A stretch of 64,000 nt of DNA from Tsukamurella conjunctivitidis (lineage in GTDB: Bacteria > Actinomycetota > Actinomycetes > Mycobacteriales > Mycobacteriaceae). Location of the stretch: NCBI RefSeq assembly GCF_007858475.1, contig NZ_VIGX01000021.1, forward strand, positions 1 through 64,000. The letters run 5' to 3'. Position 1 is the stretch's first letter. Each line of letters begins with the position of its first letter. Both the position numbers and the translations under genes were made by a program. The notes under the pieces were generated by a model. The model ran no database searches. It saw nothing but the letters and a program-made list of their open reading frames with translations, and had not been told where the DNA came from. Below are positions 1-64,000 of this stretch, in pieces.

Positions 1-140
1 AGTAATTTTCGTATCGGAGCGTTCCCCGTCACGATCGGCACCCGCTGCGCCGGCGGGAGCGGCCCCGCAGTGCAACCGGCCCCACGATGCTCCGCCGGGA
101 CGGGGACGCGGACGGACGTCGGGCCGACGCGGGCACGAAC

Positions 141-179
141 ACGCATCGGCGGGCGGCAACGAGCCGCCCGCCGATGCGT
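141..179 (-). terminator. Hairpin terminator after the ROK regulator gene
   Basis: A perfect 16-bp inverted repeat (arms 141-156 and 164-179, 7-base loop) lies 16 bases beyond the stop codon of the minus-strand ROK gene. It has no U-tract, as is common in high-GC actinomycetes. The bases between the window edge and this hairpin hold no gene that I can support. Confidence 0.7.
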
Positions 180-194
180 GCAGGAGGAGAACTA

Positions 195-1490
195 TCAGGC
201 GGTCGCGCGGGAGACCGCGCCGAGCGGATCCGTGTAGACACCGTCGAGCGCGGCGGCTCCGGCGGCCTGCTGCTGCACGCGCCCACCTGCCCCGCTGACC
301 CGCACCGACCGACCGGGCTCGGCCGAGGTGGCCTTCAGCGCCGCGGAGACGTGCGGCAGGATCGCGGTGTGGTCGGTGAAGGCCTGGCCGCCCAGGATCA
401 GGCGGTCGGGGTTGAAGATGTCGGCGACCAGGGCGGCGGCCTCCCCCAGCACGCGTCCGCGCTCGGCGACGATCGCCCGCGCGGTCTCGTTGCCGCCGTC
501 GGCCAGCTTGTGCAGGTCCGCGATGGTCCGGACCGGAAGCTTCTGCCCGCGTGCGGCATCCACGACGGCGGTGTCGGTGACGGCGTCCTCGAGCCGGCCG
601 GTGCGCTTCGGATCGAGCAGCTCGACGTTCCGCGTCGGCAGATGACCGATGGTGTGCGGGCCCGACTTCGGCGAGTGCACCGCGCCGTGCAGCGCGAGGG
701 CGACACCGACGGTCTCGCGGCCGTAGAAGTACAGCGTGGAGCCCTGCGACTCGTACTCCTCGGACAGGTGCAGTTCGGCGGCGGCCATCGCCTCGACGTG
801 CGGGGCCACCGTCACGGGCAGCCCGATCGCACCCGAAAGCCGTTCGCCGAGAGCGACGTCCTTCCAGCCCAGACGCGGGTGGTCGGCGACCACACCGCGG
901 TCGTCGACGCGGCCGCCGATGGCGACGCCGGCGCCCAGGACGGTACGACCGTCCCAACGGGCGAGGAACCGGCGCGCGCTGGTGGCGATCACCGACAGCA
1001 CCTCGCCGGGCTCGCCGCTCTCGGGCGTGGGGATCTGGATCGCGCCGACGACCTTCCCGGCGACGTCGTGCATGGTCACGGTGCTCACCCGGAATCCGAT
1101 GTGGATGCCCAGGGCGACAGGGCCGTTCGGGTCGACCTCGAGGGGCAGGCGGGGCCGGCCGACGACGCCGCTCGCCGCGCGGTCGGCGCGCTCGCGCACC
1201 AGGCCGGCCTCGATCAGCGCCGTGACCTGACGGTTCACGGTGGCGGCGGACAGCTGGGTCTCGCGCACGATTTCATCGCGGAGCACGAGGCCACCGCGGC
1301 GGATCACGCGCAGCACGGCCGCGGCGGGCTTCTCCGAGACCCGCAGCTGCGGGGCGAAGACGCGGGCGGGAGCGGCGGCGCGTGCCTGGCGCTCGCCCGC
1401 GGCGGGCCGGGCCAGGGGATTGCGCGGCCGGGTGGTGCGGGCCTGCGGAGCGCGGGTGGTGGAAGCGGCGGGAAGGTCAACGACGGTCAT
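195..1490 (-). CDS. ROK-family transcriptional regulator (Rv0485-like)
   Basis: This 431-residue protein has a proline/alanine-rich N-terminal tail, a winged helix-turn-helix at about residues 57-100 (with the stretch LSAATVNRQVTALIEAGLV), and then a ROK-fold domain to the end. That is the usual layout of ROK repressors, which bind DNA and sense a sugar or related ligand. The protein has no cysteine, so the CxCGxxGC zinc motif of ROK sugar kinases and NagC/Mlc-type regulators is missing and kinase activity is unlikely. The ATG has a GAGGAA element just upstream. Size and layout recall Rv0485 of M. tuberculosis, but the ortholog call is from memory. The gene stands alone and is divergent from the ABC-F gene. 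Its target is not evident. Confidence 0.85.
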   Translation of the reverse strand: MTVVDLPAASTTRAPQARTTRPRNPLARPAAGERQARAAAPARVFAPQLRVSEKPAAAVLRVIRRGGLVLRDEIVRETQLSAATVNRQVTALIEAGLVRERADRAASGVVGRPRLPLEVDPNGPVALGIHIGFRVSTVTMHDVAGKVVGAIQIPTPESGEPGEVLSVIATSARRFLARWDGRTVLGAGVAIGGRVDDRGVVADHPRLGWKDVALGERLSGAIGLPVTVAPHVEAMAAAELHLSEEYESQGSTLYFYGRETVGVALALHGAVHSPKSGPHTIGHLPTRNVELLDPKRTGRLEDAVTDTAVVDAARGQKLPVRTIADLHKLADGGNETARAIVAERGRVLGEAAALVADIFNPDRLILGGQAFTDHTAILPHVSAALKATSAEPGRSVRVSGAGGRVQQQAAGAAALDGVYTDPLGAVSRATA

Positions 1491-1934
1491 GGTTCCTCGA
1501 AGGTGTGCGTACGCCGCGACCTCCGGGCTACCCCGGGCGCTGGCGTGAAGATGGAGTTGTCGAACGGATCGACCCGATGACGGGGCCGGCTGAATTGCGA
1601 GCGGGAACGCTCAGCAGCAACACATTCGACAGTGCACGCGAACCATGGGGAGACGGCAGCCCAGCGCGACGGTCTCATAACCGACGCGCAGATGGGCCTC
1701 AAGACTCCCGGACATGGTTTGAAAGTAGCACCACACACCGCGCGGCGCACAAGCGTCGCGGCCCACAGTGGGACGCAGATCACATTCCGTTCCCGGGGAA
1801 ATTCCCGTGCGAAGCACAAGCACCTTTGTCTACACTCGTCGCCATGCTGTCCTGAGACGTCCTCGGCCCTGCCGCCACGCACCCGGTGTGACCACTCCAC
1901 CCCTCGCGGCCCCTGACGACCTCAAGGAGCATTC
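1491..1934. other. Divergent intergenic region between ROK and ABC-F genes
   Basis: These 444 bases separate two divergent genes. No coding frame is convincing. They hold a -10-like TACACT at 1831-1836, a short dyad GGGAA-A-TTCCC at 1796-1806 just upstream of it, and an AAGGAG ribosome-binding site before the ABC-F start. The length is large for this window, where most divergent gaps are under 100 bases, and suggests regulation of the ABC-F gene. I see no clear promoter for the ROK gene. Confidence 0.6.
1831..1855 (+). promoter_or_regulatory. Candidate promoter with leaderless 3-codon leader ORF
   Basis: TACACT (1831-1836) is followed after 7 bases by ATG CTG TCC TGA (1844-1855), a start-to-stop frame of three sense codons (Met-Leu-Ser). 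The spacing equals that of the leaderless promoters elsewhere in this window, so transcription may start on this ATG. The ABC-F start lies 79 bases beyond the stop. ABC-F resistance genes are known for control by short upstream frames. No obvious antiterminator hairpin is visible, so the role is inference. Confidence 0.3.
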
Positions 1935-3470
1935 ATGGCTACCTCTCTCGCTGTCTCCGCACTGTCCCTCCGCTGGCCCGACGGCACGACGGTCTTCAAC
2001 GACCTGAGCTTCACCATCCCCGCCGGACGCGCGGCCCTGGTCGGTGCGAACGGCGCCGGCAAGAGCACCCTGCTGCGCATCCTCGCAGGTCGGATCCAGC
2101 CCACCTCGGGCTCCGTGAGTGGCACCGGCGTCGTCGGCTACGTCCCGCAGCACCCGCAGGCGCGCCCCGAGGACAGCCTCGCCGACGCGCTGGGCATCGG
2201 CGGCACCGTCGCCGCGCTCCGGCGCATCGAGGGCGGCTCGGCCGAACCCGAGGACTTCGAGGCCGTCGGCGACGACTGGGACGTCGAGGAGCGGGCGACC
2301 GCCGTCCTCGACGGCCTGGGCCTGCGTCTCGGGGCACTGGACCGCACCGTCGGGACCCTGTCCGGTGGCGAGGCAACCTTGCTCGCCATCGCCGGCCAAC
2401 TGCTCCTGCGGCCCGACACCCTGCTCCTCGATGAACCGACCAACAACCTCGACGAGCGGGCCCGCGGCCTGCTCACCGAGGCGTTGGAACGCTTCGGCGG
2501 CACGGCCGTAGTGGTCAGCCACGACCTGACGCTGCTCGAGCGGATGGATTCGACCGTCGAGCTCTACCGCGGCGCCGTCCGCGTCTTCGGCGGCCCGTAC
2601 TCGCACTACCGCGAGGTGCTCGACGCCGAGCAGGCCGCCGCGGAACAGGCCGTGACCTCGGCGAAGGTGGATCTCAAGGCGCAGCGCCGCGACCTCGTGG
2701 AGGCGCAGGTCAAGCTCGACCGTCGCGCACGGTTCGCCGCGAAGGCGGAGGCGGAGAAACGGGTGCCGAAGATCATCGCGGGCCTGCGGAAGAACGCCGC
2801 CGAGGTCTCCGCGGGCAAGCACCGGGGCCTGCACGAGGACCGCGTGGACTCCGCGCGCGACGCCCTCGACGCCGCCAAGGAGGGCGTCCGTGACGACCGC
2901 TCCGTCCGCATCGCCATGCCCGAACCGGGCCCGGGCCTGCACCGGCTCCAACTCGACGACGGTCCGCTGCAGGTCGTGGGCCCGGAGCGGATCGCGCTCG
3001 TCGGCCCGAACGGCGCCGGCAAGACGACGGTGCTGCACCGCGCCATCGCGGCCGCCCGCGCCGCGGAGCCGCCGACGATGATCGGCTACGTCCCGCAGGA
3101 CGTGCGGTTCGGGACCGCCGAGGAGGCCACGCTGCTCGACGCCGTCCGCGACGCCCACCCGGACCTCGACGCGCAGCATGCCCACGCCGCGCTGGCGCGG
3201 ATGCTGTTCCGGGGGCGGCAGTCGGAGCGGATCGTGAACACCCTCAGCGGTGGGGAGCGGCTGCGGCTCGCGCTGGCGATCGCGCTGCTCGGGGACCCGG
3301 CGCCGTCGCTCCTGGCGCTGGACGAGCCCACCAACAACCTCGACGTCCCGTCGGTGGAACTGCTGGTGGAAGCGCTGAAGTCCTGGGAGGGTGCGCTGGT
3401 GGTGGTCTCGCACGACCGCGCCTTCCTCGACCTGCTGGACCTCACGCGGGAGGTCGAGATCACCCGATAG
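1935..3470 (+). CDS. ABC-F family ATP-binding protein
   Basis: This soluble 511-residue protein has two ABC ATPase domains and no membrane segment, which defines the ABC-F class of ribosome-binding translation or antibiotic-protection factors. Domain 1 has Walker A GANGAGKST (about 37-45), the signature LSGGEAT and Walker B LLLDEPTNNLD. Domain 2 has GPNGAGKTT (about 357-365), LSGGERLRL and LALDEPTNNLD. Between them lies a charged, probably helical linker (about 220-315), the part that reaches into the ribosomal E site in this family. AAGGAG lies 6 bases before the ATG. It is shorter than the EttA housekeeping type (about 555 residues). A resistance role is possible because of the long leader, but the substrate cannot be told. 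Confidence 0.9.
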   Translation: MATSLAVSALSLRWPDGTTVFNDLSFTIPAGRAALVGANGAGKSTLLRILAGRIQPTSGSVSGTGVVGYVPQHPQARPEDSLADALGIGGTVAALRRIEGGSAEPEDFEAVGDDWDVEERATAVLDGLGLRLGALDRTVGTLSGGEATLLAIAGQLLLRPDTLLLDEPTNNLDERARGLLTEALERFGGTAVVVSHDLTLLERMDSTVELYRGAVRVFGGPYSHYREVLDAEQAAAEQAVTSAKVDLKAQRRDLVEAQVKLDRRARFAAKAEAEKRVPKIIAGLRKNAAEVSAGKHRGLHEDRVDSARDALDAAKEGVRDDRSVRIAMPEPGPGLHRLQLDDGPLQVVGPERIALVGPNGAGKTTVLHRAIAAARAAEPPTMIGYVPQDVRFGTAEEATLLDAVRDAHPDLDAQHAHAALARMLFRGRQSERIVNTLSGGERLRLALAIALLGDPAPSLLALDEPTNNLDVPSVELLVEALKSWEGALVVVSHDRAFLDLLDLTREVEITR

Positions 3471-3576
3471 CCCTCGGGAATTTCGCATTCTGCGGGCATC
3501 CGAAGCCGAATTCGGCCTCGGACTGCCCCTGAGCGCGAAATCTCCGGGGATTCGCATCGCTCGATATGCTGCGGGG

Positions 3577-4383
3577 ATGGATCCAGCGGTCGTGCTGCGC
3601 GGGGCGATCGCGAACAGCGCTCTCGAGGGCTGGGCGCCGACGGCGCTGGACGTCGAGCGCCTCCTCGCGCTGGCAGCGGGCACGGTGCGCCTCGATGCGT
3701 ACGTCGCCGCATCGATCGACCGCGCACTGCGGGCGGGAGAAGTCGGGCCGCCGGACTGCATCGACGTGCCGCTCGACTTCCCCGACTCGTTCTATCCGCG
3801 CACGCGGATCCTGCGCAACCGCTTCGGGATCCGCGACGCGGGCACCTTGCAGCAGCTCGAGTTCGAGATCGGCACGGCGTGCCAGTTCGGCATCGAGGCC
3901 GGGCTGATCGACGTGCCGGCGACCTTCGACGGCGTGCACCTCATCGCGATCCACCGCGCCCTGTTCGGCGACGTCTACCCGTGGGCGGGCGTCTTCCGCC
4001 GGTACGACATGGACCTTCGGCATCAGACCTTCCGCGCGGCGTGGATCGAGCGGTACCTCGGCGACGCCGCCGCGATCCTCCGCAAGCCCGTCGAGCACCT
4101 GGACCGCCGCGGTTACGCGCACCACCTCGCCGAGGCCTACGCGTACCTGAACTGCGCGCACCCGTTTCGCGAGGGCAACGGTCGCGCATCGAAGACCCTG
4201 CTGCAGCTCCTGGCGGCGCGGCACGGGTACCGGCTCGACTTCGCCGCGGTGACGAAGAAGCAGTGGGACGGCGCCTCGCGGCGGTCCGCCCCGGACTACG
4301 GGCACTACCGCCCCGACGCGCACGCCCTGTTCCGCGTCTTCGGCGCCATCACCACGACCGCCGAGATTCACACCGAATACTGA
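3577..4383 (+). CDS. Fic-domain protein with N-terminal VbhA-like antitoxin segment
   Basis: This 268-residue protein has the Fic core HPFREGNGRASK (about 195-206), matching HPFx(D/E)GNGRxxR except that the last Arg is Lys. Fic enzymes usually transfer AMP to protein hydroxyls. The catalytic His and the phosphate-binding GNGR are intact. Residues about 8-55, with SALEGW followed by a Pro/Asp-rich helix, resemble VbhA-type antitoxins, whose (S/T)xxxE(G/N) helix blocks the ATP site. Here the Ser is one residue closer to the Glu than the published motif. The ATG was chosen because TATGCT (3565-3570) lies 6 bases upstream (leaderless) and the Fic alignment starts soon after. No separate antitoxin gene is adjacent. 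Confidence 0.85.
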   Translation: MDPAVVLRGAIANSALEGWAPTALDVERLLALAAGTVRLDAYVAASIDRALRAGEVGPPDCIDVPLDFPDSFYPRTRILRNRFGIRDAGTLQQLEFEIGTACQFGIEAGLIDVPATFDGVHLIAIHRALFGDVYPWAGVFRRYDMDLRHQTFRAAWIERYLGDAAAILRKPVEHLDRRGYAHHLAEAYAYLNCAHPFREGNGRASKTLLQLLAARHGYRLDFAAVTKKQWDGASRRSAPDYGHYRPDAHALFRVFGAITTTAEIHTEY

Positions 4384-4424
4384 CCGACCGATACACACTG
4401 CCGTATTCGTCATAGACTGCCATC

Positions 4425-4997
4425 GTGGGGTTCGCATCGCAGAAGGATCGGTACGCGGCCTGGGGACTGCTCGCGATCCCGGTGTTCATCGTGGTCAGCT
4501 TCGTGTACCTGGCGGTCCACCTACTCGTGTTCATAGCGTGTCTGGTCGCGATCGATGCCGCGTTGAGCTGGGTGTTCAGCTCTACTTCCGCCATCCCCTG
4601 GGGCTGGTGGACCCTTGCCGAGATCGCGCTCGCGATCGCCACCACCATCGGACTCGCCCGCTGCTACGACCGGGCCGTGCTCTCGCTGCGACGACGACGC
4701 GGCGCTCCGACCGACGGCGAGAACGCGACGACGCTCCGCAAGGACATGGGCAAGCTGTTCTTCGGCGGCGTCGACTGGGTGGGCCTGTTTCTTAACCTGA
4801 TCGTGCTGGTCCCCGCGATCGTCGCGGCGGTGTACATCGTGAAGTCGACCGTCGTCCGCTGGATGGACCCGTCACCATTCGTCGCGAAGGTCATCGTGGT
4901 GCTCGTGGCGCTGGTCATCGCGTACCCGCTTCTGCGGCTCGAGGACCGGGTCCGCGCGTCCGCGAAGAAGCGCCGACCTCGGAACCGCAACGAGTAG
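4425..4997 (+). CDS. Hypothetical multi-pass membrane protein
   Basis: I do not recognise this family. The 190-residue protein has hydrophobic stretches at about 10-40, 50-78, 112-137 and 145-165, then a very basic tail. A short cytoplasmic-looking Arg-rich loop (about 83-95) separates the two halves. The GTG start is preceded 6 bases upstream by TAGACT (4413-4418), a leaderless arrangement. The gene follows fic by 41 bases on the same strand but has its own promoter. Its stop directly abuts the stop of the convergent YcaQ gene. Confidence 0.65.
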   Translation: MGFASQKDRYAAWGLLAIPVFIVVSFVYLAVHLLVFIACLVAIDAALSWVFSSTSAIPWGWWTLAEIALAIATTIGLARCYDRAVLSLRRRRGAPTDGENATTLRKDMGKLFFGGVDWVGLFLNLIVLVPAIVAAVYIVKSTVVRWMDPSPFVAKVIVVLVALVIAYPLLRLEDRVRASAKKRRPRNRNE

Positions 4998-6155
4998 TCA
5001 GAGTCGGTAACCCTCGAGTCCCAGCCAGCCGGCCATCTCGGCGACGGTCTGCTCCAGCGCGGCTTCGGACGCCGCATCCCGGCCGCCCGGCTCCCACGAC
5101 GTGGAGTGCACGAGCAACTCCCCTGCCGCCCGGTCGGCCTTGACGTCGCAGCGGGCGACGATCCGGTCGCCGAACAGGAAGGGCAGCACGTAGTAGCCGT
5201 GCACCCGCTTCTCCTTCGGCGTGTAGATCTCGATCCGGTAGAAGAAGTCGAAGAGCACCTCGGCCCGCTCGCGTTGCCACACCACGGGATCGAAGGGCGA
5301 GAGCAGCGCCCGCGCCGCAATCCCCCGGGGCCGCTTGGCTTCCGCATGCAGGTAGACGGTGCCGGGCCACCAGTCGGCCTCCACCGGCACGAGTTCGCCT
5401 GCCGCTACCAGCTTCTCGACGGCAGGCGCCGCCTGGGCGGTGGACAGGCGGAAGTAGTCACGCAGGCAGCGCAACGTCCCGATGCCGTGTGCCTTCGCCG
5501 ATTGCCGCATCAACTCGACGTAGGCGTCCTCGTCGGAGACCTCCTGCTCCGCGAGATCGCCGAGCACCGACGCGGTCGGGGCGTAGAGCCGCTCGAATTG
5601 GCTGGTGCGGCCGGCGCTGGTGACCTCGCCGGCATGGAAAAGCACTTCGAGCCCCTCCTTCACCGACGACCAGTTCCACCCCCAGTGCGTCTTCTCCACC
5701 ACCTGGTCGTGCTCGAGGTGCGCCTCCAGCGCGCGGGCGGTGAGCGGCGGCAGCGCCGCCAGCTCGGCGCGCAACCGGTCCAGCTGGCCGGGGTTGCGGG
5801 ACTCGTAGCTCGCGAACCGCTGGGCCACCCGGTCCGCGGTCCGGCGGTGCCGCAGCAGCGGCCAGGTCTCGGGCGGCACCAGCGAGGCTTCGTGCGCCCA
5901 CGCCTCGACGAGCCGCCGCGGATTCTTGTCGCGGGCGCGGTCGAGCAACGCGGTGTCGTAGTCGCCGAGCCGCGCGAAGACCGGGAGGTACTGGCTGCGC
6001 GTGACCACGTTGACGCTGTCGATCTGAATCAGTTTCAGGCGGTCGATGCTCTTCTGGACCTGCCGCATCGTCGGGGCCGCCGAGCCCGCGAAGCCGGATT
6101 CGAAGCCCTGGGCCGCGAGCGCGATCCGCCGCGCCTGGGGCTGCGTGATCCTCAT
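4998..6155 (-). CDS. YcaQ/AlkX-like DNA glycosylase (winged-helix crosslink repair)
   Basis: This 385-residue protein of the YcaQ (formerly DUF1006) winged-helix family has members that excise alkylated bases and unhook interstrand crosslinks. LIQIDSVNVV at about 42-51 contains Q-I-D, the catalytic QxD form that separates YcaQ-like enzymes from the QxQ AlkZ group. A WGWNW aromatic cluster and a conserved PFLFGDRIV region fit the rest of the family. The ATG overlaps the Nudix stop by 4 bases (ATGA), so the two are translated together. A longer upstream frame exists but would run through the Nudix gene. Whether it acts on monoadducts or crosslinks cannot be told. Confidence 0.85.
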   Translation of the reverse strand: MRITQPQARRIALAAQGFESGFAGSAAPTMRQVQKSIDRLKLIQIDSVNVVTRSQYLPVFARLGDYDTALLDRARDKNPRRLVEAWAHEASLVPPETWPLLRHRRTADRVAQRFASYESRNPGQLDRLRAELAALPPLTARALEAHLEHDQVVEKTHWGWNWSSVKEGLEVLFHAGEVTSAGRTSQFERLYAPTASVLGDLAEQEVSDEDAYVELMRQSAKAHGIGTLRCLRDYFRLSTAQAAPAVEKLVAAGELVPVEADWWPGTVYLHAEAKRPRGIAARALLSPFDPVVWQRERAEVLFDFFYRIEIYTPKEKRVHGYYVLPFLFGDRIVARCDVKADRAAGELLVHSTSWEPGGRDAASEAALEQTVAEMAGWLGLEGYRL

Positions 6156-6556
6156 GCGCTCGGCGCGCCCGCCAGCCGCGGGAAGAGGTACTGCTCGAGC
6201 ATCGGTGCGATGGTCACCGCGCCGTGGTCCGCGGGGTCCAGCCACCGGGCCTCGGCGATCTCCGCCGCGGCCCGCGGCTCCACGCGCAGCTCGGTGGCGA
6301 AGACGGTGGATTCGATGTCGGTGTTCGCCTCGTTCGCGGCGGGCCCGCGCCAGGACACCAGGTGGGTGAGGTCGTCCGTCGTCAGCGCGACGCCGAGTTC
6401 CTCGTCGATCTCGCGGACCGCGCAGTCGATCGCGGCCTCCCCCGGCTCCAGCTTGCCGCCGGGCAGCATGAACGCGTCGGTGCCGCGTTTGCGCACCGTC
6501 AGAACCCGTCCGGCCTCGTCCCGGAAACACACCGCCGCCACCGTCAGCACGTCCAT
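6152..6556 (-). CDS. Nudix hydrolase (MutT-like)
   Basis: This 134-residue single-domain Nudix protein has the complete box GX5EX7REUXEEXGU at residues 34-56 (Gly34, Glu40, REIDEELGV at 48-56), needed for Mg-dependent cleavage of nucleoside diphosphate-linked substrates. It is first in a two-gene unit with the glycosylase gene (ATGA overlap), which suggests a nucleotide-pool or DNA-damage theme. TAGGGT (minus strand, 6563-6568) stands 6 bases before the ATG, so the message is probably leaderless. The substrate is not predictable. Confidence 0.88.
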   Translation of the reverse strand: MDVLTVAAVCFRDEAGRVLTVRKRGTDAFMLPGGKLEPGEAAIDCAVREIDEELGVALTTDDLTHLVSWRGPAANEANTDIESTVFATELRVEPRAAAEIAEARWLDPADHGAVTIAPMLEQYLFPRLAGAPSA

Positions 6557-6593
6557 GCCGCCACCCTAGCGAGGGCGTCCGACAGGTTTCGTC

Positions 6594-7982
6594 TCAGCAC
6601 TCCGGCACGTTCACGGCGAGACCGCCGAGGGATGTCTCCTTGTACTTCGACAACATGTCGGCACCGGTCTGGCGCATGGTCTCGATGGCCTGATCCAGCG
6701 AGACACGATGCGTCCCGTCGCCGTGCAGGGCGATGCGCGCCGCGTTGACGGCCTTCACGGAGGCGATGGCGTTGCGTTCGATGCACGGGATCTGTACGAG
6801 CCCGCCGATCGGGTCGCAGGTCAGGCCCAGGTTGTGCTCGATCCCGATCTCGGCGGCGTTCTCCACCTGCGCCGGCGTGGCGCCCATGACCTGCGCCAGC
6901 GCGCCCGCGGCCATGGAGCACGCGGAGCCCACCTCGCCCTGGCAGCCCACCTCGGCGCCGGAGATCGAGGCCCGTCGCTTGTAGAGCACAGCGATCGCGG
7001 CGGCGGTGAGGAGGTAGTCGCACACCGTCTCCTCGCGACGTTCCGCGAGATGCGGCCGGAACTTGAGCGCGTAGTACAGCACCGCCGGCACGATCCCGGC
7101 CGCGCCGTTGGTCGGCGCGGTCACGATGCGGCCGCCGCACGCGTTCTCCTCGTTCACGGCCATGGCCGCCACGTTGAGCCAGTCCATCGCGTCGGCACCG
7201 TCGGAATCGATGATCCGGCGGTACAGCCCCGGCGCGCGCCGCTTGACCCCCAGTCCGCCGGGGAGCATGCCCTCGGCGCGGAAGCCCCGCTCGATGCACG
7301 CCTCCATGACCTCCCAGATGTGCAGCAGCCCGGCACGCACCTCGCGCTCCGCCACGTGCTCGTCCTCGCCCGTACGGGCCCGACGGAGTGCGATCTCGTT
7401 CTCCAGCATGAGCTCGGGCACGGTTCGACCGGTGCGCGGGCAGGTCTCCAGCAGCGAAGCAGCGGTGTCGAAGTCGTGGGGAACGCCGGGGCTGCCGGCC
7501 AGCGGATTCACCGTCTCGGCACCGGACTCCCGCTCGACGAAGCCGCCGCCCACGGAGTAGTAGACGGCCTCGTGCTCGCCACCGTCGGCGAGCTCGGCGC
7601 GGAAGCGGATCCCGTTGGTGTGCCGCGGCAGCACCGTCAGCGGGTGCAGCACGATCTGCTCGGCGCACAGCGGCACCTCGTCGCGGCCCGCGAAGAGCAC
7701 CGTGCGGGTGGCCTCGATCTCGGCCCCGCGCTTCTCGACGTACTCGGGATCGACGGTCTCCGGCCGGTTGCCCTCGAGCCCCAGGAGCACGGCCGCGAAG
7801 GTGCCGTGCCCGCGCCCCGTGGCGGCGAGCGAGCCGTACAGGTCGACGTGCACGGCGCGCACCGTCGACGGGGAGGACCGCAGCTCGTCGGCGAAATCCG
7901 CACCGGCCCGCATGGGCCCGACGGTGTGCGAACTCGACGGGCCGATGCCCACCGAGAACAGCTCGAACACACTGATCGTCAC
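6594..7982 (-). CDS. sdaA: L-serine ammonia-lyase, iron-sulfur type
   Basis: This 462-residue single-chain L-serine dehydratase deaminates L-serine to pyruvate and ammonia using a [4Fe-4S] cluster. The N-terminal beta domain has [14 protein letters not shown] at about 14-27. The C-terminal alpha domain has the three cluster cysteines in [17 protein letters not shown] and PCIERN contexts. The length matches bacterial SdaA/SdaB. The GTG start is 6 bases from TAGGCT (minus strand, 7989-7994) and probably leaderless. The gene is divergent from the cyclase gene with only 31 bases between the starts. Confidence 0.95.
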
Positions 7983-7988
7983 CCCTCC

Positions 7989-8007
7989 AGCCTATGCCCC
8001 ATACAGT
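7989..8007. promoter_or_regulatory. Back-to-back leaderless -10 boxes for sdaA and the cyclase gene
   Basis: In the 31-base gap between two divergent starts, TAGGCT on the minus strand (7989-7994) serves sdaA and TACAGT on the plus strand (8002-8007) serves the cyclase gene. Each is 6 bases from its start codon. Their -35 regions must lie across the other -10 box or inside the opposite gene, so the two promoters are likely to compete. Confidence 0.6.
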
Positions 8008-8013
8008 GGTCGT

Positions 8014-9057
8014 ATGGGCGACGCCGAAGATCTGGACATCGACGCTCTGCTTCTCCCGGGCGAACGCAAGTACACCTTCCGTGAGCTCGCCGAGCAGGGC
8101 GGCATCGACGTGGAGGACCTGCGCGTCTGGTGGACCTCCGCCGGCTTCGCGGATCTGCGCGACGACGACCAGAAGGCCTTCACCCGCGACGACGTGGCGA
8201 TCGTCAAGGACCTCGCCGACCTGTTCGCCCTCGACGTCATCGACCGCGAGGCCGTCCTGCCCGGGGCGCAGTCGCTCGGCCAGGCCATGTACCGGCTCGC
8301 CGAATGGCAGGCCGGCATCGTCAAGGCCCACCTCCACACCGCCCACGACGCCGGGGCGACGAACCCGGCCGCGGGGGTGGCGCAGATCATCGACAAGATG
8401 GAGAACCTGCAGGCCCACGTCTGGCGCCGGCACCTCTCCACGGCAACGCAGCGCCTGGTCACGCACGACTCGTCCGACGCCTTGACCGCGATGATGGCGG
8501 TCGGGTTCGCGGACATGGTCGGCTACACGCGGCTGAGCCGCGGCCTCGCCGTCGAGGAGCTCAACACCCTGGTCGCGACGTTCGAGGCGCGGATGCAGGC
8601 GGTGATCTACGGCGGCGGCGGGTGGATCATCAAGGGCGTCGGCGACGAGGTGATGTTCGCGGCGGAGGATCCGGCCGCGGCGGCGCGCATCGGCCTCGAA
8701 CTGCAGGAACCGCACGTGTACCCCGAGCTCGACGTCATCGAGATCGAGTTCCCGCAGCTCCGCGTGGGCATGGCCTACGGCGAGGTGCTGCAGCGCTACG
8801 GCGACCTGTTCGGCAGCGTGGTCAATCTCGCCGCCCGGCTGACCAGCGCCGCGCGCCCGGGGACCGTGCTCATCGACGACAACTTCACGCAGGCGATCGC
8901 CGACGAGCCGGGGCTGGAGACCCGCAGCCTGCGCGCCTACCGGGCTCGCGGCTTCCGTGCGGTGCACCCGCATCTGCTGCGCTACGACAAGGACACCCGC
9001 GCGGCCAAGGAGGCCCAGAACGCCGAAGCCGCGGAGGCCGAGGCCGGCGCGGAGTAG
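8014..9057 (+). CDS. Class III adenylate cyclase with N-terminal regulatory domain
   Basis: This 347-residue cytoplasmic protein has residues 1-150 as a helical domain like the regulatory half of mycobacterial Rv2212-type cyclases. Residues about 160-325 are a class III cyclase domain. Visible catalytic parts are the first metal Asp in GFADMVGYT, the adenine-specifying Lys and second metal Asp in IIKGVGDEVMF, and the GDLFGSVVNLAAR segment with the second purine-contacting Asp and the transition-state Asn/Arg. All point to an active ATP-to-cAMP enzyme working as a homodimer. The tail is Ala/Glu-rich. The start was chosen at the ATG 6 bases after TACAGT. The regulatory signal is unknown; related enzymes respond to pH or fatty acids. 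Confidence 0.9.
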   Translation: MGDAEDLDIDALLLPGERKYTFRELAEQGGIDVEDLRVWWTSAGFADLRDDDQKAFTRDDVAIVKDLADLFALDVIDREAVLPGAQSLGQAMYRLAEWQAGIVKAHLHTAHDAGATNPAAGVAQIIDKMENLQAHVWRRHLSTATQRLVTHDSSDALTAMMAVGFADMVGYTRLSRGLAVEELNTLVATFEARMQAVIYGGGGWIIKGVGDEVMFAAEDPAAAARIGLELQEPHVYPELDVIEIEFPQLRVGMAYGEVLQRYGDLFGSVVNLAARLTSAARPGTVLIDDNFTQAIADEPGLETRSLRAYRARGFRAVHPHLLRYDKDTRAAKEAQNAEAAEAEAGAE

Positions 9058-9058
9058 G

Positions 9059-9376
9059 TCAGGCCGCGGCGAGGGCGACGGGGCTCGGACGCGCGCCGAG
9101 CAGCTCGCGGTGCACTCCGCCCACGAACTCGATCATGGAGCCGCCGAGGGCGTCGCAGACGCTGGCGAGCACCTCCGACGAGGCCTCCTTGCGACCGCGC
9201 TCGACCTCGGAGAGGTACTGCGTGGAGACGCCGGCGTCGCGCGCGACCTCCGCCAACGTGCGGCCCTGGCGGGTGCGCTCCTGCCGCAGTACGCGACCGA
9301 ACACCTCGCGCAGCAGCGGCGGACGCGCGGCCTCCGCCGACTCGTGCGTCTCGATGCTCGCCACCCCGCTCGTCAT
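9059..9376 (-). CDS. XRE-family regulator, ClgR-like
   Basis: This 105-residue protein is almost all one helix-turn-helix: [39 protein letters not shown] spans about residues 39-77 (written here as domain content only). The [18 protein letters not shown] core is typical of ClgR, the actinobacterial activator of clp protease genes. The N- and C-terminal tails are short and unlike each other. It is probably leaderless: TAGGCT (minus strand, 9384-9389) is 7 bases from the ATG. It is convergent with the cyclase gene. Other XRE regulators share this core, so ClgR identity is moderate. Confidence 0.75.
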
Positions 9377-9386
9377 ACGACTCAGC

Positions 9387-10787
9387 CTATCCGACGGTGC
9401 GCTCGCCGGGCGGAGCGTTCACGGTCGGCGAAACCGGCGCGTCGCCGGGTGCCCCGGCTCCGCCGTCCTCCGCTGCGACGGTCGGATCGGACGCTCCCCC
9501 GTCGGGGCCGTCCTCGTCATCGCGGAGGGGATGCTCCAGCTCGTCGCTGGGCATCCGCGCCGCGAGGATCGCGATCACCGCGAGCGGCACCGGGACCAGC
9601 GCGGCCAGGGCGAAGGTCGCGGTGAGGCCGATCGCCTGACTCACCGGGCCCGCCAGGGCGAAGGAGAGCGGCATGAACACCAGCGAGACGAAGAAGTCGA
9701 GGCTGGAGACGCGACCGAGCAGACGCCGCGGCACCCGTCGCTGCAGCAGCGTGCCCCAGATCACCACCGGCGCCTCGAACAGCACACCGAGAACGAAGCC
9801 CGCGATCACCATGGGCCACACGGTCTCGGCGATGCCGAACACCAGCATCGGCAGGGACGCGACACCCCAGATGCCCATCATCACGGTGAGGTAGCGATGC
9901 GGCATCTTCCGGGCGGCCATGACCAGCGCGCCGGCCACACCGCCGAAACCGTAGGCGGCCAATATCATCGAGTGCTCGCTCGCGGCGCCGTGCGCCTGAT
10001 CCTTGATCGCGAAGGGCAGCAGGACGTCGATCGGCCCCACGGTCACGAGCACCATCAGGCTCGCGAACAGGAGGGTCGCCAGCAGCCAGGGGGTCCGCCG
10101 CACGTACCGGATCCCCTCCCACAGCTCACGCAGCGGAGAGCCGGGCTGCTCGCCCTCGTCGGCACCGTCGGCCTCCGGCACCCGGATCCGGACCACCCAG
10201 AGGGCGGCGAGCAGGCAGATCCCGCCCGCCACCAGGAGCGCTGCGCCGGGGTCCGCGACGGCGATGATCCACGCCGCGACGGCCGGCCCGACGGCCATCG
10301 CCGCAGCGGGGCGGACCGCGGACTCGTAGCCGTTGACCGCGAGCAACTCGTCGGGCGGAACCAACCGCGGGACGAGCGCGGAATAGGCGGGGAAGTAGAA
10401 GCCGGACACGAGGCCCAGCGCGAGGGAGCCCGCCATGAGGATCGGTACCGTGACGGCGCCGGTCACGATGAGCGCACCGATGCCGCCGATCACCAGCACC
10501 TTGAGCAGTTCGAGGACGAACAGGATGCGCTGCTGCGACACCCGGTCCGCGAGGACGCCGCCCGCCAGAGTGGAGACGAGCAGGCCGATCGAGGCCGCTC
10601 CGGAGACCAGCGAGACGCTGGTGGCGGAGCCGCCCATGTGGATCACCTGCCACACCACGGAGACCAGCCACATGCCGTCGGTGACCAACGCGCACAGCAG
10701 CGTCACGAAGAGGAGGCGGTAATCCCGGCGCAGCAGAGGCCGCAGCATGCGGGGCATGCGCGCGGGGGCGCCGAGGTCGGTATGCAC
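9387..10787 (-). CDS. MFS transporter (EntS/MFS_3-like)
   Basis: This 466-residue major facilitator has about 12 hydrophobic helices and a [11 protein letters not shown] loop 2-3 motif, typical of the MFS_3 (DHA3) group that contains enterobactin and macrolide exporters. A charged cytoplasmic insert (about 200-215, rich in Glu/Asp) separates the halves, and the last 50 residues are a hydrophilic acidic/Pro tail. The GTG start directly follows an AAAAGG element. An internal ATG 11 codons in (MPRMLRPL) is an alternative. It is divergent from a second MFS gene. The substrate is not predictable. Confidence 0.82.
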
Positions 10788-10834
10788 CTTTTCACGATGC
10801 CGTCACGGGCCGGTTCCATCAACCGAATTTCCGG

Positions 10835-10862
10835 TTGACCTCAACCTGGGTCGACGTATTAG
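10835..10862 (+). promoter_or_regulatory. Promoter of the second MFS gene
   Basis: TTGACC (10835-10840), a 16-base spacer and TATTAG (10857-10862) lie 10 bases before the ATG. The segment GGTTGACC...GGGTCGAC forms a weak dyad over the spacer, a possible repressor or MerR-type site. Confidence 0.5.
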
Positions 10863-10872
10863 CGTGCTGGCA

Positions 10873-12240
10873 ATGACCGCAGCACCGCCCACCGGAACGA
10901 CCACCGAACCGCGCCTCGACCAGGGCTCGGTCCGGTGGTTCCAGGTGGGCTCGGTCGCCCTCATCTCGTTCCTGGCGTTCGAGGCGCTCGCCGTCGGGAC
11001 GGTGCTGCCGAAGGCCGCTGCGCAGTTCGGTGCGACGGCGGAGTACTCGGTGGCCTTCGGGGCCGCCTTCGCGGCCATGATCGTGGCGATCGCCTGGGCG
11101 GGGCCGTGGGTGGACCGCAGCGGCGTCCGGCCGCCGCTCGTGGTCGGCGGCATCCTGTTCGTCGCCGGGCTCGTGCTCGTCGGCTCGGCGCAGGGCATGA
11201 ACGTGCTCGCGCTGGGCCGCGCGGTGCAGGGCCTCGGCAGTGGCGTGCTCAGCGTGGTGCTGTACGCGATGGTGGGGCGGCTGATCCCCGCCGACGGGCG
11301 GCCGAGGATCTTCGCCGCCTTCTCCACCGCGTGGGTCGTCCCCTCGCTCGTGGGTCCGGCCATCGCCGGGCTCACCGCCGACACCGTCGGCTGGCGGTGG
11401 GTCTTCCTCGGCATCGCCGTTCCCGCCTTCGCCGCGCTCGCGGCGACACTGCGGGCCACCGTCGGGCTGGACGAGACCGGGTTCGTCTCCGACGGTGCGC
11501 CGAACCGCACCGTCCTGGTGGCGGCCCTGGTCGCGGGTGCGTCGACGGCCGTCGCCCAGTTCGCCGCGCCCCGCGGCGCGGGCTTCCTCGTCCTCACCGC
11601 CGCCTGCCTGGTGGTGGCGATCGCCGCCACGCGCCGCATGCTGCCGGCCGGATCCCTCGTGGGCCGCAGCGGAATTCCGCGCCTGGTGCTGACCAACCTG
11701 CTGATGGCGGGCACCTTCTTCGCGGCGGAGATCTACGTGCCGCTGTACCTGGTGCACATCGACGCGATGTCGCCCTTCGCCGCCGGATCGGTGATGACCG
11801 GAGCCGCCCTGCTCTGGGCCGGGGCGGCGCAGGTGCAGGCGCGGGTCCCGGCATCGGGGCCGGCGCGGCGCCGGCTACCGCTGATCGGCTCCTCCCTGGT
11901 GCTCGCATCGCTCGTCGGGGTCGCGATCTCCTTCGCGGTGGACGCCCCGTGGCCGGTGATCTTCGCGGCGTGGGCGATCGGCGGCCTCGGCATGGGACTG
12001 ACCTATCCGACGCTGTCGGTCCTGGTCCTCGGCGCCAGCGCCGACGACGAGCAGGGCGCCAACTCCAGCGCCCTCAAGCTCGCGGACTCCGTGGGCACGG
12101 CTCTCACCATCGCCTGCGCCGGCGCCGTCTTCGCCCAGGTGCTCGATTGGGGCCACACGGGATTCGCGGTCACGATGCTGGTGCCGATCACCGCCGGTGT
12201 CCTGACGGTGCTCGTCGCCTCCCGGCTCAGGGGCGACTAG
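10873..12240 (+). CDS. MFS transporter, DHA2/DHA1-type drug exporter
   Basis: This 455-residue protein has a cytoplasmic N-tail of about 22 residues and 12 or more predicted helices. The loop after helix 2 reads GPWVDRSGVRPPL, and helix 4 has the GRAVQGLGSGVLSVVLYA motif C-like segment of drug/proton antiporters. Inference is export of a small molecule or drug. The start was placed at the ATG 10 bases after a good promoter; longer in-frame starts would overlap that promoter. Its last 14 bases overlap the end of the convergent LysR gene. Confidence 0.83.
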   Translation: MTAAPPTGTTTEPRLDQGSVRWFQVGSVALISFLAFEALAVGTVLPKAAAQFGATAEYSVAFGAAFAAMIVAIAWAGPWVDRSGVRPPLVVGGILFVAGLVLVGSAQGMNVLALGRAVQGLGSGVLSVVLYAMVGRLIPADGRPRIFAAFSTAWVVPSLVGPAIAGLTADTVGWRWVFLGIAVPAFAALAATLRATVGLDETGFVSDGAPNRTVLVAALVAGASTAVAQFAAPRGAGFLVLTAACLVVAIAATRRMLPAGSLVGRSGIPRLVLTNLLMAGTFFAAEIYVPLYLVHIDAMSPFAAGSVMTGAALLWAGAAQVQARVPASGPARRRLPLIGSSLVLASLVGVAISFAVDAPWPVIFAAWAIGGLGMGLTYPTLSVLVLGASADDEQGANSSALKLADSVGTALTIACAGAVFAQVLDWGHTGFAVTMLVPITAGVLTVLVASRLRGD

Positions 12241-13132
12241 CCGCAGCCGCGGCCTCGCGAAGCAGGTGCATCGCCCGGCGCACCACGGGGTTCCGGCACT
12301 CGGAGTCCTTGACGTAGGCGACGATGGTGCGCCGCGGGGCGGGGTTGCAGACGTCCACGGCGACCGTGCCGGGCGGCAGCTCGGTGGCGCCGAGCCGGGG
12401 CAGCACCGTGACGCCCACTCCCCGCGCGACGAAGCGCAGAGCCGACGGGTAGTCGGTGGTCTCCACGACGAACCGGGGTGTGAATCCCGCTGCGGCACAG
12501 GCGTCGAGCACGGCCTGGCGACAGGCACCGCGCCGCACGTCGTTGTCGATCCACCGCTCGTGCTCGAGCTCCGCCATGTCCACCAGCTCCCGGCCGGCGA
12601 ACTCGTGCCCCTCCGGCACCACCGCGACGTACGACTCGACCACGAGGTCCTCGTGCGAGAACCCCGCCACCGCCGTCGTCTGCGAGTGCTCCTGCCGCAC
12701 CGCGACCGCGAGATCGGGCCGCCTGGCCGCGATCTCGGTGACCTCATCCTCGATCCGCAGGCGCAGGCGGGTGTCGGGGAACTCCGCGCTCAGCGTCTGC
12801 ACGACCGAGGGCATCCAGTGCGTGCCCGCGGTCGCGAAGACGTTCATGGTGATCCGGTTGGCCTTGCCGGCGCGCAGATCGTCGACGGTGGCGCCGAGGT
12901 CGTTGAGGCTGCTGAGCACCCCGTCGGCCTCGGTGGCGAGGACCCGCCCCGCGGGGGTGAGCTCGACGCCCCGTCCGACGCGCTCCAGCAGCTTGAGCCC
13001 CGTCTCCCGCTGCAGGGCGGCGACGTGCTGCGAGACGGCCGACGGCGTGTAGCCGAGGCTGGCCGCGGCCGCGGCGACCGACCCCGTGGCCGCCACGGAG
13101 CGGAAGATCATGAGTCGGTGCGCGTCGAGCAT
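12227..13132 (-). CDS. LysR-family transcriptional regulator
   Basis: This 301-residue protein has a winged HTH at about residues 1-60 (SVAAAAASLGYTPSAVSQHV) and a LysR substrate-binding domain from about 90. The chosen ATG has GGAGAA 6 bases upstream. Another ATG four codons earlier (to 13144) lies inside an inverted repeat and is less likely. It is divergent from the EamA transporter gene, the usual layout for a LysR regulator and its target, so it probably controls that exporter in response to a metabolite. Confidence 0.85.
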   Translation of the reverse strand: MLDAHRLMIFRSVAATGSVAAAAASLGYTPSAVSQHVAALQRETGLKLLERVGRGVELTPAGRVLATEADGVLSSLNDLGATVDDLRAGKANRITMNVFATAGTHWMPSVVQTLSAEFPDTRLRLRIEDEVTEIAARRPDLAVAVRQEHSQTTAVAGFSHEDLVVESYVAVVPEGHEFAGRELVDMAELEHERWIDNDVRRGACRQAVLDACAAAGFTPRFVVETTDYPSALRFVARGVGVTVLPRLGATELPPGTVAVDVCNPAPRRTIVAYVKDSECRNPVVRRAMHLLREAAAAASRP

Positions 13133-13141
13133 GGAATTCTC

Positions 13142-13160
13142 CATTCAGTCTCACTGAATG
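13142..13160. promoter_or_regulatory. Inverted-repeat operator between LysR and EamA genes
   Basis: CATTCAGT-CTC-ACTGAATG is a perfect 8-bp dyad with a 3-base centre located just upstream of the LysR start and 55 bases before the EamA start. It is a good candidate binding site for the adjacent LysR protein controlling itself and the exporter. Confidence 0.55.
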
Positions 13161-13215
13161 ATAGTGCAGAAATGTGCGCTTGTGCTTACTTCCAGCCGGT
13201 CGCAGAGTAGGTGAC

Positions 13216-14196
13216 ATGACGAAACGACTCCCCGCCCTCGCCCTCGTGGCCGTCATGTTCGCGTGGGCCTCCGCCTTCGTGGTGATCCGCGGGCTCGGGT
13301 CCGGCCCCGCCCCGCACATCTCCCCCATCGCCATGGCCGAGGGCCGCCTCCTGGTGGGCGCCGCGGTCCTCGGCGTGATCTGGGGGATGAACGCCCTGTA
13401 CAACGGAGGTGTCCGCTTGCCCCGCGGCCGCACGCTCGCGCTCACCGTCGGATACGGCGCACTCTGGTTCGCGCTGTACACCGTGCTGGTCAACGCCGCA
13501 GAACAGCACCTCGACGCCGGCACGACCGCCCTGTTGGTGAACATCGCGCCGATCATCGTCGCGGTCCTGGCCGGTGCCTTCCTCCACGAGGGCTTTCCGC
13601 CGCTCCTGGTGGTCGGCATCGCGATCAGCTTCGCGGGCGCGGCCGTCATCGCCTTCACCGGCGACGGCAGGCGCGACGGTGCCGGCGTCGCCCTGGCCGT
13701 CGCCGCGGCGCTGCTCTACGGGATCAGCGTCGTCGCGCAGAAGCTGGTGCTGCGCACCGTCGACCCGCTGACCGCGACCGCCCTGGGTGCCGGCGTCGGC
13801 GCGATCGTCCTGCTCCCCTGGGCGCCCCGCCTCTTCGACGAGCTCGCTGCCGCGCCGATCGGCAGCACGGTCGGCGTCGTCTACCTCGGGCTGGTCCCCA
13901 CGGCCCTGGCCTTCCTGCTCTGGGCGTACGCGCTGGCGCACACCTCGGCGGGCGTCGCCGCGTCCTCGTCCTACGCCGTCCCGGCGCTGTCGATCCTGCT
14001 CAGCTGGATCTTCCTGTCCGAGACGCCCACCGCGTGGGGCCTGCTCGGCGGCGCGCTGTGCCTCGTGGGCGTGGCGGTCTCGCGGATCAGGATCGGCTCG
14101 TCGGGCCGACGTCCCGGCGCAGCACCGACGGCCACTGCGCGACCTCCTGCGGAGTCCGCGCGACCGACAGCGACGCCCGCGGGAGCGTCCTGCTGA
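13216..14196 (+). CDS. EamA/DMT-family transporter
   Basis: This 326-residue protein has ten hydrophobic helices arranged as two EamA repeats (about 8-140 and 150-290). The family moves metabolites such as amino acids or purine-like compounds, usually outward. ASAFVVIRG near helix 1 and SWIFLSETPTAWGLLGGALCLVGV near helix 10 are typical. The last 35 residues are a low-complexity Pro/Ala/Thr tail whose codons overlap 110 bases of the convergent hydrolase gene, so the true C-terminus may have grown by read-through. The neighbouring LysR gene is its probable regulator. Confidence 0.85.
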   Translation: MTKRLPALALVAVMFAWASAFVVIRGLGSGPAPHISPIAMAEGRLLVGAAVLGVIWGMNALYNGGVRLPRGRTLALTVGYGALWFALYTVLVNAAEQHLDAGTTALLVNIAPIIVAVLAGAFLHEGFPPLLVVGIAISFAGAAVIAFTGDGRRDGAGVALAVAAALLYGISVVAQKLVLRTVDPLTATALGAGVGAIVLLPWAPRLFDELAAAPIGSTVGVVYLGLVPTALAFLLWAYALAHTSAGVAASSSYAVPALSILLSWIFLSETPTAWGLLGGALCLVGVAVSRIRIGSSGRRPGAAPTATARPPAESARPTATPAGASC

Positions 14197-14872
14197 GCCG
14201 CTCCGCCGTCGACACCGGATGCGACGGGTCGTCGACCCACGCGAGCAGGGTGACCGGCACGGCGATGCGGGCGATCTCCCCGGGGTCGGGGAGATCGCTC
14301 GCGGCGGCGCCGCGGAACAGGGACGGCAGCAACGGTTCCGGGACGTCGGGCACCGTCGGCGGATGACCGACGGTGGCCGGCGGCGGCACCGCGCCCTCCC
14401 CCGCGGCGAGGAAGACCTCCAGCCCCTGCTTCTCGATGAGCGTTGCGGCGGTGCGATATTCGTCGGCCTTGGCCACGCGCGTCTCCCACGCGGTCGGCGG
14501 CACCATGAGGGTGAGACCACTGAAGCGTTCCGGGTCGCGCACGGCCGCATGCAGGAGCGTGGAGGTACCCATCGACGGCCCGACGCCGTGCACGCGCTCG
14601 CCGGGGAACCAGTGGTCGAGGAGGCGGAGGAGATCGTCGGCGAGGTTCGGCCAGCGGTAGTCCTCGGGAACCGGCCGCCCGGTGGAGGCGCCGTGCCCTC
14701 GGGCGTCGTAGCGCAGCAGCCGGGTTCCGCTGAGGCCGCGTCCGAGATCGAGATCCAGCACCCGGTCGCGCGCCCGGCTCGACGTGAGGCCGTGCAGCTG
14801 CACCACGGGGTGTCCGCCCTCGTCGCTGTACTCGGCGGCGAGCTGCGCCCCGGGAACGTCGAAGCTGGTCAT
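14087..14872 (-). CDS. Alpha/beta hydrolase
   Basis: This 261-residue protein has an alpha/beta-hydrolase fold with the oxyanion segment QLHGLTSS (about 25-32), the nucleophile elbow GPSMGTS (Ser near 100) and a late HPVSTAERL with the probable catalytic His. There is no signal peptide, so it acts in the cytoplasm. AAGG lies 5 bases before the ATG. Its 3' 110 bases run antisense to the end of the EamA gene. The substrate cannot be inferred. Confidence 0.8.
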   Translation of the reverse strand: MTSFDVPGAQLAAEYSDEGGHPVVQLHGLTSSRARDRVLDLDLGRGLSGTRLLRYDARGHGASTGRPVPEDYRWPNLADDLLRLLDHWFPGERVHGVGPSMGTSTLLHAAVRDPERFSGLTLMVPPTAWETRVAKADEYRTAATLIEKQGLEVFLAAGEGAVPPPATVGHPPTVPDVPEPLLPSLFRGAAASDLPDPGEIARIAVPVTLLAWVDDPSHPVSTAERLSRTLPRASLSVARTPQEVAQWPSVLRRDVGPTSRS

Positions 14873-14923
14873 CGGCCTTCTCTCGCCGCGCGGAGGGTTC
14901 GTCGGAGGGCTAGGGTACCGCCC

Positions 14924-16681
14924 ATGCGCCTGACCAACGTCGCCCACCTGCGCCTGCCCTTCGGCCGGCTGTACGGCTACGACGTCGCGGCGTCGGAGCC
15001 GGGCGCAGCGCTGCCGGTGTCCTTCGACCAGGCACGGCACGTGGGCGGCGGGGACCGCCCGGGATCGTGGATGGCGCTGTCCTTCCGACTGCCCGAACCC
15101 GTACCGCGCGAACAGCTCGCCGCCGCCTGGCTCGCGGTGATCGCGCGCCACGGAACACTGCGGACCGCCTTCCTCCCCGGGCCCGGCGGCCCGACCCTGC
15201 ACGAGATCACCGTCGGGCCGGGCGCGTGGGTGGAGCACCCCATCGGCCCCGGCCAGGCGGTCAACGACGCGCTGCGGGACGTGCTCGACGACGCCTGCTC
15301 GCCCTATCGCCGTCCGGCGCACCGGCTCTGCGTCCTGGAGACGGCCGCCGGGCCGACGGTGATCGTGGCCGCCGACCACTCGCACACCGACATGTGGTCG
15401 ATGCTGGTGATCGCACGCGACCTGCTCGCCGCGCTCGAGGACGTCCGGGCGGGACGGGAACCGTCGACGGATCCCGTGCCGCCGTTCGTCGACCACACCC
15501 GGGCCCTGACGGACCGCCCCGCCGCGCCCGACGACGTGCGACGCCGCTGGGCCGAGATCATCACCGCCAGCGGCGGAGTCATGCCCCTGTTCCCACTGCC
15601 GCTGGGCACCCCCGAGGCGCATCGGGAACGCGTGGAGGTCCGGGACGTCTTCGGCACCGACGAGGTCGCGGCCTTCGCCGCAGCCGCCCGGGCGGCGGGC
15701 GTGTCCACCCTGTCGGCGACGGTGGCGGCACTGACTCGCGTCACCCTGGACCTCTCCGGCGCGCCGCTGCGCGCCGTCTTCCCCGTGCACAGCCGTTACG
15801 ACGAGACCTGGCACGACTCCGTGGGCTGGTTCATCACCAACTCGGTGCTGGACTCCCCGTCCGCGGAGCCGACCGCGGCGGCGGAGGCGGTGAAGGAGGC
15901 GGTGCGGCTCGGGTCGTGGCCGCTCGCCGACGTGCTCGAGGAGTGGGGCGGCATGCCCGAGGCCCCGGGCATGTTCGCGATCTCGTGGCTGGACCTGCGC
16001 CGATTGCCCGTCCGCGTGGACGCGACGCGGCTCGACGCGCAGTACGTGGGCGCCACCATCCGCACCGACGGCGTGATGCTGTGGTTCATCCTCGACGAAG
16101 CCGGGCTGCACCTGCGCTGCCGCTATCCGGACACGCTCGAGGCGCGCGCGAACGTGGGGGCCTGGCTCGACGGGGTGGTCCGCGAGCTGCAGGCCCGGGC
16201 CTCCGTCGGCGGTGTGCTCCGCGGCATCGGCGGCACCTATCGGGTCGAGCGCGCGCGCCGCGACGACGTGCCCGCGATCGTCGCACTGCTCGCCGATGAC
16301 GAACTCGGGGCGACCCGCGAGATGGGCGACGCCGCGGAGTACGACAGCGCCTTCGAGCTGGTCACCCGTGACCGCGCCCAGTACCTCGCCGTGGTCCGCG
16401 ACGAACTCGGCGGCATCGTGGGGACCATGCACCTCACCGTCATTCCGGGCCTGTCGCGCGGCGGTTCGACGCGGCTGCAGATCGAAGGGGTTCGCGTGGC
16501 CCGCGAGCACCGCTCGCGGGGTCTGGGCACCGCGATGATCGAGTGGGCGCACCACCACGGCCGGACGCACGGTGCCGTGCTCTCCCAGCTCACCACCGAC
16601 GTCTCCCGCGAGCGGGCGCGCGCCTTCTACACCCGGCTCGGATACCGCTCCGAGCACGTGGGGCTCAAGCGCACGTTGTAG
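14924..16681 (+). CDS. Condensation-domain / GNAT acetyltransferase fusion protein
   Basis: This 585-residue protein has residues 1-425 resembling a stand-alone condensation (C) or PapA-type acyltransferase domain. The catalytic motif reads DHSHTDM: second His and Asp of HHxxxDG kept, first His replaced by Asp, final Gly replaced by Met. Residues about 430-585 are a GNAT N-acetyltransferase with the acetyl-CoA loop REHRSRGLGTAM and the C-terminal ARAFYTRLGYRSEH strand. No adenylation, carrier or thioesterase domain is present and no NRPS gene is nearby. TAGGGT lies 7 bases before the ATG (leaderless). I infer transfer of an acyl group, with the GNAT part modifying the same or a related amine. 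The product is unknown. Confidence 0.8.
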   Translation: MRLTNVAHLRLPFGRLYGYDVAASEPGAALPVSFDQARHVGGGDRPGSWMALSFRLPEPVPREQLAAAWLAVIARHGTLRTAFLPGPGGPTLHEITVGPGAWVEHPIGPGQAVNDALRDVLDDACSPYRRPAHRLCVLETAAGPTVIVAADHSHTDMWSMLVIARDLLAALEDVRAGREPSTDPVPPFVDHTRALTDRPAAPDDVRRRWAEIITASGGVMPLFPLPLGTPEAHRERVEVRDVFGTDEVAAFAAAARAAGVSTLSATVAALTRVTLDLSGAPLRAVFPVHSRYDETWHDSVGWFITNSVLDSPSAEPTAAAEAVKEAVRLGSWPLADVLEEWGGMPEAPGMFAISWLDLRRLPVRVDATRLDAQYVGATIRTDGVMLWFILDEAGLHLRCRYPDTLEARANVGAWLDGVVRELQARASVGGVLRGIGGTYRVERARRDDVPAIVALLADDELGATREMGDAAEYDSAFELVTRDRAQYLAVVRDELGGIVGTMHLTVIPGLSRGGSTRLQIEGVRVAREHRSRGLGTAMIEWAHHHGRTHGAVLSQLTTDVSRERARAFYTRLGYRSEHVGLKRTL

Positions 16682-16695
16682 TCCGGCCCGAACAT

Positions 16696-16748
16696 GATGA
16701 CAGTTGCTGACATCAGGCGTACAGTCGGTGATGTCAGCAACTGTCATC
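16696..16748. promoter_or_regulatory. 53-bp operator-promoter with perfect 20-bp arms
   Basis: The left arm GATGACAGTTGCTGACATCA (16696-16715) is exactly repeated in inverse orientation at 16729-16748. The 13-base centre contains TACAGT (16720-16725), a -10-like box reading toward the reductase gene. Each arm also has TGACA twice, 10 bases apart, so two dimers of a TetR-type repressor could bind. It lies 22 bases before the reductase ATG. The TetR gene two genes on is the obvious candidate regulator. Confidence 0.75.
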
Positions 16749-16770
16749 ACCTTCTCCGGAGGTCACTGCC

Positions 16771-17655
16771 ATGCAATTCTTCGTCACGGGCGCATCCGGC
16801 TTCGTCGGCTCCGCCGTGGTCACCGAGCTCCTCGATGCCGGCCACCACGTCACCGGCCTGGTGCGGTCCGAGCACGCCGCCGACACCGTTCGCGCGCTGG
16901 GCGCCGAGCCGATCCTCGGCACCATCGAGGAGGCGACCGTGCTCCGCTCGGCCGCCGCGGCCGCGGACGGGGTCATCCACCTCGCGTTCAACCACGACTT
17001 CTCGCAGTTCGCGGAGTCGGCACGGGTCGAGGTCGCGGCCATCGAGGCGATCGGCGACGAGCTCGCCGGGTCCGGGCGGCCCCTGGTCATCGCCTCCGGT
17101 CTGCTCGGGCTCGCCAGCGGCCGCGCGGCGCTCGAGACCGACCCCATGCCGCCGTCCCCGCGCAGCGCCGGGTTCGCCGCCGCACTCGCGCTCGCGGGGC
17201 GGGGCGTCCGGTCGTCCGTGGTCCGCCTGGCCCCGTCGGTGCACGACGACGTTCCCGCGGGCTTCGTCGGCCTCCTCGCCGGGATCGCCCGCGCCGCGGG
17301 GCGGTCCGGGTACGTCGGCGACGGTGCGCAGCGGTGGCCCGCGGTGCACCGCCGCGACGCGGCGCGGCTCTTCCGGCTGGCCGCGGAGGACGGCGCCGCG
17401 GGCTCGGTCTTCCACGCGACGAGCGAGGCGGTTCCGGTGGCCGACATCGCCGCCGCCGTCGGCCGCCTCATGAACGTCCCGACCGACGCCGTCGGGGACG
17501 GCGACGCCGAGGCGCGGTTCGGTTTCCTCGCGCCGTTGCTCGCGCTCGACACGACGGCGTCGACCGAACGGACCCGTACCGCACTGGGGTGGACGCCCGA
17601 GGGTGCGGGCCTGCTCGACGACATCGCGCGCTGGGACCCCGAGGCCGTTTCGTAG
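16771..17655 (+). CDS. NAD(P)-dependent extended SDR / epimerase-like protein
   Basis: This 294-residue Rossmann-fold protein has the dinucleotide motif TGASGFVGSAV at about 6-16, a typical start of atypical or extended short-chain dehydrogenases. The usual YxxxK pair is not evident in the normal place, so it may be a reductase or regulator of the atypical type. GGAGG lies 8 bases before the ATG. It sits behind the 53-bp operator and directly before the tetR gene, whose -10 box overlaps its stop codon. Such reductase-TetR pairs often answer electrophiles or aldehydes (inference). Confidence 0.8.
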   Translation: MQFFVTGASGFVGSAVVTELLDAGHHVTGLVRSEHAADTVRALGAEPILGTIEEATVLRSAAAAADGVIHLAFNHDFSQFAESARVEVAAIEAIGDELAGSGRPLVIASGLLGLASGRAALETDPMPPSPRSAGFAAALALAGRGVRSSVVRLAPSVHDDVPAGFVGLLAGIARAAGRSGYVGDGAQRWPAVHRRDAARLFRLAAEDGAAGSVFHATSEAVPVADIAAAVGRLMNVPTDAVGDGDAEARFGFLAPLLALDTTASTERTRTALGWTPEGAGLLDDIARWDPEAVS

Positions 17656-17664
17656 GCTCGACGC

Positions 17665-18231
17665 ATGGCACGGTGGCAGCCGAACGCGCAGGAGCGGCTC
17701 GAGGAGGCGGCGCTCGCGCTGTTCGCCGAGCAGAACTTCGAGGCCACCACCGTCGCACAGATCGCCGCGCGCGCCGGCCTCACCGAGCGCACCTTCTTCC
17801 GGCACTACGCCGACAAGAAGGAGGTCCTGTTCTGGGGGCAGCGACTGCTCGAGGAGGCGCTCGCCGCGCAGGTCGCCGAGGCCGCGCCGGACACCGCACC
17901 GATCGACGTGGTCGAGGCCGCGTTCCGCACGATGGCGCGGCTGATCGCCGGGCGCGGCACCCGGCCGATCGAGCGCCAGCGCATCATCGACGCGACGCCC
18001 GCCCTGCGCGAGCGCGAGCTGCACAAGATGGACTCCCTGGGCCGTGCCCTGGCCGCCGCACTGGGCGGGCGGGGCGGCACACCCCGTGCCGCCCGCATCG
18101 TCGCCGGCGCGGGGGTCGCCGCCTTCAGCGCGGCCTACGAGGAGTGGATCGCGGCGGAGGGCACCGACGACCTGGAGGAGTTGACCCTCCGGGCCTTCGC
18201 GGACCTGCGGGACGGCACGGCCGGGCGGTGA
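17665..18231 (+). CDS. TetR-family transcriptional regulator
   Basis: This 188-residue protein has an N-terminal TetR HTH at about 10-57 (ALFAEQNFEATTVAQIAARA then TFFRHYADKKEVLF) followed by an all-helical ligand-binding domain. It has its own leaderless-type promoter TAGGCT (17653-17658), 6 bases before the ATG and overlapping the stop of the reductase gene. It is the likely repressor acting at the 53-bp inverted repeat upstream. Its stop abuts the end of the convergent ku gene. Confidence 0.88.
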   Translation: MARWQPNAQERLEEAALALFAEQNFEATTVAQIAARAGLTERTFFRHYADKKEVLFWGQRLLEEALAAQVAEAAPDTAPIDVVEAAFRTMARLIAGRGTRPIERQRIIDATPALRERELHKMDSLGRALAAALGGRGGTPRAARIVAGAGVAAFSAAYEEWIAAEGTDDLEELTLRAFADLRDGTAGR

Positions 18232-19044
18232 TCAGCTCGCGGTGCGCTTGCGGGCGGGACGCTCGGACTTGGCCTCGCGATTCTTCACGGACGCCTTGAG
18301 CGCGGCCAGCAGGTCGGCGACCTCGTCGTCCTCGGTCTCCTCCTCGGGCGCCTCGGGGAAGGCGGTGCCGCCGGTGGCCTTCGCCTCGATCAGCTGGCGC
18401 AGCTGCACCTGGTAGTCGTCCTCGTACTGCTCTGGATCGAAGTCCGTGGCCATCGAGTCGATGAGCGACGCCGCCATCGCCAGCTCCTGCGGGCGGATCT
18501 TCACGTCCTCGGTGAGGGCGGGGAACTCGGGCGTGCGCACCTCATCGGGCCACAGCAGCGTCTGCAGCACCATCACGTTGCCGACCACGCGGAGCGCGCA
18601 CAGCCGAGTCCGGTTGCGCAGGGTGAACGTGCAGATCGCGAGCCGGTCGGTCTCCTGCAGCGCCTGCCGCAGCAGCACGTAGGCCTTCGGCGACTTCGAC
18701 GAGGGCTCCAGGAAGTAGGGCTTGTCGAACATGATCGGGTCGACGTCCTCGCGCGGCACGAACTCCGTGACCGCGATCTCCCGGTGCTTCTCCACGGGCA
18801 TCGACTTGATGTCCTCCTTCGAGAGCACCACCGTGTCGCCCTCGTCGGACTCGTAGGCGTTCGCGATGTTCGCGAACTCCACCTCGTCGTCGGTGCCCTC
18901 GCGCACGCGCTTGTACCGGATGCGGACCCCGTCCTTCGAGTCCACCTGGTGCGACTTCGCGTCGTGACTCTCGATCGCGGAGTACACCTTCACGGGCACG
19001 TTCACGAGCCCGAACGACAGCTCTCCCGTCCATATCGCGCGCAT
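18232..19044 (-). CDS. ku: Non-homologous end joining protein Ku
   Basis: This 270-residue bacterial Ku forms a ring-shaped homodimer that threads DNA ends and recruits LigD. MRAIWTGELSFGLVNVPVKVYSA is the standard N-terminus, followed by a KSPKAYVLLRQAL segment in the core and a C-terminal acidic stretch plus a Lys/Arg-rich tail (KNREAKSERPARKRTAS) of the type that binds DNA or LigD. The start matches the family exactly. CACAAT (minus strand) 6 bases upstream is a weak -10, so the mRNA may be leaderless. It is divergent from ligD. Confidence 0.95.
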   Translation of the reverse strand: MRAIWTGELSFGLVNVPVKVYSAIESHDAKSHQVDSKDGVRIRYKRVREGTDDEVEFANIANAYESDEGDTVVLSKEDIKSMPVEKHREIAVTEFVPREDVDPIMFDKPYFLEPSSKSPKAYVLLRQALQETDRLAICTFTLRNRTRLCALRVVGNVMVLQTLLWPDEVRTPEFPALTEDVKIRPQELAMAASLIDSMATDFDPEQYEDDYQVQLRQLIEAKATGGTAFPEAPEEETEDDEVADLLAALKASVKNREAKSERPARKRTAS

Positions 19045-19211
19045 GTGACCATTGTGACTGGTGAGGAGCCATATTGCGAGAGGAGTTCCCGCACCCACCT
19101 CCGAGCTCTGAGCGGGGCTCCTTCCTGGGGAAGGGCGATGCGGAGCGCGCATCACCGTTTCAGTGACGTCGGTTGCCCCCGTCCCGGCTCGACGGGCTCG
19201 ATAATGGATCC

Positions 19212-21593
19212 GTGGCGCAGATCCGGGAGAATCGCGAGGTCGACGGCGTCGGCGTGCAGCTGACGAACCTCGACAAGGTGCTCTATCCCGCCACGGGCAC
19301 CACGAAGGCCGAGGTCATCGACTACTTCCAGGCCATCGCTCCGTTCGCGCTCCCGCACCTGCGGGACCGCCCGCTCACCCGCAAGCGCTGGCCCAACGGC
19401 GTCGACAGGACGTCCTTCTTCGAGAAGCGGCTGCCGAGTCACGCGCCCGCATGGATCCGCCGCGGCGCCCAGCATCACTCCGACGGCGAATCCCTCTATC
19501 CGATCATCGAGAACGCCGCCGGCATGGTGTGGCTGGGTCAGCAGGCGGCGTTGGAGCTGCACGTCCCGCAGTGGACTTTCGTGCCCGACGATGCCGACCC
19601 CGACCGCCCCGACGTCCCCGGGCCACCGAACCGCCTCGTGCTCGACCTCGATCCCGGCCCCGACGTCACGCTCGACGACTGCGCCGCGCTGGCGCTGCGC
19701 ATCCGGGACCTGCTCGCCGCGATGGGCATGGACGGATACCCGGTGACCAGCGGCTCCAAGGGTCTGCACGTCTACGCGCCGCTGCCCGCCGGGATCTCCG
19801 CGCAGGGGGCGCGCAAGGTCGCACACGCCATCGCCTCGCAACTCGAGGCGGAGTCCCCCGAGCTGGTCACCGCGTCGATGGCGAAGGACCAGCGCGGCGG
19901 CCGCATCTTCGTCGACTGGTCGCAGAACAGCGCCTCCAAGACCACCGTCGCCCCGTACTCGCTCCGCGGCCGCGACCATCCGTGGGTCGCCGCGCCGCGC
20001 ACCTGGGACGAACTGACCCGGCCGGGCCTGCGCCAGCTCGACTTCGGCGAGGTGCTCGCGCGCGCCCTGGCCGACGGGGACCTCCTGGCCGGCCTCGACG
20101 GGGCCGGGGTCTCGCCGCCCGCGCCCGGTGGGGCCGCGGCGCCGCCGCCCGAGCCCGTCGACCTGGGCGAGTACCGCGCCAAGCGCGACGCGCGGAGAAC
20201 GCCCGAGCCCTTCGGCGGCGCACCGTCGGCCGGCGATCCGATCTTCGTCATCCAGGAGCACCACGCCCGGCGGCTGCACTACGACTTCCGCCTGGAACAC
20301 GACGGTGTGCTCGCCTCGTGGGCGGTGCCGAAGAACCTCCCCGACGATCCGGAGATCAACCACCTGGCCGTCCGCACCGAGGACCACCCGATGGACTACG
20401 CGGCGTTCGAGGGCAGCATCCCGAAGGGCGAGTACGGCGGTGGCGAGGTGACCATCTGGGACCACGGCACCTACGAGCTGGAGAAGTGGCGCTCGGGCGA
20501 GGTGATCGTGACCCTGCACGGGAATCGCCTGCAGGGCAAGCGGTACGCACTGATCCGCACCGGTGAGAAGAACTGGTTGGCACACCTCACGAAGGACAAG
20601 TCGGCGCCCGCCAAGCCGACGTCCACCCTCGCGCCGGACCCCATGCTGCCGACCGAGTCCTCGATCGACGGGCTCTCCGGCACGGACTGGGCCTTCGAGG
20701 GCAAGTGGGACGGCTACCGCATGATCGCGACGGTGCGCGGTGGCACCGTCTCCCTCCGCACCCGGTCGGGGCGGACCGTGACCGGGGAGTTCCCCGAGTT
20801 CGAGTCACTGGCACAGGATCTCGATGGCATGGACGTGGTGCTCGACGGGGAGGCAGTGGTGCTCGATCCGAGCGGCGTCCCGTCGTTCCACCTGATGGCG
20901 GGCGGCGACACCCGGGCCGGCGCGGTGCGGCTCCACCTCTTCGACGTGCTCTCGCTCAACGGGGTCGACCTGACGATGCGGCCGTGGACGGTGCGCCGCC
21001 AGGTACTGGAGGGCCTCGCGCCGCTGCTCGAGGCCGACACGGCGGTGAGCGTGCCCCCGCTCGTGGACGCGCGGACCGGCGCGGAGGCGGCGGCCCTCAG
21101 CGCCGAGCTCGGCTGGGAGGGGATCATCGCCAAGCGCCGCGACTCGCCGTATCTGCCCGGGCAGCGGGTCCGCGCGTGGATCAAGCACAAGAACTGGCGC
21201 GACCTGCAGGTCGCGATCGGGGGCTGGAAACCCGGGAAGGGGTCGCGGGCGAACGGGATCGGCTCGGTGCTGGTGGGACTGCCCGCCGAGACGGGGCTCG
21301 TCTACCTGGGCGCCGTGGGGTCGGGGTTCAGCGACCGCGACCTGGCCGCGCTCGCCGAGGAGTTGGAACCGCTGCGCATGCGGCGCTCGCCGTTCACAAC
21401 GCCGATCGACGACCCCGAGGCCCGCGACGCCGTCTGGGTGCTGCCGAAGGTGATCGGCGACGTGCGCTACTCATCGCTGCGCCGCGGCGGCCGCCTGCGG
21501 CAACCGAGCTGGCGGGGCTTTCGTCGCGATCTGCTGCCGGGCGATCTGCCCAGCGCCGATGAGGCACCCTGGGAGGGACCGGAGATTGATTAG
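19212..21593 (+). CDS. ligD: Multifunctional non-homologous end joining DNA ligase LigD
   Basis: This 793-residue three-domain repair enzyme has the mycobacterial order. The polymerase/primase (about 10-290) has the metal pair in LVLDLDPG. The 3'-phosphoesterase (about 335-490) has HARRLHYDFRLEHD and PKGEYGGGEVTIWD. The ATP-dependent ligase (about 500-790) has the nucleotidyl Lys in KWDGYR (Lys498) and a late WIKHKNW motif. It fills, trims and seals Ku-bound double-strand breaks. The GTG start is 6 bases from GATAAT (19200-19205), a leaderless promoter. The MarR operator downstream overlaps its stop codon. Confidence 0.95.
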   Translation: MAQIRENREVDGVGVQLTNLDKVLYPATGTTKAEVIDYFQAIAPFALPHLRDRPLTRKRWPNGVDRTSFFEKRLPSHAPAWIRRGAQHHSDGESLYPIIENAAGMVWLGQQAALELHVPQWTFVPDDADPDRPDVPGPPNRLVLDLDPGPDVTLDDCAALALRIRDLLAAMGMDGYPVTSGSKGLHVYAPLPAGISAQGARKVAHAIASQLEAESPELVTASMAKDQRGGRIFVDWSQNSASKTTVAPYSLRGRDHPWVAAPRTWDELTRPGLRQLDFGEVLARALADGDLLAGLDGAGVSPPAPGGAAAPPPEPVDLGEYRAKRDARRTPEPFGGAPSAGDPIFVIQEHHARRLHYDFRLEHDGVLASWAVPKNLPDDPEINHLAVRTEDHPMDYAAFEGSIPKGEYGGGEVTIWDHGTYELEKWRSGEVIVTLHGNRLQGKRYALIRTGEKNWLAHLTKDKSAPAKPTSTLAPDPMLPTESSIDGLSGTDWAFEGKWDGYRMIATVRGGTVSLRTRSGRTVTGEFPEFESLAQDLDGMDVVLDGEAVVLDPSGVPSFHLMAGGDTRAGAVRLHLFDVLSLNGVDLTMRPWTVRRQVLEGLAPLLEADTAVSVPPLVDARTGAEAAALSAELGWEGIIAKRRDSPYLPGQRVRAWIKHKNWRDLQVAIGGWKPGKGSRANGIGSVLVGLPAETGLVYLGAVGSGFSDRDLAALAEELEPLRMRRSPFTTPIDDPEARDAVWVLPKVIGDVRYSSLRRGGRLRQPSWRGFRRDLLPGDLPSADEAPWEGPEID

Positions 21594-21615
21594 TGCACTA
21601 TTGATTAGTGCACTA
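21586..21615. promoter_or_regulatory. Tandem 15-bp operator of the MarR gene
   Basis: TTGATTAGTGCACTA occurs twice head to tail with no gap (21586-21600 and 21601-21615). Each copy contains the palindrome TAGTGCACTA. The second copy supplies TTGATT as a -35, 18 bases from TAGCGT (21625-21630), the -10 box 6 bases before the MarR start. This is a textbook autoregulation layout for a MarR repressor. Confidence 0.7.
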
Positions 21616-21636
21616 CCTATCTGCTAGCGTCGGGGT

Positions 21637-22095
21637 ATGACAGATCCCGATCCGCTCGCCCTGGAGCGCCAGGTCTGCTTCGCGCTGGCCGTCGCCAACC
21701 GCGCCGTCCTCTCGGTCTACCGGCCGATCCTCGCGCCGATGGGGCTCACGCATCCGCAGTACCTCGTGATGCTCGCGCTGTGGGAGGCATCGCCCCGGTC
21801 GGTCAAGGAGATCGCCGAGGCGCTGCAGCTGGACTCGCCGACGCTGAGCCCGCTGCTCAAGCGGCTCGAGGCGCAGGGCCTGCTCACCCGCGGCCGCGCC
21901 GCCGACGACGAGCGGCGGATCGACGTCGAGCTCACCGACGCCGGCCGCGAGCTGCGCGAGCGCGCCCTCGCGGTGCCGCCCGCCGTGATCGAGAGCCTCG
22001 GCGCCAGTCTCGCCGAGCTCGAGGCCCTGCACCGCGTGCTCACCACCGTCAACGCCAAAGCGCTCGCCGCGGGCGCACTGAAGGAGTCCCGATGA
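21637..22095 (+). CDS. MarR-family regulator, OhrR-like
   Basis: This 152-residue MarR protein has a winged helix at about 45-115 (SVKEIAEALQLDSPTLSPLLKRL, then the wing with DERRIDVELTDAG). Cys15 in RQVCFALAVANRA occupies the place of the peroxide-sensing Cys of OhrR, which suggests an organic-hydroperoxide or redox switch. No ohr gene is visible nearby. It is leaderless and preceded by a tandem operator. The ATGA overlap with the next gene shows that the two are co-translated. Confidence 0.85.
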   Translation: MTDPDPLALERQVCFALAVANRAVLSVYRPILAPMGLTHPQYLVMLALWEASPRSVKEIAEALQLDSPTLSPLLKRLEAQGLLTRGRAADDERRIDVELTDAGRELRERALAVPPAVIESLGASLAELEALHRVLTTVNAKALAAGALKESR

Positions 22096-22478
22096 ACGCC
22101 GTCCACCGCCCGGATCCGCTGCACTACCTCGCCTGGGTCTACACCGGCTCGCTGCCGGCGAGGAACCGGGAGTGGGTGCGCCGCACCCTCACCCGCCGCA
22201 CCTGGGCGGCGCGGCACCTGGTCCGCGGCCAGCTCGCGGTCCTGCCGGTGTACGCCCTCCTGATGCTCCTGCCCGGGCCACTGGCGCTGCGCGGCGCCAC
22301 GGTGCTGCTCGGCGCGCTGCTCGCCGTCTTCTACAACGCCGCGTACATGCGCCCCAACCGCGCCCGCCGGCTGGAGAAGAACGGGCTCGACCCGGAGCTC
22401 GAGAACCCGGCCGTCGCCGAGCGCCGCGATGCGACGCGCGCCGCGTACGAAGCGGCGTACGCGCCCGGCCGCGCCTGA
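22092..22478 (+). CDS. DUF5313-family small membrane protein
   Basis: This 128-residue protein resembles the mycobacterial DUF5313 family: an N-terminal PDPLHYLAWVYTGSLP, a WVRRTL segment, one or two hydrophobic helices (about 50-85), then a basic stretch and a GLDPELE motif. The function of the family is unknown. Its ATG overlaps the MarR stop by 4 bases, so it is expressed with the redox-type regulator. Family assignment is from memory of the pattern. Confidence 0.65.
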   Translation: MNAVHRPDPLHYLAWVYTGSLPARNREWVRRTLTRRTWAARHLVRGQLAVLPVYALLMLLPGPLALRGATVLLGALLAVFYNAAYMRPNRARRLEKNGLDPELENPAVAERRDATRAAYEAAYAPGRA

Positions 22479-22523
22479 CCCGCGGCCGCCCGCGGTCGGA
22501 GGCACCGTCGTAGCCTGGGGGAC

Positions 22524-23381
22524 ATGCCCGTCGTCCCGAGCGTCACCGTCCCCGGCGTCCGCGTCGGCCACTTCACCGACGCCGCCGCGCGCACCGGCTG
22601 CACCGTCGTGACCTTCCCCGACGGAACCGTCGGGTCCGGGGAGGTGCGCGGCGGCGCGCCCGCCTCCCGCGAGTTCGACCTGCTCTCCCCCGAGCGCTCC
22701 GTCGAGGAGATCCACGCCGCGGTGCTCACGGGCGGTTCGGCCTTCGGGCTCGCCGCCGCCGACGGGGTGATGCGCCGCCTCGAGGAGGAGGGCCGCGGCG
22801 TGGAGACCGTCGCCGGCCGTGTGCCGATCGTTCCCACGCTGGGCCTGTTCGACCTCATGGTGGGCGATCCGACGGTCCGCCCGACCGCAGAGAACGGCTA
22901 CGCGGCAGCCGCTTCCGCGAGCGACGACGTCGAGCTGCACGGCCTGATCGGCGCGGGCACCGGCGCCACCACCGGCAAGGCGCGCGGCCTCGAGAACCTC
23001 CACGACGCCGGCCTGGCGTACGCCGAGGTCCGCGCGGGCGAGGTGGTCGTGGGCGCACTGTGCGCGGTGAACGCCTTCGGCGAGATCCTCACCGGCGAGG
23101 CCGGGGGCACCGACTTCGGGGACTACGAGCCCTTCGGCGGCAACCGCCAGAACACCACCATCGGGGTGGTGATCACCAACGCGAAGCTCACGAAGATCGA
23201 GTGCCTGATCCTCGCGCAGGGCGCGCACGACGGTCTCGCCCGCGCCATCGATCCCCCGCACACCCGTTTCGACGGCGATGCCTTCATCTCCGCCGCCACC
23301 GGGCAGGTGGAGGCCAAGGTCGACGTGGTGCGGGCGCTGGCGATCTCCGCCGTCGCCGAGGCCATCCGCTCGCGGGCCTGA
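22524..23381 (+). CDS. P1 family (S58, DmpA-like) peptidase/hydrolase
   Basis: This 285-residue protein is similar to mycobacterial Rv1333-type P1 peptidases, an Ntn-hydrolase-like fold related to the aminopeptidase DmpA. VPGVRVGHFTD near the N-terminus, LTGGSAFGLAAADGV (about 69-83) and the region AGTGATTGK (about 148-157) are typical. DmpA self-cleaves before a Ser; the exact site is not certain here. It is leaderless: TAGCCT (22511-22516) is 7 bases from the ATG, and the decamer GGCACCGTCG sits right before that box. Confidence 0.85.
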   Translation: MPVVPSVTVPGVRVGHFTDAAARTGCTVVTFPDGTVGSGEVRGGAPASREFDLLSPERSVEEIHAAVLTGGSAFGLAAADGVMRRLEEEGRGVETVAGRVPIVPTLGLFDLMVGDPTVRPTAENGYAAAASASDDVELHGLIGAGTGATTGKARGLENLHDAGLAYAEVRAGEVVVGALCAVNAFGEILTGEAGGTDFGDYEPFGGNRQNTTIGVVITNAKLTKIECLILAQGAHDGLARAIDPPHTRFDGDAFISAATGQVEAKVDVVRALAISAVAEAIRSRA

Positions 23382-23398
23382 CGCCCTACGCTGGGTCG

Positions 23399-24223
23399 GT
23401 GACCACCACCCGCCGCCCGCTGCGGGTCGCGGCGTGCGCAATGGGCTTCGCCGTACTCGGCGGCTGCGCGGTGATCCAGCAGGACGAGGTCGCGGCGCCG
23501 CAGGCACCGTCGAGCCCGGGGGTCGTGGCGACGACCCCCGTCGTGCGGCCGTACGACGTGGTCGCGCCGGGCCTCACCCCCGCAACGGCCCCGAAGCCCA
23601 CGACCGGCGCGGGGATCACGACCTTCGCCGACCCGTTCGGCGTGGATTCGAGCGTCTGCACGCTGGGCTTCCTGGCCCGCTACCCCGGCGGCGAGGTCGT
23701 GGCCTTCACCGCGGGGCACTGCGCCGAGCAGGCCGGGAAGGCGCAGCCCGGCCGCACGCCCGTCGCCCGGTACCTGACGCCCGGCGGCGGCAGCACACCG
23801 TTCGGGGAGTACATCAAGGCCACGCGCAACGACCGCGGCCAGGACATCGCGATCATCCAACTGGCGGGGAGCGACGTCGCCCCCGTCGCCCCCGCGATCG
23901 GCCCCGTCCGCGGCGTCAGCGCCACCGAGGAACTGCGCGCGGGACGGCCGGAGATCTGCATCGTCGGCGCCCGGACCGGCCGGCACTGCGGGGTCCTCGA
24001 CGACGTGACCGGCACCCGGGTCACCTGGGCCGGGATCCCGGCCGTGGAGGGCGACTCGGGCGGCCCCGTCTACGCCCGCTGGCCCGACGGGACGTTCACC
24101 GCCGTCGGGGTGGTCAACACCGTGCACACCCGCCCCGACGGGACCGGGACGGGCGGCGGCACCGGCACACTCATCGCCGCGGACATCGCGGCGAACGAGA
24201 TGACCCTGCTGGGGCTCTCGTGA
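23399..24223 (+). CDS. Trypsin-like serine protease lipoprotein
   Basis: This 274-residue protein has a signal peptide ending in the lipobox LGGC (Cys23), so it is probably an envelope lipoprotein. A Pro/Thr/Val-rich linker leads to a chymotrypsin-fold domain. The triad is visible: His107 in FTAGHC, Asp in GQDIAIIQL and Ser in GDSGGP. Cys87/Cys108 and ICIVG...HCGV could form two disulfides. The GTG start is 6 bases from TACGCT (23387-23392), a leaderless layout. It stands 17 bases after the P1 peptidase gene. Substrate unknown. Confidence 0.85.
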   Translation: MTTTRRPLRVAACAMGFAVLGGCAVIQQDEVAAPQAPSSPGVVATTPVVRPYDVVAPGLTPATAPKPTTGAGITTFADPFGVDSSVCTLGFLARYPGGEVVAFTAGHCAEQAGKAQPGRTPVARYLTPGGGSTPFGEYIKATRNDRGQDIAIIQLAGSDVAPVAPAIGPVRGVSATEELRAGRPEICIVGARTGRHCGVLDDVTGTRVTWAGIPAVEGDSGGPVYARWPDGTFTAVGVVNTVHTRPDGTGTGGGTGTLIAADIAANEMTLLGLS

Positions 24224-24226
24224 GAT

Positions 24227-25714
24227 TCACCGCGTGAGGCTGGTCCCGAAGACCCGCAGCGCGCGGTAGTCCACCCGGAACCGCGCGCGGGTGTGCAGTT
24301 CCCCGGCCTCGCCGTCGTGCGCCACGCGGAAGGGCTCGTCGGCCTCGATGGTGACGACGGGGGCCTGCACCTCGCGGTAGACCTTGGAGTTGCGGATCCG
24401 CCCGCTGATCCACGAGGCGAACAGGCGGGCCGTGGCATTGCGGTGCCCGTCCTCGAGGTACCGCACGTCGAGCACGCCGTCGTCGAGGCGGGAGCGGCGG
24501 CCCGGCACGAAACTCGGCGCGCCGTACATCGAGTTCCCGAGGAAGAAGAACGAGACGACGGCCGGTCTGCCCTCGATCCGCACCGTGACCGGCGCCGAGT
24601 CGCGCATGATCTTGCGCATCGCGCGCACGGTCGCGGCGATGCGGCCGATCCGGCGCCGCTGATACCGCGTGCGGGTCCGGACGAACTCCGGGTAGGCGCC
24701 GATGCTGGCGGTGTTGAGCAGGAGCTTCTCGTCGTTGAGCCAGACGACGTCGACGTGGGCGATCCGGCCGCTGCGGATCGACTCCACGACCGCGGCGACG
24801 GTCTCGGCGCCGATGTCCTTCGCGAAGTGGTTGAAGGTGCCGGCGGGGAAGACCGCCAGCGGCTTCTGCGCCGCGACGGCGTGCGCGGCGAGGGTGGCGA
24901 CCGTGCCGTCGCCACCGGCGACGCCGAGCAACTGTGCGCGTTCCGCCGCGTCGGCGGCGATGGCATCGATATCGGAATCCCGATCCAGCTCCACGATCTC
25001 TGCCCGCGGGAGGGTGCGCCGGATCTCCTCGGCGACCCGGGTGCCCGTGCCGTCGCCCGAGGCGGGGTTGAGCACCACGACGAGGCCGGCACCGTCGGGA
25101 TCCGTCTCGATCCGCTCGACGGTGGGCTCCGGCGTCATGGTGCGGCTGTCGTCGACGGGCGGCACGAGGCGGGCACCCGCGACCGCGATGCCCGCGCCGA
25201 CGGCGAATCCCGCCAGCACGTCGCCGGGGTAGTGGGCGCCCGTCGCGATCCGGGAGAAGCCCACCGCGCCGGCGAGGCCCGCGAGCGCGTACCCGGCGAT
25301 GCGGTTCTCCAAGCCGACACCGATCGCGAAGGCGGCCGCGGCGGCGGAGTGCCCGGAGGGGAACGAGGTCGACGTGGGCTGGCGGCGGGCCCGTTTGAGC
25401 GGCACGCCGGCGTGGACCGGGCGTCGCCGCGGGAAGGTCCGCTTGAGCCCCTGGTTGACGACGAGGCTCGTGACCGCGAGCGAGGCGATGCCGCGCACGG
25501 CGCCGCGGCGTGCGGACAGTCCGCCCACGCCGCCGAGGCCCGCGGCGACGACCATCCACAGTTTCGAGTGGTCGGCCGCGGCGGACAGCGGCCGCATGGT
25601 GAGGTCGAGGAGCGGGCTGGGCGAGTCGGCGACGGCGTCGAAGAGCCGGCGATCGAGGTCGGTGAGCCCCTCGTGGAGCGTGCGGAGCGGGTGCGGCGCT
25701 GCGTGATCCGGCAT
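24227..25714 (-). CDS. PAP2 phosphatase / diacylglycerol kinase fusion
   Basis: This 495-residue protein has residues about 35-195 as a PAP2 lipid phosphatase with the three motifs KRTFPRRRP, FPSGHS and SRIATGAHYPGD and several membrane helices. Residues about 205-495 are a DAGK-type lipid kinase with the ATP-loop GGDGTV and the later GTFNHFAKD. The two activities run in opposite directions on phosphatidate or another lipid phosphate, so one chain may cycle a lipid at the membrane. TACCTT (minus strand, 25722-25727) is 7 bases from the ATG. It is convergent with the protease gene, 3 bases apart. The substrate is not known. Confidence 0.85.
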   Translation of the reverse strand: MPDHAAPHPLRTLHEGLTDLDRRLFDAVADSPSPLLDLTMRPLSAAADHSKLWMVVAAGLGGVGGLSARRGAVRGIASLAVTSLVVNQGLKRTFPRRRPVHAGVPLKRARRQPTSTSFPSGHSAAAAAFAIGVGLENRIAGYALAGLAGAVGFSRIATGAHYPGDVLAGFAVGAGIAVAGARLVPPVDDSRTMTPEPTVERIETDPDGAGLVVVLNPASGDGTGTRVAEEIRRTLPRAEIVELDRDSDIDAIAADAAERAQLLGVAGGDGTVATLAAHAVAAQKPLAVFPAGTFNHFAKDIGAETVAAVVESIRSGRIAHVDVVWLNDEKLLLNTASIGAYPEFVRTRTRYQRRRIGRIAATVRAMRKIMRDSAPVTVRIEGRPAVVSFFFLGNSMYGAPSFVPGRRSRLDDGVLDVRYLEDGHRNATARLFASWISGRIRNSKVYREVQAPVVTIEADEPFRVAHDGEAGELHTRARFRVDYRALRVFGTSLTR

Positions 25715-25755
25715 GAGCGCCAAGGTACCCCCGCGCACCGCCGGACGGCGAGATA

Positions 25756-26628
25756 TCAGCGCAGGTGGACCGCCGCCGCGGCGTGGATCGCGTCGGCCAG
25801 CCGCTCGGTGGCGCGCGTGTGCAACCGCCACGACTGCCAGTACAGCTTCACGTCCACGGTGTCGTCCGTGAGTCGGATCAGCGCGCCGCGGTCGAGGGCG
25901 TCGCCGAGGTCCGCCTCGGGCAGGCTGCCCCAGCCGAGCCCGGCGCGGACGGCGTGCGTGAAGGCCTCGGAGGACGGGATCCGGTGCATCGGCGGGGCCT
26001 CCTTGATCCCGCGGCGGTGGAGCACCTTGTTCTGCAGTTCGTCCTTGCGCAGGTCGAACTGGACGACCGGCATCTCGCGCCACCGCCACCGCCCGGCGAT
26101 GCGCCACCGCGCCGCGTACGCCGGCGTGCACACGGGGAGGTAGCGCATGGTTCCGAGGTACTCGACGGCGCAGCCCTGCACCGGTTCCGGGTCCGTGGTG
26201 ATGGCGGCGAGCACCGAGCCGGCGCGGAGCAGGTCCGCGGTGTGGTGCTCGTCGTCGACGACGAGACGCAACAGCGGACCGTCGGGAAGGGCGGCGACGG
26301 CTGCGATGACGTCCCGGAACCAGGTGGCGAGCGAGTCCGCGTTCACGCCCACGTCGAGCACGGCCGACCGCGCGCCGCCCGCGAGCCGGCCCAGCGCATC
26401 GGCCTCCAGGGAGGCGACGCCGCGTGCCAGGCCGAGCAGCACCTCGCCCTGCGCGGTGGGGCGGCAGGGGCCCTCCCGCGTGACCACGACGTGGCCCACC
26501 TGCTGTTCGAGCGCACGGATCCGCTGGCTGACCGCGGACTGCGTGATGCGCAATCGGGACGCGGCGGCGCCGAAGCTCTCCTCCTCGACCACCGCGATGA
26601 GGGTCTCCAGATGATGCCCGCTCAGCAT
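25756..26628 (-). CDS. lysG: LysR-type regulator LysG (ArgP family)
   Basis: This 290-residue LysR protein of the ArgP/LysG group has HTH residues 1-60 (SFGAAASRLRITQSAVSQRI) and a ligand domain for basic amino acids. It is divergent from lysE, the arrangement seen in C. glutamicum and in Rv1985c/Rv1986, where LysG activates lysE when lysine or arginine accumulates. TAGAAT (minus strand, 26635-26640) is 6 bases from the ATG, so it is leaderless. Confidence 0.9.
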   Translation of the reverse strand: MLSGHHLETLIAVVEEESFGAAASRLRITQSAVSQRIRALEQQVGHVVVTREGPCRPTAQGEVLLGLARGVASLEADALGRLAGGARSAVLDVGVNADSLATWFRDVIAAVAALPDGPLLRLVVDDEHHTADLLRAGSVLAAITTDPEPVQGCAVEYLGTMRYLPVCTPAYAARWRIAGRWRWREMPVVQFDLRKDELQNKVLHRRGIKEAPPMHRIPSSEAFTHAVRAGLGWGSLPEADLGDALDRGALIRLTDDTVDVKLYWQSWRLHTRATERLADAIHAAAAVHLR

Positions 26629-26658
26629 GAAGTGATTCTAATGGGTGATCGACTTTTC

Positions 26659-26674
26659 GCATTGGCGCTAATGC
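26659..26674. promoter_or_regulatory. LysG binding dyad in the lysG-lysE gap
   Basis: GCATT-N6-AATGC lies midway between the divergent starts and fits a LysR-type T-N11-A site. It is 12 bases upstream of the lysE -10 box TAGCGT (26687-26692), the place expected for activation. Confidence 0.5.
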
Positions 26675-26699
26675 GCACCGCCCTCCTAGCGTCGACGCC

Positions 26700-27311
26700 A
26701 TGACCTCCGCACTCCTCGCCGGCCTCGGGCTCGGACTCTCGCTCATCGTGGCGATCGGCGCCCAGAACGCCTACGTCCTGCAGGTGGGCGTGCGCGGCCG
26801 CGGTCTGGGCGCCGTGATCGCGGTGTGCATCGCCTCGGATGTGGCCCTGATCCTCGCCGGGGTCGCGGGCCTCGGCGCCGCCGTCTCGGGGCGGCCGCTG
26901 CTCCTCGAGGTGGTGAAGTGGGCGGGCGTCGTCGTGCTGGTCGGCTACGGCCTGCGATCGCTGTGGTCGGCGCGCCGGTCCGAGGGACTCGTCGCGGGCG
27001 GCGACGGGGGCGCGTCCGTCGCGGCCGTCGTGACGGGAGTGGTGGCGCTCACCTGGCTGAACCCGCACGTCTACCTCGACACCGTGCTGCTGCTCGGCTC
27101 GGCGTCCACGCGCTACGCGGGCGACCGCTGGTGGTTCGCTCTCGGCGCCGTGGTCGCGAGCATCGCCTGGTTCTGCCTGCTCGGCTTCGGCGCGCGGCGC
27201 ATGTCCGGAGTCCTCGGACGGCCGGCGGTGTGGCGCGGGATCAACCTCGGCATCGGAGCCCTGCTCCTGCTCCTGGCCCTGCGGCTCGCGACGATGCCCC
27301 TCGGCGGCTGA
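26700..27311 (+). CDS. lysE: LysE-family L-lysine/arginine exporter
   Basis: This 203-residue inner-membrane protein has about six hydrophobic helices. GAQNAYVLQVG (about 20-30) and LTWLNPHVYLDTVLLLG (about 116-132) are the family signatures. It exports lysine and arginine to prevent overload. It is divergent from lysG and leaderless (TAGCGT 7 bases before the ATG). Confidence 0.92.
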   Translation: MTSALLAGLGLGLSLIVAIGAQNAYVLQVGVRGRGLGAVIAVCIASDVALILAGVAGLGAAVSGRPLLLEVVKWAGVVVLVGYGLRSLWSARRSEGLVAGGDGGASVAAVVTGVVALTWLNPHVYLDTVLLLGSASTRYAGDRWWFALGAVVASIAWFCLLGFGARRMSGVLGRPAVWRGINLGIGALLLLLALRLATMPLGG

Positions 27312-27381
27312 CACGAGTGTGCGATCGTCGCCGCTGAGCGGTCACGATCCCACACACGTCGAGGCGCGTACGTTGGAATGC

Positions 27382-28032
27382 ATGGCAGCTGTCACGATCA
27401 TCGGTGGACACGGCAAGATCGCGCTGATCCTGGCGCGCGTCCTCAGCTCCCGGGGCGACGCGGTCACCTCGTGGATCCGCAATCCGGAGCACGCGGCGGA
27501 CGTCGCCGCGACCGGCGCGAAACCCCTCGTCCTCGACGTGGAGCAGGCGTCGCGCGAGGAGATCGCGGCGGCGCTCGCGGGCGCCGACGCGGTGGTCTTC
27601 TCCGCGGGCGCCGGCGGCGGCGACCCGGCGCGCACCTACGCGGTGGACCGCGACGCGGCGATCCGCTCCGTCCAGGCCGCCGAAGCCGCCGGCGCGAAGC
27701 GCTACGTGATGGTCTCCTACCTCGGCGCCGCCCCCGATCACGGCGTCCCGGAGACGGATTCCTTCTTCCCCTACGCCGAGGCGAAGGCCGCCGCGGACGT
27801 GGCGCTGCGGGCCTCCGACCTGGATTGGACCGTGCTCATGCCGGGCCGCCTCACCCTCGACGAGCCCACGGGGCGGGTGGATCCCGAGGCGGTGCGGTCC
27901 GCGGACAACCCCGGCACGTCGCGCGCGAACGTCGCGCTGGTAGCGGCCTCGGTACTGGATCGTCCGGACACCGTCGGGAAGGATCTGCCGTTCACCGACG
28001 GCGACGTGCGCATCGAGGAGGCCTGGACCTAG
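27382..28032 (+). CDS. NAD(P)-binding reductase, atypical SDR
   Basis: This 216-residue protein of the NmrA/YwnB-like NAD(P)-binding group has TIIGGHGKIALILARVL at about 5-21 as the Rossmann loop, PYAEAKAAAD at about 133-142 and the late PGRLTLDEPTG. It probably reduces or binds a small quinone- or flavin-type ligand (inference from the family). TACGTT (27369-27374) is 7 bases from the ATG, so it is leaderless. A hairpin terminator follows. No partner gene is evident. Confidence 0.8.
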   Translation: MAAVTIIGGHGKIALILARVLSSRGDAVTSWIRNPEHAADVAATGAKPLVLDVEQASREEIAAALAGADAVVFSAGAGGGDPARTYAVDRDAAIRSVQAAEAAGAKRYVMVSYLGAAPDHGVPETDSFFPYAEAKAAADVALRASDLDWTVLMPGRLTLDEPTGRVDPEAVRSADNPGTSRANVALVAASVLDRPDTVGKDLPFTDGDVRIEEAWT

Positions 28033-28046
28033 GCCCTCGGAAACGA

Positions 28047-28086
28047 CTCGGGCCCGGCACCGTCCTTGGACGATGCCGGGCCCGAG
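28047..28086. terminator. Bidirectional hairpin terminator
   Basis: The 19-base arms (28047-28065 and 28068-28086) pair with one mismatch around a TT loop, between the convergent ends of the reductase gene and pntB. The stem is very GC-rich and has no U-run. Confidence 0.8.
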
Positions 28087-28099
28087 GTCCCTCCGCGCG

Positions 28100-29548
28100 T
28101 CAGCGCATCGCGGAGAGGATGTCCTGCACGCGGTCCTTGGCGTCGCCGAAGAGCATCGCCGAGTTCTCGCGGAAGAACAGCGGGTTCTGGACGCCGGCGT
28201 AACCGGCGGCCATGGACCGCTTGAAGACGATCACGTTCTCGGCGTTCCAGACCTCGAGGACGGGCATGCCCGCGATGGGGCTGCTCGGATCCTCGGCCGC
28301 CGCCGGGTTCACGGTGTCGTTGGCGCCGATCACCAGGACCACGTCGGTCTCGGGGAAGTCGTCGTTGATCTCGTCCATCTCGAGCACCACGTCGTACGGC
28401 ACCTTCGCCTCGGCGAGGAGCACGTTCATGTGGCCGGGCAGGCGACCCGCGACCGGGTGGATGCCGAACCGGACGTTCACGCCCTTCTTCCGGAGCTCGC
28501 TGGTCAGCTCGGCCACGCCGTACTGCGCCTGGGCGACGGCCATGCCGTAGCCCGGGGTGATGACGACGGACTTCGCGCCGGTGAGGAGCTCGGCGACCTG
28601 GTCGGCGTTGACCTCGCGGTGCTCGCCGTAGTCCTTGTCGTCGGCCGGGCCGGCCTCGATGCCGAAGCCGCCCGCGATCACGGAGATGAACGAGCGGTTC
28701 ATCGCCTTGCACATGATGTAGCTCAGGTACGCACCCGAGGAGCCGACGAGCGCACCGGTCACGATGAGCAGGTCGTTGCTCAGCAGGAAGCCCGACGCGG
28801 CCGCGGCCCAACCCGAGTAGCTGTTGAGCATCGAGATGACGACGGGCATGTCGCCGCCGCCGATCGAGGCGACCAGGTGCCACCCCAGGAACAGGGCGAG
28901 CGCGGTGATGACGCCGAGCAGGATCAGCGAGGTCGTGTCGTGGTGCGTGTCGCGCGAGACGTACACGGCGGTGAGCACGACGAAGACCACGATCGAGCCG
29001 ACGTTGATGAGGTTCTTGCCGGGCAGCATGAGCGGCGCCGACTTCATCTTCCCGGACAGCTTGCGGTTGGCGACGATCGAGCCGGTCAGGGTGACCGCAC
29101 CGATGAAGATGCCGATCGCGATCTCGGCCTCGTGGATGTTGGTCAGCGACCGGATGTCATCGGGGTTGACGCCCGTGGTGTCGAAGCCCTCGATCGCGCC
29201 GTTCCAGCCGATGAGGACGGCGGCCAGGCCCACGAAGGAGTGCAGCAGCGCGATGAGCTCGGGCATGCCCGTCATCTCGACGATGCGCGCGCGCCAGAAA
29301 CCGATGAGGGCGCCGACGATGATGGCGCCGACCAGCAGGGCCACCGGCAGCCAGGTCAGGTCGAGCTCGGGCTGCAGGACCTTGTCGATCACCAGCGCGA
29401 TCGTCGCCACGAGGGCGATACCCATGCCGGCGATGCCGTAGGTCAGGCCGCTCTTGGAGGTCTCGTGCTTCGACAGCCCGGCCAGCGAGAGGATGAACAG
29501 CAGCGACGCGACGATGTACGCCGCAACGGAGATTGCAGTGATACTCAT
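28100..29548 (-). CDS. pntB: NAD(P) transhydrogenase beta subunit
   Basis: This 482-residue membrane subunit has an N-terminal half with about eight helices forming the proton channel with the alpha subunit. The C-terminal half (about 300-482) is the NADP(H)-binding dIII domain with [10 protein letters not shown]. It couples proton entry to hydride transfer from NADH to NADP+. The ATG is 7 bases after the pntA stop, giving a two-gene operon. A longer frame upstream would run into pntA. A hairpin follows the stop. Confidence 0.95.
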
Positions 29549-29555
29549 GGTTGGC

Positions 29556-31082
29556 TCATGCCCCCTTGCTGAACATGGCGAGCATGCGGCGGGTGACCGC
29601 GAAGCCACCGAAGATGTTGATCGACGCGACCAGGATCGCGATCGTCGACAGCACCAGGACCGTGGTGGTGTTGGTGGCGACCTGCAGCAGGGCGCCGACC
29701 ACCACCACGCCGGAGATGGCGTTGGTGACCGACATCAGCGGCGTGTGCAGCGCGTGCGCCACGTTGCCGATGACGTAGTAGCCGATGACGATCGCCAGCA
29801 TGAGCACGGTGAAGTGCTGCGGCAGCGGGTTCGGCGAGAAGCTGATGAGCAGGCCGAAGAGGACGACCCCCACGAGGGTGAGCGAGACCTTCTTCGAGGC
29901 CGACATCGGCTCCTTGACGGGCTTCGCCTCGGCCTCGGCGGCGGGCGCCGCCTTGGGCGCGGCCGACACCTGCACGGGCGGCGGCGGGAACAGCAGCTCA
30001 CCCGCGCGGGTCACGGTGATCGACCGCTGGACCGGGTCCTCGAAGTCGAGCACGAGCTGCCCGTCCTTCTCGGGCGTCACCAGCTTGAGCAGGTTGACGA
30101 GGTTCGTGCCGTACAGCTGCGAGGCCTGCGCGGGCAGGCGGCCCGCGAGGTCGGTGTAGCCGATGATGGTGACGCCGTTCGGCGTGACGATCGCCTCGTC
30201 CTTGACGGTGCCCGCGACGTTGCCGCCGTTCTGCGCCGCCATGTCGACGATGACGCTGCCGGGCTTCATCGACGCGACCATCTCCTCGGAGATGATCCGC
30301 GGCGCCGGGCGCCCGGGGATCAGGGCCGTGGTGATGATGATGTCGACGTCCTTGCACTGCTCGGCGTACAGCTGCGCCTCGCGTGCCTTGTAGTCGTCGT
30401 CCATCTCCTTGGCGTAGCCGGTGGCCGAGACCTCGGCCTGCTCGTTCGCCACGGAGAGGTACTCGCCGCCCAGCGACGCGACCTGGTCGGCCACCTCGGG
30501 ACGCGGATCGGTCGCGCGGACGATGGCGCCCAGCGATCCGGCGGCGCCGATCGCGGCGAGACCGGCGACGCCGGCGCCCACCACGAGCACCTTGGCCGGC
30601 GGGACCTTGCCGGCCGCCGTGACCTGGCCGGTGAAGAAGCGACCGAAGACGTGCGCGGCCTCGACCACGGCGCGGTAGCCGGCGATGTTCGCCATCGACG
30701 ACAGCACGTCCATCGACTGCGCGCGCGAGATGCGCGGCACCGACTCCATGGCCAGAGCCGTCAGCTCGCGGCGGCGCAGATCCTCGAGCAGCTCGGGGTT
30801 CTGCGCGGGCGCAAGGAGCCCGGCGACGGTCGCGCCCGGGCGGATTCCGTCGAGCTGGGCCGCCGACGGGGCGTTGACACCGAGCACGATGTCGGCGGCG
30901 CGAGCGTCACCGATCGACGCGCCTGCCTCCACGTAGGCCTCATCCGCGAACGAGGACGCCGCACCGGCGCCCGAGTCCACGACCACCTCGTAGCCGAGCT
31001 TGATCAGCTGGGCCACCGTGGCGGGGGTTGCGGCGACGCGGGTCTCGCCCGGCTGCGCCTCTTTCAAAGCTCCGATGATCAT
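29556..31082 (-). CDS. pntA: NAD(P) transhydrogenase alpha subunit, fused form
   Basis: This 508-residue protein joins the NAD-binding domain dI (about 1-375, with RVAATP and [15 protein letters not shown]) and the membrane part dII (about 410-508, four helices) through a Pro/Ala linker. Mycobacteria usually split these as pntAa and pntAb; here they are one chain as in E. coli. The start was set at the ATG that has GGGAG 8 bases upstream; a GTG five codons earlier is possible. The 258 bases upstream hold a weak minus-strand -10 TATGGT (31323-31328), which would give a long leader. Confidence 0.93.
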
Positions 31083-31340
31083 GCGCAGCACTCCCACTGC
31101 CGACCCGGATGCGGGGTCATGGTCGGTCCACCGACATTCATTGATTCGTTCCTGTCGTCCCTACCGGGCCGCGGATGCGCGCCCGGAGCTCCGGCAACGC
31201 GGCGAATCCGTGCGTGTACGACCCCGCCGCGGTGTGAACGGAGGCGAATTTACGCGGAAGGCCCGGGGTCGCCGGGCATCGCGAGGGCACGCTGGTCGCC
31301 TGATGCACAGAACAGTGGGCTGACCATAACACACCCAAAC

Positions 31341-31847
31341 TTACTCGAAAGTAGGGTCCTTAGCGGCGACAATGGGCTGGTCGAGGGCGGTATCGCCGGG
31401 CAGATCGACGCTCATGTAGCGGTCGATCAGTGTCGCGAATGTGCGCAATTCCTCACGCGACCAATCGGCCGTCCGAGCCTCGATCCGGCGGCGCCATTCG
31501 CGGTCCGTCTCGGCCAGCACCCGCTCGGCCCGCTCGGTCAGGCGCAGCTGCCGTGAGCGGGGGTTGCCGGGATCGACATCGCGGGTGATCAGACCCCGAC
31601 GTTCCAGGCCCGCGAGTTGGCGACTGGCGGTGGACTTGTCGATCGAGACGGCCTCCGCCAGGTCGACCGCGCGGATCCCCGGAGATTCGTGCAGGACGAA
31701 CAGCAGCGTGAAGTCGACGTAGGAGACCTCCGCGCCGACGAACCGGGCGTCGCTGCGGATCCGTTTGGCCAGCCCGACGATGCCTCGGACGATGAGGTCG
31801 ACCTCATCCGGATCCGGTGGCGGCGCCCCCGGGAGGCCGCCTGACAT
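31341..31847 (-). CDS. MarR-family transcriptional regulator
   Basis: This 168-residue protein has a winged helix at about 50-115 (VDLAEAVSIDKSTASRQLAGLERRGLI, a wing with NPRSRQLRLTERAE). No Cys is present, so redox sensing is unlikely. Its ATG shares one base with the stop of the dehydrogenase gene (TGATG), so the two are co-translated and it may control that gene or the divergent cysteine-rich protein gene. Confidence 0.85.
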   Translation of the reverse strand: MSGGLPGAPPPDPDEVDLIVRGIVGLAKRIRSDARFVGAEVSYVDFTLLFVLHESPGIRAVDLAEAVSIDKSTASRQLAGLERRGLITRDVDPGNPRSRQLRLTERAERVLAETDREWRRRIEARTADWSREELRTFATLIDRYMSVDLPGDTALDQPIVAAKDPTFE

Positions 31848-32767
31848 CAGTAGCCCCGGTCGGCGTCGATCACGGCGAGCGGCTCCATGTCGTTGGCGAA
31901 GCGGCGAACGTTCACCTCGACGCGGGCGAGCAGTGCGGGGCGAAGGTGCTGCGGCGGGTTCGCGACGTGCGGCGTGATGATCGCGTTGGGGATCGACCAC
32001 AGCGGGTGGTCGTCGGGCAGCGGTTCGGGATCGGTCACATCCAGGCCGACGCCGCCGATCGCGCCCTTGCGCAGCGCGGCGACCAGGGCGTCCGTATCGA
32101 TCAGCGAGCCCCGCGCGACGTTGATGATCCACGAGTGCGGCTTGAGCTGCTCCAGCACCTTCGCGTTCACCAGGGCGCGGGTCTCCGCGGTCGACGGTGC
32201 CGCCAGGATCACGTGGTCCACGGCGGCCCAGACCTCGTCGAGCCGGTCCGCGGTCACCACCACGGCGTCGGAGACGTCGGTACCCGACCGGTTGACGGCG
32301 ACGACCTTGACGCCGAGTCCGCGGAGCGCCGGGATGAGGTCCCGTCCGATGCCGCCCGCGCCGACGATCGCCACCGTCGTGCCGCCGAGCCGGCCCGTGC
32401 GCGCGGCGGCGCCGGCCGCGTCCCACGCGGTCTCGCGCCGCCAGAGCCCGCGCACGCCGGCGAGGAGGAGCGCGATCGCCTGCTCGGCGACGGTGCCGGA
32501 GTATGCCCCGGCCGCCGAGGTGAAGACGACCTTCGGGTTGGCGGTGACGACGCCGCTGTCGAGGAAGCCCTCGACACCGGCGAAGGGCAGTTGGACCCAG
32601 CGCACGCTCGGCGGCAGCGTGGGCAGGGGCGCACGGGAGTCGGTCCAGACCAGGCCGTCGGCCCGCGCCAACGGGCCGGGCTCGCCGCCGCCGGCGCTGA
32701 TCGCGGCGTCGAAGTCGGGATCGGGCTTCGGCCCCACGGCGATGACGGGCGCGTCGTCGAATGACAT
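31847..32767 (-). CDS. D-2-hydroxyacid dehydrogenase
   Basis: This 306-residue NAD-dependent D-isomer-specific 2-hydroxyacid dehydrogenase has the Rossmann motif GAGGIGRDL (about 150-158), the Arg of NVARGSLID, the Glu in the following helix region DVTDPEPLP and the His of ITPHVAN, the usual catalytic set. It reduces 2-ketoacids or oxidises D-2-hydroxyacids. TAGGCT (minus strand, 32775-32780) is 7 bases from the ATG, so it is leaderless. It is first in a two-gene unit with marR. Confidence 0.87.
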   Translation of the reverse strand: MSFDDAPVIAVGPKPDPDFDAAISAGGGEPGPLARADGLVWTDSRAPLPTLPPSVRWVQLPFAGVEGFLDSGVVTANPKVVFTSAAGAYSGTVAEQAIALLLAGVRGLWRRETAWDAAGAAARTGRLGGTTVAIVGAGGIGRDLIPALRGLGVKVVAVNRSGTDVSDAVVVTADRLDEVWAAVDHVILAAPSTAETRALVNAKVLEQLKPHSWIINVARGSLIDTDALVAALRKGAIGGVGLDVTDPEPLPDDHPLWSIPNAIITPHVANPPQHLRPALLARVEVNVRRFANDMEPLAVIDADRGY

Positions 32768-32832
32768 GCCGCAAAGCCTAATGAGCCCGCGTCGGCGCCG
32801 TGGGTCAGCCGCGCCGATCAATGTGTGAAAAC

Positions 32833-32876
32833 TGAGACTTGTGTTACCTAGTGAGTCTCAAGTTAAGATTGAGACT
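32833..32876. promoter_or_regulatory. Triple TGAGACT operator over the promoter of the Cys-rich gene
   Basis: TGAGACT occurs at 32833-32839, inverted at 32854-32860, and again at 32870-32876. The last two form the perfect 8-bp dyad AGTCTCAA-GTTAAGA-TTGAGACT, which covers the -10 TAAGAT (32864-32869) and ends at the start codon. A repressor bound here would block the transcription start of the downstream gene. The divergent MarR is the nearest candidate. Confidence 0.6.
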
Positions 32877-33494
32877 ATGTCGATGCCCTTTCTGCAGCCC
32901 GCGCAGCCGCGTCTCGCCGCGCTCCGGCGTCGCCTCGAGGCGACGCCCGTGGGCCGGCGGCTGGACGAGGTGCGGCCGACCACCACCTGGAAGGTGGTCA
33001 GCTCGGTGATCTACTCCGGCCTGATCGCCGCGCTCGTGGTGGGCGCCGCGGCGCTGCTGCTCGGCGTCAAGCCGTCGAGCCCGGAGGTCGCGCAGGTCAG
33101 TTCCGTCGAGGTCGGCGACTGCGTCACCGTCTCCGGGGACCGCGTCACCCGCACCGGATGCGACGGCGACGGTTTCAGCTTCGCCGTCGCCGAGAAGGCC
33201 GCCGCGAAGACCGCCTGCAGCCTGCCGAGCTACGCCCGCGTCGAATCGGCCGGCTCGGTGCTGTGCGTGGTCCCCAAGCTCGCACTGGGCAACTGCTACC
33301 AGGTCAAGCAGGACCGGGTCGCCACCACCGACATCCGCCCCGTCGACTGCCCGACCGCGCTGGGCAGCGCACCGTCGAACGTGATCCGCGTGATCGAGCG
33401 CGCGGCCGGCGCCCCGCTGACCTGCCGCGGCTCGGCGGCCCTGAACTACGCCGCACCGCAGCGCATGAGCTACTGCATCGCGCCGGTCACCTAG
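32877..33494 (+). CDS. Membrane-anchored Cys-rich extracytoplasmic protein (LppU-like)
   Basis: This 205-residue protein has a basic cytoplasmic tail (1-38), one membrane helix (about 40-63), then an outside domain with eight cysteines, enough for four disulfides. GDCVTVSG and LGNCYQVKQDRVATTDIRPVDCPTA resemble the repeating unit of LppU/SCO3897-type proteins of actinomycetes; function unknown. It is leaderless, with TAAGAT ending 7 bases before the ATG, under a clear operator. It is convergent with ptsH across a strong terminator. Confidence 0.7.
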   Translation: MSMPFLQPAQPRLAALRRRLEATPVGRRLDEVRPTTTWKVVSSVIYSGLIAALVVGAAALLLGVKPSSPEVAQVSSVEVGDCVTVSGDRVTRTGCDGDGFSFAVAEKAAAKTACSLPSYARVESAGSVLCVVPKLALGNCYQVKQDRVATTDIRPVDCPTALGSAPSNVIRVIERAAGAPLTCRGSAALNYAAPQRMSYCIAPVT

Positions 33495-33502
33495 ACCGGG
33501 CT

Positions 33503-33550
33503 CGACGCAGAAGGGGCGGCCGGATCGATCCGGCCGCCCCTTCTGCGTCG
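33503..33550. terminator. Perfect 48-bp palindromic bidirectional terminator
   Basis: Arms 33503-33526 and 33527-33550 are exact inverse complements over 24 bp with no spacer, between the convergent ends of the Cys-rich protein gene and ptsH. It would form an extremely stable hairpin on either strand. Confidence 0.85.
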
Positions 33551-33560
33551 CACGGTCCGC

Positions 33561-33818
33561 TCAGGCGTCGAGGTCCTGGGCGACGAGGGACGCGATCGCG
33601 TCGACGGTGCCCTGATCGGCGGATTCGACGGTGACCTCCACGCCCTGCTCGGCGCCCAGGGTCATGATCATCAGCGCGGATCCGGCGTCCACCGGCTCGC
33701 CGCCGGCGACGGACAGGGTGACCTCGTGGCCCGACTCGTTGACGGCGTTCGCGATCACGGCGGCGGGGCGGGCGTGCAGGCCGACGGCCGATCCGACGGC
33801 GACGGTGGTGCTGGGCAT
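33561..33818 (-). CDS. ptsH: Phosphocarrier protein HPr
   Basis: This 85-residue HPr has His15 in GLHARPA, the site phosphorylated by enzyme I. SALMIMTLG near residue 47 is the place of the regulatory Ser in low-GC bacteria. It passes phosphate from PtsI to FruA. It is last in the fruR-fruK-fruA-ptsH run, 68 bases after fruA. A palindromic terminator follows. Confidence 0.95.
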   Translation of the reverse strand: MPSTTVAVGSAVGLHARPAAVIANAVNESGHEVTLSVAGGEPVDAGSALMIMTLGAEQGVEVTVESADQGTVDAIASLVAQDLDA

Positions 33819-33886
33819 GTCTCTCCTCGTGGGGTGGTGGTGGAGTCCGCGCAGCCGGTCGGCGGCGGATGTGGTCCGGACCAGTA

Positions 33887-35965
33887 TTACGCGGCGACGG
33901 CCGCGGGCTGTGCGGATTCGGCCGCAGCGGCGCTCCGGCCGGCGAGGCTCTTCGCCGCGACGACGGCCACGGCGCTCACCAGGACGCCGACGACGAGCGC
34001 GAGCAGGAACTTCGGCCAGGTCCCGTTCGTCGCGAACATGACGAAGACACCGCCGTGCGGGGCGCGCAGTTGCGCGCTGAGCGCCATCGACAGGCCGCCC
34101 GTGACCGCGCCGCCGAGCATCATCGAGGGGATCACCCGCAGCGGGTCCGCCGCCGCGAACGGGATGGCCCCCTCGGAGATGAAGCACAGACCGAGCGGCA
34201 GGGCCGCCTTGCCGTTCTCCCGCTCGGGCTCGGTGAACAGGCCGGGCCGGACGAAGGTCGCGAGGGCGAGGGCCAGCGGCGGCACCATGCCCGCCGCCAT
34301 GACCGCGGCCATGATCTCCCACTGCGGCACCCCGGCGGTGCCAAGGCCGATGCCCGCGACGCCGAAGGCGTAGGCGGCCTTGTTGACCGGGCCGCCCAGG
34401 TCGAAGCACATCATGAGGCCGAGGACCACGCCGAGCGCGATCTTGCTGCTGCCGCTCATGCCGTTGAGCGCATCGGTCATCGCCTGGTTGACCCAGCGCA
34501 GCGGACCGGCCAGGAACATGTACATGACGCCACCGGTGACGAGGGTGCCGAGCAGCGGGATGATCACCACGGGCTGCAGACCGCGGGCCCACTGCGGCAG
34601 CGGGATCCGCGAGAGCCACAGTGCGACGACGCCCGCGAGGAGACCGCCGATCACGCCGCCGATGAAGCCGGCGTCCACCGTGCCCGCGAGCACGCCCGCG
34701 ACGAATCCCGGTGCGAGCCCCGGCCGGTCGGCGATCGCGTAGGCGATGTACCCGGCGAGTACGGGGATCATCAGCCCCATCGCGGCCTTCCCGATCGCGA
34801 AGCTCACGCCGCCGAGGTACTGCAGCAACCCTCCGTCGGGCAGGTTCCATAGAGAGTTGTGCAGCGCGAAGTAGGCACCGTTCGAGACGCCGTCGGCGCC
34901 GTGATCGCTGCCGATCTCGTAACCCGCCAGGAGGAAGCCGAGAGCCATGAGCAGGCCGCCCGCCGCGACGAACGGGATCATGTAGCTCACGCCGGTGAGC
35001 AGGGCGCGCTTGAGCTGTCCGCCGAGACCCGCCTGCGCAGGGGCGGATTCGGCGCTCGTGGCGCCGGCACCGTCGACCGTCACGGCGTGCGGATCGGTGG
35101 CCGCGGCGACGGCTTCGGCGATCATCGCGTCCGGCTCGTTGATGCCGCGCTTGACGCCCGAGGTGATGACGGGTTTGCCCGCGAAGCGCTCGCGCCCCTT
35201 GACGCCCACGTCGGTGGCGAAGATGACGGCGCCCGCGTCGGCGATGGTCTGCGCCGACAACGGCGTGGAACCGGAGGAGCCCTGGGTCTCGACCGTCAGC
35301 TCCACGCCGGCGCGCTCGGCGGCCAGCTTGAGGGCGTCGGCGGCCATGTAGGTGTGCGCGATCCCCGTGGGGCAGGCCGTGATCGCGACCAGCGAGGGCT
35401 TGCCCGACGGTGCGCTCCCCTCGGCCCGGGCCGCAGGCGCCGCGGCGGCAGCGGCCGGCTCGGGCTTGGGTTCTGTGGACTTCTGTTCCGCGGGCTTGGG
35501 TTCCGCGGGCTTCGGGGCGATGACCTCCTCGACGAGCGCGACGACCTCCTGCGGGGTCGCGGCCGCGCGGAGGGCGGCGGTGAACTCGGGCCGGACCAGG
35601 GCCCGCGCGAGCGAGCTGAGCAGCTTCATGTGCTGGGAGCCGCCGGATTCCGGTGCGGCGATCAGGAAGACGAGGTCGGCACCGCCGTCGGGGGCGCCGA
35701 AGTCGACCTTCGGATCGAGCCGGGCGAAGCCGAGGCTCGCGGCGGTGACGGCCGCGGTGCGGCAGTGCGGGATGGCGATGCCGCCGGGCAGCCCGGTCGC
35801 GGACTGGGACTCGCGGGCGAGCGCCGCCTCGACCAGCCCGTCGACCGAGGGGGAACGGCCGGCCTCGGCGATCCGGCCGGCGAGGTAGGCGATCACCTCG
35901 GACTTGTCGGTACCGGCCGAGACGTCGAGCGCGACCAGTTCGGGCGCGATGATCGGTGCGGTCAT
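33887..35965 (-). CDS. fruA: Fructose-specific PTS enzyme IIABC
   Basis: This 692-residue fused transporter has IIA (about 1-150, phospho-His67 in GIAIPHCRT), a Pro/Ala/Glu linker, IIB (about 190-290, phospho-Cys near 198 in TACPTGIAHTYM) and the membrane IIC domain (about 320-670, roughly eight to ten helices). It imports fructose as fructose-1-phosphate. It is 44 bases after fruK and before ptsH, so uptake, phosphorelay and the next metabolic step share one operon. Confidence 0.95.
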   Translation of the reverse strand: MTAPIIAPELVALDVSAGTDKSEVIAYLAGRIAEAGRSPSVDGLVEAALARESQSATGLPGGIAIPHCRTAAVTAASLGFARLDPKVDFGAPDGGADLVFLIAAPESGGSQHMKLLSSLARALVRPEFTAALRAAATPQEVVALVEEVIAPKPAEPKPAEQKSTEPKPEPAAAAAAPAARAEGSAPSGKPSLVAITACPTGIAHTYMAADALKLAAERAGVELTVETQGSSGSTPLSAQTIADAGAVIFATDVGVKGRERFAGKPVITSGVKRGINEPDAMIAEAVAAATDPHAVTVDGAGATSAESAPAQAGLGGQLKRALLTGVSYMIPFVAAGGLLMALGFLLAGYEIGSDHGADGVSNGAYFALHNSLWNLPDGGLLQYLGGVSFAIGKAAMGLMIPVLAGYIAYAIADRPGLAPGFVAGVLAGTVDAGFIGGVIGGLLAGVVALWLSRIPLPQWARGLQPVVIIPLLGTLVTGGVMYMFLAGPLRWVNQAMTDALNGMSGSSKIALGVVLGLMMCFDLGGPVNKAAYAFGVAGIGLGTAGVPQWEIMAAVMAAGMVPPLALALATFVRPGLFTEPERENGKAALPLGLCFISEGAIPFAAADPLRVIPSMMLGGAVTGGLSMALSAQLRAPHGGVFVMFATNGTWPKFLLALVVGVLVSAVAVVAAKSLAGRSAAAAESAQPAAVAA

Positions 35966-36009
35966 GGGAGTGTTCTCCGGTTCTGCTGGTGGATCGGGGT
36001 CGAGGGGGA

Positions 36010-36972
36010 TTACAGGTCGGTGACGCGCACGTCGGCGACGGCGAGTTCCTGCGGTCGGGGCGCCCGGGTGCCCGGCAGTGCGGCGGCCGCGGCGCCGTAG
36101 GCGACCGCGAGGGACAGGCGCTGCGGCGGCGTCGCACCGCGCGCGTGAGCGATGAGGTAGCCGGCGAGCGAACTGTCGCCGGCGCCGACGGTGCTGCGCA
36201 CCGTGATCGGCGGCGGGCTCGCGGCCCAGGCACCGTCGTCGGTGACGAGGAGCGCGCCCGCAGCGCCGAGCGTGGCCAGCACGGTTCCGCCGGTGCTGCG
36301 GTGCAGATCCTCGGCGGCGGCGCGCGCGGGCGCGAGATCACCGGCGGCGGCGCGGGATTCGAGCTCGGCGCCGGCACGGGGGCCCAGCCCGACCAGTTCG
36401 GCGAGCTCCTCGGCGTTGGGCTTGAGCAGCGCGACGCCGCGCACCGCGGAGGCGGCGAGCGCGGCGCCGGACGTGTCGACGGCGATGCGCGGGCCACCGC
36501 CGGCGCGATCGCCGAGCCGCGCGGCGAGCCTCGCGTACCAGTCGTCCGGCAGGCCGGGCGGGAGCGAACCGCACAGGGCGAGCCATGCGGCACCGTCGGC
36601 GGCGGCGGCGATCGCCTCCTCGAGCGCGCGCACGGTCTCCGGCGTCAGTGGCGCCCCCGGCGCATTGAGCTTGGTGGTGGTGCCGTCGGGCTCGGTCACG
36701 GTGATATTGCTGCGGACCTCGTGGCCCACGGGCACGGGGATGGCGGGGACGCCGAGGTGGGAGAGACCGGCGAGCAGCGGATCGCCCTGATCGGCGGGGA
36801 GCACGGCGACGGTGCCCTCGCCCGCGGCGTGCACCACGCGGGAGACGTTGACGCCCTTGCCGCCGGGGTCGGCGGCCGCGCCGACGGCGCGGTGCACGGC
36901 TCCGCGGCGCAGCGGTGCGCCGAGCGCGACCAATCGGTCCAGGCTGGGGTTGGCCGTGACGGTCACGATCAT
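36010..36972 (-). CDS. fruK: 1-phosphofructokinase
   Basis: This 320-residue PfkB-family sugar kinase converts fructose-1-phosphate to fructose-1,6-bisphosphate. TANPSLDR at the N-terminus, GGKGVNVSR (about 38-46) and TVGAGDSSLAGYL near 255 with the catalytic Asp are the family motifs. Its ATG overlaps the fruR stop by 4 bases. Confidence 0.95.
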   Translation of the reverse strand: MIVTVTANPSLDRLVALGAPLRRGAVHRAVGAAADPGGKGVNVSRVVHAAGEGTVAVLPADQGDPLLAGLSHLGVPAIPVPVGHEVRSNITVTEPDGTTTKLNAPGAPLTPETVRALEEAIAAAADGAAWLALCGSLPPGLPDDWYARLAARLGDRAGGGPRIAVDTSGAALAASAVRGVALLKPNAEELAELVGLGPRAGAELESRAAAGDLAPARAAAEDLHRSTGGTVLATLGAAGALLVTDDGAWAASPPPITVRSTVGAGDSSLAGYLIAHARGATPPQRLSLAVAYGAAAAALPGTRAPRPQELAVADVRVTDL

Positions 36973-37742
36973 CGGGCGGCGACCTCGACGTCGACGCGAT
37001 GATCCGCGAGCGCAGCCGCGAGCGCACCGGTGGGCGCCGCGTCGGTGACCAGCACATCGATCGCGTCCAGCCCGGCGAAGGCGACGAGGCTCTCCCGCGC
37101 GAACTTGGACGAGTCGGCGACCAGGACCACGACGTCGGCGGCACGGACCATCGCGGTCTTGACGGCGGCCTCGTCGGCATCGGGCGTGGAGAGGCCGCGC
37201 TCGGCGCTGAGGCCGTTGGCCCCGAGGATCGCCACGTCGGTCCGCAGGCCGGCGATCTCCGCTACCGTGCCCGCCCCGACCGCGGCCTGGGTGAGGCCCC
37301 GGACGCGGCCGCCGAGCAGTCGCAGTTCCACGGTCTCGCGGATGGACAGCGCCGCGGCCACGGGCACCGAGTTGGTGATCGCGGTGATGTGCAGGTTGGC
37401 GGGAACCTCGCGGGCGGCGGCGATGGTCGTGGTCCCGGCGTCGAACAGCACCGAGCCGCCGGCCGGCGGGAGGAAGCGCCGGGCGGCGACGCCGATGGCG
37501 CGCTTCCCCTCGGCGTTGGTGCCCTCGCGCTCCCCCAGGCCGGACTCGGCACCGGCCAGAACGCCCGCCGCCACGACGCCGCCGTGCACGCGGCGGACGC
37601 CGCCGAGCCGCTCGAGTACGTCCAGATCGCGGCGCACCGTCTCCGGGGTCACGTCGAACCGTTCCGCCAGCTCCATGACCGATGCGCGGCCACGGCCGCC
37701 GACCAGTTCACTGATCGCGCGCTGTCGTTCCTCCGCGTACAT
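36969..37742 (-). CDS. fruR: DeoR-family repressor of the fructose operon
   Basis: This 257-residue DeoR regulator has an N-terminal HTH (about 6-57, ASVMELAERFDVTPETVRRDL) and a C-terminal sugar-phosphate sensor domain (FDAGTTT, ILGANGLS). It is first gene of the fru operon and divergent from ptsI. Its target is most likely the AT-rich, T-rich gap 37743-37843 shared by both promoters. The effector is probably fructose-1-phosphate or fructose-1,6-bisphosphate (family knowledge). Confidence 0.9.
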   Translation of the reverse strand: MYAEERQRAISELVGGRGRASVMELAERFDVTPETVRRDLDVLERLGGVRRVHGGVVAAGVLAGAESGLGEREGTNAEGKRAIGVAARRFLPPAGGSVLFDAGTTTIAAAREVPANLHITAITNSVPVAAALSIRETVELRLLGGRVRGLTQAAVGAGTVAEIAGLRTDVAILGANGLSAERGLSTPDADEAAVKTAMVRAADVVVLVADSSKFARESLVAFAGLDAIDVLVTDAAPTGALAAALADHRVDVEVAAR

Positions 37743-37808
37743 GACCCTCCGATTTCGTGGGTTTCTGTGGTTATGGATTTGATTTTTCTGTTTTTACGCC
37801 TGTTTGTG

Positions 37809-37836
37809 TTGACAAGTCAAGAGGATTTCGTAATCT
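37809..37836 (+). promoter_or_regulatory. Promoter of ptsI
   Basis: TTGACA (37809-37814), 16-base spacer, TAATCT (37831-37836), then 7 bases to the ATG. This is the closest to consensus promoter in the window and predicts a leaderless ptsI mRNA. The T-rich stretch 37760-37808 upstream has repeated TTTCTG and TGTTT elements, a probable FruR region. Confidence 0.75.
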
Positions 37837-37843
37837 GTGTCAC

Positions 37844-39526
37844 ATGACTTCGCAGCAGGCGCCCGCACGTGACCTCATCGTCCTGAGCGGCACCCCCGTC
37901 GTGCCCGGCGTCGCCTACGCCCCCGTCATGTGGCCGGGCGCGCGCCCCGAGGTCCCGCCGCCCGTCGACCTTCCCGAGGGCGACCGGGACGCCGAGGCCG
38001 CGCGGTTCTCGACCGCAGCGCAGGCGGTCGCCGACCGGCTCCGGATGCGCGCCGCACAGGCCCAGGGCGCCGCGGCCGAGGTGCTCGGGGCGAACGCGGG
38101 CCTCGCCTCCGACAAGGCCTGGATCGGCACGACCGAGAAGCTGATCCGCACCGGAACGCCCGCCGCGAACGCCGTCGCCGCCGCGACCGAGCAGTTCGCG
38201 GACATGTTCACCAAGCTCGGAGGCCTCATGGCCGAGCGGGTGACGGACCTGCGCGACGTGCGCGACCGCGTCGTCGCCGAGCTGCTCGGCGGACCCGAGC
38301 CCGGCGTGCCGGTCCCGGAGGCACCGTCGATCCTGCTGGCCGACGACCTCGCGCCCGCCGATACCGCCGGCCTCGATCCCGCACTCATCGTGGGGATCGG
38401 CACCCGGCTCGGCGGCGCGACCAGCCACACCGCGATCATCGCGCGGCAGCTCGGGATCCCCTGCATCGTCGGACTCGCGGAGGCCGGCACCGTCGACGCG
38501 GGCACGCCCGTGCTGCTCGACGGCGGCGCGGGCACCGTCACCGTCGCCCCGGAGGCGGGCGAGGCGCAGCGTCGCGTCGCGGAGGCGGCGCGGGAGGCGG
38601 CCGAGATCGCGCGGTGGCGCGGCCCCGGCCACACGTCCGACGGTGCCCCGGTCGCCATCCTCGCCAACGTGCAGGACGGCGCCGGGGCGCGCGCCGCTGC
38701 CGAGCGGCAGGTGGAGGGCGTCGGGCTGTTCCGGACCGAACTCGCCTTCCTCGACCGCGTCGACGAGCCCGCCGTCGAGGAGCAGGCGGCGCTGTACCGC
38801 GAGGTGATCGACGCCTTCCCCGGGCAGAAGGTCGTGATCCGCACGTTGGACGCGGGCTCGGACAAGCCGCTCAAGTTCATCGATCACGGCGAGGAGGAGA
38901 ACCCCGCGCTGGGCGTGCGCGGCATCCGGATCGCCGAGACCGATCCCGGGCTGCTGGACCGGCAGCTGGACGCGATCGCCGCCGCGGCCGAGGGCGCGGC
39001 CGCGCAGCCGTGGGTGATGGCCCCGATGATCGCCACCGCGGCGGAGGCCCGCGACTTCGCCGCGAAATGCCGCGGCCGGGGCCTGACTGCGGGGGTCATG
39101 GTCGAGGTCCCGGCCGTGGCGCTGTGCGCCGCCGCCGTCCTGGCGGAGGTCGACTTCGTCTCGATCGGCACCAACGACCTCACCCAGTACGCGATGGCGG
39201 CCGACCGGATGAGCACCGAGCTCGCCGCCCTCACCGATCCGTGGCAGCCCGCAGTGCTGCGCCTGATCCAGCTCACCGCGCAGGCCGGCACCGATGCGGA
39301 CAAGCCGGTGGGCGTGTGCGGCGAGGCCGCGGCCGACCCGCTGCTCGCGTGCGTGCTCGTGGGCCTGGGCGTGACGTCGCTGTCGTGCGCTGCGGGCGCC
39401 GCGGCCGCGGTCGGCGCGAGGGTCGGCGGCGTGACGCTGCAGCAGTGCCGGTGGGCGGCGGAGGCCGCGGTCGCCGCCACGGACCCGCACGCCGCGCGGG
39501 AGGCGGCACGCGCCGCATTGGCCTGA
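37844..39526 (+). CDS. ptsI: PTS enzyme I (phosphoenolpyruvate-protein phosphotransferase)
   Basis: This 560-residue enzyme takes phosphate from PEP and gives it to HPr. The phospho-His lies in GGATSHTAIIAR (His195). The C-terminal PEP-binding barrel has FRTELAFLDR, GSDKPLKF and SIGTNDLTQY followed by a late GVCGEAAADP with the essential Cys. The N-terminal region is somewhat divergent from the E. coli type. It is divergent from fruR and leaderless. With ptsH and fruA it makes the system complete. Confidence 0.95.
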   Translation: MTSQQAPARDLIVLSGTPVVPGVAYAPVMWPGARPEVPPPVDLPEGDRDAEAARFSTAAQAVADRLRMRAAQAQGAAAEVLGANAGLASDKAWIGTTEKLIRTGTPAANAVAAATEQFADMFTKLGGLMAERVTDLRDVRDRVVAELLGGPEPGVPVPEAPSILLADDLAPADTAGLDPALIVGIGTRLGGATSHTAIIARQLGIPCIVGLAEAGTVDAGTPVLLDGGAGTVTVAPEAGEAQRRVAEAAREAAEIARWRGPGHTSDGAPVAILANVQDGAGARAAAERQVEGVGLFRTELAFLDRVDEPAVEEQAALYREVIDAFPGQKVVIRTLDAGSDKPLKFIDHGEEENPALGVRGIRIAETDPGLLDRQLDAIAAAAEGAAAQPWVMAPMIATAAEARDFAAKCRGRGLTAGVMVEVPAVALCAAAVLAEVDFVSIGTNDLTQYAMAADRMSTELAALTDPWQPAVLRLIQLTAQAGTDADKPVGVCGEAAADPLLACVLVGLGVTSLSCAAGAAAAVGARVGGVTLQQCRWAAEAAVAATDPHAAREAARAALA

Positions 39527-39602
39527 AACCTGTCGTCCGGGGGTGCTACACCTGAGGACGTCGCGGGCGCAGCGGGCGCCCGGCATCGGGCGAGGAGCCG
39601 TC

Positions 39603-39971
39603 ATGATCGACCACTTCGGGATCAACTGTGCCGACCTGGACGCCGCGAAGCGGTTCTACGACGGCGTGCTGGCGGTGCTGGGCTCGCGGCGGCTCATGGA
39701 CTTCGACGTGGCCGTGGGGTACGGCTCGGAGCAGCCCGTCTTCTGGATCTCCGGCGCGGCGGGGGGTGCGTCGAACCGGGAGGCGCACATCGCCTTCGCC
39801 GCGGCCGATACCGCGACCGTCGACGAGTTCCACCGCGTCGCGCTCGAACTGGGCGCGGAATCGCTGCACGCGCCGCGCCTGTGGCCCGAATACCATCCCG
39901 GCTACTACGGCGCCTTCGTGCGGGATCCCGATGGCAACAACGTGGAGGCGGTCTTCCACGGGGCCGCCTAG
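39603..39971 (+). CDS. VOC-family (glyoxalase/bleomycin resistance-like) protein
   Basis: This 122-residue protein has one vicinal-oxygen-chelate module: IDHFGINCADLDAAKRFYDGVL at the start, HIAFAAAD in the middle and RDPDGNNVEAVFH at the end. His4, His60-type and Glu near 116 could be metal ligands as in glyoxalase I-like proteins. GAGGAG lies 7 bases before the ATG. It stands alone between ptsI and yceI. Substrate unknown. Confidence 0.85.
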   Translation: MIDHFGINCADLDAAKRFYDGVLAVLGSRRLMDFDVAVGYGSEQPVFWISGAAGGASNREAHIAFAAADTATVDEFHRVALELGAESLHAPRLWPEYHPGYYGAFVRDPDGNNVEAVFHGAA

Positions 39972-40044
39972 GAACGGTCATCCGGGGATGTTCCGGGCGG
40001 ATCCGCCCGCGCAGGAATACATCGGACCGCGGTCCGGTTATGCT

Positions 40045-40071
40045 CGTTGAGTCTTGAGCGTTCAATCAACG
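40045..40071. promoter_or_regulatory. Nested TTGA/TCAA dyad upstream of yceI
   Basis: CGTTGA (40045-40050) pairs with TCAACG (40066-40071), and inside them TTGA (40054-40057) pairs with TCAA (40062-40065). The pattern resembles MarR-type operators and directly precedes the AAGGAG ribosome site. A separate palindrome CGGACCGCGGTCCG lies at 40023-40036. Confidence 0.45.
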
Positions 40072-40084
40072 AAGGAGCATCCTC

Positions 40085-40621
40085 ATGAGCAACGTCCTCC
40101 CCGCCGGCACCTACGTCGTCGACCCCGTCCACTCGTCCGTCGAGTTCTCCGTGCGCCACCTGATGGTGAGCAAGGTCAAGGGACGCTTCGACGAGTTCAG
40201 CGGCACGATCACCGTGGCCGAGGACGGCACCGCGTCGCTCTCCGCCGAGGTCGACGTGACCTCCGTGAACACCCGCAACGCGCAGCGCGACGCCCACATC
40301 CGCACGGCCGACTTCTTCGACGCCGAGAACCACCCGAAGGCCACCTTCCTCTCGACCGGCGTCGCGGAGAAGGGCTCGAACTACGTGCTCTCCGGCGAGC
40401 TGACGCTGCGCGGCGTCACCAAGCCCGTGCAGTTCGATCTCGAGTTCCTCGGTACCAACCCGGGCATGGGCCAGGGCGAGGTCGCCGCGTTCGAGGCCAG
40501 CACCGTCATCACCCGCCAGGACTTCGGCATCTCCATCGACATGCCGCTCGAGACCGGCGGCAAGGTGATCGGCGACAAGATCACCCTCACGCTCGACATC
40601 GAGGCCCTGCGCCAGGCCTGA
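40085..40621 (+). CDS. YceI-family lipid-binding protein
   Basis: This 178-residue YceI protein has a lipocalin-like beta barrel that in relatives binds a polyprenyl lipid. AGTYVVDPVHSSVEFSVRHLMVSKVKGRF at the N-terminus and LSGELTLRGVTKPV in the middle are typical. No signal peptide is present, so this one is cytoplasmic, unlike E. coli YceI. AAGGAG precedes the ATG by 9 bases. A hairpin terminator follows. Confidence 0.92.
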   Translation: MSNVLPAGTYVVDPVHSSVEFSVRHLMVSKVKGRFDEFSGTITVAEDGTASLSAEVDVTSVNTRNAQRDAHIRTADFFDAENHPKATFLSTGVAEKGSNYVLSGELTLRGVTKPVQFDLEFLGTNPGMGQGEVAAFEASTVITRQDFGISIDMPLETGGKVIGDKITLTLDIEALRQA

Positions 40622-40629
40622 TCCATCGC

Positions 40630-40679
40630 ACGACGAAGCCCCCGCACAGCCCGTGAGCGGCGTGCGGGGGCTTCGTCGT
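40630..40679. terminator. Bidirectional hairpin terminator
   Basis: Perfect 18-bp arms (40630-40647 and 40662-40679) with a 14-base loop lie between the convergent ends of yceI and the lyase gene. Confidence 0.8.
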
Positions 40680-40684
40680 CGGCG

Positions 40685-41626
40685 TCAGTAGTGGAAGGTG
40701 TCCGACGGCGCCGGAGCGTGCTCGCCCTCGAGCCCGTCGGCCACGACGATGCCGTACGCGCGGGCCAGGTCCAGGATCTTGGTGGCCCGTGCGATACGCG
40801 GCAGGTCCGAGCCGTTACGGATCTCGCCGCCGTCGCGGTCGAAGTCCGCGAAGAACTCGCGCGACCAGCGGATGTCCTCCGGCGACGGGCTCAGGCCCTC
40901 GTTCACCGGGTGGCACTGGTCGGGCGTGAGGCAGATCTTGCCGGTCATGCCGAACTCGGCGGAGACCGCAGTGGCCTCCGTCAGCAACAGGCCCTTCGAC
41001 CCGACGGTCGGCCCGTCGATCGCGCCCGGGAGATGGGCCGCCTTGGCCGCGATGGTGAACCGCGAGCGGGCGTAGGCCAGCGTCGTCGGGTCGCCGCCGA
41101 AGCCGGTGTCGCGGCGGAAGTCGCCGATGCCGAAGGCCAGCCGGAAGGTTCCCTTGGCGGACGCGATCTCACTGATCCGCTCCAGTCCGCGCGCGGTCTC
41201 GACCAGCGCGACGATGAGCGTGTCCGGCAGCCGCTTCGCCGTCTCGGTGACGTGGTCCATCGACTCCACCATCGCGAGCATCACGCCGCCGAGGTGCTTC
41301 GCCCCGCGCAGGGCCTCGAGGTCGTCGGCCCACCACTGCGTGCCGAAGCCGTTGACGCGCACCCAGCCGTCGTTCGGCTTCCCGTCGACCTCGCGGTTCA
41401 GCCAGTCCACCACGTTGGTGCGCGCAGCCGTCTTGTCCTTCGGAGCGACGGCGTCCTCGATGTCCAGCACCACGATGTCCGCGCGCGAGCGGGCCGCCGC
41501 ATCGAAACGCTCGGGCTGCGCGGCGTTGACGAGCAGCCAGCTGCGCGCGAGCACGGGATCGATCCGGAAACCGAGGGGCTCGTCGGTGTCGGCGGTCGTG
41601 GGGGTGAGCGGGGCCGGCGGGGTCAT
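40685..41626 (-). CDS. HpcH/HpaI aldolase/CitE-like lyase
   Basis: This 313-residue TIM-barrel protein of the CitE/malyl-CoA lyase group has SWLLVNAAQPERFDAAA near the N-terminus, VVLDIEDAVAPKDK (about 51-64, metal/acid residues), the Glu of VALVETARGL and LAFGIGDFRRD (about 165-175). Members cleave or form citramalyl-, malyl- or hydroxyacyl-CoA. The substrate is not predictable. It stands alone. Confidence 0.85.
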   Translation of the reverse strand: MTPPAPLTPTTADTDEPLGFRIDPVLARSWLLVNAAQPERFDAAARSRADIVVLDIEDAVAPKDKTAARTNVVDWLNREVDGKPNDGWVRVNGFGTQWWADDLEALRGAKHLGGVMLAMVESMDHVTETAKRLPDTLIVALVETARGLERISEIASAKGTFRLAFGIGDFRRDTGFGGDPTTLAYARSRFTIAAKAAHLPGAIDGPTVGSKGLLLTEATAVSAEFGMTGKICLTPDQCHPVNEGLSPSPEDIRWSREFFADFDRDGGEIRNGSDLPRIARATKILDLARAYGIVVADGLEGEHAPAPSDTFHY

Positions 41627-41683
41627 GAGGGCTGCAACCTCGACTCTCTCGTGTGGGTTCGCTGGAAAGCGTACCGATACGCC

Positions 41684-41715
41684 GGAAGGCCCCGGGCAGG
41701 TGCCCGGGGCCTTCC
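41684..41715 (-). terminator. Hairpin terminator of the first antigen-85 gene
   Basis: Perfect 15-bp arms (41684-41698 and 41701-41715) around a GG centre lie 25 bases beyond the stop of the minus-strand mycolyltransferase gene. There is no U-tract. Confidence 0.75.
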
Positions 41716-41740
41716 TTGCGATCGTGAGATCAGCGCGTGA

Positions 41741-42703
41741 TCAGTTGAACCAACCGGTGCGCTGCATCTGCCACACCTGGTCGCTCCAGTAGCCCCACGT
41801 GTGGGTGCCCACCGACGAGAAGTCGTAGTGAGCGCTCACGCCGGCCTTGTCGGCGGCGGCCTTGAAGGCCTCCGACTGCGACTTGGCGAGGATCTCGAGC
41901 GGCACGCCCTGAACGATGTCGGCGGGCGACGGGTTCGGGGTGTACTTGCCGGGCTCACCGGTCGACGCGGTGATCCACAGCTTGGTGCCCTTCAGGCGGC
42001 TGACCTGGACGGTCGGGTCGTTCTTCGCCCAGTTGGCGTCGAACGGGCCGCCCCACATGTCGAGGACGTTGTAGCCGCCCGCATCCAGCATGGCGACGCC
42101 CACGGCGACCGGCATGCCGGGGGCCGAGGTGTTCAGGAAGCCCGACAGCGCAGCGGCGCGCTTGTAGACGCCCGGGTTGTTCGCGGCGTTGATGAGGGCG
42201 GCGCCGCCACCCATCGAGATGCCGACGAGCGACAGGTTGCTCGAGAAGCCGCGCGACTTGATGTAGTTCGGCAGGCTCGTGGCGAGGAAGTTGCCCCAGG
42301 TGGCCTTGTAGGTGCCGTTGCCGTGCTTGGAGGTGTTCGCCCAGTTCGTGTAGAAGCTGGCGGTACCGCCGACGGGCATGACGACGTTGATGCCCTTCTG
42401 CGACAGGAAGGCGACGTTGGAGTCGCGCTCCCAGCCGGAGACGTCCTGCGTGGCGCGCAGACCGTCGAGGAGGACGACGGTCGGGGCCTTCGCCGGGTCG
42501 GTCGTGGTGGAAGCCCACGAACGCACCGTGACGGCCGGCATGCCGGCTCCGTCGACCTTCTCGGACTTGAAGCCCTTGGGCGGATTCTTCGCCGACCCCG
42601 GACCCCAGGCACCGGCGACGCCGGCACCCATACCGGCGAGGGCGGGCACCATGGCCGCGGTGAGAACCGCCGCACCCGCTCGCTTACCCCAGGCTGCTCG
42701 CAT
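41741..42703 (-). CDS. Secreted antigen-85-type mycolyltransferase
   Basis: This 320-residue protein has a signal peptide (about 1-32, Ala-rich, cut near AGA) and an Ag85 esterase fold. The nucleophile is Ser163 in GISMGGGA, the catalytic His is in GTHTWGYW near the C-terminus, and DGLRATQDVSGWE is the conserved oxyanion region. It transfers mycolic acid between trehalose esters or to arabinogalactan. AAGGAGAGG precedes the ATG. It is a close paralog of the next upstream gene, with nearly identical segments such as SWASTTTDP and VAFLSQKGINVV. A GTCACA repeat array lies upstream. Confidence 0.92.
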   Translation of the reverse strand: MRAAWGKRAGAAVLTAAMVPALAGMGAGVAGAWGPGSAKNPPKGFKSEKVDGAGMPAVTVRSWASTTTDPAKAPTVVLLDGLRATQDVSGWERDSNVAFLSQKGINVVMPVGGTASFYTNWANTSKHGNGTYKATWGNFLATSLPNYIKSRGFSSNLSLVGISMGGGAALINAANNPGVYKRAAALSGFLNTSAPGMPVAVGVAMLDAGGYNVLDMWGGPFDANWAKNDPTVQVSRLKGTKLWITASTGEPGKYTPNPSPADIVQGVPLEILAKSQSEAFKAAADKAGVSAHYDFSSVGTHTWGYWSDQVWQMQRTGWFN

Positions 42704-43004
42704 TGCTGACCTCTCCTTATTCACGCGGAGTCTCCGCGCAGTAGCTGGTGGACCGGACGGATGGTCGCACTCGACCAGCCATGTCACAGCCGTCACTCTA
42801 ACATCGTTCGTCACACATGTCACATACTTCACATCAGTCACATGAGCGACACTCTCCCTGGGTCTCATCGAAATCACAGGGTAAGTCGTTACAGACCCTC
42901 CCATTTTCCTCAGGAAAGTCGTCCAGCTCACAATACGACAAGCGACCCCGTTCGTCCGAACGAGGCCGCCTGTCGTGTGATCTGTTCGTGCAATCGCGAA
43001 GGGA
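42704..43004. other. Intergenic region upstream of the first antigen-85 gene
   Basis: These 301 bases lie between two tandem mycolyltransferase genes. Near the downstream gene is a small dyad CGCGGA-GTC-TCCGCG (about 42725-42739). The middle holds the 9-bp-periodic GTCACA array. I see no coding frame and no clear -10 box. Confidence 0.6.
42783..42846. promoter_or_regulatory. Seven-unit 9-bp-periodic GTCACA array (MtrA-like sites)
   Basis: TCACA or TCACT begins at 42784, 42793, 42811, 42820, 42829 and 42838, always 9 bases apart with one degenerate unit at 42802. Most are preceded by G, giving GTCACA. MtrA of mycobacteria binds direct GTCACA-like repeats and is known to target the Ag85B promoter and oriC, so this array is a strong candidate MtrA control region for the mycolyltransferase gene that starts 80 bases away. 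Confidence 0.6.
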
Positions 43005-43982
43005 TTACTTCGAGAACCAGCCGGTGCGCTGCATCTGCCACACCTGGTCCTGCCAGTAGCCCCACGTGTGGGTACCGGCCGGCGGGAAGTCGTAGTGCAC
43101 CTTGGTCAGGCCCGCGCGCTTGGCCGCACCCTCGAAGGACCGCGACTGCGACAGCGCGAGCCACTCGAGCGGCACGCCCTGGATGACGTCGGCGGGGCCC
43201 GGGTTCGGCGTGTACTTGCCGAAGACGCCGTTACCGGCCGAGATCCACAGCGGGATGTTCTTCAGGCGGTTCACCTGCACGGTCGGGTCGTTCTTGGCCC
43301 AGCGCGAGTCGAACGGGCCGCCCCACATGTCGAGGCCGGCGTTGTAGCCGCTCGAGTCCAGCGACGCGATGCCGACGGCGATCGGGATGCCGGGCGCCGA
43401 GATGTTGTTCAGGCCGGAGAGCGAAGCGGCGCGCTTGTAGTAGCCGTTCGACTCGAGGGTGTTGATGATCGCGGCGCTGCCGGACATCGACAGACCGACC
43501 AGCGAGACGTTGTCGCTGAAGCCGAGGCTGCGGATGTACTGCGGAAGGCTGTTCTTGAGGAACGAGGCCCAGGTGTAGCGGTAGGGCTGCTTGTTCGTCG
43601 ACGACGGCGCCTGCCAGTCGGTGTACCAGCTCGAGGTGCCGCCGACGGGCGTCACGACGTTGATGCCCTTCTGCGACAGGAAGGCCACGTTGGAGTCGCG
43701 CTCCCAGCCCGAGACGTCCCAGGTGGCGCGCAGACCGTCGAGCAGAACGACGGTGGGGGCCTTCTTGGGGTCGGTGGTGGTCGAGGCCCAGCTGCGGACC
43801 TTGACGTTCGGCATGCCGGCGCCGTTGACGAAGGCCTGCTTGAAGCCCTTCGGCGGGTTCTTGGCGCTGCCGGGGCCCCAGGCGTTCGCGGCGCCCGTGC
43901 CGGCGATCGTCAGGGCCGGAATGGCAGCCACGGTGACCGCGGCGGCGGTGGCCTTCTTGGCCCAGCCGTTGCGCATACGCAT
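43005..43982 (-). CDS. Secreted antigen-85-type mycolyltransferase
   Basis: This 325-residue paralog of the adjacent gene has a signal peptide of about 34 residues ending ANA, nucleophile Ser165 in GLSMSGSA (as in Ag85C), and the catalytic His in GTHTWGYW. Same role: mycolate transfer in the outer envelope. The start has GAGGAAGAG about 12 bases upstream; ATG-CGT-ATG offers a second start two codons on. No hairpin separates it from the next antigen-85 gene, so read-through is possible. Confidence 0.92.
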   Translation of the reverse strand: MRMRNGWAKKATAAAVTVAAIPALTIAGTGAANAWGPGSAKNPPKGFKQAFVNGAGMPNVKVRSWASTTTDPKKAPTVVLLDGLRATWDVSGWERDSNVAFLSQKGINVVTPVGGTSSWYTDWQAPSSTNKQPYRYTWASFLKNSLPQYIRSLGFSDNVSLVGLSMSGSAAIINTLESNGYYKRAASLSGLNNISAPGIPIAVGIASLDSSGYNAGLDMWGGPFDSRWAKNDPTVQVNRLKNIPLWISAGNGVFGKYTPNPGPADVIQGVPLEWLALSQSRSFEGAAKRAGLTKVHYDFPPAGTHTWGYWQDQVWQMQRTGWFSK

Positions 43983-44344
43983 ACGAGACTCTCTTCCTCA
44001 GTGTTTCCGCCCGGTGGGCGCGTGCGAACCGCCTGCGCGGCGCCGGTGTGCGGCACCGTCGGTACCACAGGAGGACCCCGTGACACGCCAACGCGAGCGG
44101 TTCAGTGCTCGTCAGGCACTGTATGCGAGATCTCAGTTCCTGACAAACTCTTAGTCGGAGCGCCGCGTCACCCTGTTACAACCACTGGTGAAGATCGATG
44201 CGCCGAGGCAGGTCAGCGCTGTACATGAGGTGTTTTTCGGTCTCGATCACGCCGGTTTCGTTTCCCCGATGCTCTCAGCTTCCGCCCAGACTCATGCCCT
44301 GCGGGAGGGTGTCGAGGCACCGTCGGACCCCGTACCGTCGGGGC
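43983..44344. other. Divergent intergenic region between antigen-85 and msrC genes
   Basis: These 362 bases hold the promoter regions of two divergent genes. Visible items: a GTCACC/GTTACA pair (44167-44180) 8 bases apart, two copies of the decamer GGCACCGTCG (44052-44061, 44316-44325), and the msrC -10 TACCGT (44333-44338). No coding frame is supported here. Confidence 0.6.
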
Positions 44345-44830
44345 GTGTCGTTCACACTTCCGGACCTCTCCGATTCCCCCGCCGAGCGCTACGCCGAGCT
44401 GGAGGCCTACGCCCGGGCCCTCGTCGACGGCGAGCCCGATCGCATCGCCAACGCCGCGAACCTCTCGGCCCTGGTGAAGGCGACGGTGCCCGACCTCAAC
44501 TGGGTCGGCTTCTACTTCTTCGACGGTGCCGAGCTCGTCGTCGGGCCGTTCCAGGGCCTCCCGGCGTGCATCCGCATCCCCCTCGACCGGGGCGTGTGCG
44601 GCGCGGCCGCACGCACCCGCGAGACGCAGCGCGTCGACGACGTCCACGCCGTCGCCGACCACATCGCCTGCGACGGTGCCACCAACTCCGAGCTCGTCGT
44701 GCCGCTCGTGCGCGACGGTGAGCTGATCGGCGTCTTCGACCTCGACAGCGAGCGCATCGCGCGGTTCAGCGACGACGACCAACGCGGCCTCGAAGCGATC
44801 GCCGCCGTCTTCGTGGAGTCGCTGCGCTGA
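44345..44830 (+). CDS. msrC: Free methionine-(R)-sulfoxide reductase (GAF type)
   Basis: This 161-residue GAF-domain enzyme reduces free Met-(R)-sulfoxide. All three active-site cysteines of the family are present: Cys75 in LPACIRI, Cys85 in RGVCGAAA and Cys109 in HIACDG, followed by SELVVPL. The GTG start was chosen because TACCGT (44333-44338) is 6 bases upstream and the family begins there; longer in-frame starts give unrelated sequence. Three copies of the decamer CGACGGTGCC lie inside the gene. Confidence 0.88.
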   Translation: MSFTLPDLSDSPAERYAELEAYARALVDGEPDRIANAANLSALVKATVPDLNWVGFYFFDGAELVVGPFQGLPACIRIPLDRGVCGAAARTRETQRVDDVHAVADHIACDGATNSELVVPLVRDGELIGVFDLDSERIARFSDDDQRGLEAIAAVFVESLR

Positions 44831-44853
44831 CGCGGCGGCGCCCGTCGTACCTC

Positions 44854-44934
44854 CCCTAGCGGGACGGGCATCGCCTCCGCATGTCGTGCACTCCCCCTGT
44901 CCATGGACCTGGGGAGGCGACCGCCCCGCTAGGG
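44854..44934. repeat. Long imperfect inverted repeat, possible terminator
   Basis: CCCTAGCGGG at 44854-44863 is nearly matched by CCCGCTAGGG at 44925-44934, and inner TCGCCTCC (44871-44878) by GGAGGCGA (44913-44920). The loop is about 34 bases. It lies between the convergent ends of msrC and the FAD oxidase gene and may terminate both. Confidence 0.5.
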
Positions 44935-44956
44935 CGGCCACCGAGCGCAGCGAGGG

Positions 44957-46306
44957 TCAGAAGCCGCGGCCGGGATTTAGGAGGTTCTTCGGGTCCCAGA
45001 CGGCCTTGATGCCGCGGTGCAGCTCGAGGACGTCGTCGGAGAGCTCCTCGCCCACCCAGCGCGCCTTGAGCACGCCGACGCCGTGCTCGCCGGTGAGGGT
45101 GCCGCCCAACGCCAGCGCCGCCTGGAAGACCTCGTCGGCGGCGTCCCAGATCGCCTGGGGCACCTCGCGCTCACCGCGCGGGTAGATCAGCGTGGGGTGC
45201 AGGTTGCCGTCGCCGGCGTGCGCGCAGGTGGGGATGTCGACGCCGTACTTCGCGGAGATCGCCTCGATCCGGGCGAACATCTCCGGCAGTTGCGAACGGG
45301 GTACGCCCACGTCCTCGGAGAAGATGTTGCCCGCGTGCTCGTAGGCGTGGAAGGCCGCGCGCCGGACCGCGAGCAGCTCGGCGGCCTCGGCCGGATCGTC
45401 GGAGACCACCGTGTAGTGCGCCCCGGCGGCCTCGAACTCGCGCGCCAGCACGGCGGCGTCCTCCGGCGTGCTCCCCTGACCGATGAGCATCGCCCGGGTC
45501 TCGTCCTCGAGACCGAAGGGGCGCAGCGCCTCCACGCACTCGAGCGTGCGGCGGTCCATGAGTTCCATGAGCGCGGGCACGACGCCCGTGCCGACCACCG
45601 CCGCGACGGCGGCCGCGGCGCTCACGACGTCCGGGAAGGACGCGGCGACGGTCGTCGGCGGGATCACCGGCGCCGGACGGAGTTTGACGGTGACCTCGGT
45701 GACGATGCCGAGGGTGCCCTCGCTGCCGACGAGCAACTGGGTCAGGTCGTAGCCGGTCACGCCCTTGACCGTGCGCCGGCCGGTCCGGATGATCCGGCCG
45801 TCGGGCAGCACGACGGTGAGCCCGAGCACGTACTCGCGGGTGACGCCGTACATGACGCAGCGCAGGCCGCCGGCGTTGGTCGCGACGTTGCCGCCGATGG
45901 AGCAGATCTCGAAGGACGACGGGTCCGGCGGATACATGAGCCCGTGCTCGCGGACCGCGCGATCGAGGTCGGCGTTGATCACGCCCGCCTCGGCGATCGC
46001 GTACTGGTCTTGGGCGTTGATCTCCTTGACCGCGTTCATCTTCGCGAGCGAGATGATCACGCAGCCCTCGATGGCGCTGGCGCCGCCCGCGAGGCCGCTG
46101 CCCGCGCCGCGCGGCACGATCACCACGTCGTTGGCGTAGCACCAGCCCGCGGCCGCGGCCACGTCCTCGGTGGTCTCGGCGAGCACCACCGCGAGCGGGA
46201 CAGCGCCGTGCACCGGGGAGCAGTGGTCCACCGCATAGGCCGCCATCACGTCCGGATCGGTGAGCACCGATCCGGTGATCTCCGGAAAACTCTCCAGCGA
46301 CACCAT
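44957..46306 (-). CDS. FAD-linked oxidase (GlcD/D-lactate dehydrogenase family)
   Basis: This 449-residue protein has a PCMH FAD-binding domain (about 35-210; PRGAGSGLAGGA, NVATNAGGLRCVMYG, LLVGSEGTLGIVTEV) and a C-terminal cap ending AHAGDGNLHPT...TGEHGVG. It oxidises a 2-hydroxyacid such as glycolate or D-lactate. The ATG follows the accD4 stop directly (TAAATG), so it is the last cistron of the mycolate operon. That link is not seen in M. tuberculosis, where accD4 is followed by other genes. The specific substrate is unknown. Confidence 0.85.
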   Translation of the reverse strand: MVSLESFPEITGSVLTDPDVMAAYAVDHCSPVHGAVPLAVVLAETTEDVAAAAGWCYANDVVIVPRGAGSGLAGGASAIEGCVIISLAKMNAVKEINAQDQYAIAEAGVINADLDRAVREHGLMYPPDPSSFEICSIGGNVATNAGGLRCVMYGVTREYVLGLTVVLPDGRIIRTGRRTVKGVTGYDLTQLLVGSEGTLGIVTEVTVKLRPAPVIPPTTVAASFPDVVSAAAAVAAVVGTGVVPALMELMDRRTLECVEALRPFGLEDETRAMLIGQGSTPEDAAVLAREFEAAGAHYTVVSDDPAEAAELLAVRRAAFHAYEHAGNIFSEDVGVPRSQLPEMFARIEAISAKYGVDIPTCAHAGDGNLHPTLIYPRGEREVPQAIWDAADEVFQAALALGGTLTGEHGVGVLKARWVGEELSDDVLELHRGIKAVWDPKNLLNPGRGF

Positions 46307-47881
46307 TTACATGGGCATGAGGTAGGTGCGGCGCGGCACGCGCTGCAGCTCCTTGTCGCGCAGCTGCGCGATCGACTTGCGGATCAGCAGACGGGTGTCC
46401 TTCGGCTCGATCACGCCGTCGATGTAGCCGCGCTCCGCCGCCAGCCACGGCGTCGCCATGAACTGGTTGTAGAAGTCGATGAAGGCCTGCCGGATCGCGG
46501 GGCCGTTCTCACCGGCCTCCTCGATCTCGCGCCGCTTGATGATCGCGGCTGCGCCCTCGGCGCCCATCACGGCCAGGCGCGCCGTCGGCCACGCGAAGAC
46601 GAAGTCGGCGCCCAGCTGCTTGGAGCCCATCACGGCCCACGCGCCGCCGTAGGACTTGCGCAGGATGATGGTGACCTTCGGGACGGCCGCCTCGACGTAG
46701 CTGAAGATGAACTTGCCCGACCGGCGGATGGTGCCGATCTTCTCCTCCTCGACGCCGGGGAGGATGCCGGGCACGTCCACGAGGAAGACGAGCGGGATGT
46801 TGAAGGAGTTGCACAGGCGCACGAACCGCGCGGCCTTCTCCGAGGCCTGGGTGTCGAGCGTGCCGGCCATGTGCATCGGCTGGTTCCCGACGACGCCGAC
46901 GGGCTGGCCGTCGACGCGGGCGAAGCCGGTCACGATGTTCGGCGCCCACAGCTCCGCGTACTCAAGGAAGTCGCCGTCGTCGAAGACGCGCAGGATCACG
47001 TCGTGGATGTCGTAGCCGGCGGTGTCGGCGTCCGGGATGATCGACTCGAGCGAGAGGTCCGACTCGGTGATCTCCGGCTCCAGGCCCGGGTTGATCAGGG
47101 GCGCGCGCTGGTGGATCGAGTCGGGCATGAAGGACAGGTAGCGCTTGACCCAGTCGAAGGCCGCCTGCTCGTCGACCGCGACGTGGTGCAGGTTGCCCCA
47201 CTGGGCCTGGTTGATCGCGCCGCCGAGGTCCTCCGCGGAGGTGGTCTCGCCCGTGGTCGGGCGGATCACCTCGGGCCCGGTGACGAACATGTAGGTGTTG
47301 TCCTGCACGCCGACGAGGACGTCGGTGTTGGCGGGCGCGTAGACCGCGCCGCCCACGCAGGTGCCGAGGATCATGGAGATCTGCGGGACCTGGCCACAGA
47401 GACCGTCCTGGTGCCGGCCGAGCTCGGCGTACCAGGCGATCGAGGTGGCCGCGTCCTGGATCCGGGCGCCGCCCGAGTCGTTGATGCCGACCACCGGCAG
47501 GCCCGCGGCTGCCGCGAAGTCGTACAACTTGACCATCTTGCGGCCGAACATCTCGCCGACGGTGCCCGCGCCCACGGTCTGGTCGTGGCTGAAGGCCGCG
47601 ACCTTCCGGCCGTTGACCAGGCCGTAGCCGATGACCACGCCGTCCTTGATCTTGTCGTCGCCGGGCGACTTCGCGAGCTGATCGAGCTCGACGAAGGTGC
47701 CCTCGTCGAACAGCATGCGCATGCGGCCGCGCGCGCTGGGCAGGCCCTTCGCGTCACGGCGGGCACGCGCCCGCTCGCTGCCGGGGTCCTTGGCCGCCTC
47801 GAGGCGGCGGTACAGATCCTCGAGCTTGCCCGCGGTGGTGCCGAGGTCGACCTGGTCCGATACGTCCGTCACGTCTGTCAC
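46307..47881 (-). CDS. accD4: Acyl-CoA carboxylase beta subunit AccD4
   Basis: This 524-residue carboxyltransferase subunit has the two crotonase-like lobes, with GINDSGGARIQDA (about 135-147) and GMILGTCVGGAVYAP-type residues in the first and FVWAWP/GAEGAAAII-type in the second. AccD4 carboxylates the long acyl-CoA that Pks13 uses as the alpha-branch extender. It is 19 bases after the pks13 stop. GTG is taken as start; another GTG three codons on (47872) is 7 bases from a TAGGGT box. Biotin carboxylase alpha is not in this window. Confidence 0.93.
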   Translation of the reverse strand: MTDVTDVSDQVDLGTTAGKLEDLYRRLEAAKDPGSERARARRDAKGLPSARGRMRMLFDEGTFVELDQLAKSPGDDKIKDGVVIGYGLVNGRKVAAFSHDQTVGAGTVGEMFGRKMVKLYDFAAAAGLPVVGINDSGGARIQDAATSIAWYAELGRHQDGLCGQVPQISMILGTCVGGAVYAPANTDVLVGVQDNTYMFVTGPEVIRPTTGETTSAEDLGGAINQAQWGNLHHVAVDEQAAFDWVKRYLSFMPDSIHQRAPLINPGLEPEITESDLSLESIIPDADTAGYDIHDVILRVFDDGDFLEYAELWAPNIVTGFARVDGQPVGVVGNQPMHMAGTLDTQASEKAARFVRLCNSFNIPLVFLVDVPGILPGVEEEKIGTIRRSGKFIFSYVEAAVPKVTIILRKSYGGAWAVMGSKQLGADFVFAWPTARLAVMGAEGAAAIIKRREIEEAGENGPAIRQAFIDFYNQFMATPWLAAERGYIDGVIEPKDTRLLIRKSIAQLRDKELQRVPRRTYLMPM

Positions 47882-47900
47882 CCTATCCCCTGCCCGGAGC

Positions 47901-50900
47901 TCACCGGCCGCCGTCGGCCCGGTTGAGCTCGTCCGCCATGTGCGTCGCGATCTTGCCGACGTACGGCTCGTCGATGATCTGCAGGTGGTCGCCGCCGATC
48001 TTGACGATCCGCAGGTCCTCGACCACCGGTGCCCAGCCGCCGTCCGGCGCGATGTCGGCGAAGTTCGGCTCCAGCTCGACCGCACCGTCGTGCATGCGGT
48101 CCGCCCGGTACAGCGTGACCGTGCCGCCGAACGTGCCGTAGTCGGCCGGGTTCACCTTGATCAGCATGCGGTTGTCCACGAAGGACGTGCGCTGGTGCTC
48201 GATCATCGACGTCGGGATCTTCTTGTCGGAGAGTTGCACCAGTTCCATGATGATCCGGAACTGACCCTCGTCGTCGGCCGCGTTGAGCCGGTCCATCGGC
48301 AGCTCGATCTCGTCGCCGATGTCGTAGTTCTTGCGCGCGAACTTCTCCCAGCGCTCCAGGCGGGCCTTCTTCTCGGCAGGCTCGTCGGTGAGCGGGACCT
48401 TCGGGGCCACGACGTCGAGCAGACCGACGTACGCGACCTCCTTGCCCTCGTCCTCGAGCGCGCGCGCGAGCCCGTAGGCGAAGGCGCCGCCGAGGCTCCA
48501 GCCCGCGAGCCGGTACGGCCCCTCCGGCTGGATCTCCTTGAGCCTGGGCAGGTACTCGGCGACGCGCTCCTCGATCTCGCCCTCGACGCGCTCGAAGCCG
48601 TAGATCGGCAGGTCGTCCGGGAGCTTGCGCAGCAGCGCCTCGTAGGCGGTGGTGTTGCCGCCCGCGGGGTGGAAGAGGAAGAGCGGCTTGCGGTCCGTGT
48701 TCTCCGGCTTGCGCAGCGTACGGACGAAGCCCTCCACCGGGGTCGCCTCGTTCATGACGGCGCCCACGTAGGTCGCCATCTCCTCGATGTTCTTCGAGTC
48801 GATGACGTCCTCGATGTCGATCTCGCCGCCGGCGCGCTCCGAGAGGCGGGCGGTCAGCTTCTCCGCCACGTCCTCGGACAGCACGTCGAGCTCGTTGAAG
48901 ACGCCGCCGGGGGACTTGCCCACCACAATCGCGTAGGTCGCGAAAGTGAGGCGCTCCGCGGCGTCGCGCGGGGGCACGCCGTCGCCCACGGCCGCCGCGA
49001 CGGCCGCGCCGTCGAGCAGGTCCGGGGTGTCGGCCTTCTCGTCCGACGGTGCCGCGTCGGGCTCCGCAGCCGGCTCGGCCGGGCTCTCGGCGGGCGCCTC
49101 GGCCTTCGCCGCGGCCTCCGCCTTGGCGGCCTTCATCATCTCGGCGAGCTGCCCGGCGTCGGCGAGTTCGCCGCTCCCGGACTGGTGCTCGGCGAGCGCG
49201 TCCACCTGGTCGCGGTGCTCGACCGCGTACTCGACGAACTGCACCACGTCGTTGAACGACGCGTCGCGCACCGCCTGGATCTGGATCGGCGGGATGTCGA
49301 ACTCGTACTCGGCGCGGTTCTTGATGCGCATCGCGATGAGCGAGTCCATGCCCAGGTCGATGAGCGGGATCTCCTTGGGGAGGTCCTCGATCTCGAAGCC
49401 CATGATCTCGGCGATGATCAGGCCGAGGCGGTGTTCCACCGTCTCACCCGAATCCGGCGACCAGCGCTCGCCGCTGCCCTCGGGGGCGGGGGCCTCGGTC
49501 TCCTCGGAGACGGTGATCGCGGGCTCGGCGTCGAGCTCGTCCATCTCCTCGACCGCGGGCGCGGCGGCCTTGGTGATGAGCGGCGCCGCGGCGGTGCCGG
49601 AGGCCTCGCCGCCCACGACGACGGCGTCCAGCAGGAGCCGGAAGCCCTTACCGGTGTTCTCGTGCACCTGGATCGACGCGCCGCCGGGGTGCGGCGTCAG
49701 CGTCGTGGTCAGGGTGAGCCCGTCCTTCGGCTCGCCGTGCTCGACCGCTGCGGTGACCGCGGCGCCGTCGAGCACCTGGACGGCGGCGTGCTTCGCCAGG
49801 TCGACCAGGGAGATGCGCGTCTGGTCGCCCAGGGTGAGCGCGCCGGCGTCGAGCTGCCAGACGTGCCGGCCGTCGGGCAGCGCGACGTGGCCGCCGGGGA
49901 CCATGCCCGAGCCACCGTCGGGCAGCTTGGTCTGGATCCAGATGTGCTTGCGCTGGAACTTCGTTCGCGGCACCGGCGCGTAGCGGCCGGGGCCGAACAG
50001 CGCGGCGACGTCCACGTGGTGTCCGCGCGCGAAGACGGTGGCGAGCGCCGTCATGATCGTGCCGGGCTCGTCCTCCTTGCGCTTGAGCGTCTGCACCAGC
50101 GCGGCGTCCTGGATGCCGGAGCCGAACGTGACGGCGGCGACGGAGATCAGCGTGATCGGGTTCGGCGAGAACTCGATGAAGGTGCGGTAGCCGGCCTCGA
50201 CGGCCTTCTCCACGGCCTGGGTGAACCAGACGCTGTGGCGCAGGCCCTTGATCCAGTAGTCCACGTCGTGCACCGGCGCGTGGCCGGCCTTGTAGAACTC
50301 GTCCTTGTTCACGGTGGAGTACATGGGGTACTGCAGGGCGTGCGGCTCGATGCCCATGAGCTCGGCCTGCAGTTCACCGAGCAGCGGATCCATCTGCGAG
50401 GTGTGGGAAGCGCCGCGGGTCACCAGCTTCCGCGCCATGAGCCCCTTGGCCTCGGTCTCGGCGACGATCTTGTCGATGACCTTGCCGGGGCCGCCGAGCA
50501 CGGTGTGGGTGGGGGCCGCGTAGACGCAGATCTCCAGACCCTCGTAATCGCCGAGCACGGTCTCGATGTCGGCGGCGCTGTACTCGACGAGCGCCATGAA
50601 GCGCTCCATCTCCTCGGGCAGCATCTCCTCGCCCTCGCCCATGAGGCGCGAGCGCTGACAGATCACGCGGACGGCGTCCTCCAGCGAGAGGCCGCCGGTG
50701 ACCCACGCCGAGGTGGCCTCACCCATCGAGTGCGGCAGCACCACACCGGGTTCGATGCCGTAGTGGCGGAACAGACCGACGAGGGCGACCTGGATGGCGA
50801 AGATGCCCACCTGGCCGGTCTCGATGTGGAAGGTCTGCTCGTCGTCGGTGATCATGTCGGCGTAGTCGTTGCCCGACTCGTCGATGATGAGCTCGTTGAC

Positions 50901-53000
50901 CTGGTCGAAGTAGTGCTTGAAGACGGCGTCCTCGAGATAGAGCTGCTTGGCCATCTTGCGGTGATGGCTGCCGAAGCCGGAGAAGATGAACGCCGGTCCG
51001 CTCGCGTCGGGCTGGTTGGCGGAGATCACGTTCGGGGCGTTCTTGCCCTCCGCGATGGCGCGGAAGCCCTTGATCGCCTCGTCGAGGTCCTTGGCCATGA
51101 CCACCGAGCGGACGCGGCCGTGGTTGCGGCTCGCGAGCGTGCGGCCGATCTCGGCGAGCGTGTACTCCTTCGCCTCGTCCGACTCGAGCCACGCGAGCAG
51201 CTCGGCGGCGGCGGCCCGCCGGCGCGACGGGACGTAGGCCGTGAGCACCAGCGGGATCGCGGCGCCCTCGACGGTGGCGGGGTGGAAGTCCGGCACGGCA
51301 TCCGCCGGGGCCTCGTCGGCATCGACGGCACCGTCGACGACCTCGGGCGCGACGTACTCCTTGATGACCACGTGGGCGTTGGTGCCGCCGAAGCCGTTGC
51401 CGGTGACGCCGGCGAGCTTCGCGCCGGAGTACTTGGGCCACTCCGTGTTCCGCGTCGCCATGAGCAGGCGGTTCGCCTCGAACTGGATGTACGGGTTGGG
51501 GCCGGCGAAGTTCAGCGAGGCCGGGATCCGGCCGTTGCGGATGGCGAGCAGCACCTTGGCGACGCCCGCGATGCCCGCGGCCGCCTCGAGGTGGCCGAAG
51601 TTGGTCTTCGCGGAGCCGAGCAGCAGCGGCTTCTCGGCCTCGCGGCCGCGGCCGAGGACACGGCCGATGGCGTCGGCCTCGAGCGGGTCGCCCAGGATGG
51701 TGCCGGTGCCGTGCGCCTCGAGGTAGTCGACGGTGCGGGGGTCGATGCCGGCGTCGATGTACGCGTCGCGCAGGTTGATGACCTGCGCCTCCGGGTTCGG
51801 CGCGAAGATGCCGTTGGACTTGCCGTCGGAGGTGACCGCCGAACCCGCGATCACGCCGAGGATGTCGTCGCCGTCGCGCTCGGCGTCGGCGAGGCGCTTG
51901 AGCAGCACGACGCCGCCGCCCTCGGCGCGGATCATGCCGTTCGCGTCGGAGCTGAAGGCCTTGATCTTGCCGTCGGGCGCCTGCGCGCCGAGGCTGTCGA
52001 AGCCCAGCGTCGCGGCGGGCACGATGAGCATGTTCACGCCGCCGGCGACGGCCATGTCGGTCTCGCCGTCGCGGAGACTGCGCACGGCCTGGTGGATCGC
52101 GACCAGCGAGGAGCTGCACGCGGTGTCGATCGCGACCGACGGGCCGTGGAAATCGTAGAAGTAGGAGACGCGGTTGGCGACGATCGAGGTCGACGTGCCG
52201 GTGAGCGCGTACGGGTTCGCCTTCGTCGGGTCGGCGACGGCCAGCATCTGGTAGTCGTTGGCCGAGCTGCCCATCCACACGCCCGTGCGGGTGCCCTTGA
52301 CCGAGCTGGGCGGGATGTTGGCCTGCTCCAGCGCCTCCCAGGTGAGCTCGAGCGCGAGCCGCTGCTGCGGGTCGACCATCTCGACCTCGCGAGGGGTCAT
52401 CTGGAAGAACTCGGCGTCGAAGGAGGCCACGTCGTCGAGGTAGCCGCCGAAGGTGTTGGCCTCGTCAAGGACGGCCTTCAGGCGCGGGTCCTGCTTGAAC
52501 TCGAGCCAGCGGTCCTCGGGGAGATCCGTGGTGGCGTCGCCGTTCCCGATGAGGAACTCCCACGTCGACTCGGGGGTCTCGCCGGCCTTGGGGAAGCGGG
52601 TCGCGAGGCCGACGACGGCCACGTCGTGCGTGCCGCGGTTCGCCTCGAACTCCTCGCCGCGGTCGTACTGCGCCGCCTCAGCCGCGAGGTCGTCGTCGGA
52701 GACCACCGGGTCACCGTCGATGATGCGCTGGCTGAGCAGGGCGATCGTCGGGTGCTGGAAGGCGACGGTGGCCGTCAGCTGGACGCCGGTGAAGTCCTCG
52801 ATGTCGCTGGCCATGGAGACCGCGTCGCGCGAGCCCAGGCCGAACTCGTCGAGCGACTTGTCGTCGGTGATGTTCTCCAGCGGCTGCTTGGTCGCGTCGG
52901 CGATCCACTGCCGCATCCACGCACGCAGTTCCTCGAGGCTCAGATCCTCGCGGGCCTTGCCGGTCGGGCCTTCATGGGGGGTGTACTCGTTCTCAGCCAT
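47901..53000 (-). CDS. pks13: Polyketide synthase Pks13, mycolic acid condensase
   Basis: This 1699-residue type I synthase has an N-terminal acyl carrier domain (about 20-100, Ser57 in GLGSRDAV), ketosynthase (about 120-560, Cys near 294 in TACSSSLVAIH), acyltransferase (about 640-1060, Ser in LPHSMGEA), C-terminal carrier (about 1180-1260, Ser1220 in GMDSLIAM) and thioesterase (about 1430-1690, Ser near 1499 in GWSLGG). This is the Pks13 order. It condenses the meromycolate from FadD32 with the carboxylated alpha chain and the thioesterase moves the product to trehalose. A huge open frame on the other strand is a composition shadow. Confidence 0.97.
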   Translation of the reverse strand: MAENEYTPHEGPTGKAREDLSLEELRAWMRQWIADATKQPLENITDDKSLDEFGLGSRDAVSMASDIEDFTGVQLTATVAFQHPTIALLSQRIIDGDPVVSDDDLAAEAAQYDRGEEFEANRGTHDVAVVGLATRFPKAGETPESTWEFLIGNGDATTDLPEDRWLEFKQDPRLKAVLDEANTFGGYLDDVASFDAEFFQMTPREVEMVDPQQRLALELTWEALEQANIPPSSVKGTRTGVWMGSSANDYQMLAVADPTKANPYALTGTSTSIVANRVSYFYDFHGPSVAIDTACSSSLVAIHQAVRSLRDGETDMAVAGGVNMLIVPAATLGFDSLGAQAPDGKIKAFSSDANGMIRAEGGGVVLLKRLADAERDGDDILGVIAGSAVTSDGKSNGIFAPNPEAQVINLRDAYIDAGIDPRTVDYLEAHGTGTILGDPLEADAIGRVLGRGREAEKPLLLGSAKTNFGHLEAAAGIAGVAKVLLAIRNGRIPASLNFAGPNPYIQFEANRLLMATRNTEWPKYSGAKLAGVTGNGFGGTNAHVVIKEYVAPEVVDGAVDADEAPADAVPDFHPATVEGAAIPLVLTAYVPSRRRAAAAELLAWLESDEAKEYTLAEIGRTLASRNHGRVRSVVMAKDLDEAIKGFRAIAEGKNAPNVISANQPDASGPAFIFSGFGSHHRKMAKQLYLEDAVFKHYFDQVNELIIDESGNDYADMITDDEQTFHIETGQVGIFAIQVALVGLFRHYGIEPGVVLPHSMGEATSAWVTGGLSLEDAVRVICQRSRLMGEGEEMLPEEMERFMALVEYSAADIETVLGDYEGLEICVYAAPTHTVLGGPGKVIDKIVAETEAKGLMARKLVTRGASHTSQMDPLLGELQAELMGIEPHALQYPMYSTVNKDEFYKAGHAPVHDVDYWIKGLRHSVWFTQAVEKAVEAGYRTFIEFSPNPITLISVAAVTFGSGIQDAALVQTLKRKEDEPGTIMTALATVFARGHHVDVAALFGPGRYAPVPRTKFQRKHIWIQTKLPDGGSGMVPGGHVALPDGRHVWQLDAGALTLGDQTRISLVDLAKHAAVQVLDGAAVTAAVEHGEPKDGLTLTTTLTPHPGGASIQVHENTGKGFRLLLDAVVVGGEASGTAAAPLITKAAAPAVEEMDELDAEPAITVSEETEAPAPEGSGERWSPDSGETVEHRLGLIIAEIMGFEIEDLPKEIPLIDLGMDSLIAMRIKNRAEYEFDIPPIQIQAVRDASFNDVVQFVEYAVEHRDQVDALAEHQSGSGELADAGQLAEMMKAAKAEAAAKAEAPAESPAEPAAEPDAAPSDEKADTPDLLDGAAVAAAVGDGVPPRDAAERLTFATYAIVVGKSPGGVFNELDVLSEDVAEKLTARLSERAGGEIDIEDVIDSKNIEEMATYVGAVMNEATPVEGFVRTLRKPENTDRKPLFLFHPAGGNTTAYEALLRKLPDDLPIYGFERVEGEIEERVAEYLPRLKEIQPEGPYRLAGWSLGGAFAYGLARALEDEGKEVAYVGLLDVVAPKVPLTDEPAEKKARLERWEKFARKNYDIGDEIELPMDRLNAADDEGQFRIIMELVQLSDKKIPTSMIEHQRTSFVDNRMLIKVNPADYGTFGGTVTLYRADRMHDGAVELEPNFADIAPDGGWAPVVEDLRIVKIGGDHLQIIDEPYVGKIATHMADELNRADGGR

Positions 53001-53106
53001 GTTGTGTCTACCCTTCGCGTCGAGACCGTGGGTTACCCAGTCGCGTGTGATGAAGTTGTCGTGGTCCCGTACGCCGGGTGATGCTCAGCGCAGCGGGTTG
53101 CAGGCG

Positions 53107-55017
53107 CTACTGGACGTTGTTCGCGTCGGCGTCGGGGAACGCCGTCTGCGTGTAGCCGCCACGGAGCGTGCCGTCGATGTAGGCGGCGCGGCCCGCGCGG
53201 CGGGCGATCTTGCCCGAGCTGGTGCGGGGCAGCGAGCCGCCGGGGACCAGGAGGATGTCGCGGGCCAGCACACCGTGCGCGGCGCCCACGGCCGAGCGGA
53301 TGCCGTCGGCGAGGGCCTGCTGGTCCTGCTTGGCGCCGCCGGCGCCGAGCTCGGCGACGATGACCAGCTGCTCGCTCTGATCGTTCGGGTCGAAGGTCAG
53401 GCCGGAGTGGGCGTTCTCGAACACCGCCGCCGGAAGCTCGTTGGCCGGCACGGAGAAGGCCGCGACGTAGCCGGTGCGGATGTACTTGGTGTTCGACTCC
53501 TGCGCGGTGAACTCCAGGTCCTGCGGGTAGTGGTTGCGGCCGTCGACGATGACGAGGTCCTTGACGCGGCCGGTGATGTACAGCTCGCCGCCGTGGTAGA
53601 CGCCGAAGTCGCCGGTGCGCATCCACTTGGCCTTCTCGAGGTTCTTCACGCCCTCGGAGTGGCTGCCCTCGGAGAGCGGGGTGAGGTAGTTCTGGAAGGT
53701 CTCGCGCGACTCCTCGTCGCGCTCCCAGTAGCCCGAGCCGATGTTCATGCCGTGGAGCCAGATCTCGCCCACGGAATCGTCGGGCACCTCCTTGCCGGTC
53801 TCCGGGTCGACGATGCAGGCCCACTGGCTCAGCGCGATGTCGCCGCAGGAGACCTGCGGGACGGCGCCCTCGGCGCCCTCTTCGGAGACGACGAAGGTGC
53901 CGGCGGCGAGCTGGTCGCGGTCGACGTAGACGACGCGGGCCTCGTTCTCGACGGGGGTGGAGCTGACGAACAGCGTCGCCTCGGCCATGCCGAAGCAGGG
54001 CTTGATCGCCTTCGGCGAGAGGCCGTAGGGCGCGAAGGCCTCGTTGAACTTCTTCATCGACGAGACGGTGACCGGCTCGGAGCCGTTGATCAGGCCCTTG
54101 ACGTTCGACAGGTCGAGGGTCTCGCCCTCCTTGGGCAGGCCGCGGGCGGCGGCGTGCTCGTAGGCGAAGTTCGGGGCGGCGGCGAAGGTCTCCGCACCGT
54201 CCTCGACGGCGGCGAGCTCGTTGATCCAGCGGCCGGGGCGGCGGACGAACGCCGACGGGCTCATGATGGTGATGAACTTGCCGCCGAGCGCGGGCAGGAT
54301 CACCGTGAGCAGGCCCATGTCGTGGAACATCGGCAGCCAGGTGACGCCGCGCGAGTTCTCGTTGAGATCCAGCGCGTGGATCATCTGGATCACGTTCGTG
54401 CCGACGGCCTCGTACGTGATCTGCACGCCGGCCGGGTTCCGGGTGGAGCCCGACGTGTACTGCAGGTACGCGATGGTGTCGCGGTAGATCGGGAAGGGCT
54501 TGAGCGTGGAGCCCACCGAGTCCGGGATGGCGTCCACGGCGATGATGCGCGGCCGCTCCTTGGCGGGGAGGTGGCGGAAGAAGTTGCGGCAGGCCTCGGC
54601 GGAGCCCGAGGAGGTGAGGATCGCCGTCGGCTTGCAGTCCTCGAGAACGATGCGCAGGCGGTCGGTGTGACCGGGCTCGTCCGGGCTGAACAGCGGCACC
54701 GCGATGTTGCCGGCGTAGAGCGCGCCGAAGAAGGCGGTCACGTAGTCCAGACCCTGCGGGGCCAGGATCGCGACGCGGTCCTCGCGCTTGGTGATGTGCT
54801 GCAGCCGGGCACCGATCGCGCGCAGCCGGGCACCGAACTGCGACCAGGTCAGCTCGTGGACGACGCCGTCGCGCTCGCGGCTGTAGTCGATGAACCGGTA
54901 CGCGAGGGTGTCGGCGCGCTCCCGTGCGTTGCGCTCGACGAAGTCGACCAGTGTGGTTCCGGGGCGGAAGAAGATGTTGCCGTCTTCGTCCAGAAACTGG
55001 TCAAACTCGTTGTTCAT
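53107..55017 (-). CDS. fadD32: Fatty acyl-AMP ligase FadD32
   Basis: This 636-residue FAAL activates meromycolic acid as acyl-AMP and loads it onto the N-terminal carrier of Pks13. The AMP-binding signature QYTSGSTRNPAGV (about 180-192), GWLPMFHDMGL-type segment and the late TGDFGVYHGGELYITGR are clear. An FAAL-specific insertion before the C-terminal subdomain blocks CoA release. GAGGAGCG lies before the ATG. The 226 bases upstream carry repeated ATCCGCAA motifs. The pks13 start follows after 106 bases. Confidence 0.95.
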   Translation of the reverse strand: MNNEFDQFLDEDGNIFFRPGTTLVDFVERNARERADTLAYRFIDYSRERDGVVHELTWSQFGARLRAIGARLQHITKREDRVAILAPQGLDYVTAFFGALYAGNIAVPLFSPDEPGHTDRLRIVLEDCKPTAILTSSGSAEACRNFFRHLPAKERPRIIAVDAIPDSVGSTLKPFPIYRDTIAYLQYTSGSTRNPAGVQITYEAVGTNVIQMIHALDLNENSRGVTWLPMFHDMGLLTVILPALGGKFITIMSPSAFVRRPGRWINELAAVEDGAETFAAAPNFAYEHAAARGLPKEGETLDLSNVKGLINGSEPVTVSSMKKFNEAFAPYGLSPKAIKPCFGMAEATLFVSSTPVENEARVVYVDRDQLAAGTFVVSEEGAEGAVPQVSCGDIALSQWACIVDPETGKEVPDDSVGEIWLHGMNIGSGYWERDEESRETFQNYLTPLSEGSHSEGVKNLEKAKWMRTGDFGVYHGGELYITGRVKDLVIVDGRNHYPQDLEFTAQESNTKYIRTGYVAAFSVPANELPAAVFENAHSGLTFDPNDQSEQLVIVAELGAGGAKQDQQALADGIRSAVGAAHGVLARDILLVPGGSLPRTSSGKIARRAGRAAYIDGTLRGGYTQTAFPDADANNVQ

Positions 55018-55243
55018 GCATCGCTCCTCGTAACCGTCGCCAGGCGGCTGACAGTCATACAGTGGTACATCGCGTGGCGGGCACGCCCCGTTGCGGGCCT
55101 GTGCGCCACCTCATAGTGCTTGATATCCGCAACATGTTTCACCCGTTCGGGGCGTTCGCACGCTGTGAAAATCCGCAAACCCGACTATCGTACCGCGCAC
55201 CATCGGGCAGGACGAAAACCGTGAGGTCGGGGGCGGACGGGAT

Positions 55244-56224
55244 TCACTCGCCCTTGAGCTGCTCCAGCACGGGCGCGAAGGCCTCCATCTGGGTGGGCAC
55301 GACGCCGACGTAGGACATGCCCGTCGCGGCGCGGGTGGCGCGGACCTGCTCGGCGATCTCGTCGAAGGTGCCGATCGCGAGGTAGGGCGAGCCCAGCACG
55401 TCCTCGATCGTCACCTCCTTGTCGACCTCGATGTTGGCCGAGAGTCCACGTTCGATGGCCTTGAGCGCGAAATCGGCGACCTGCTCGCGGTCGTCGGTCA
55501 CCACGATGGTGGCGATCGACCAGGAGAGCTCGATGTCGGCGAAGCGCTCGCCCGCGACGGACTTCACGATCTCGACCTTGTTCTTCACGGCGTCCATCGA
55601 CATGTCCGAGATCTTGAGCTTGCCCTCGGCCGAGCTGCGCGGGTTGATGGAGACCACGTCGGCCCGGCGGGCGGCCAGCTCGAGCGTGCGGCGGGCGCCG
55701 GCGCCGATGGCGATCGGCGGGCGCGGGCCCTGCCGCGGGCGCGGGTAGCCCTTGAGCTCCTTGACCCGGAAGACCTCGCCCTCGAACTCGGCCTCCTGGC
55801 CGCGGAGCAGCGCGTCGAGCACCGTCAGGCCCTCGTCCAGGCGCTGCAGCCGGCGCGAGGGCGCCTCGAACTCGATCCCCGACTGGTCGAAGTCGTCCTT
55901 GAAGGCGCCGAGGCCGAGGCCGATCTCGAGGCGGCCCTTGGACAGCACGTCGATGGTCGTGAGCTCCTTGGCCAGCACCGCGGGGTGCCGGAACGGCATG
56001 GCCAGCATCGACGTGGCCAGGCGGATCTTGTCCGTGCTCACGGCCAGCGCGCCCAGCGCGGCCAGGGGTCCCACCTGTGCGTCCAGGCGGTCCGGGATGG
56101 CGAAGGTGTCGAAGCCCAGCTCCTCGGCCTCCTGCGCCAGCTTGACGAACTTGCGCGCGCCGCCCTCGTCGGCGTTACCGGCGCCGCCGGCCGCGAACCG
56201 GAACTTGCGGGGCTCAGTGGTCAC
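55244..56224 (-). CDS. LLM-class F420-dependent oxidoreductase
   Basis: This 326-residue luciferase-like TIM-barrel protein of the F420-linked group (MSMEG_2516-like, by pattern) has FDTFAIPDRLDAQVGPL near the N-terminus, RLEIGLGLGAFKDDF (about 103-117) and PIAIGAGARRTLELAARRADVV in the middle. It uses deazaflavin F420, typical of actinomycetes. The GTG start has AGGAG 9 bases upstream and a TAGGCT box (minus strand, 56274-56279). It sits between fadD32 and the cutinase genes, a place without such a gene in M. tuberculosis. The link to mycolates is unproven. Confidence 0.87.
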   Translation of the reverse strand: MTTEPRKFRFAAGGAGNADEGGARKFVKLAQEAEELGFDTFAIPDRLDAQVGPLAALGALAVSTDKIRLATSMLAMPFRHPAVLAKELTTIDVLSKGRLEIGLGLGAFKDDFDQSGIEFEAPSRRLQRLDEGLTVLDALLRGQEAEFEGEVFRVKELKGYPRPRQGPRPPIAIGAGARRTLELAARRADVVSINPRSSAEGKLKISDMSMDAVKNKVEIVKSVAGERFADIELSWSIATIVVTDDREQVADFALKAIERGLSANIEVDKEVTIEDVLGSPYLAIGTFDEIAEQVRATRAATGMSYVGVVPTQMEAFAPVLEQLKGE

Positions 56225-56607
56225 GTGTGGGTACTCCTGGTCGACTGGGGTGCGGTCGTGCAACGTTGCGCACAGCCTAACCGCTGCCCGACGGTGCCTC
56301 GGTCGCCCTGCGATTCCGGTGCCGGTCACCTCCGTGAGCGTCCGACGGCGCCGCGACCACTCGCGGTGCCCGCTCAGTGCGCGAGTAAGCAGCAGACGTC
56401 GATCACGTTCACCCCGTGCTCGGCAAGGGGCGCGAGGGGAATCACACGCGGTCGTCGCCGGCGCCCACACCGCCGCGACAGGCGATCGCGATCCGTCGTC
56501 ACACCTGGGACGGTAGGTGTCCCGACCCGTCGCCGCGGGCGGCGGCATCCACTGCGCGACGCAGCAGCAGCCGGCCCGTCCCTGACTCAGGCGCGGGCGG
56601 GCCGCGG
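56225..56607. other. Intergenic region upstream of the LLM oxidoreductase
   Basis: These 383 bases separate the oxidoreductase from the cutinase gene, both minus-strand. They contain the TAGGCT box (56274-56279) and palindrome GCAACGTTGC (56260-56269) at the oxidoreductase promoter, and one copy of the decamer CGACGGTGCC at 56289-56298. The rest shows no gene or clear structure; the part next to the cutinase stop could act as a transcription end. Confidence 0.55.
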
Positions 56608-57561
56608 CTACTTGGTCTTAGGCGCCTTGTCGATCACGCCGGTGGCCCACCCGGTGAGCCACTGCGTGGCGGTCTTGCCGTCGAGCGACCAGTTGGCGGT
56701 GGTGCCGTACGCGGCGTGCGAGTTCTGCGTGATGGTGGAGATCACCTGCGGCAGGCCGGTGGCGAGCCCGAGCAGTCCGCCCTTGGGCTGGTTGCAGATG
56801 GGGTCGTTCGAGCCGCAGATCGTGACGACGCGATCGTTGACGGAGCCGAAACCACCGTCGCGCTTGCCCTGCAGGTCGACGCCCGAGAAGCTGAAGCCGG
56901 CGAAGGTCACCTCGACGCCCTCGCCCGCGGGGTCGGGGCCGATGGCCCTGCCCTGACCCTGCACGCGGCGGCTGTCGGAGATCAGGCCGACACCGAGCAG
57001 CCGCTCGGCAGCGATCGGGCCCTTGCCCGCGCCGATCTGCGCGGCGATGTTGCCCGCGATGGTCGCGCCCTGCGAGAAGCCCACGAAGACGAAGCCGGTG
57101 CGCGGGCACTTGTCCTTGACCGCGGTGATCTTGGCGAGCGCGCGATCGGTGCCCTGCTGCCGCGAGGCCTGGTAGGTCATCTGGCCGTCCGGCGGCACCG
57201 CGACCGGGTTGTGGAACTGGGCCGCGTAGTTCACGGTCCAGATGTCGGCGCGGGCGTCGGCGTACCGCTTGTCCAGCGGGTTCGTCACCTGCAGCATGAG
57301 CGAGCGCGGGTTGAACCTCGGGGCCTCGGGCGAGTCGGTTGCCGACGACTCCCAGGTGCCGGGGAAGGAGATCAGCTGGACATCGGGGCAGTCCGCGGCC
57401 TGCGTTCCCGTCGGCGGCCCGGGCGGGGCGGGCGCGGGCTTGCGGAGCATCGAGATGATGAGCGTGATCACCACGATGATCGCGATGATCGCCGCGATGA
57501 TCACGGCGATGCCGAACACGCGCCCGGCCTTCCGCGCGCCCTGACTCTTCGTTCCTGCCAT
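56608..57561 (-). CDS. Cutinase-fold lipase/thioesterase, Rv3802c-like (copy 1)
   Basis: This 317-residue protein has one N-terminal membrane helix (about 15-38), a Pro-rich linker and an exported cutinase domain. Ser163 lies in GFSQGAT, Asp in ICGSNDPIC (disulfide type) and His in QNSHAAYG, the cutinase triad. Rv3802c, in the same neighbourhood of the mycobacterial mycolate locus, is an essential phospholipase/thioesterase of the cell wall. The next upstream gene is a paralog, 19 bases away, so the pair is one operon. Confidence 0.88.
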   Translation of the reverse strand: MAGTKSQGARKAGRVFGIAVIIAAIIAIIVVITLIISMLRKPAPAPPGPPTGTQAADCPDVQLISFPGTWESSATDSPEAPRFNPRSLMLQVTNPLDKRYADARADIWTVNYAAQFHNPVAVPPDGQMTYQASRQQGTDRALAKITAVKDKCPRTGFVFVGFSQGATIAGNIAAQIGAGKGPIAAERLLGVGLISDSRRVQGQGRAIGPDPAGEGVEVTFAGFSFSGVDLQGKRDGGFGSVNDRVVTICGSNDPICNQPKGGLLGLATGLPQVISTITQNSHAAYGTTANWSLDGKTATQWLTGWATGVIDKAPKTK

Positions 57562-57580
57562 TCCTATGTGGATACCAGGG

Positions 57581-58591
57581 CTAGCTGTGGGGAGGCTTAG
57601 GCGCCTTGTCGATCACACCCCGCGCCCAGTTCTGCAGCCACTGCGTCGCCGTCTGCCCGTTCGACGACCAGTCGGTCGTCGTCGCGTAGAGCGCGTGCGA
57701 GTTGCCGGTGAGGACCTTTTCCAGCTCGGGCAGCGTGGTCGCGAGGTTCCCGGCCTGGAAGATGTCCTTGGGCTGGTTGCAGATCGGGTCCTTGTTGCCG
57801 CACAGGGAGACGGTGCGGTCCTTGACCGCGCCGAAGCCGCCCTCGCGCTTACCGCGCAGCGACAGGCTGCCGAAGCTGAAGCCGCCGTACGCGACCTCGA
57901 CCCCCACGCCGGGCGGGTTCGGGCCGGCGGTCCGGGCATCGCCCGGCTCGCGCCGGCCGTCGGAGATCAGTCCGACGCCGAGCACGTTCTCCGCGGGGAC
58001 GACGCCCTTGCCCGCGCCGATCTCGGCGGCGATGTCGCCGGCGATGACCGCGCCCTGCGAGAAACCCATCAGCACGAAGCCGGTGAGCTTGCACTTGTCG
58101 TAGACCTTCTTCATCTGCGCGACCGTCTTGTCGTAGCCCTCGGTGCGCGACTTCTCGTACGACGCCTGCCCGTCCGGCGGGATGGCGACGGGGTTCGAGA
58201 ACTGCGCCACGTACGGCGTGGTCCAGACGTCCGCCCGCGCATCGGGGAAGGCCTGCGCCAGCGGCCCGGTGATCTTGAGCATCAGCGAGTTCGGGTTGAA
58301 CGTCGGCCGGTACGGGTCGTCCTTCGCCGACGACTCCCACGTACCCGGCACCGAAATCACTTGGACGTCCGGGCAGTCCGCCGGCTGCGAGGTCGGCCGC
58401 GCCGCGGTCGCCGACGGGCTCGAGGACGAGCTGTCCGGCGAGACGGGCGGCAGCGACGGGCCGGGCCGGAGCCACGTGCCCACCAGGATCGCCAGCAGCA
58501 CCAGCGCGATGATCACGACGACGCCGACGACGATCGTCAGCGGCGTGAACCTGCGCCCGCCGCTGGGCTTCCCGGGCTCCTGATGCGTCAC
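57581..58591 (-). CDS. Cutinase-fold lipase/thioesterase, Rv3802c-like (copy 2)
   Basis: This 336-residue paralog of the next gene has an N-terminal helix (about 17-40) with a longer Ser/Pro linker, then the cutinase domain with Ser in GFSQGAV, Asp in LCGNKDPIC and His in GNSHALYA. ADCPDVQVISVPGTWESSA at the domain start is nearly the same in both copies, so they arose by tandem duplication. GTG start. The upstream lipoprotein gene ends 4 bases before it. M. tuberculosis has one such gene at this place. Confidence 0.88.
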   Translation of the reverse strand: MTHQEPGKPSGGRRFTPLTIVVGVVVIIALVLLAILVGTWLRPGPSLPPVSPDSSSSSPSATAARPTSQPADCPDVQVISVPGTWESSAKDDPYRPTFNPNSLMLKITGPLAQAFPDARADVWTTPYVAQFSNPVAIPPDGQASYEKSRTEGYDKTVAQMKKVYDKCKLTGFVLMGFSQGAVIAGDIAAEIGAGKGVVPAENVLGVGLISDGRREPGDARTAGPNPPGVGVEVAYGGFSFGSLSLRGKREGGFGAVKDRTVSLCGNKDPICNQPKDIFQAGNLATTLPELEKVLTGNSHALYATTTDWSSNGQTATQWLQNWARGVIDKAPKPPHS

Positions 58592-58595
58592 AAGA

Positions 58596-59036
58596 TCACT
58601 TCTTGCAGTAGGAGGCCCGCGCCTCGGTGATGAACTTCTTCGCGTTCCCGGACGCGGCGTCGCCGTCGTACGGGCCGAGGATGCCGACCACGAAGGGCTC
58701 GAGGTTCTTGGCGTCGCGGCCGGACTTGTCGTACTCGCACGCGAACTGCGCGGCGTTGATGACCACGTCGTCGGGGGCCTTCACGCCGTCCTGGCGGACC
58801 TTGGCGATGAAGTCCTTGTCCTTCTGCGTCAGGGCCGTGTTCGCGGCGGAGCTCGCGCCCGGGTAGCCCGACGGTGCCGTGGCCGACCCGGGGGCGGTCG
58901 CGGGCAGCGACGTGGGCTCACCCTCCACGGGAGTGGTGGGCGCCTCGACCGTCGAACTGCCGCCGCACGCGACGGCACCGAGCAGCACGCCGCTCGTCAT
59001 CACTGCGGCCGCGAGGGCTCCCCGAAGTCCAGCCAT
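58596..59036 (-). CDS. Small lipoprotein with DUF732-like domain
   Basis: This 146-residue protein has a signal peptide with a probable lipid-attachment Cys24 in GAVACGG (the -3 residue is Ala, a slight deviation), a Thr/Pro/Ser-rich linker and a helical domain of about 75 residues. The pattern FIAKVRQDGVKAPDDVVINAAQFAC...C resembles mycobacterial DUF732; two Cys likely pair. Function unknown. GGAGAGAAG precedes the ATG. It is upstream of and probably co-transcribed with the cutinase genes. Confidence 0.7.
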   Translation of the reverse strand: MAGLRGALAAAVMTSGVLLGAVACGGSSTVEAPTTPVEGEPTSLPATAPGSATAPSGYPGASSAANTALTQKDKDFIAKVRQDGVKAPDDVVINAAQFACEYDKSGRDAKNLEPFVVGILGPYDGDAASGNAKKFITEARASYCKK

Positions 59037-59120
59037 GTCTTCTCTCCTTGAAAGTGACGTCCCGCACGTGGGCGCTGCCCAGGCTACCGGCAGCGCGGAA
59101 GCGCAACCCGCGGGCGGGCG

Positions 59121-60752
59121 TCAGCGTGCGGTCGCAACCCCGTTGACCAGGGCGATCACACCGCGCTCGAAGCGCTGCTCGAAGCCGCCGGGGATCGGGG
59201 TGGCATCGGCCACGGGGTAGCCGAGGCGGCCGCCCTCATAGCCCTGGCGCCCCCATTCGGCGAAGATCGGACCGTTGTTCACCACCGTCGCGGGGGTCCT
59301 CGGCGACCAGTAGACCTGCCCGCCCTGGAAACGCTGGAAGGCGCCGGCGGGGAGCTTCGTCTCGTCGCCCAAGGGCAGGCCGAGCGGGGACCGCTCGTAG
59401 TTCAGGGCGGCGTACTTGTCCCGGATCGCGCCGCGCACCGCGCGGGCACCGGTCTGCGGGCTCCAGTACACGGTGCCGTGCTGGAACTGCTGGTACCGGC
59501 CCTTCTTGTCGGCGAGCACCCGCTCGCCGCCGGTCGGGTAGCCGAGCGGCCCGCCGGGGCCGCCCGTGCCGAGGTAGGCGCCGCCGATCGCGCCCCCGAC
59601 GACCTGCGCGCCGGTGTCCGCCGACCAGAAGACCTGGCCGCCACGGAAGTCCTGCGCGCGGCCGCCGGGAACGGCGTACTCGACGGTGACGCACGAGCCG
59701 AGCGTCGGGGCCTTGGGGGCGGCCTCGCCGATCGCGCCGGCGATGCCGCAGGGCTTCGGGTTCGCCACGCCGAGGGCCGCCTGCACCTGCGGCCAGGCCT
59801 GCCCGTTCTCGAACTGCCAGTAGGGCCAGCTGTGGTTGCCGGACGGGCGGTAGAGCGCGTTCGCCGGGATGCCGAGCCGGTTGAGCTCGATCGCGAAGGC
59901 CTGGTTGGACGAGCGGGCCAGCACCTCGAGCGCCATCGCCTGCAGGTCGGTCGGCGCGCCGGTGCCGCCCGAGCCGTTGCCCGAGCTGAAGTACAGGCTG
60001 GTGCCGCGCAACTTCTCCGCCAACTTGAGCGGATCGTGCTGCGCCCAGGCGGGGTCCGTGGGCGGGCCGTACATGGCGTCGGCGTTGAAACCGCCCGCGT
60101 CGCGCATGGCGATCCCGATCGACTCTGGGGTGCCGGGCGTGCTGGTGGACAGGATGCCGGAGTAGGAACCGGCGAACCGGTACAGGCCCTTGTTCCGGGC
60201 CGCCAGGGTGACGGCGGCGGTGCCGCCCATGGAGACGCCCGCCGCGGCGCGCACGTCGGTGGCGCGCCAGCCCTGCTGCAACAGCGGCGGCAGTTCCTTC
60301 GCCAGGAAGGTCTCCCACCGGTAGTTCTTGCCGTTGTCGGGGCGCTTCCAGTCGGTGTACCAGCTGGACTGGCCGCCGACGGGCAGCACGACGGTCACGT
60401 TCTTGTCGCGGTAGAAGTCGGCGACGTTCGTCTCCAGCAGCCAGCCGTTGCGGTCCTCGCGCGCCCGCATCCCGTCGAGCAGGTACAGCGTGGGGAACTT
60501 CGCCTTGGGGTCCGCGTGCCAGTCGCGGGCCAGCAGCAACTGGATCTTGATCGAGTCGTTCATCGCCGCGGAGTAGACGGTGAGGTCCACCTGGTGGTCG
60601 CCCTGCCACTGCGCGTCGGTGATCCGGGACTTCGCGGGGGCCGGGTCCGCGTGCGCGGGCGCGGGGTTCAGGGCCGACGGTGCCGCCACGACGGTCCCCG
60701 CCGCCACGGCGCCGGCCACGAGCAACGTTCCGATTCGGCCCAGCGATGACAT
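59121..60752 (-). CDS. Antigen-85 mycolyltransferase with C-terminal LGFP repeats
   Basis: This 543-residue exported protein has a signal peptide (about 1-35, cut near AHA), Ag85 domain (about 40-330) with Ser174 in GVSMGGTA and His in GNHSWPYW, then about 180 residues of LGFP repeats (GPLGYPTGGE, SPLGLPLGDE, GRLGYPVADA). LGFP repeats are thought to hold proteins to the cell wall, as in corynebacterial Cop1/PS1-type mycolyltransferases. It is in the position of fbpA/fbpD near the M. tuberculosis mycolate locus. It is the most distant of the three family members here. Confidence 0.92.
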   Translation of the reverse strand: MSSLGRIGTLLVAGAVAAGTVVAAPSALNPAPAHADPAPAKSRITDAQWQGDHQVDLTVYSAAMNDSIKIQLLLARDWHADPKAKFPTLYLLDGMRAREDRNGWLLETNVADFYRDKNVTVVLPVGGQSSWYTDWKRPDNGKNYRWETFLAKELPPLLQQGWRATDVRAAAGVSMGGTAAVTLAARNKGLYRFAGSYSGILSTSTPGTPESIGIAMRDAGGFNADAMYGPPTDPAWAQHDPLKLAEKLRGTSLYFSSGNGSGGTGAPTDLQAMALEVLARSSNQAFAIELNRLGIPANALYRPSGNHSWPYWQFENGQAWPQVQAALGVANPKPCGIAGAIGEAAPKAPTLGSCVTVEYAVPGGRAQDFRGGQVFWSADTGAQVVGGAIGGAYLGTGGPGGPLGYPTGGERVLADKKGRYQQFQHGTVYWSPQTGARAVRGAIRDKYAALNYERSPLGLPLGDETKLPAGAFQRFQGGQVYWSPRTPATVVNNGPIFAEWGRQGYEGGRLGYPVADATPIPGGFEQRFERGVIALVNGVATAR

Positions 60753-60846
60753 GGGACCAGTGTTACACGGGTGTGATTTCGGGTCCGGGTGCCGCGCGGA
60801 GGGTGGCCCGGGTCACGACCCTCGTCGACCGTGATAGGACTGTTCG

Positions 60847-61716
60847 ATGACCGAAATGCACCCCTCCGCGGAGCCCTTCACCGTCGACGCCGACGGCCTG
60901 AGGATCGCGGGCGACCGCTGGCGCGGCGGGGACGGTGCGGGAACGACGCTCGTACTGCTGCACGGCGGGGGGCAGACCCGGCACTCCTGGGACCGCACCG
61001 CGGCCGCGCTCGCCGAACGGGGCTACACGGTGCTCACCCTCGACGCCCGCGGGCACGGCGACACCGGCTGGGCGGCCGACGGTGCGTACGCGCTCGGCGA
61101 CTTCGTCGGGGACCTCGTGGCGGTGCTCCGCACGCTCGACGGTCCGCCGCCGGTCCTGATCGGCGCCTCCCTCGGCGGCATAACCAGTCTCTCCGCGGTG
61201 GGCGAGAACCCGGGCATCGCAGCGGCGCTGGTGCTCGTGGACGTCGTGGTGGACGCCGAGAAGAAGGGCATCGAGCGGGTCACCGAGTTCCTCGCCGCGC
61301 ACACCGACGGCTTCGCCACGCTCGACGAGGTCGCGGACGCCGTGGCCGCCTACAACCCCACCCGCAAGCGCGCCCGCAACCTCGAGGGCCTCAAGAAGAA
61401 CGTCCGGCTGCGCGCCGACGGCCGCTGGTACTGGCACTGGGACCCCGCGTTCATCCGCGGCGACGACCGCAACGAGGCCCGCATCCAGGACAAGGACCGG
61501 CTCGGCGCCGCGGCCGAGCGGGTCACCGTGCCCACCCTCATCGTCCGCGGCGGCAAGTCCGACGTCGTGAGCGACGAGGGCGTGGCGAAGATGCTGCAGC
61601 GGGTGCCGCATGCGGAGGTCGCCGACGTCAGCGGCGCCGGGCACATGGTCGCGGGCGACGACAACCAGGTCTTCGCTGCCGCGATCGAGGACTTCCTCGA
61701 CCGTCACCGCCTCTGA
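60847..61716 (+). CDS. Alpha/beta hydrolase
   Basis: This 289-residue protein has oxyanion region LLHGGGQTRHSW (about 37-48), nucleophile elbow GASLGG (Ser near 111), acid near RGGKSDVV and His in SGAGHMVAGD. No signal peptide. The layout recalls chloroperoxidase-like or MhpC-type esterases; substrate unknown. TAGGAC is 6 bases from the ATG, a weak leaderless -10. Its last 13 bases overlap the convergent GGDEF gene. Confidence 0.82.
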   Translation: MTEMHPSAEPFTVDADGLRIAGDRWRGGDGAGTTLVLLHGGGQTRHSWDRTAAALAERGYTVLTLDARGHGDTGWAADGAYALGDFVGDLVAVLRTLDGPPPVLIGASLGGITSLSAVGENPGIAAALVLVDVVVDAEKKGIERVTEFLAAHTDGFATLDEVADAVAAYNPTRKRARNLEGLKKNVRLRADGRWYWHWDPAFIRGDDRNEARIQDKDRLGAAAERVTVPTLIVRGGKSDVVSDEGVAKMLQRVPHAEVADVSGAGHMVAGDDNQVFAAAIEDFLDRHRL

Positions 61717-62681
61717 GCTCGGACCCGCGGCGCCGCCTTGGCCCGGTACATCGCGGCATCCGCGGCGGCGATGGCCGCGCCGGCGGACGGGTGGTCCGCC
61801 ACGAGGACCGCGCCGACCGTCACGCTCACGTCGATGTCGGCGCCGTCGATGCGGATCGGGGCGCGCCCGACCGCGGCGCTCAACCGCTCGACCAGTTCGT
61901 CCGGGGTCGCGTCCAAAGCCCGGGAGACGACCACGAACTCGTCGCCCCCGACCCGGTAAACGGCATCGTCCGGCCCCATCGCCGAATCGATGCGACGTGC
62001 GACCCCACGGAGGACCTCATCGCCGGCGCCGTGCCCCAGCCCGTCGTTGAACCGCTTGAACCGGTCGAGGTCGGCGTACGCCACCACCCTGATCGGTGCG
62101 GCCTGCTCGCCGGCGAGGAGGAACTCCAGAGCGTGCCGGTTGGGCAGCCTCGTGATCGCATCCGTGGTCGCCGTGTTGTGCAGGGTGCGCGCCGCCGACC
62201 GTAGCTCGAGGACGCTCATCGCGAGGTCCGCGAGGTCCGCGAGCCCACCGAGCTGCCGGTCGCTGAGCTCCCGCGGCTCGGACCCGTAGATCCGCACCGT
62301 GACCACCGGGAGCCGATCGCTGGTGCAGATCGGGGCCGCCGCGAACAGGTGGATCGGAGGGTCGGCGAGATCGAGGAACCTCAGGCCCTGGAACCGGGCG
62401 TCGACCTTGGCGTCGGGCGCGTAGACCACCTGGTCGCCGGCCACTGCGAGGGAGCACAGCGAGTCCGCGCGCGACGCGTGGATCCGCGGGGCCCCGAACG
62501 AGGCCACGGTGTAGTGCCGGTCGAAGTCGATGATGTTCACCGAGCCGAAGGGCACCCCGCACAGGGCCGCCGAGAGTTCCGCGATCCGCTCGAGATCGGG
62601 TACCGGTTCCGAGTCCATGATCCGCAGCGCCTTCACCGCCGCGACGCGGTCGTGCTCACGGGGGTGCGGCGGCGCGGGCAT
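61704..62681 (-). CDS. GAF-GGDEF diguanylate cyclase
   Basis: This 325-residue soluble protein has a GAF domain (about 25-155) and a GGDEF domain (about 165-315) with the intact active-site GGDEF. It should make cyclic di-GMP from two GTP. The inhibitory I-site RxxD normally nine residues before GGDEF reads GPDD, so feedback inhibition is probably lost. GAGGAAG lies before the ATG. No EAL domain or other cyclic di-GMP gene is in the window. Confidence 0.88.
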   Translation of the reverse strand: MPAPPHPREHDRVAAVKALRIMDSEPVPDLERIAELSAALCGVPFGSVNIIDFDRHYTVASFGAPRIHASRADSLCSLAVAGDQVVYAPDAKVDARFQGLRFLDLADPPIHLFAAAPICTSDRLPVVTVRIYGSEPRELSDRQLGGLADLADLAMSVLELRSAARTLHNTATTDAITRLPNRHALEFLLAGEQAAPIRVVAYADLDRFKRFNDGLGHGAGDEVLRGVARRIDSAMGPDDAVYRVGGDEFVVVSRALDATPDELVERLSAAVGRAPIRIDGADIDVSVTVGAVLVADHPSAGAAIAAADAAMYRAKAAPRVRAQRR

Positions 62682-62796
62682 CGCTTCCTCGATTCGTCGG
62701 CATCCGTCGGGGTTCGGATCGCAAGTCGCCAATGTACGCTGCCGCGTCACCCCGCTGCAGGCGATCGCAAACAGCGGCCCGTCGGGCGCGAATCGG

Positions 62797-64000
62797 TCAG
62801 CCGTCGAAGAGAACTCCGGGATTGAGCAGGCCCGACGGGTCCCAGGCGCCCTTGAGGCGGCGCATGAGCGCGACCTGATCCGCGCCGCGCTGCCGCGCGA
62901 GCCAGGGCACCTTCGCGCGGCCGATACCGTGCTCCGCGCTGACGGTGCCGCCGTGCGCCAGCACCTGCCCCAGGACGGCGGCCTCCAGCCGCTCCGCGAG
63001 CTCCTCCGGGAACCGGCGGGCCGGCGCCGTCGGCCCGGGCAGCAGGTTGACGTGGACGTTCCCCTCCGCGAGGTGCCCGAAGAGCACCGGCTCGACGTCC
63101 GGGGAGACCGCGGCCACGGCCCCGACGATCGCCTCCTGCGCGGCGGCGAAGTCCTCGAGCGGCACGCCCACGTCCAGCTTGACCGGTACACCCGCGGCGT
63201 TCACCGCCTCGGTCGTGCGGGCGCGGTAGCGCCACAGCCTGATCCGGTCCTCAGGCCCGGCGCCCACGGCGATCCTGTTGTCCGGCAGCAGCCCCGCGAC
63301 GACGCCCGCCGCCTCCGGCGCACCGTCGAACTCGGCGAACACCCAGCAGCCGTCCGTCGGGAGCGGCGCGGGCGCGCCGAGGTGGGCGGCGACGCGGGCG
63401 ACGGCCGCACCGTCGGACCACTCGAGCGCGAGGAGCCCCGGAAGGCCCCGCAACGCGGGCACGGCCGCAACGGCGTCGACGACGGACGGGAAGGCGAGCA
63501 CGAGCACCGTGCGCTCGCCCGGCGCGGCGTCGAGGCGCCACGTGACGTCGGTGATGACGGCGAGGGTGCCCTCCGAGCCGACGAGCTGGTCGACGAGGTC
63601 GTAGCCGGTGTTGTCCTTGGCCGGCGGACGCCGGCGGTCGAGGACGGCACCGTCGGACAGGACGGCCCGCAGCCCGGCGATCCGGGCCCGCGCGGAGCCG
63701 TAGCGGAGCACCTCCGCTCCCCCGGCGTTGGTGGCGGCCGCGCCGCCGACGGTGGCGGACTCCCCCGACGCCAGGGACAGTCCGCAGGTCAGGCCGCGCG
63801 CGGCGGCGAAGGACTCGAGCGCCGCGAGGGTGACCCCGGCGCCCGCGGTGACCGCGCCGTCGGTGACCTCCCCGATCGCGTCGAGGCTGCTCAGGGACAG
63901 CACGACCGCCCCGGCGGGCGGGACCGATCCGGCGACGAGGCCCGTGTTGCCGCCCTGAGGCACCACCGCGACGCCGGCCCGGGCGCACGCGGCCATCACC
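62797..64000 (-). CDS. FAD-linked oxidase (GlcD-like), cut by the window edge
   Basis: The partial gene is open to the right edge. The visible 401 residues begin inside the PCMH FAD domain (VVPQGGNTGLVAGS, ATNAGG, NTGYDLVDQLVGSEGTLAVITDV) and finish with the cap (GHLAEGNVHVNLLPG, VSAEHGIGRAK, NPGVLFDG). It belongs to the D-2-hydroxyglutarate/D-lactate dehydrogenase group. The missing N-terminus should be about 50-60 residues. It is a distant relative of the FAD oxidase next to accD4. Confidence 0.85.
   Translation of the reverse strand, partial: VMAACARAGVAVVPQGGNTGLVAGSVPPAGAVVLSLSSLDAIGEVTDGAVTAGAGVTLAALESFAAARGLTCGLSLASGESATVGGAAATNAGGAEVLRYGSARARIAGLRAVLSDGAVLDRRRPPAKDNTGYDLVDQLVGSEGTLAVITDVTWRLDAAPGERTVLVLAFPSVVDAVAAVPALRGLPGLLALEWSDGAAVARVAAHLGAPAPLPTDGCWVFAEFDGAPEAAGVVAGLLPDNRIAVGAGPEDRIRLWRYRARTTEAVNAAGVPVKLDVGVPLEDFAAAQEAIVGAVAAVSPDVEPVLFGHLAEGNVHVNLLPGPTAPARRFPEELAERLEAAVLGQVLAHGGTVSAEHGIGRAKVPWLARQRGADQVALMRRLKGAWDPSGLLNPGVLFDG

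What the first reader, a model, noticed from the sequence alone, without database searches (positions are those of the whole stretch)
2202..63655. A highly iterated decamer, GGCACCGTCG, in every frame and between genes
About 30 exact copies were seen in 64 kb on both strands (16 plus, 14 minus), with many 9-of-10 variants such as CGCACCGTCGG. A simple base-composition estimate gives under one. Copies occur in at least three reading frames and in four intergenic places, and they use poor codons: Ala-Pro-Ser is written GCA CCG TCG at 23503, 32192, 38320, 49044, 58869 and 60675 although GCA is rare here, and Asp-Gly-Ala is written GAC GGT GCC although GGC is the normal Gly codon. This looks like selection on DNA rather than protein, comparable in style to HIP1 of cyanobacteria, uptake sequences, Chi or FtsK-orienting sites. 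I do not know a described element with this sequence.
Basis: partly seen in the sequence, partly recalled or inferred. Interest (0 to 1): 0.8.

Follow-up and report, generated by a model that had tools for sequence, protein, structure and literature searches.

The report
Iterated DNA signature of Tsukamurella genomes
A ten-letter DNA word is repeated hundreds to thousands of times across the genomes of one bacterial genus and is kept in place base by base even inside genes; it may be a self-recognition signal, perhaps for taking up DNA.

Summary
The window is from a Tsukamurella genome (Mycobacteriales). GGCACCGTCG occurs 30 times here (order-3 Markov expectation 2.3) and 1,445 times in its 5.07-Mb genome (reversed word: 31). 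The 15 other Tsukamurella genomes examined carry 360-2,346 copies (72-479 per Mb); none of 245 genomes of other genera in the class exceeds about 78 per Mb. In genes, codon-preserving shuffles give 50 where 431 are seen. Copies lie on both strands, mostly in coding DNA, roughly Poisson-spaced, without replication-strand bias. Codons ending in A or T inside the motif are conserved between species 0.65 of the time, against 0.18-0.22 within 60 bp outside it, so the DNA word itself is maintained; it also biases protein sequence. A plasmid's mobile backbone and two integrase-bearing inserts nearly lack it. It fails the tests for KOPS, HIP1 and a polarised Chi. My preferred mechanism is a DNA-uptake-type self signal read by a Tad/Flp competence pilus, whose genes are damaged or not found in the two Tsukamurella genomes with the fewest copies. 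That step is inferred and confounded by phylogeny (confidence 0.35). Chi-like and nucleoid-protein readings remain open.

The parts
2202..2211 (+). GGCACCGTCG copy, Gly-Thr-Val register
7194..7203 (+). GGCACCGTCG copy, opposite to gene, Asp-Gly-Ala register
10161..10170 (+). GGCACCGTCG copy, opposite to gene, Asp-Gly-Ala register
13674..13683 (-). GGCACCGTCG copy, opposite to gene, Asp-Gly-Ala register
14349..14358 (+). GGCACCGTCG copy, outside predicted genes
22501..22510 (+). GGCACCGTCG copy, outside predicted genes
23503..23512 (+). GGCACCGTCG copy, Ala-Pro-Ser (GCA CCG TCG)
25088..25097 (+). GGCACCGTCG copy, opposite to gene, Asp-Gly-Ala register
32192..32201 (-). GGCACCGTCG copy, Ala-Pro-Ser
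32488..32497 (-). GGCACCGTCG copy, Gly-Thr-Val register
33602..33611 (-). GGCACCGTCG copy, Gly-Thr-Val register
35066..35075 (+). GGCACCGTCG copy, opposite to gene, Asp-Gly-Ala register
36229..36238 (+). GGCACCGTCG copy, opposite to gene, Asp-Gly-Ala register
36589..36598 (+). GGCACCGTCG copy, opposite to gene, Asp-Gly-Ala register
36807..36816 (-). GGCACCGTCG copy, Gly-Thr-Val register
38320..38329 (+). GGCACCGTCG copy, Ala-Pro-Ser
38486..38495 (+). GGCACCGTCG copy, Gly-Thr-Val register
38638..38647 (-). GGCACCGTCG copy, opposite to gene, Asp-Gly-Ala register
44052..44061 (+). GGCACCGTCG copy, outside predicted genes
44316..44325 (+). GGCACCGTCG copy, outside predicted genes
44481..44490 (-). 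GGCACCGTCG copy, opposite to gene, Thr-Val register
44521..44530 (-). GGCACCGTCG copy, opposite to gene, Asp-Gly-Ala register
44671..44680 (-). GGCACCGTCG copy, opposite to gene, Asp-Gly-Ala register
47557..47566 (-). GGCACCGTCG copy, Gly-Thr-Val register; exact in 13 of 14 aligned Tsukamurella genomes (G002 has one change)
49044..49053 (-). GGCACCGTCG copy, Ala-Pro-Ser, in the 47901-53000 gene (pks13-like by my reading, not tested)
51327..51336 (+). GGCACCGTCG copy, opposite to gene, Asp-Gly-Ala register; exact in none of the 14 aligned genomes
56289..56298 (-). GGCACCGTCG copy, outside predicted genes
58869..58878 (-). GGCACCGTCG copy, Ala-Pro-Ser
60675..60684 (-). GGCACCGTCG copy, Ala-Pro-Ser
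63646..63655 (+). GGCACCGTCG copy, opposite to gene, Asp-Gly-Ala register

Best explanation
GGCACCGTCG (core CACCGTC, preferred context C-GGCACCGTCG-R) is a genus-wide recognition word of Tsukamurella, kept at many hundreds of chromosomal sites by selection or biased transmission on the DNA itself. Most likely it works like a DNA uptake sequence. A surface receptor of a Tad/Flp-type competence pilus would bind DNA that carries the word. That DNA would enter through ComEC, be protected by DprA and recombine into the chromosome. Because fragments with the word are imported preferentially, the word would spread by molecular drive wherever its coding cost is small, marking chromosomal DNA as self. 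SHOWN: the enrichment, its concentration in the genus, DNA-level maintenance, lack of strand polarity, scarcity in a plasmid backbone and in two inserts, and presence in the genus of ComEC, DprA and a Tad-type locus. INFERRED: that the word is read during DNA uptake, that the Tad pilus reads it, and that Tsukamurella is naturally competent.
For: Counts far above Markov and codon-shuffle nulls in samples of three genomes. Concentrated in the genus: 16 of 16 Tsukamurella genomes at 72-479/Mb, none of 245 other genomes of the class, 103 other genera, above about 78/Mb (my arithmetic on rounded genome sizes). A/T-ending codons inside copies conserved 853/1322 against 23463/102869 elsewhere, with a sharp edge. 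Both orientations equal; near-Poisson spacing, mean 1.9 kb within the 20-kb stretches of PLM1, the scale of the 1.1-1.5 kb given for Neisseria DUS (PMC2397512, section read). Plasmid pTpau01: 2 copies in its first 70 kb, with relaxase and transposases, 21 in the last 30 kb, in and beside a siderophore cluster; P(<=2) = 5e-5 at 210/Mb. Tad-type genes, ComEC and DprA are in the genus; Flp pili with ComEA and ComEC are linked to transformation in the actinobacterium Micrococcus luteus (review PMC6370729, passages; ComEA not searched here). The two lowest-density genomes, G006 (72/Mb) and G007 (129/Mb), are the two of 16 without tadB/tadC matches; G007's tadA match holds an in-frame stop. RecC is present in both.
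Against: No competence or uptake preference has been tested, and no paper pairing Tsukamurella with 'natural transformation' was in the library (0 papers). Tad genes, ComEC and DprA are also in genera without the word, so a genus-specific receptor would have to be assumed. The Tad correlation is at most one or two events: G006 and G007 branch at the base of the genus and density rises up the tree by eye, so ancestry alone could explain it; G006 is a fragmented, 93%-complete assembly. Unlike Neisseria DUS, copies are not concentrated between genes (G003: 0.155/kb non-coding against 0.404/kb coding), inverted pairs are not in excess, and the exact-to-one-off ratio is 0.11-0.38 against about 2.4 for DUS. 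Phage TPA2 has 6 copies in 50 kb against 1.5 expected, more than an uptake signal predicts. Six genomes (G003, G004, G008, G009, G010, G013) have inserts in or between Tad genes yet 209-356 copies/Mb.
Confidence: 0.35

Rival explanations
1. Chi-like recombination regulator: the word, read as CGACGGTGCC on one strand, is recognised by the genus's RecBCD (through RecC) and switches it from DNA degradation to recombination; density is selected for break repair.
For: RecC is present in 16 of 16 Tsukamurella genomes but in only 5 of 22 genera examined. Density (72-479/Mb) brackets one Chi per 5 kb in E. coli (PMC8022716, passages). Copies are mostly in coding DNA and scarce in a plasmid backbone. 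Graded tolerance of flanking bases.
Against: No replication polarity: 287 leading, 258 lagging, 95% CI 0.48-0.57, whereas E. [quoted passage not shown] the same paper lists unpolarised candidates in other species. The bare word GGTG is more polarised here (0.55). Similarity to E. coli Chi is 5 of 8, reached or passed by 32% of random window decamers. RecC-bearing relatives G016, G020, G021 and G039 have only 134-259 copies. RecC is present in both low-density genomes.
Confidence: 0.2
2. Binding site of an abundant chromosome-organising or nucleoid-associated protein peculiar to Tsukamurella.
For: Spread over the chromosome, both orientations, site-by-site maintenance, scarce in a plasmid backbone.
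Against: No candidate protein was identified or searched for; no regular spacing, no polarity, no ori/ter gradient apparent by eye (not tested). Many sites inside coding sequence at a cost to amino-acid choice is unusual for such proteins (recalled).
Confidence: 0.2
3. HIP1-like site created by a methylation-dependent repair or conversion bias rather than by selection for binding.
For: Genus-wide iterated word with tolerant ends; HIP1 one-off variants are also commonest at the first and last positions (PMC4390886, section 2.6 read).
Against: The word is not a palindrome. In aligned genomes it interconverts with 24 of 30 single-step variants at all ten positions, transitions and transversions alike. 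Among one-off neighbours with expectation above 10 the lowest observed/expected is 0.50 (8 against 16); one biased repair reaction should strongly deplete one neighbour (inference). No methylation data were available.
Confidence: 0.12
4. By-product of codon usage, codon-pair bias or base composition.
For: One register (Gly-Thr-Val, GGC ACC GTC) alone gives 29 of the 50 copies expected after shuffling; most other genera also show the word more often than its reverse.
Against: Five of six register classes exceed every one of 40 shuffles, including 76 against 1.7 for Ala-Pro-Ser with rare GCA; the sixth has one copy. 8.8-fold over an order-4 Markov model in PLM1; A/T-ending codons conserved only inside the word; 245 other genomes of the class lack the density.
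Confidence: 0.03

Closest known systems
DNA uptake sequence (DUS) of Neisseriaceae and USS of Pasteurellaceae
   Same: Non-palindromic short word, hundreds to thousands of copies, clade-specific, both strands, spacing near 1-2 kb, conserved in orthologues, in balance with one-off variants, scarce in the mobile DNA looked at.
   Different: Different sequence and phylum; mostly in coding DNA; no excess of inverted pairs; weaker (exact/one-off 0.11-0.38 against about 2.4); receptor and competence unproven; no comparable word of their own found in nine other genera sampled at 40 kb each, whereas Neisseriaceae have dialects (PMC3630211, passages).
Chi (E. coli) and Chi-like motifs
   Same: Similar density; genus has RecC.
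   Different: No leading-strand polarity; chance-level sequence similarity; 10 bp.
HIP1 (GCGATCGC) of cyanobacteria
   Same: Highly iterated word, clade-specific, tolerant ends.
   Different: Not palindromic; matching methyltransferase not tested; no single-step neighbour strongly depleted.
KOPS / AIMS (FtsK-orienting sequences; properties recalled)
   Same: Short, frequent, non-palindromic.
   Different: No skew between replichores.

Membership tests
DNA uptake sequence (DUS/USS) | Short word at hundreds to thousands of copies, far above chance, concentrated in a clade | tested here: met
DNA uptake sequence (DUS/USS) | Copies conserved above the surrounding sequence | tested here: met
   0.645 inside, 0.18-0.22 within 60 bp outside, A/T-ending codons, non-independent species pairs
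DNA uptake sequence (DUS/USS) | Scarce in recently acquired DNA | tested here: met
   pTpau01: 2 in first 70 kb, 21 in last 30 kb; inserts at Tad genes 0 in about 15 kb fetched (G003, P 0.005) and 0 in about 12 kb (G009, P 0.08). Against: phage TPA2 6 in 50 kb, four times expectation
DNA uptake sequence (DUS/USS) | Frequent inverted pairs acting as terminators / enrichment between genes | tested here: not met
   10 opposite-orientation and 10 same-orientation neighbouring pairs within 60 bp; non-coding density below coding in G003. A common rather than a defining feature: a single DUS is enough for transformation
DNA uptake sequence (DUS/USS) | Competence machinery with a type IV filament, ComEC, DprA | tested here: met
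   ComEC 16 of 16, DprA 16 of 16, tadB/tadC 14 of 16 Tsukamurella genomes; also in genera without the word; ComEA not searched
DNA uptake sequence (DUS/USS) | The word raises DNA binding, uptake or transformation | not testable with these tools
   needs experiment
Chi | Polarised on the leading strand | tested here: not met
   287 leading against 258 lagging, p 0.23; one genome, 27% of its bases sampled
Chi | Recognised by RecBCD/AddAB and stimulates recombination | not testable with these tools
   RecC present in 16 of 16 genomes, activity unknown
HIP1 | Palindromic octamer | tested here: not met
   sequence itself
HIP1 | Matching DNA methyltransferase in the genome | not tested
   no methylome, no specificity prediction
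KOPS | Skewed towards the terminus in each replichore | tested here: not met

The most novel reading that the evidence does not exclude
The first DNA uptake sequence of an actinobacterium (as far as my searches and memory go), read by a Tad/Flp pilus across a mycolate outer membrane, with mobile elements that integrate at the tadA and flp genes and thereby switch off the uptake that would otherwise remove them.
Probability: 0.3. Interest if true: 0.92.

Novelty: new variant of a known kind. Interest (0 to 1): 0.75.

Why it matters
A word maintained at hundreds to thousands of sites per genome needs a DNA transaction that reads it. If it is uptake, sequence-specific natural transformation arose independently in mycolic-acid Actinobacteria, which would change views on gene exchange near Mycobacterium and Nocardia. 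If it is Chi-like or architectural, it is the first such word known to me in this order. Either way a genus with 16 genomes, low- and high-density lineages and a quantified motif makes the origin of iterated words testable. The word also biases protein sequence (Asp-Gly-Ala 1.55-1.66, Ala-Pro-Ser 1.74-1.88 times dipeptide expectation, 0.91 and 1.04 in nine other genera).

Tried and rejected
Terminator or hairpin role: a few inverted pairs look like hairpins, but opposite- and same-orientation pairs within 60 bp are equal (10 and 10). Equal density between genes: PLM1 gave 0.48/kb non-coding against 0.45/kb coding, but that assembly appears to have frameshifts (completeness 83; its FadD32 match ends at residue 450 of 636); in G003 it is 0.155/kb (6 copies) against 0.404/kb (146), so I set the PLM1 figure aside. 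In the window it is 5 in 5.3 kb against 25 in 58.7 kb, which my gene caller may inflate. Regional recombination signature: conservation of all wobble bases is flat from 1 to 5,000 bp around copies (0.71-0.76). Words of their own in other genera: none comparable in nine genera at 40 kb each; a tenth genome was partly masked and is not counted. Resemblance to Chi: chance level. Decay of the word in genome 8F after loss of Tad: only 7 window sites aligned, 1 exact, inconclusive. Replichore test in G003: only the first third was fetched, strand assigned by local skew, 74 against 78, weak.

Literature: the decamer and its complement were searched as text (37 and 31 papers, 20 of each listed; the listed titles concern other subjects and I opened none). 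'DNA uptake sequence' with Actinobacteria and 'overrepresented', and Tsukamurella with 'natural transformation', gave 0 papers. Broader searches (others listed of up to 1,488) showed no title on an iterated word in this genus. Read: PMC2397512 sections 7 and 8; PMC4390886 outline and section 2.6; PMC2346458 outline only; passages of PMC8022716, PMC6370729, PMC3630211 and PMC5217627 (0 occurrences of Tsukamurella).


Full report
WHAT IS THERE. It is the commonest decamer of the window and far above words of the same composition (30 against a mean of 0.86) and Markov expectations (2.3 at order 3, 4.3 at order 4). The genome in which the window lies (5.07 Mb, 343 contigs) holds 1,445 copies; the word read backwards has 31.

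WHERE IT IS FOUND. The window carries a FadD32-like gene (53107-55017; name recalled from the sequence) whose closest named relatives are in Tsukamurella. The 15 other genomes of the genus examined carry 360 to 2,346 copies each; the 45 genomes of other genera of the family and order carry 14 to 362. Among 245 other genomes of the class (103 other genera) the highest density is about 78 per Mb, by my arithmetic and rounded genome sizes, against 72-479 per Mb in Tsukamurella. The lowest Tsukamurella genome (G006) therefore overlaps the top of the others by density, but its exact-to-one-off ratio (0.107) lies above the 19 other-genus genomes compared (0.030-0.081).

IT IS NOT CODON USAGE. In 1.2 Mb sampled evenly from the chromosome of Tsukamurella sp. 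PLM1 there are 545 copies against 37 (order 3) or 62 (order 4) expected. In predicted genes there are 431 against 50 +- 7 in 40 synonymous-codon shuffles (maximum 65). Five of the six register-by-orientation classes exceed every shuffle, for example 76 against 1.7 for Ala-Pro-Ser; the sixth has one copy, which some shuffles reach. The result repeats in 400 kb of a second, single-contig genome (G003): 152 copies against 14 (order 3), and 146 in genes against 20 +- 4 in 60 shuffles.

FORM OF THE MOTIF. The inner CACCGTC is strict; positions 1, 2 and 10 tolerate change best. Outside the decamer a purine is preferred just downstream and C two bases further, compared with one-off control words. Spacing is close to Poisson with mean 1.9 kb within the PLM1 stretches; inverted pairs are not in excess. 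On the PLM1 chromosome, where the sampled GC skew changes sign near position 1 and near 2.2 Mb, the two orientations are balanced on leading and lagging strands (287 to 258 for CGACGGTGCC, p 0.23).

THE DNA WORD IS MAINTAINED. Between 17 and 57 kb of the window could be aligned to each of 14 other Tsukamurella genomes. Codons ending in A or T stay identical between species in 853 of 1,322 comparisons inside the motif, but in 23,463 of 102,869 outside it, counting only codons whose amino acid is conserved. The contrast is sharp: 0.22, 0.22 and 0.18 at 1-10, 11-30 and 31-60 bp from a copy. These comparisons are over ordered species pairs and are not independent; for single pairs with the window the excess is seen in 11 of 14 genomes, not in G009, G068 and G006, where 12, 2 and 3 codons were compared. 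Where copies differ by one base between species they do so through 24 of the 30 possible changes, at all ten positions, which argues against a single biased repair reaction. Using the balance formula quoted for Neisseria (PMC2397512, section read), the PLM1 ratio of 545 exact to about 1,500 one-off copies (my sum over) gives 2Nes near 2.4, against about 4 for the DUS. The word leaves a mark on proteins: Asp-Gly-Ala and Ala-Pro-Ser are 1.55-1.66 and 1.74-1.88 times their dipeptide expectation in Tsukamurella, 0.91 and 1.04 in nine other genera.

SELF AGAINST FOREIGN. On the 99.8-kb plasmid pTpau01 of T. paurometabola the first 70 kb, with a relaxase and many transposases, holds 2 copies, while the last 30 kb holds 21, in and beside a siderophore/NRPS cluster. 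First 50 kb of three Tsukamurella phages: TIN2 2, TIN3 1, TPA2 6, against 0.4, 0.4 and 1.5 expected at order 3; TPA2 is thus moderately enriched, which counts against a strict foreign-DNA rule. In PLM1 density also falls with GC in 5-kb bins, though control words one base away fall too, so this trend is not evidence by itself.

CANDIDATE MACHINERY. ComEC is in all 41 genomes examined, DprA in 35 of 37. RecC is in 20 of 37: all 16 Tsukamurella and four others. T2SSF proteins of the Tad type are in 35 of 37 (in one of the 35, G019, only below the curated cut-off); the two without are both Tsukamurella, G006 and G007, the two with the lowest density of the word. In G003 the locus holds two T2SSF proteins, a short pilin-like protein (Pfam DUF4244; that it is the Flp pilin is my reading from its position, size and recalled Flp sequences) and a TadE/G-like protein. 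In the window's own genome tadA, tadB, tadC and this pilin gene are adjacent. In G007 (sp. 8F) the tadA match has an in-frame TAG, the pilin match is partial and lies about 10 kb away, and no tadB/tadC was found. In G006 none of these was found, but G006 is a fragmented assembly. In Micrococcus luteus, an actinobacterium, Flp pili are required for natural transformation (PMC6370729, passages). The correlation supports an uptake reading but is one or two events at the base of the genus; density rises gradually along a tree of the fadD32 gene alone, so it may reflect ancestry only.

INSERTS AT THE PILUS GENES. In five genomes (G003, G004, G008, G010, G013) the tadA and tadB matches are 16-43 kb apart, and in G009 and G010 the pilin gene is split by about 12 kb. 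The G009 insert carries a serine recombinase beside the break and terminase, portal and capsid genes; the parts of the G003 insert that I fetched carry two integrase-family genes and a transposase-like gene. G009 is taken for T. paurometabola DSM 20162 from its contig length (recalled, not tested). Elements that break competence genes are a known theme (recalled), so this mildly supports a competence role for the pilus; insertion there for other reasons is equally possible. Whether tadA stays functional in the five is not known.

VERDICT. A real, genus-wide iterated DNA word under DNA-level maintenance, which the searches I made did not show as described. Most likely an uptake-type self signal (0.35); Chi-like (0.20), nucleoid-protein (0.20) and methylation-linked (0.12) readings remain.

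Noticed in passing
L227, L229, L230 (genomes G003, G009) and the places: The Tad/Flp pilus genes of Tsukamurella are an insertion hotspot: tadA and tadB separated by 16-43 kb in five genomes, the pilin gene split by about 12 kb in two; the inserts looked at carry a serine recombinase with phage structural genes (G009) or integrase-family genes (G003).
   Followed up: partly
L008 / genome G006: GenBank contig CAJCHX010000558.1, labelled Acidobacteriaceae bacterium BOG_194, is Tsukamurella-like (84% FadD32 identity; its length 23,973 equals G006:C558).
   Followed up: partly
L024: Record labelled Kitasatospora arboriphila NRRL B-24581 carries a fadD32 locus 72% identical at protein level and shares a local repeat word with Williamsia locus L027: probably mislabelled or contaminated.
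   Followed up: no
NZ_LR134454.1 (hit H1): A 288,890-bp record in the plasmid collection (Tsukamurella tyrosinosolvens) matches 54% of window 20001-44000 at 88.6%: probably a chromosome piece filed as plasmid.
   Followed up: no
G065:C3:74513-74651 (T. asaccharolytica): Four copies of the word at exactly 43-bp spacing: a tandem repeat that contains it.
   Followed up: no
L183 (pTpau01, record 71.7-96.8 kb): Siderophore/NRPS cluster region on the plasmid has about 800 copies per Mb (21 in 25 kb), some four times the density of genome G009.
   Followed up: no
L129 (PLM1), about 2170-2215 and 3585-3627: Two inverted pairs of the word whose flanks also pair, looking like terminator hairpins (not folded), an exception to the general pattern.
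   Followed up: no
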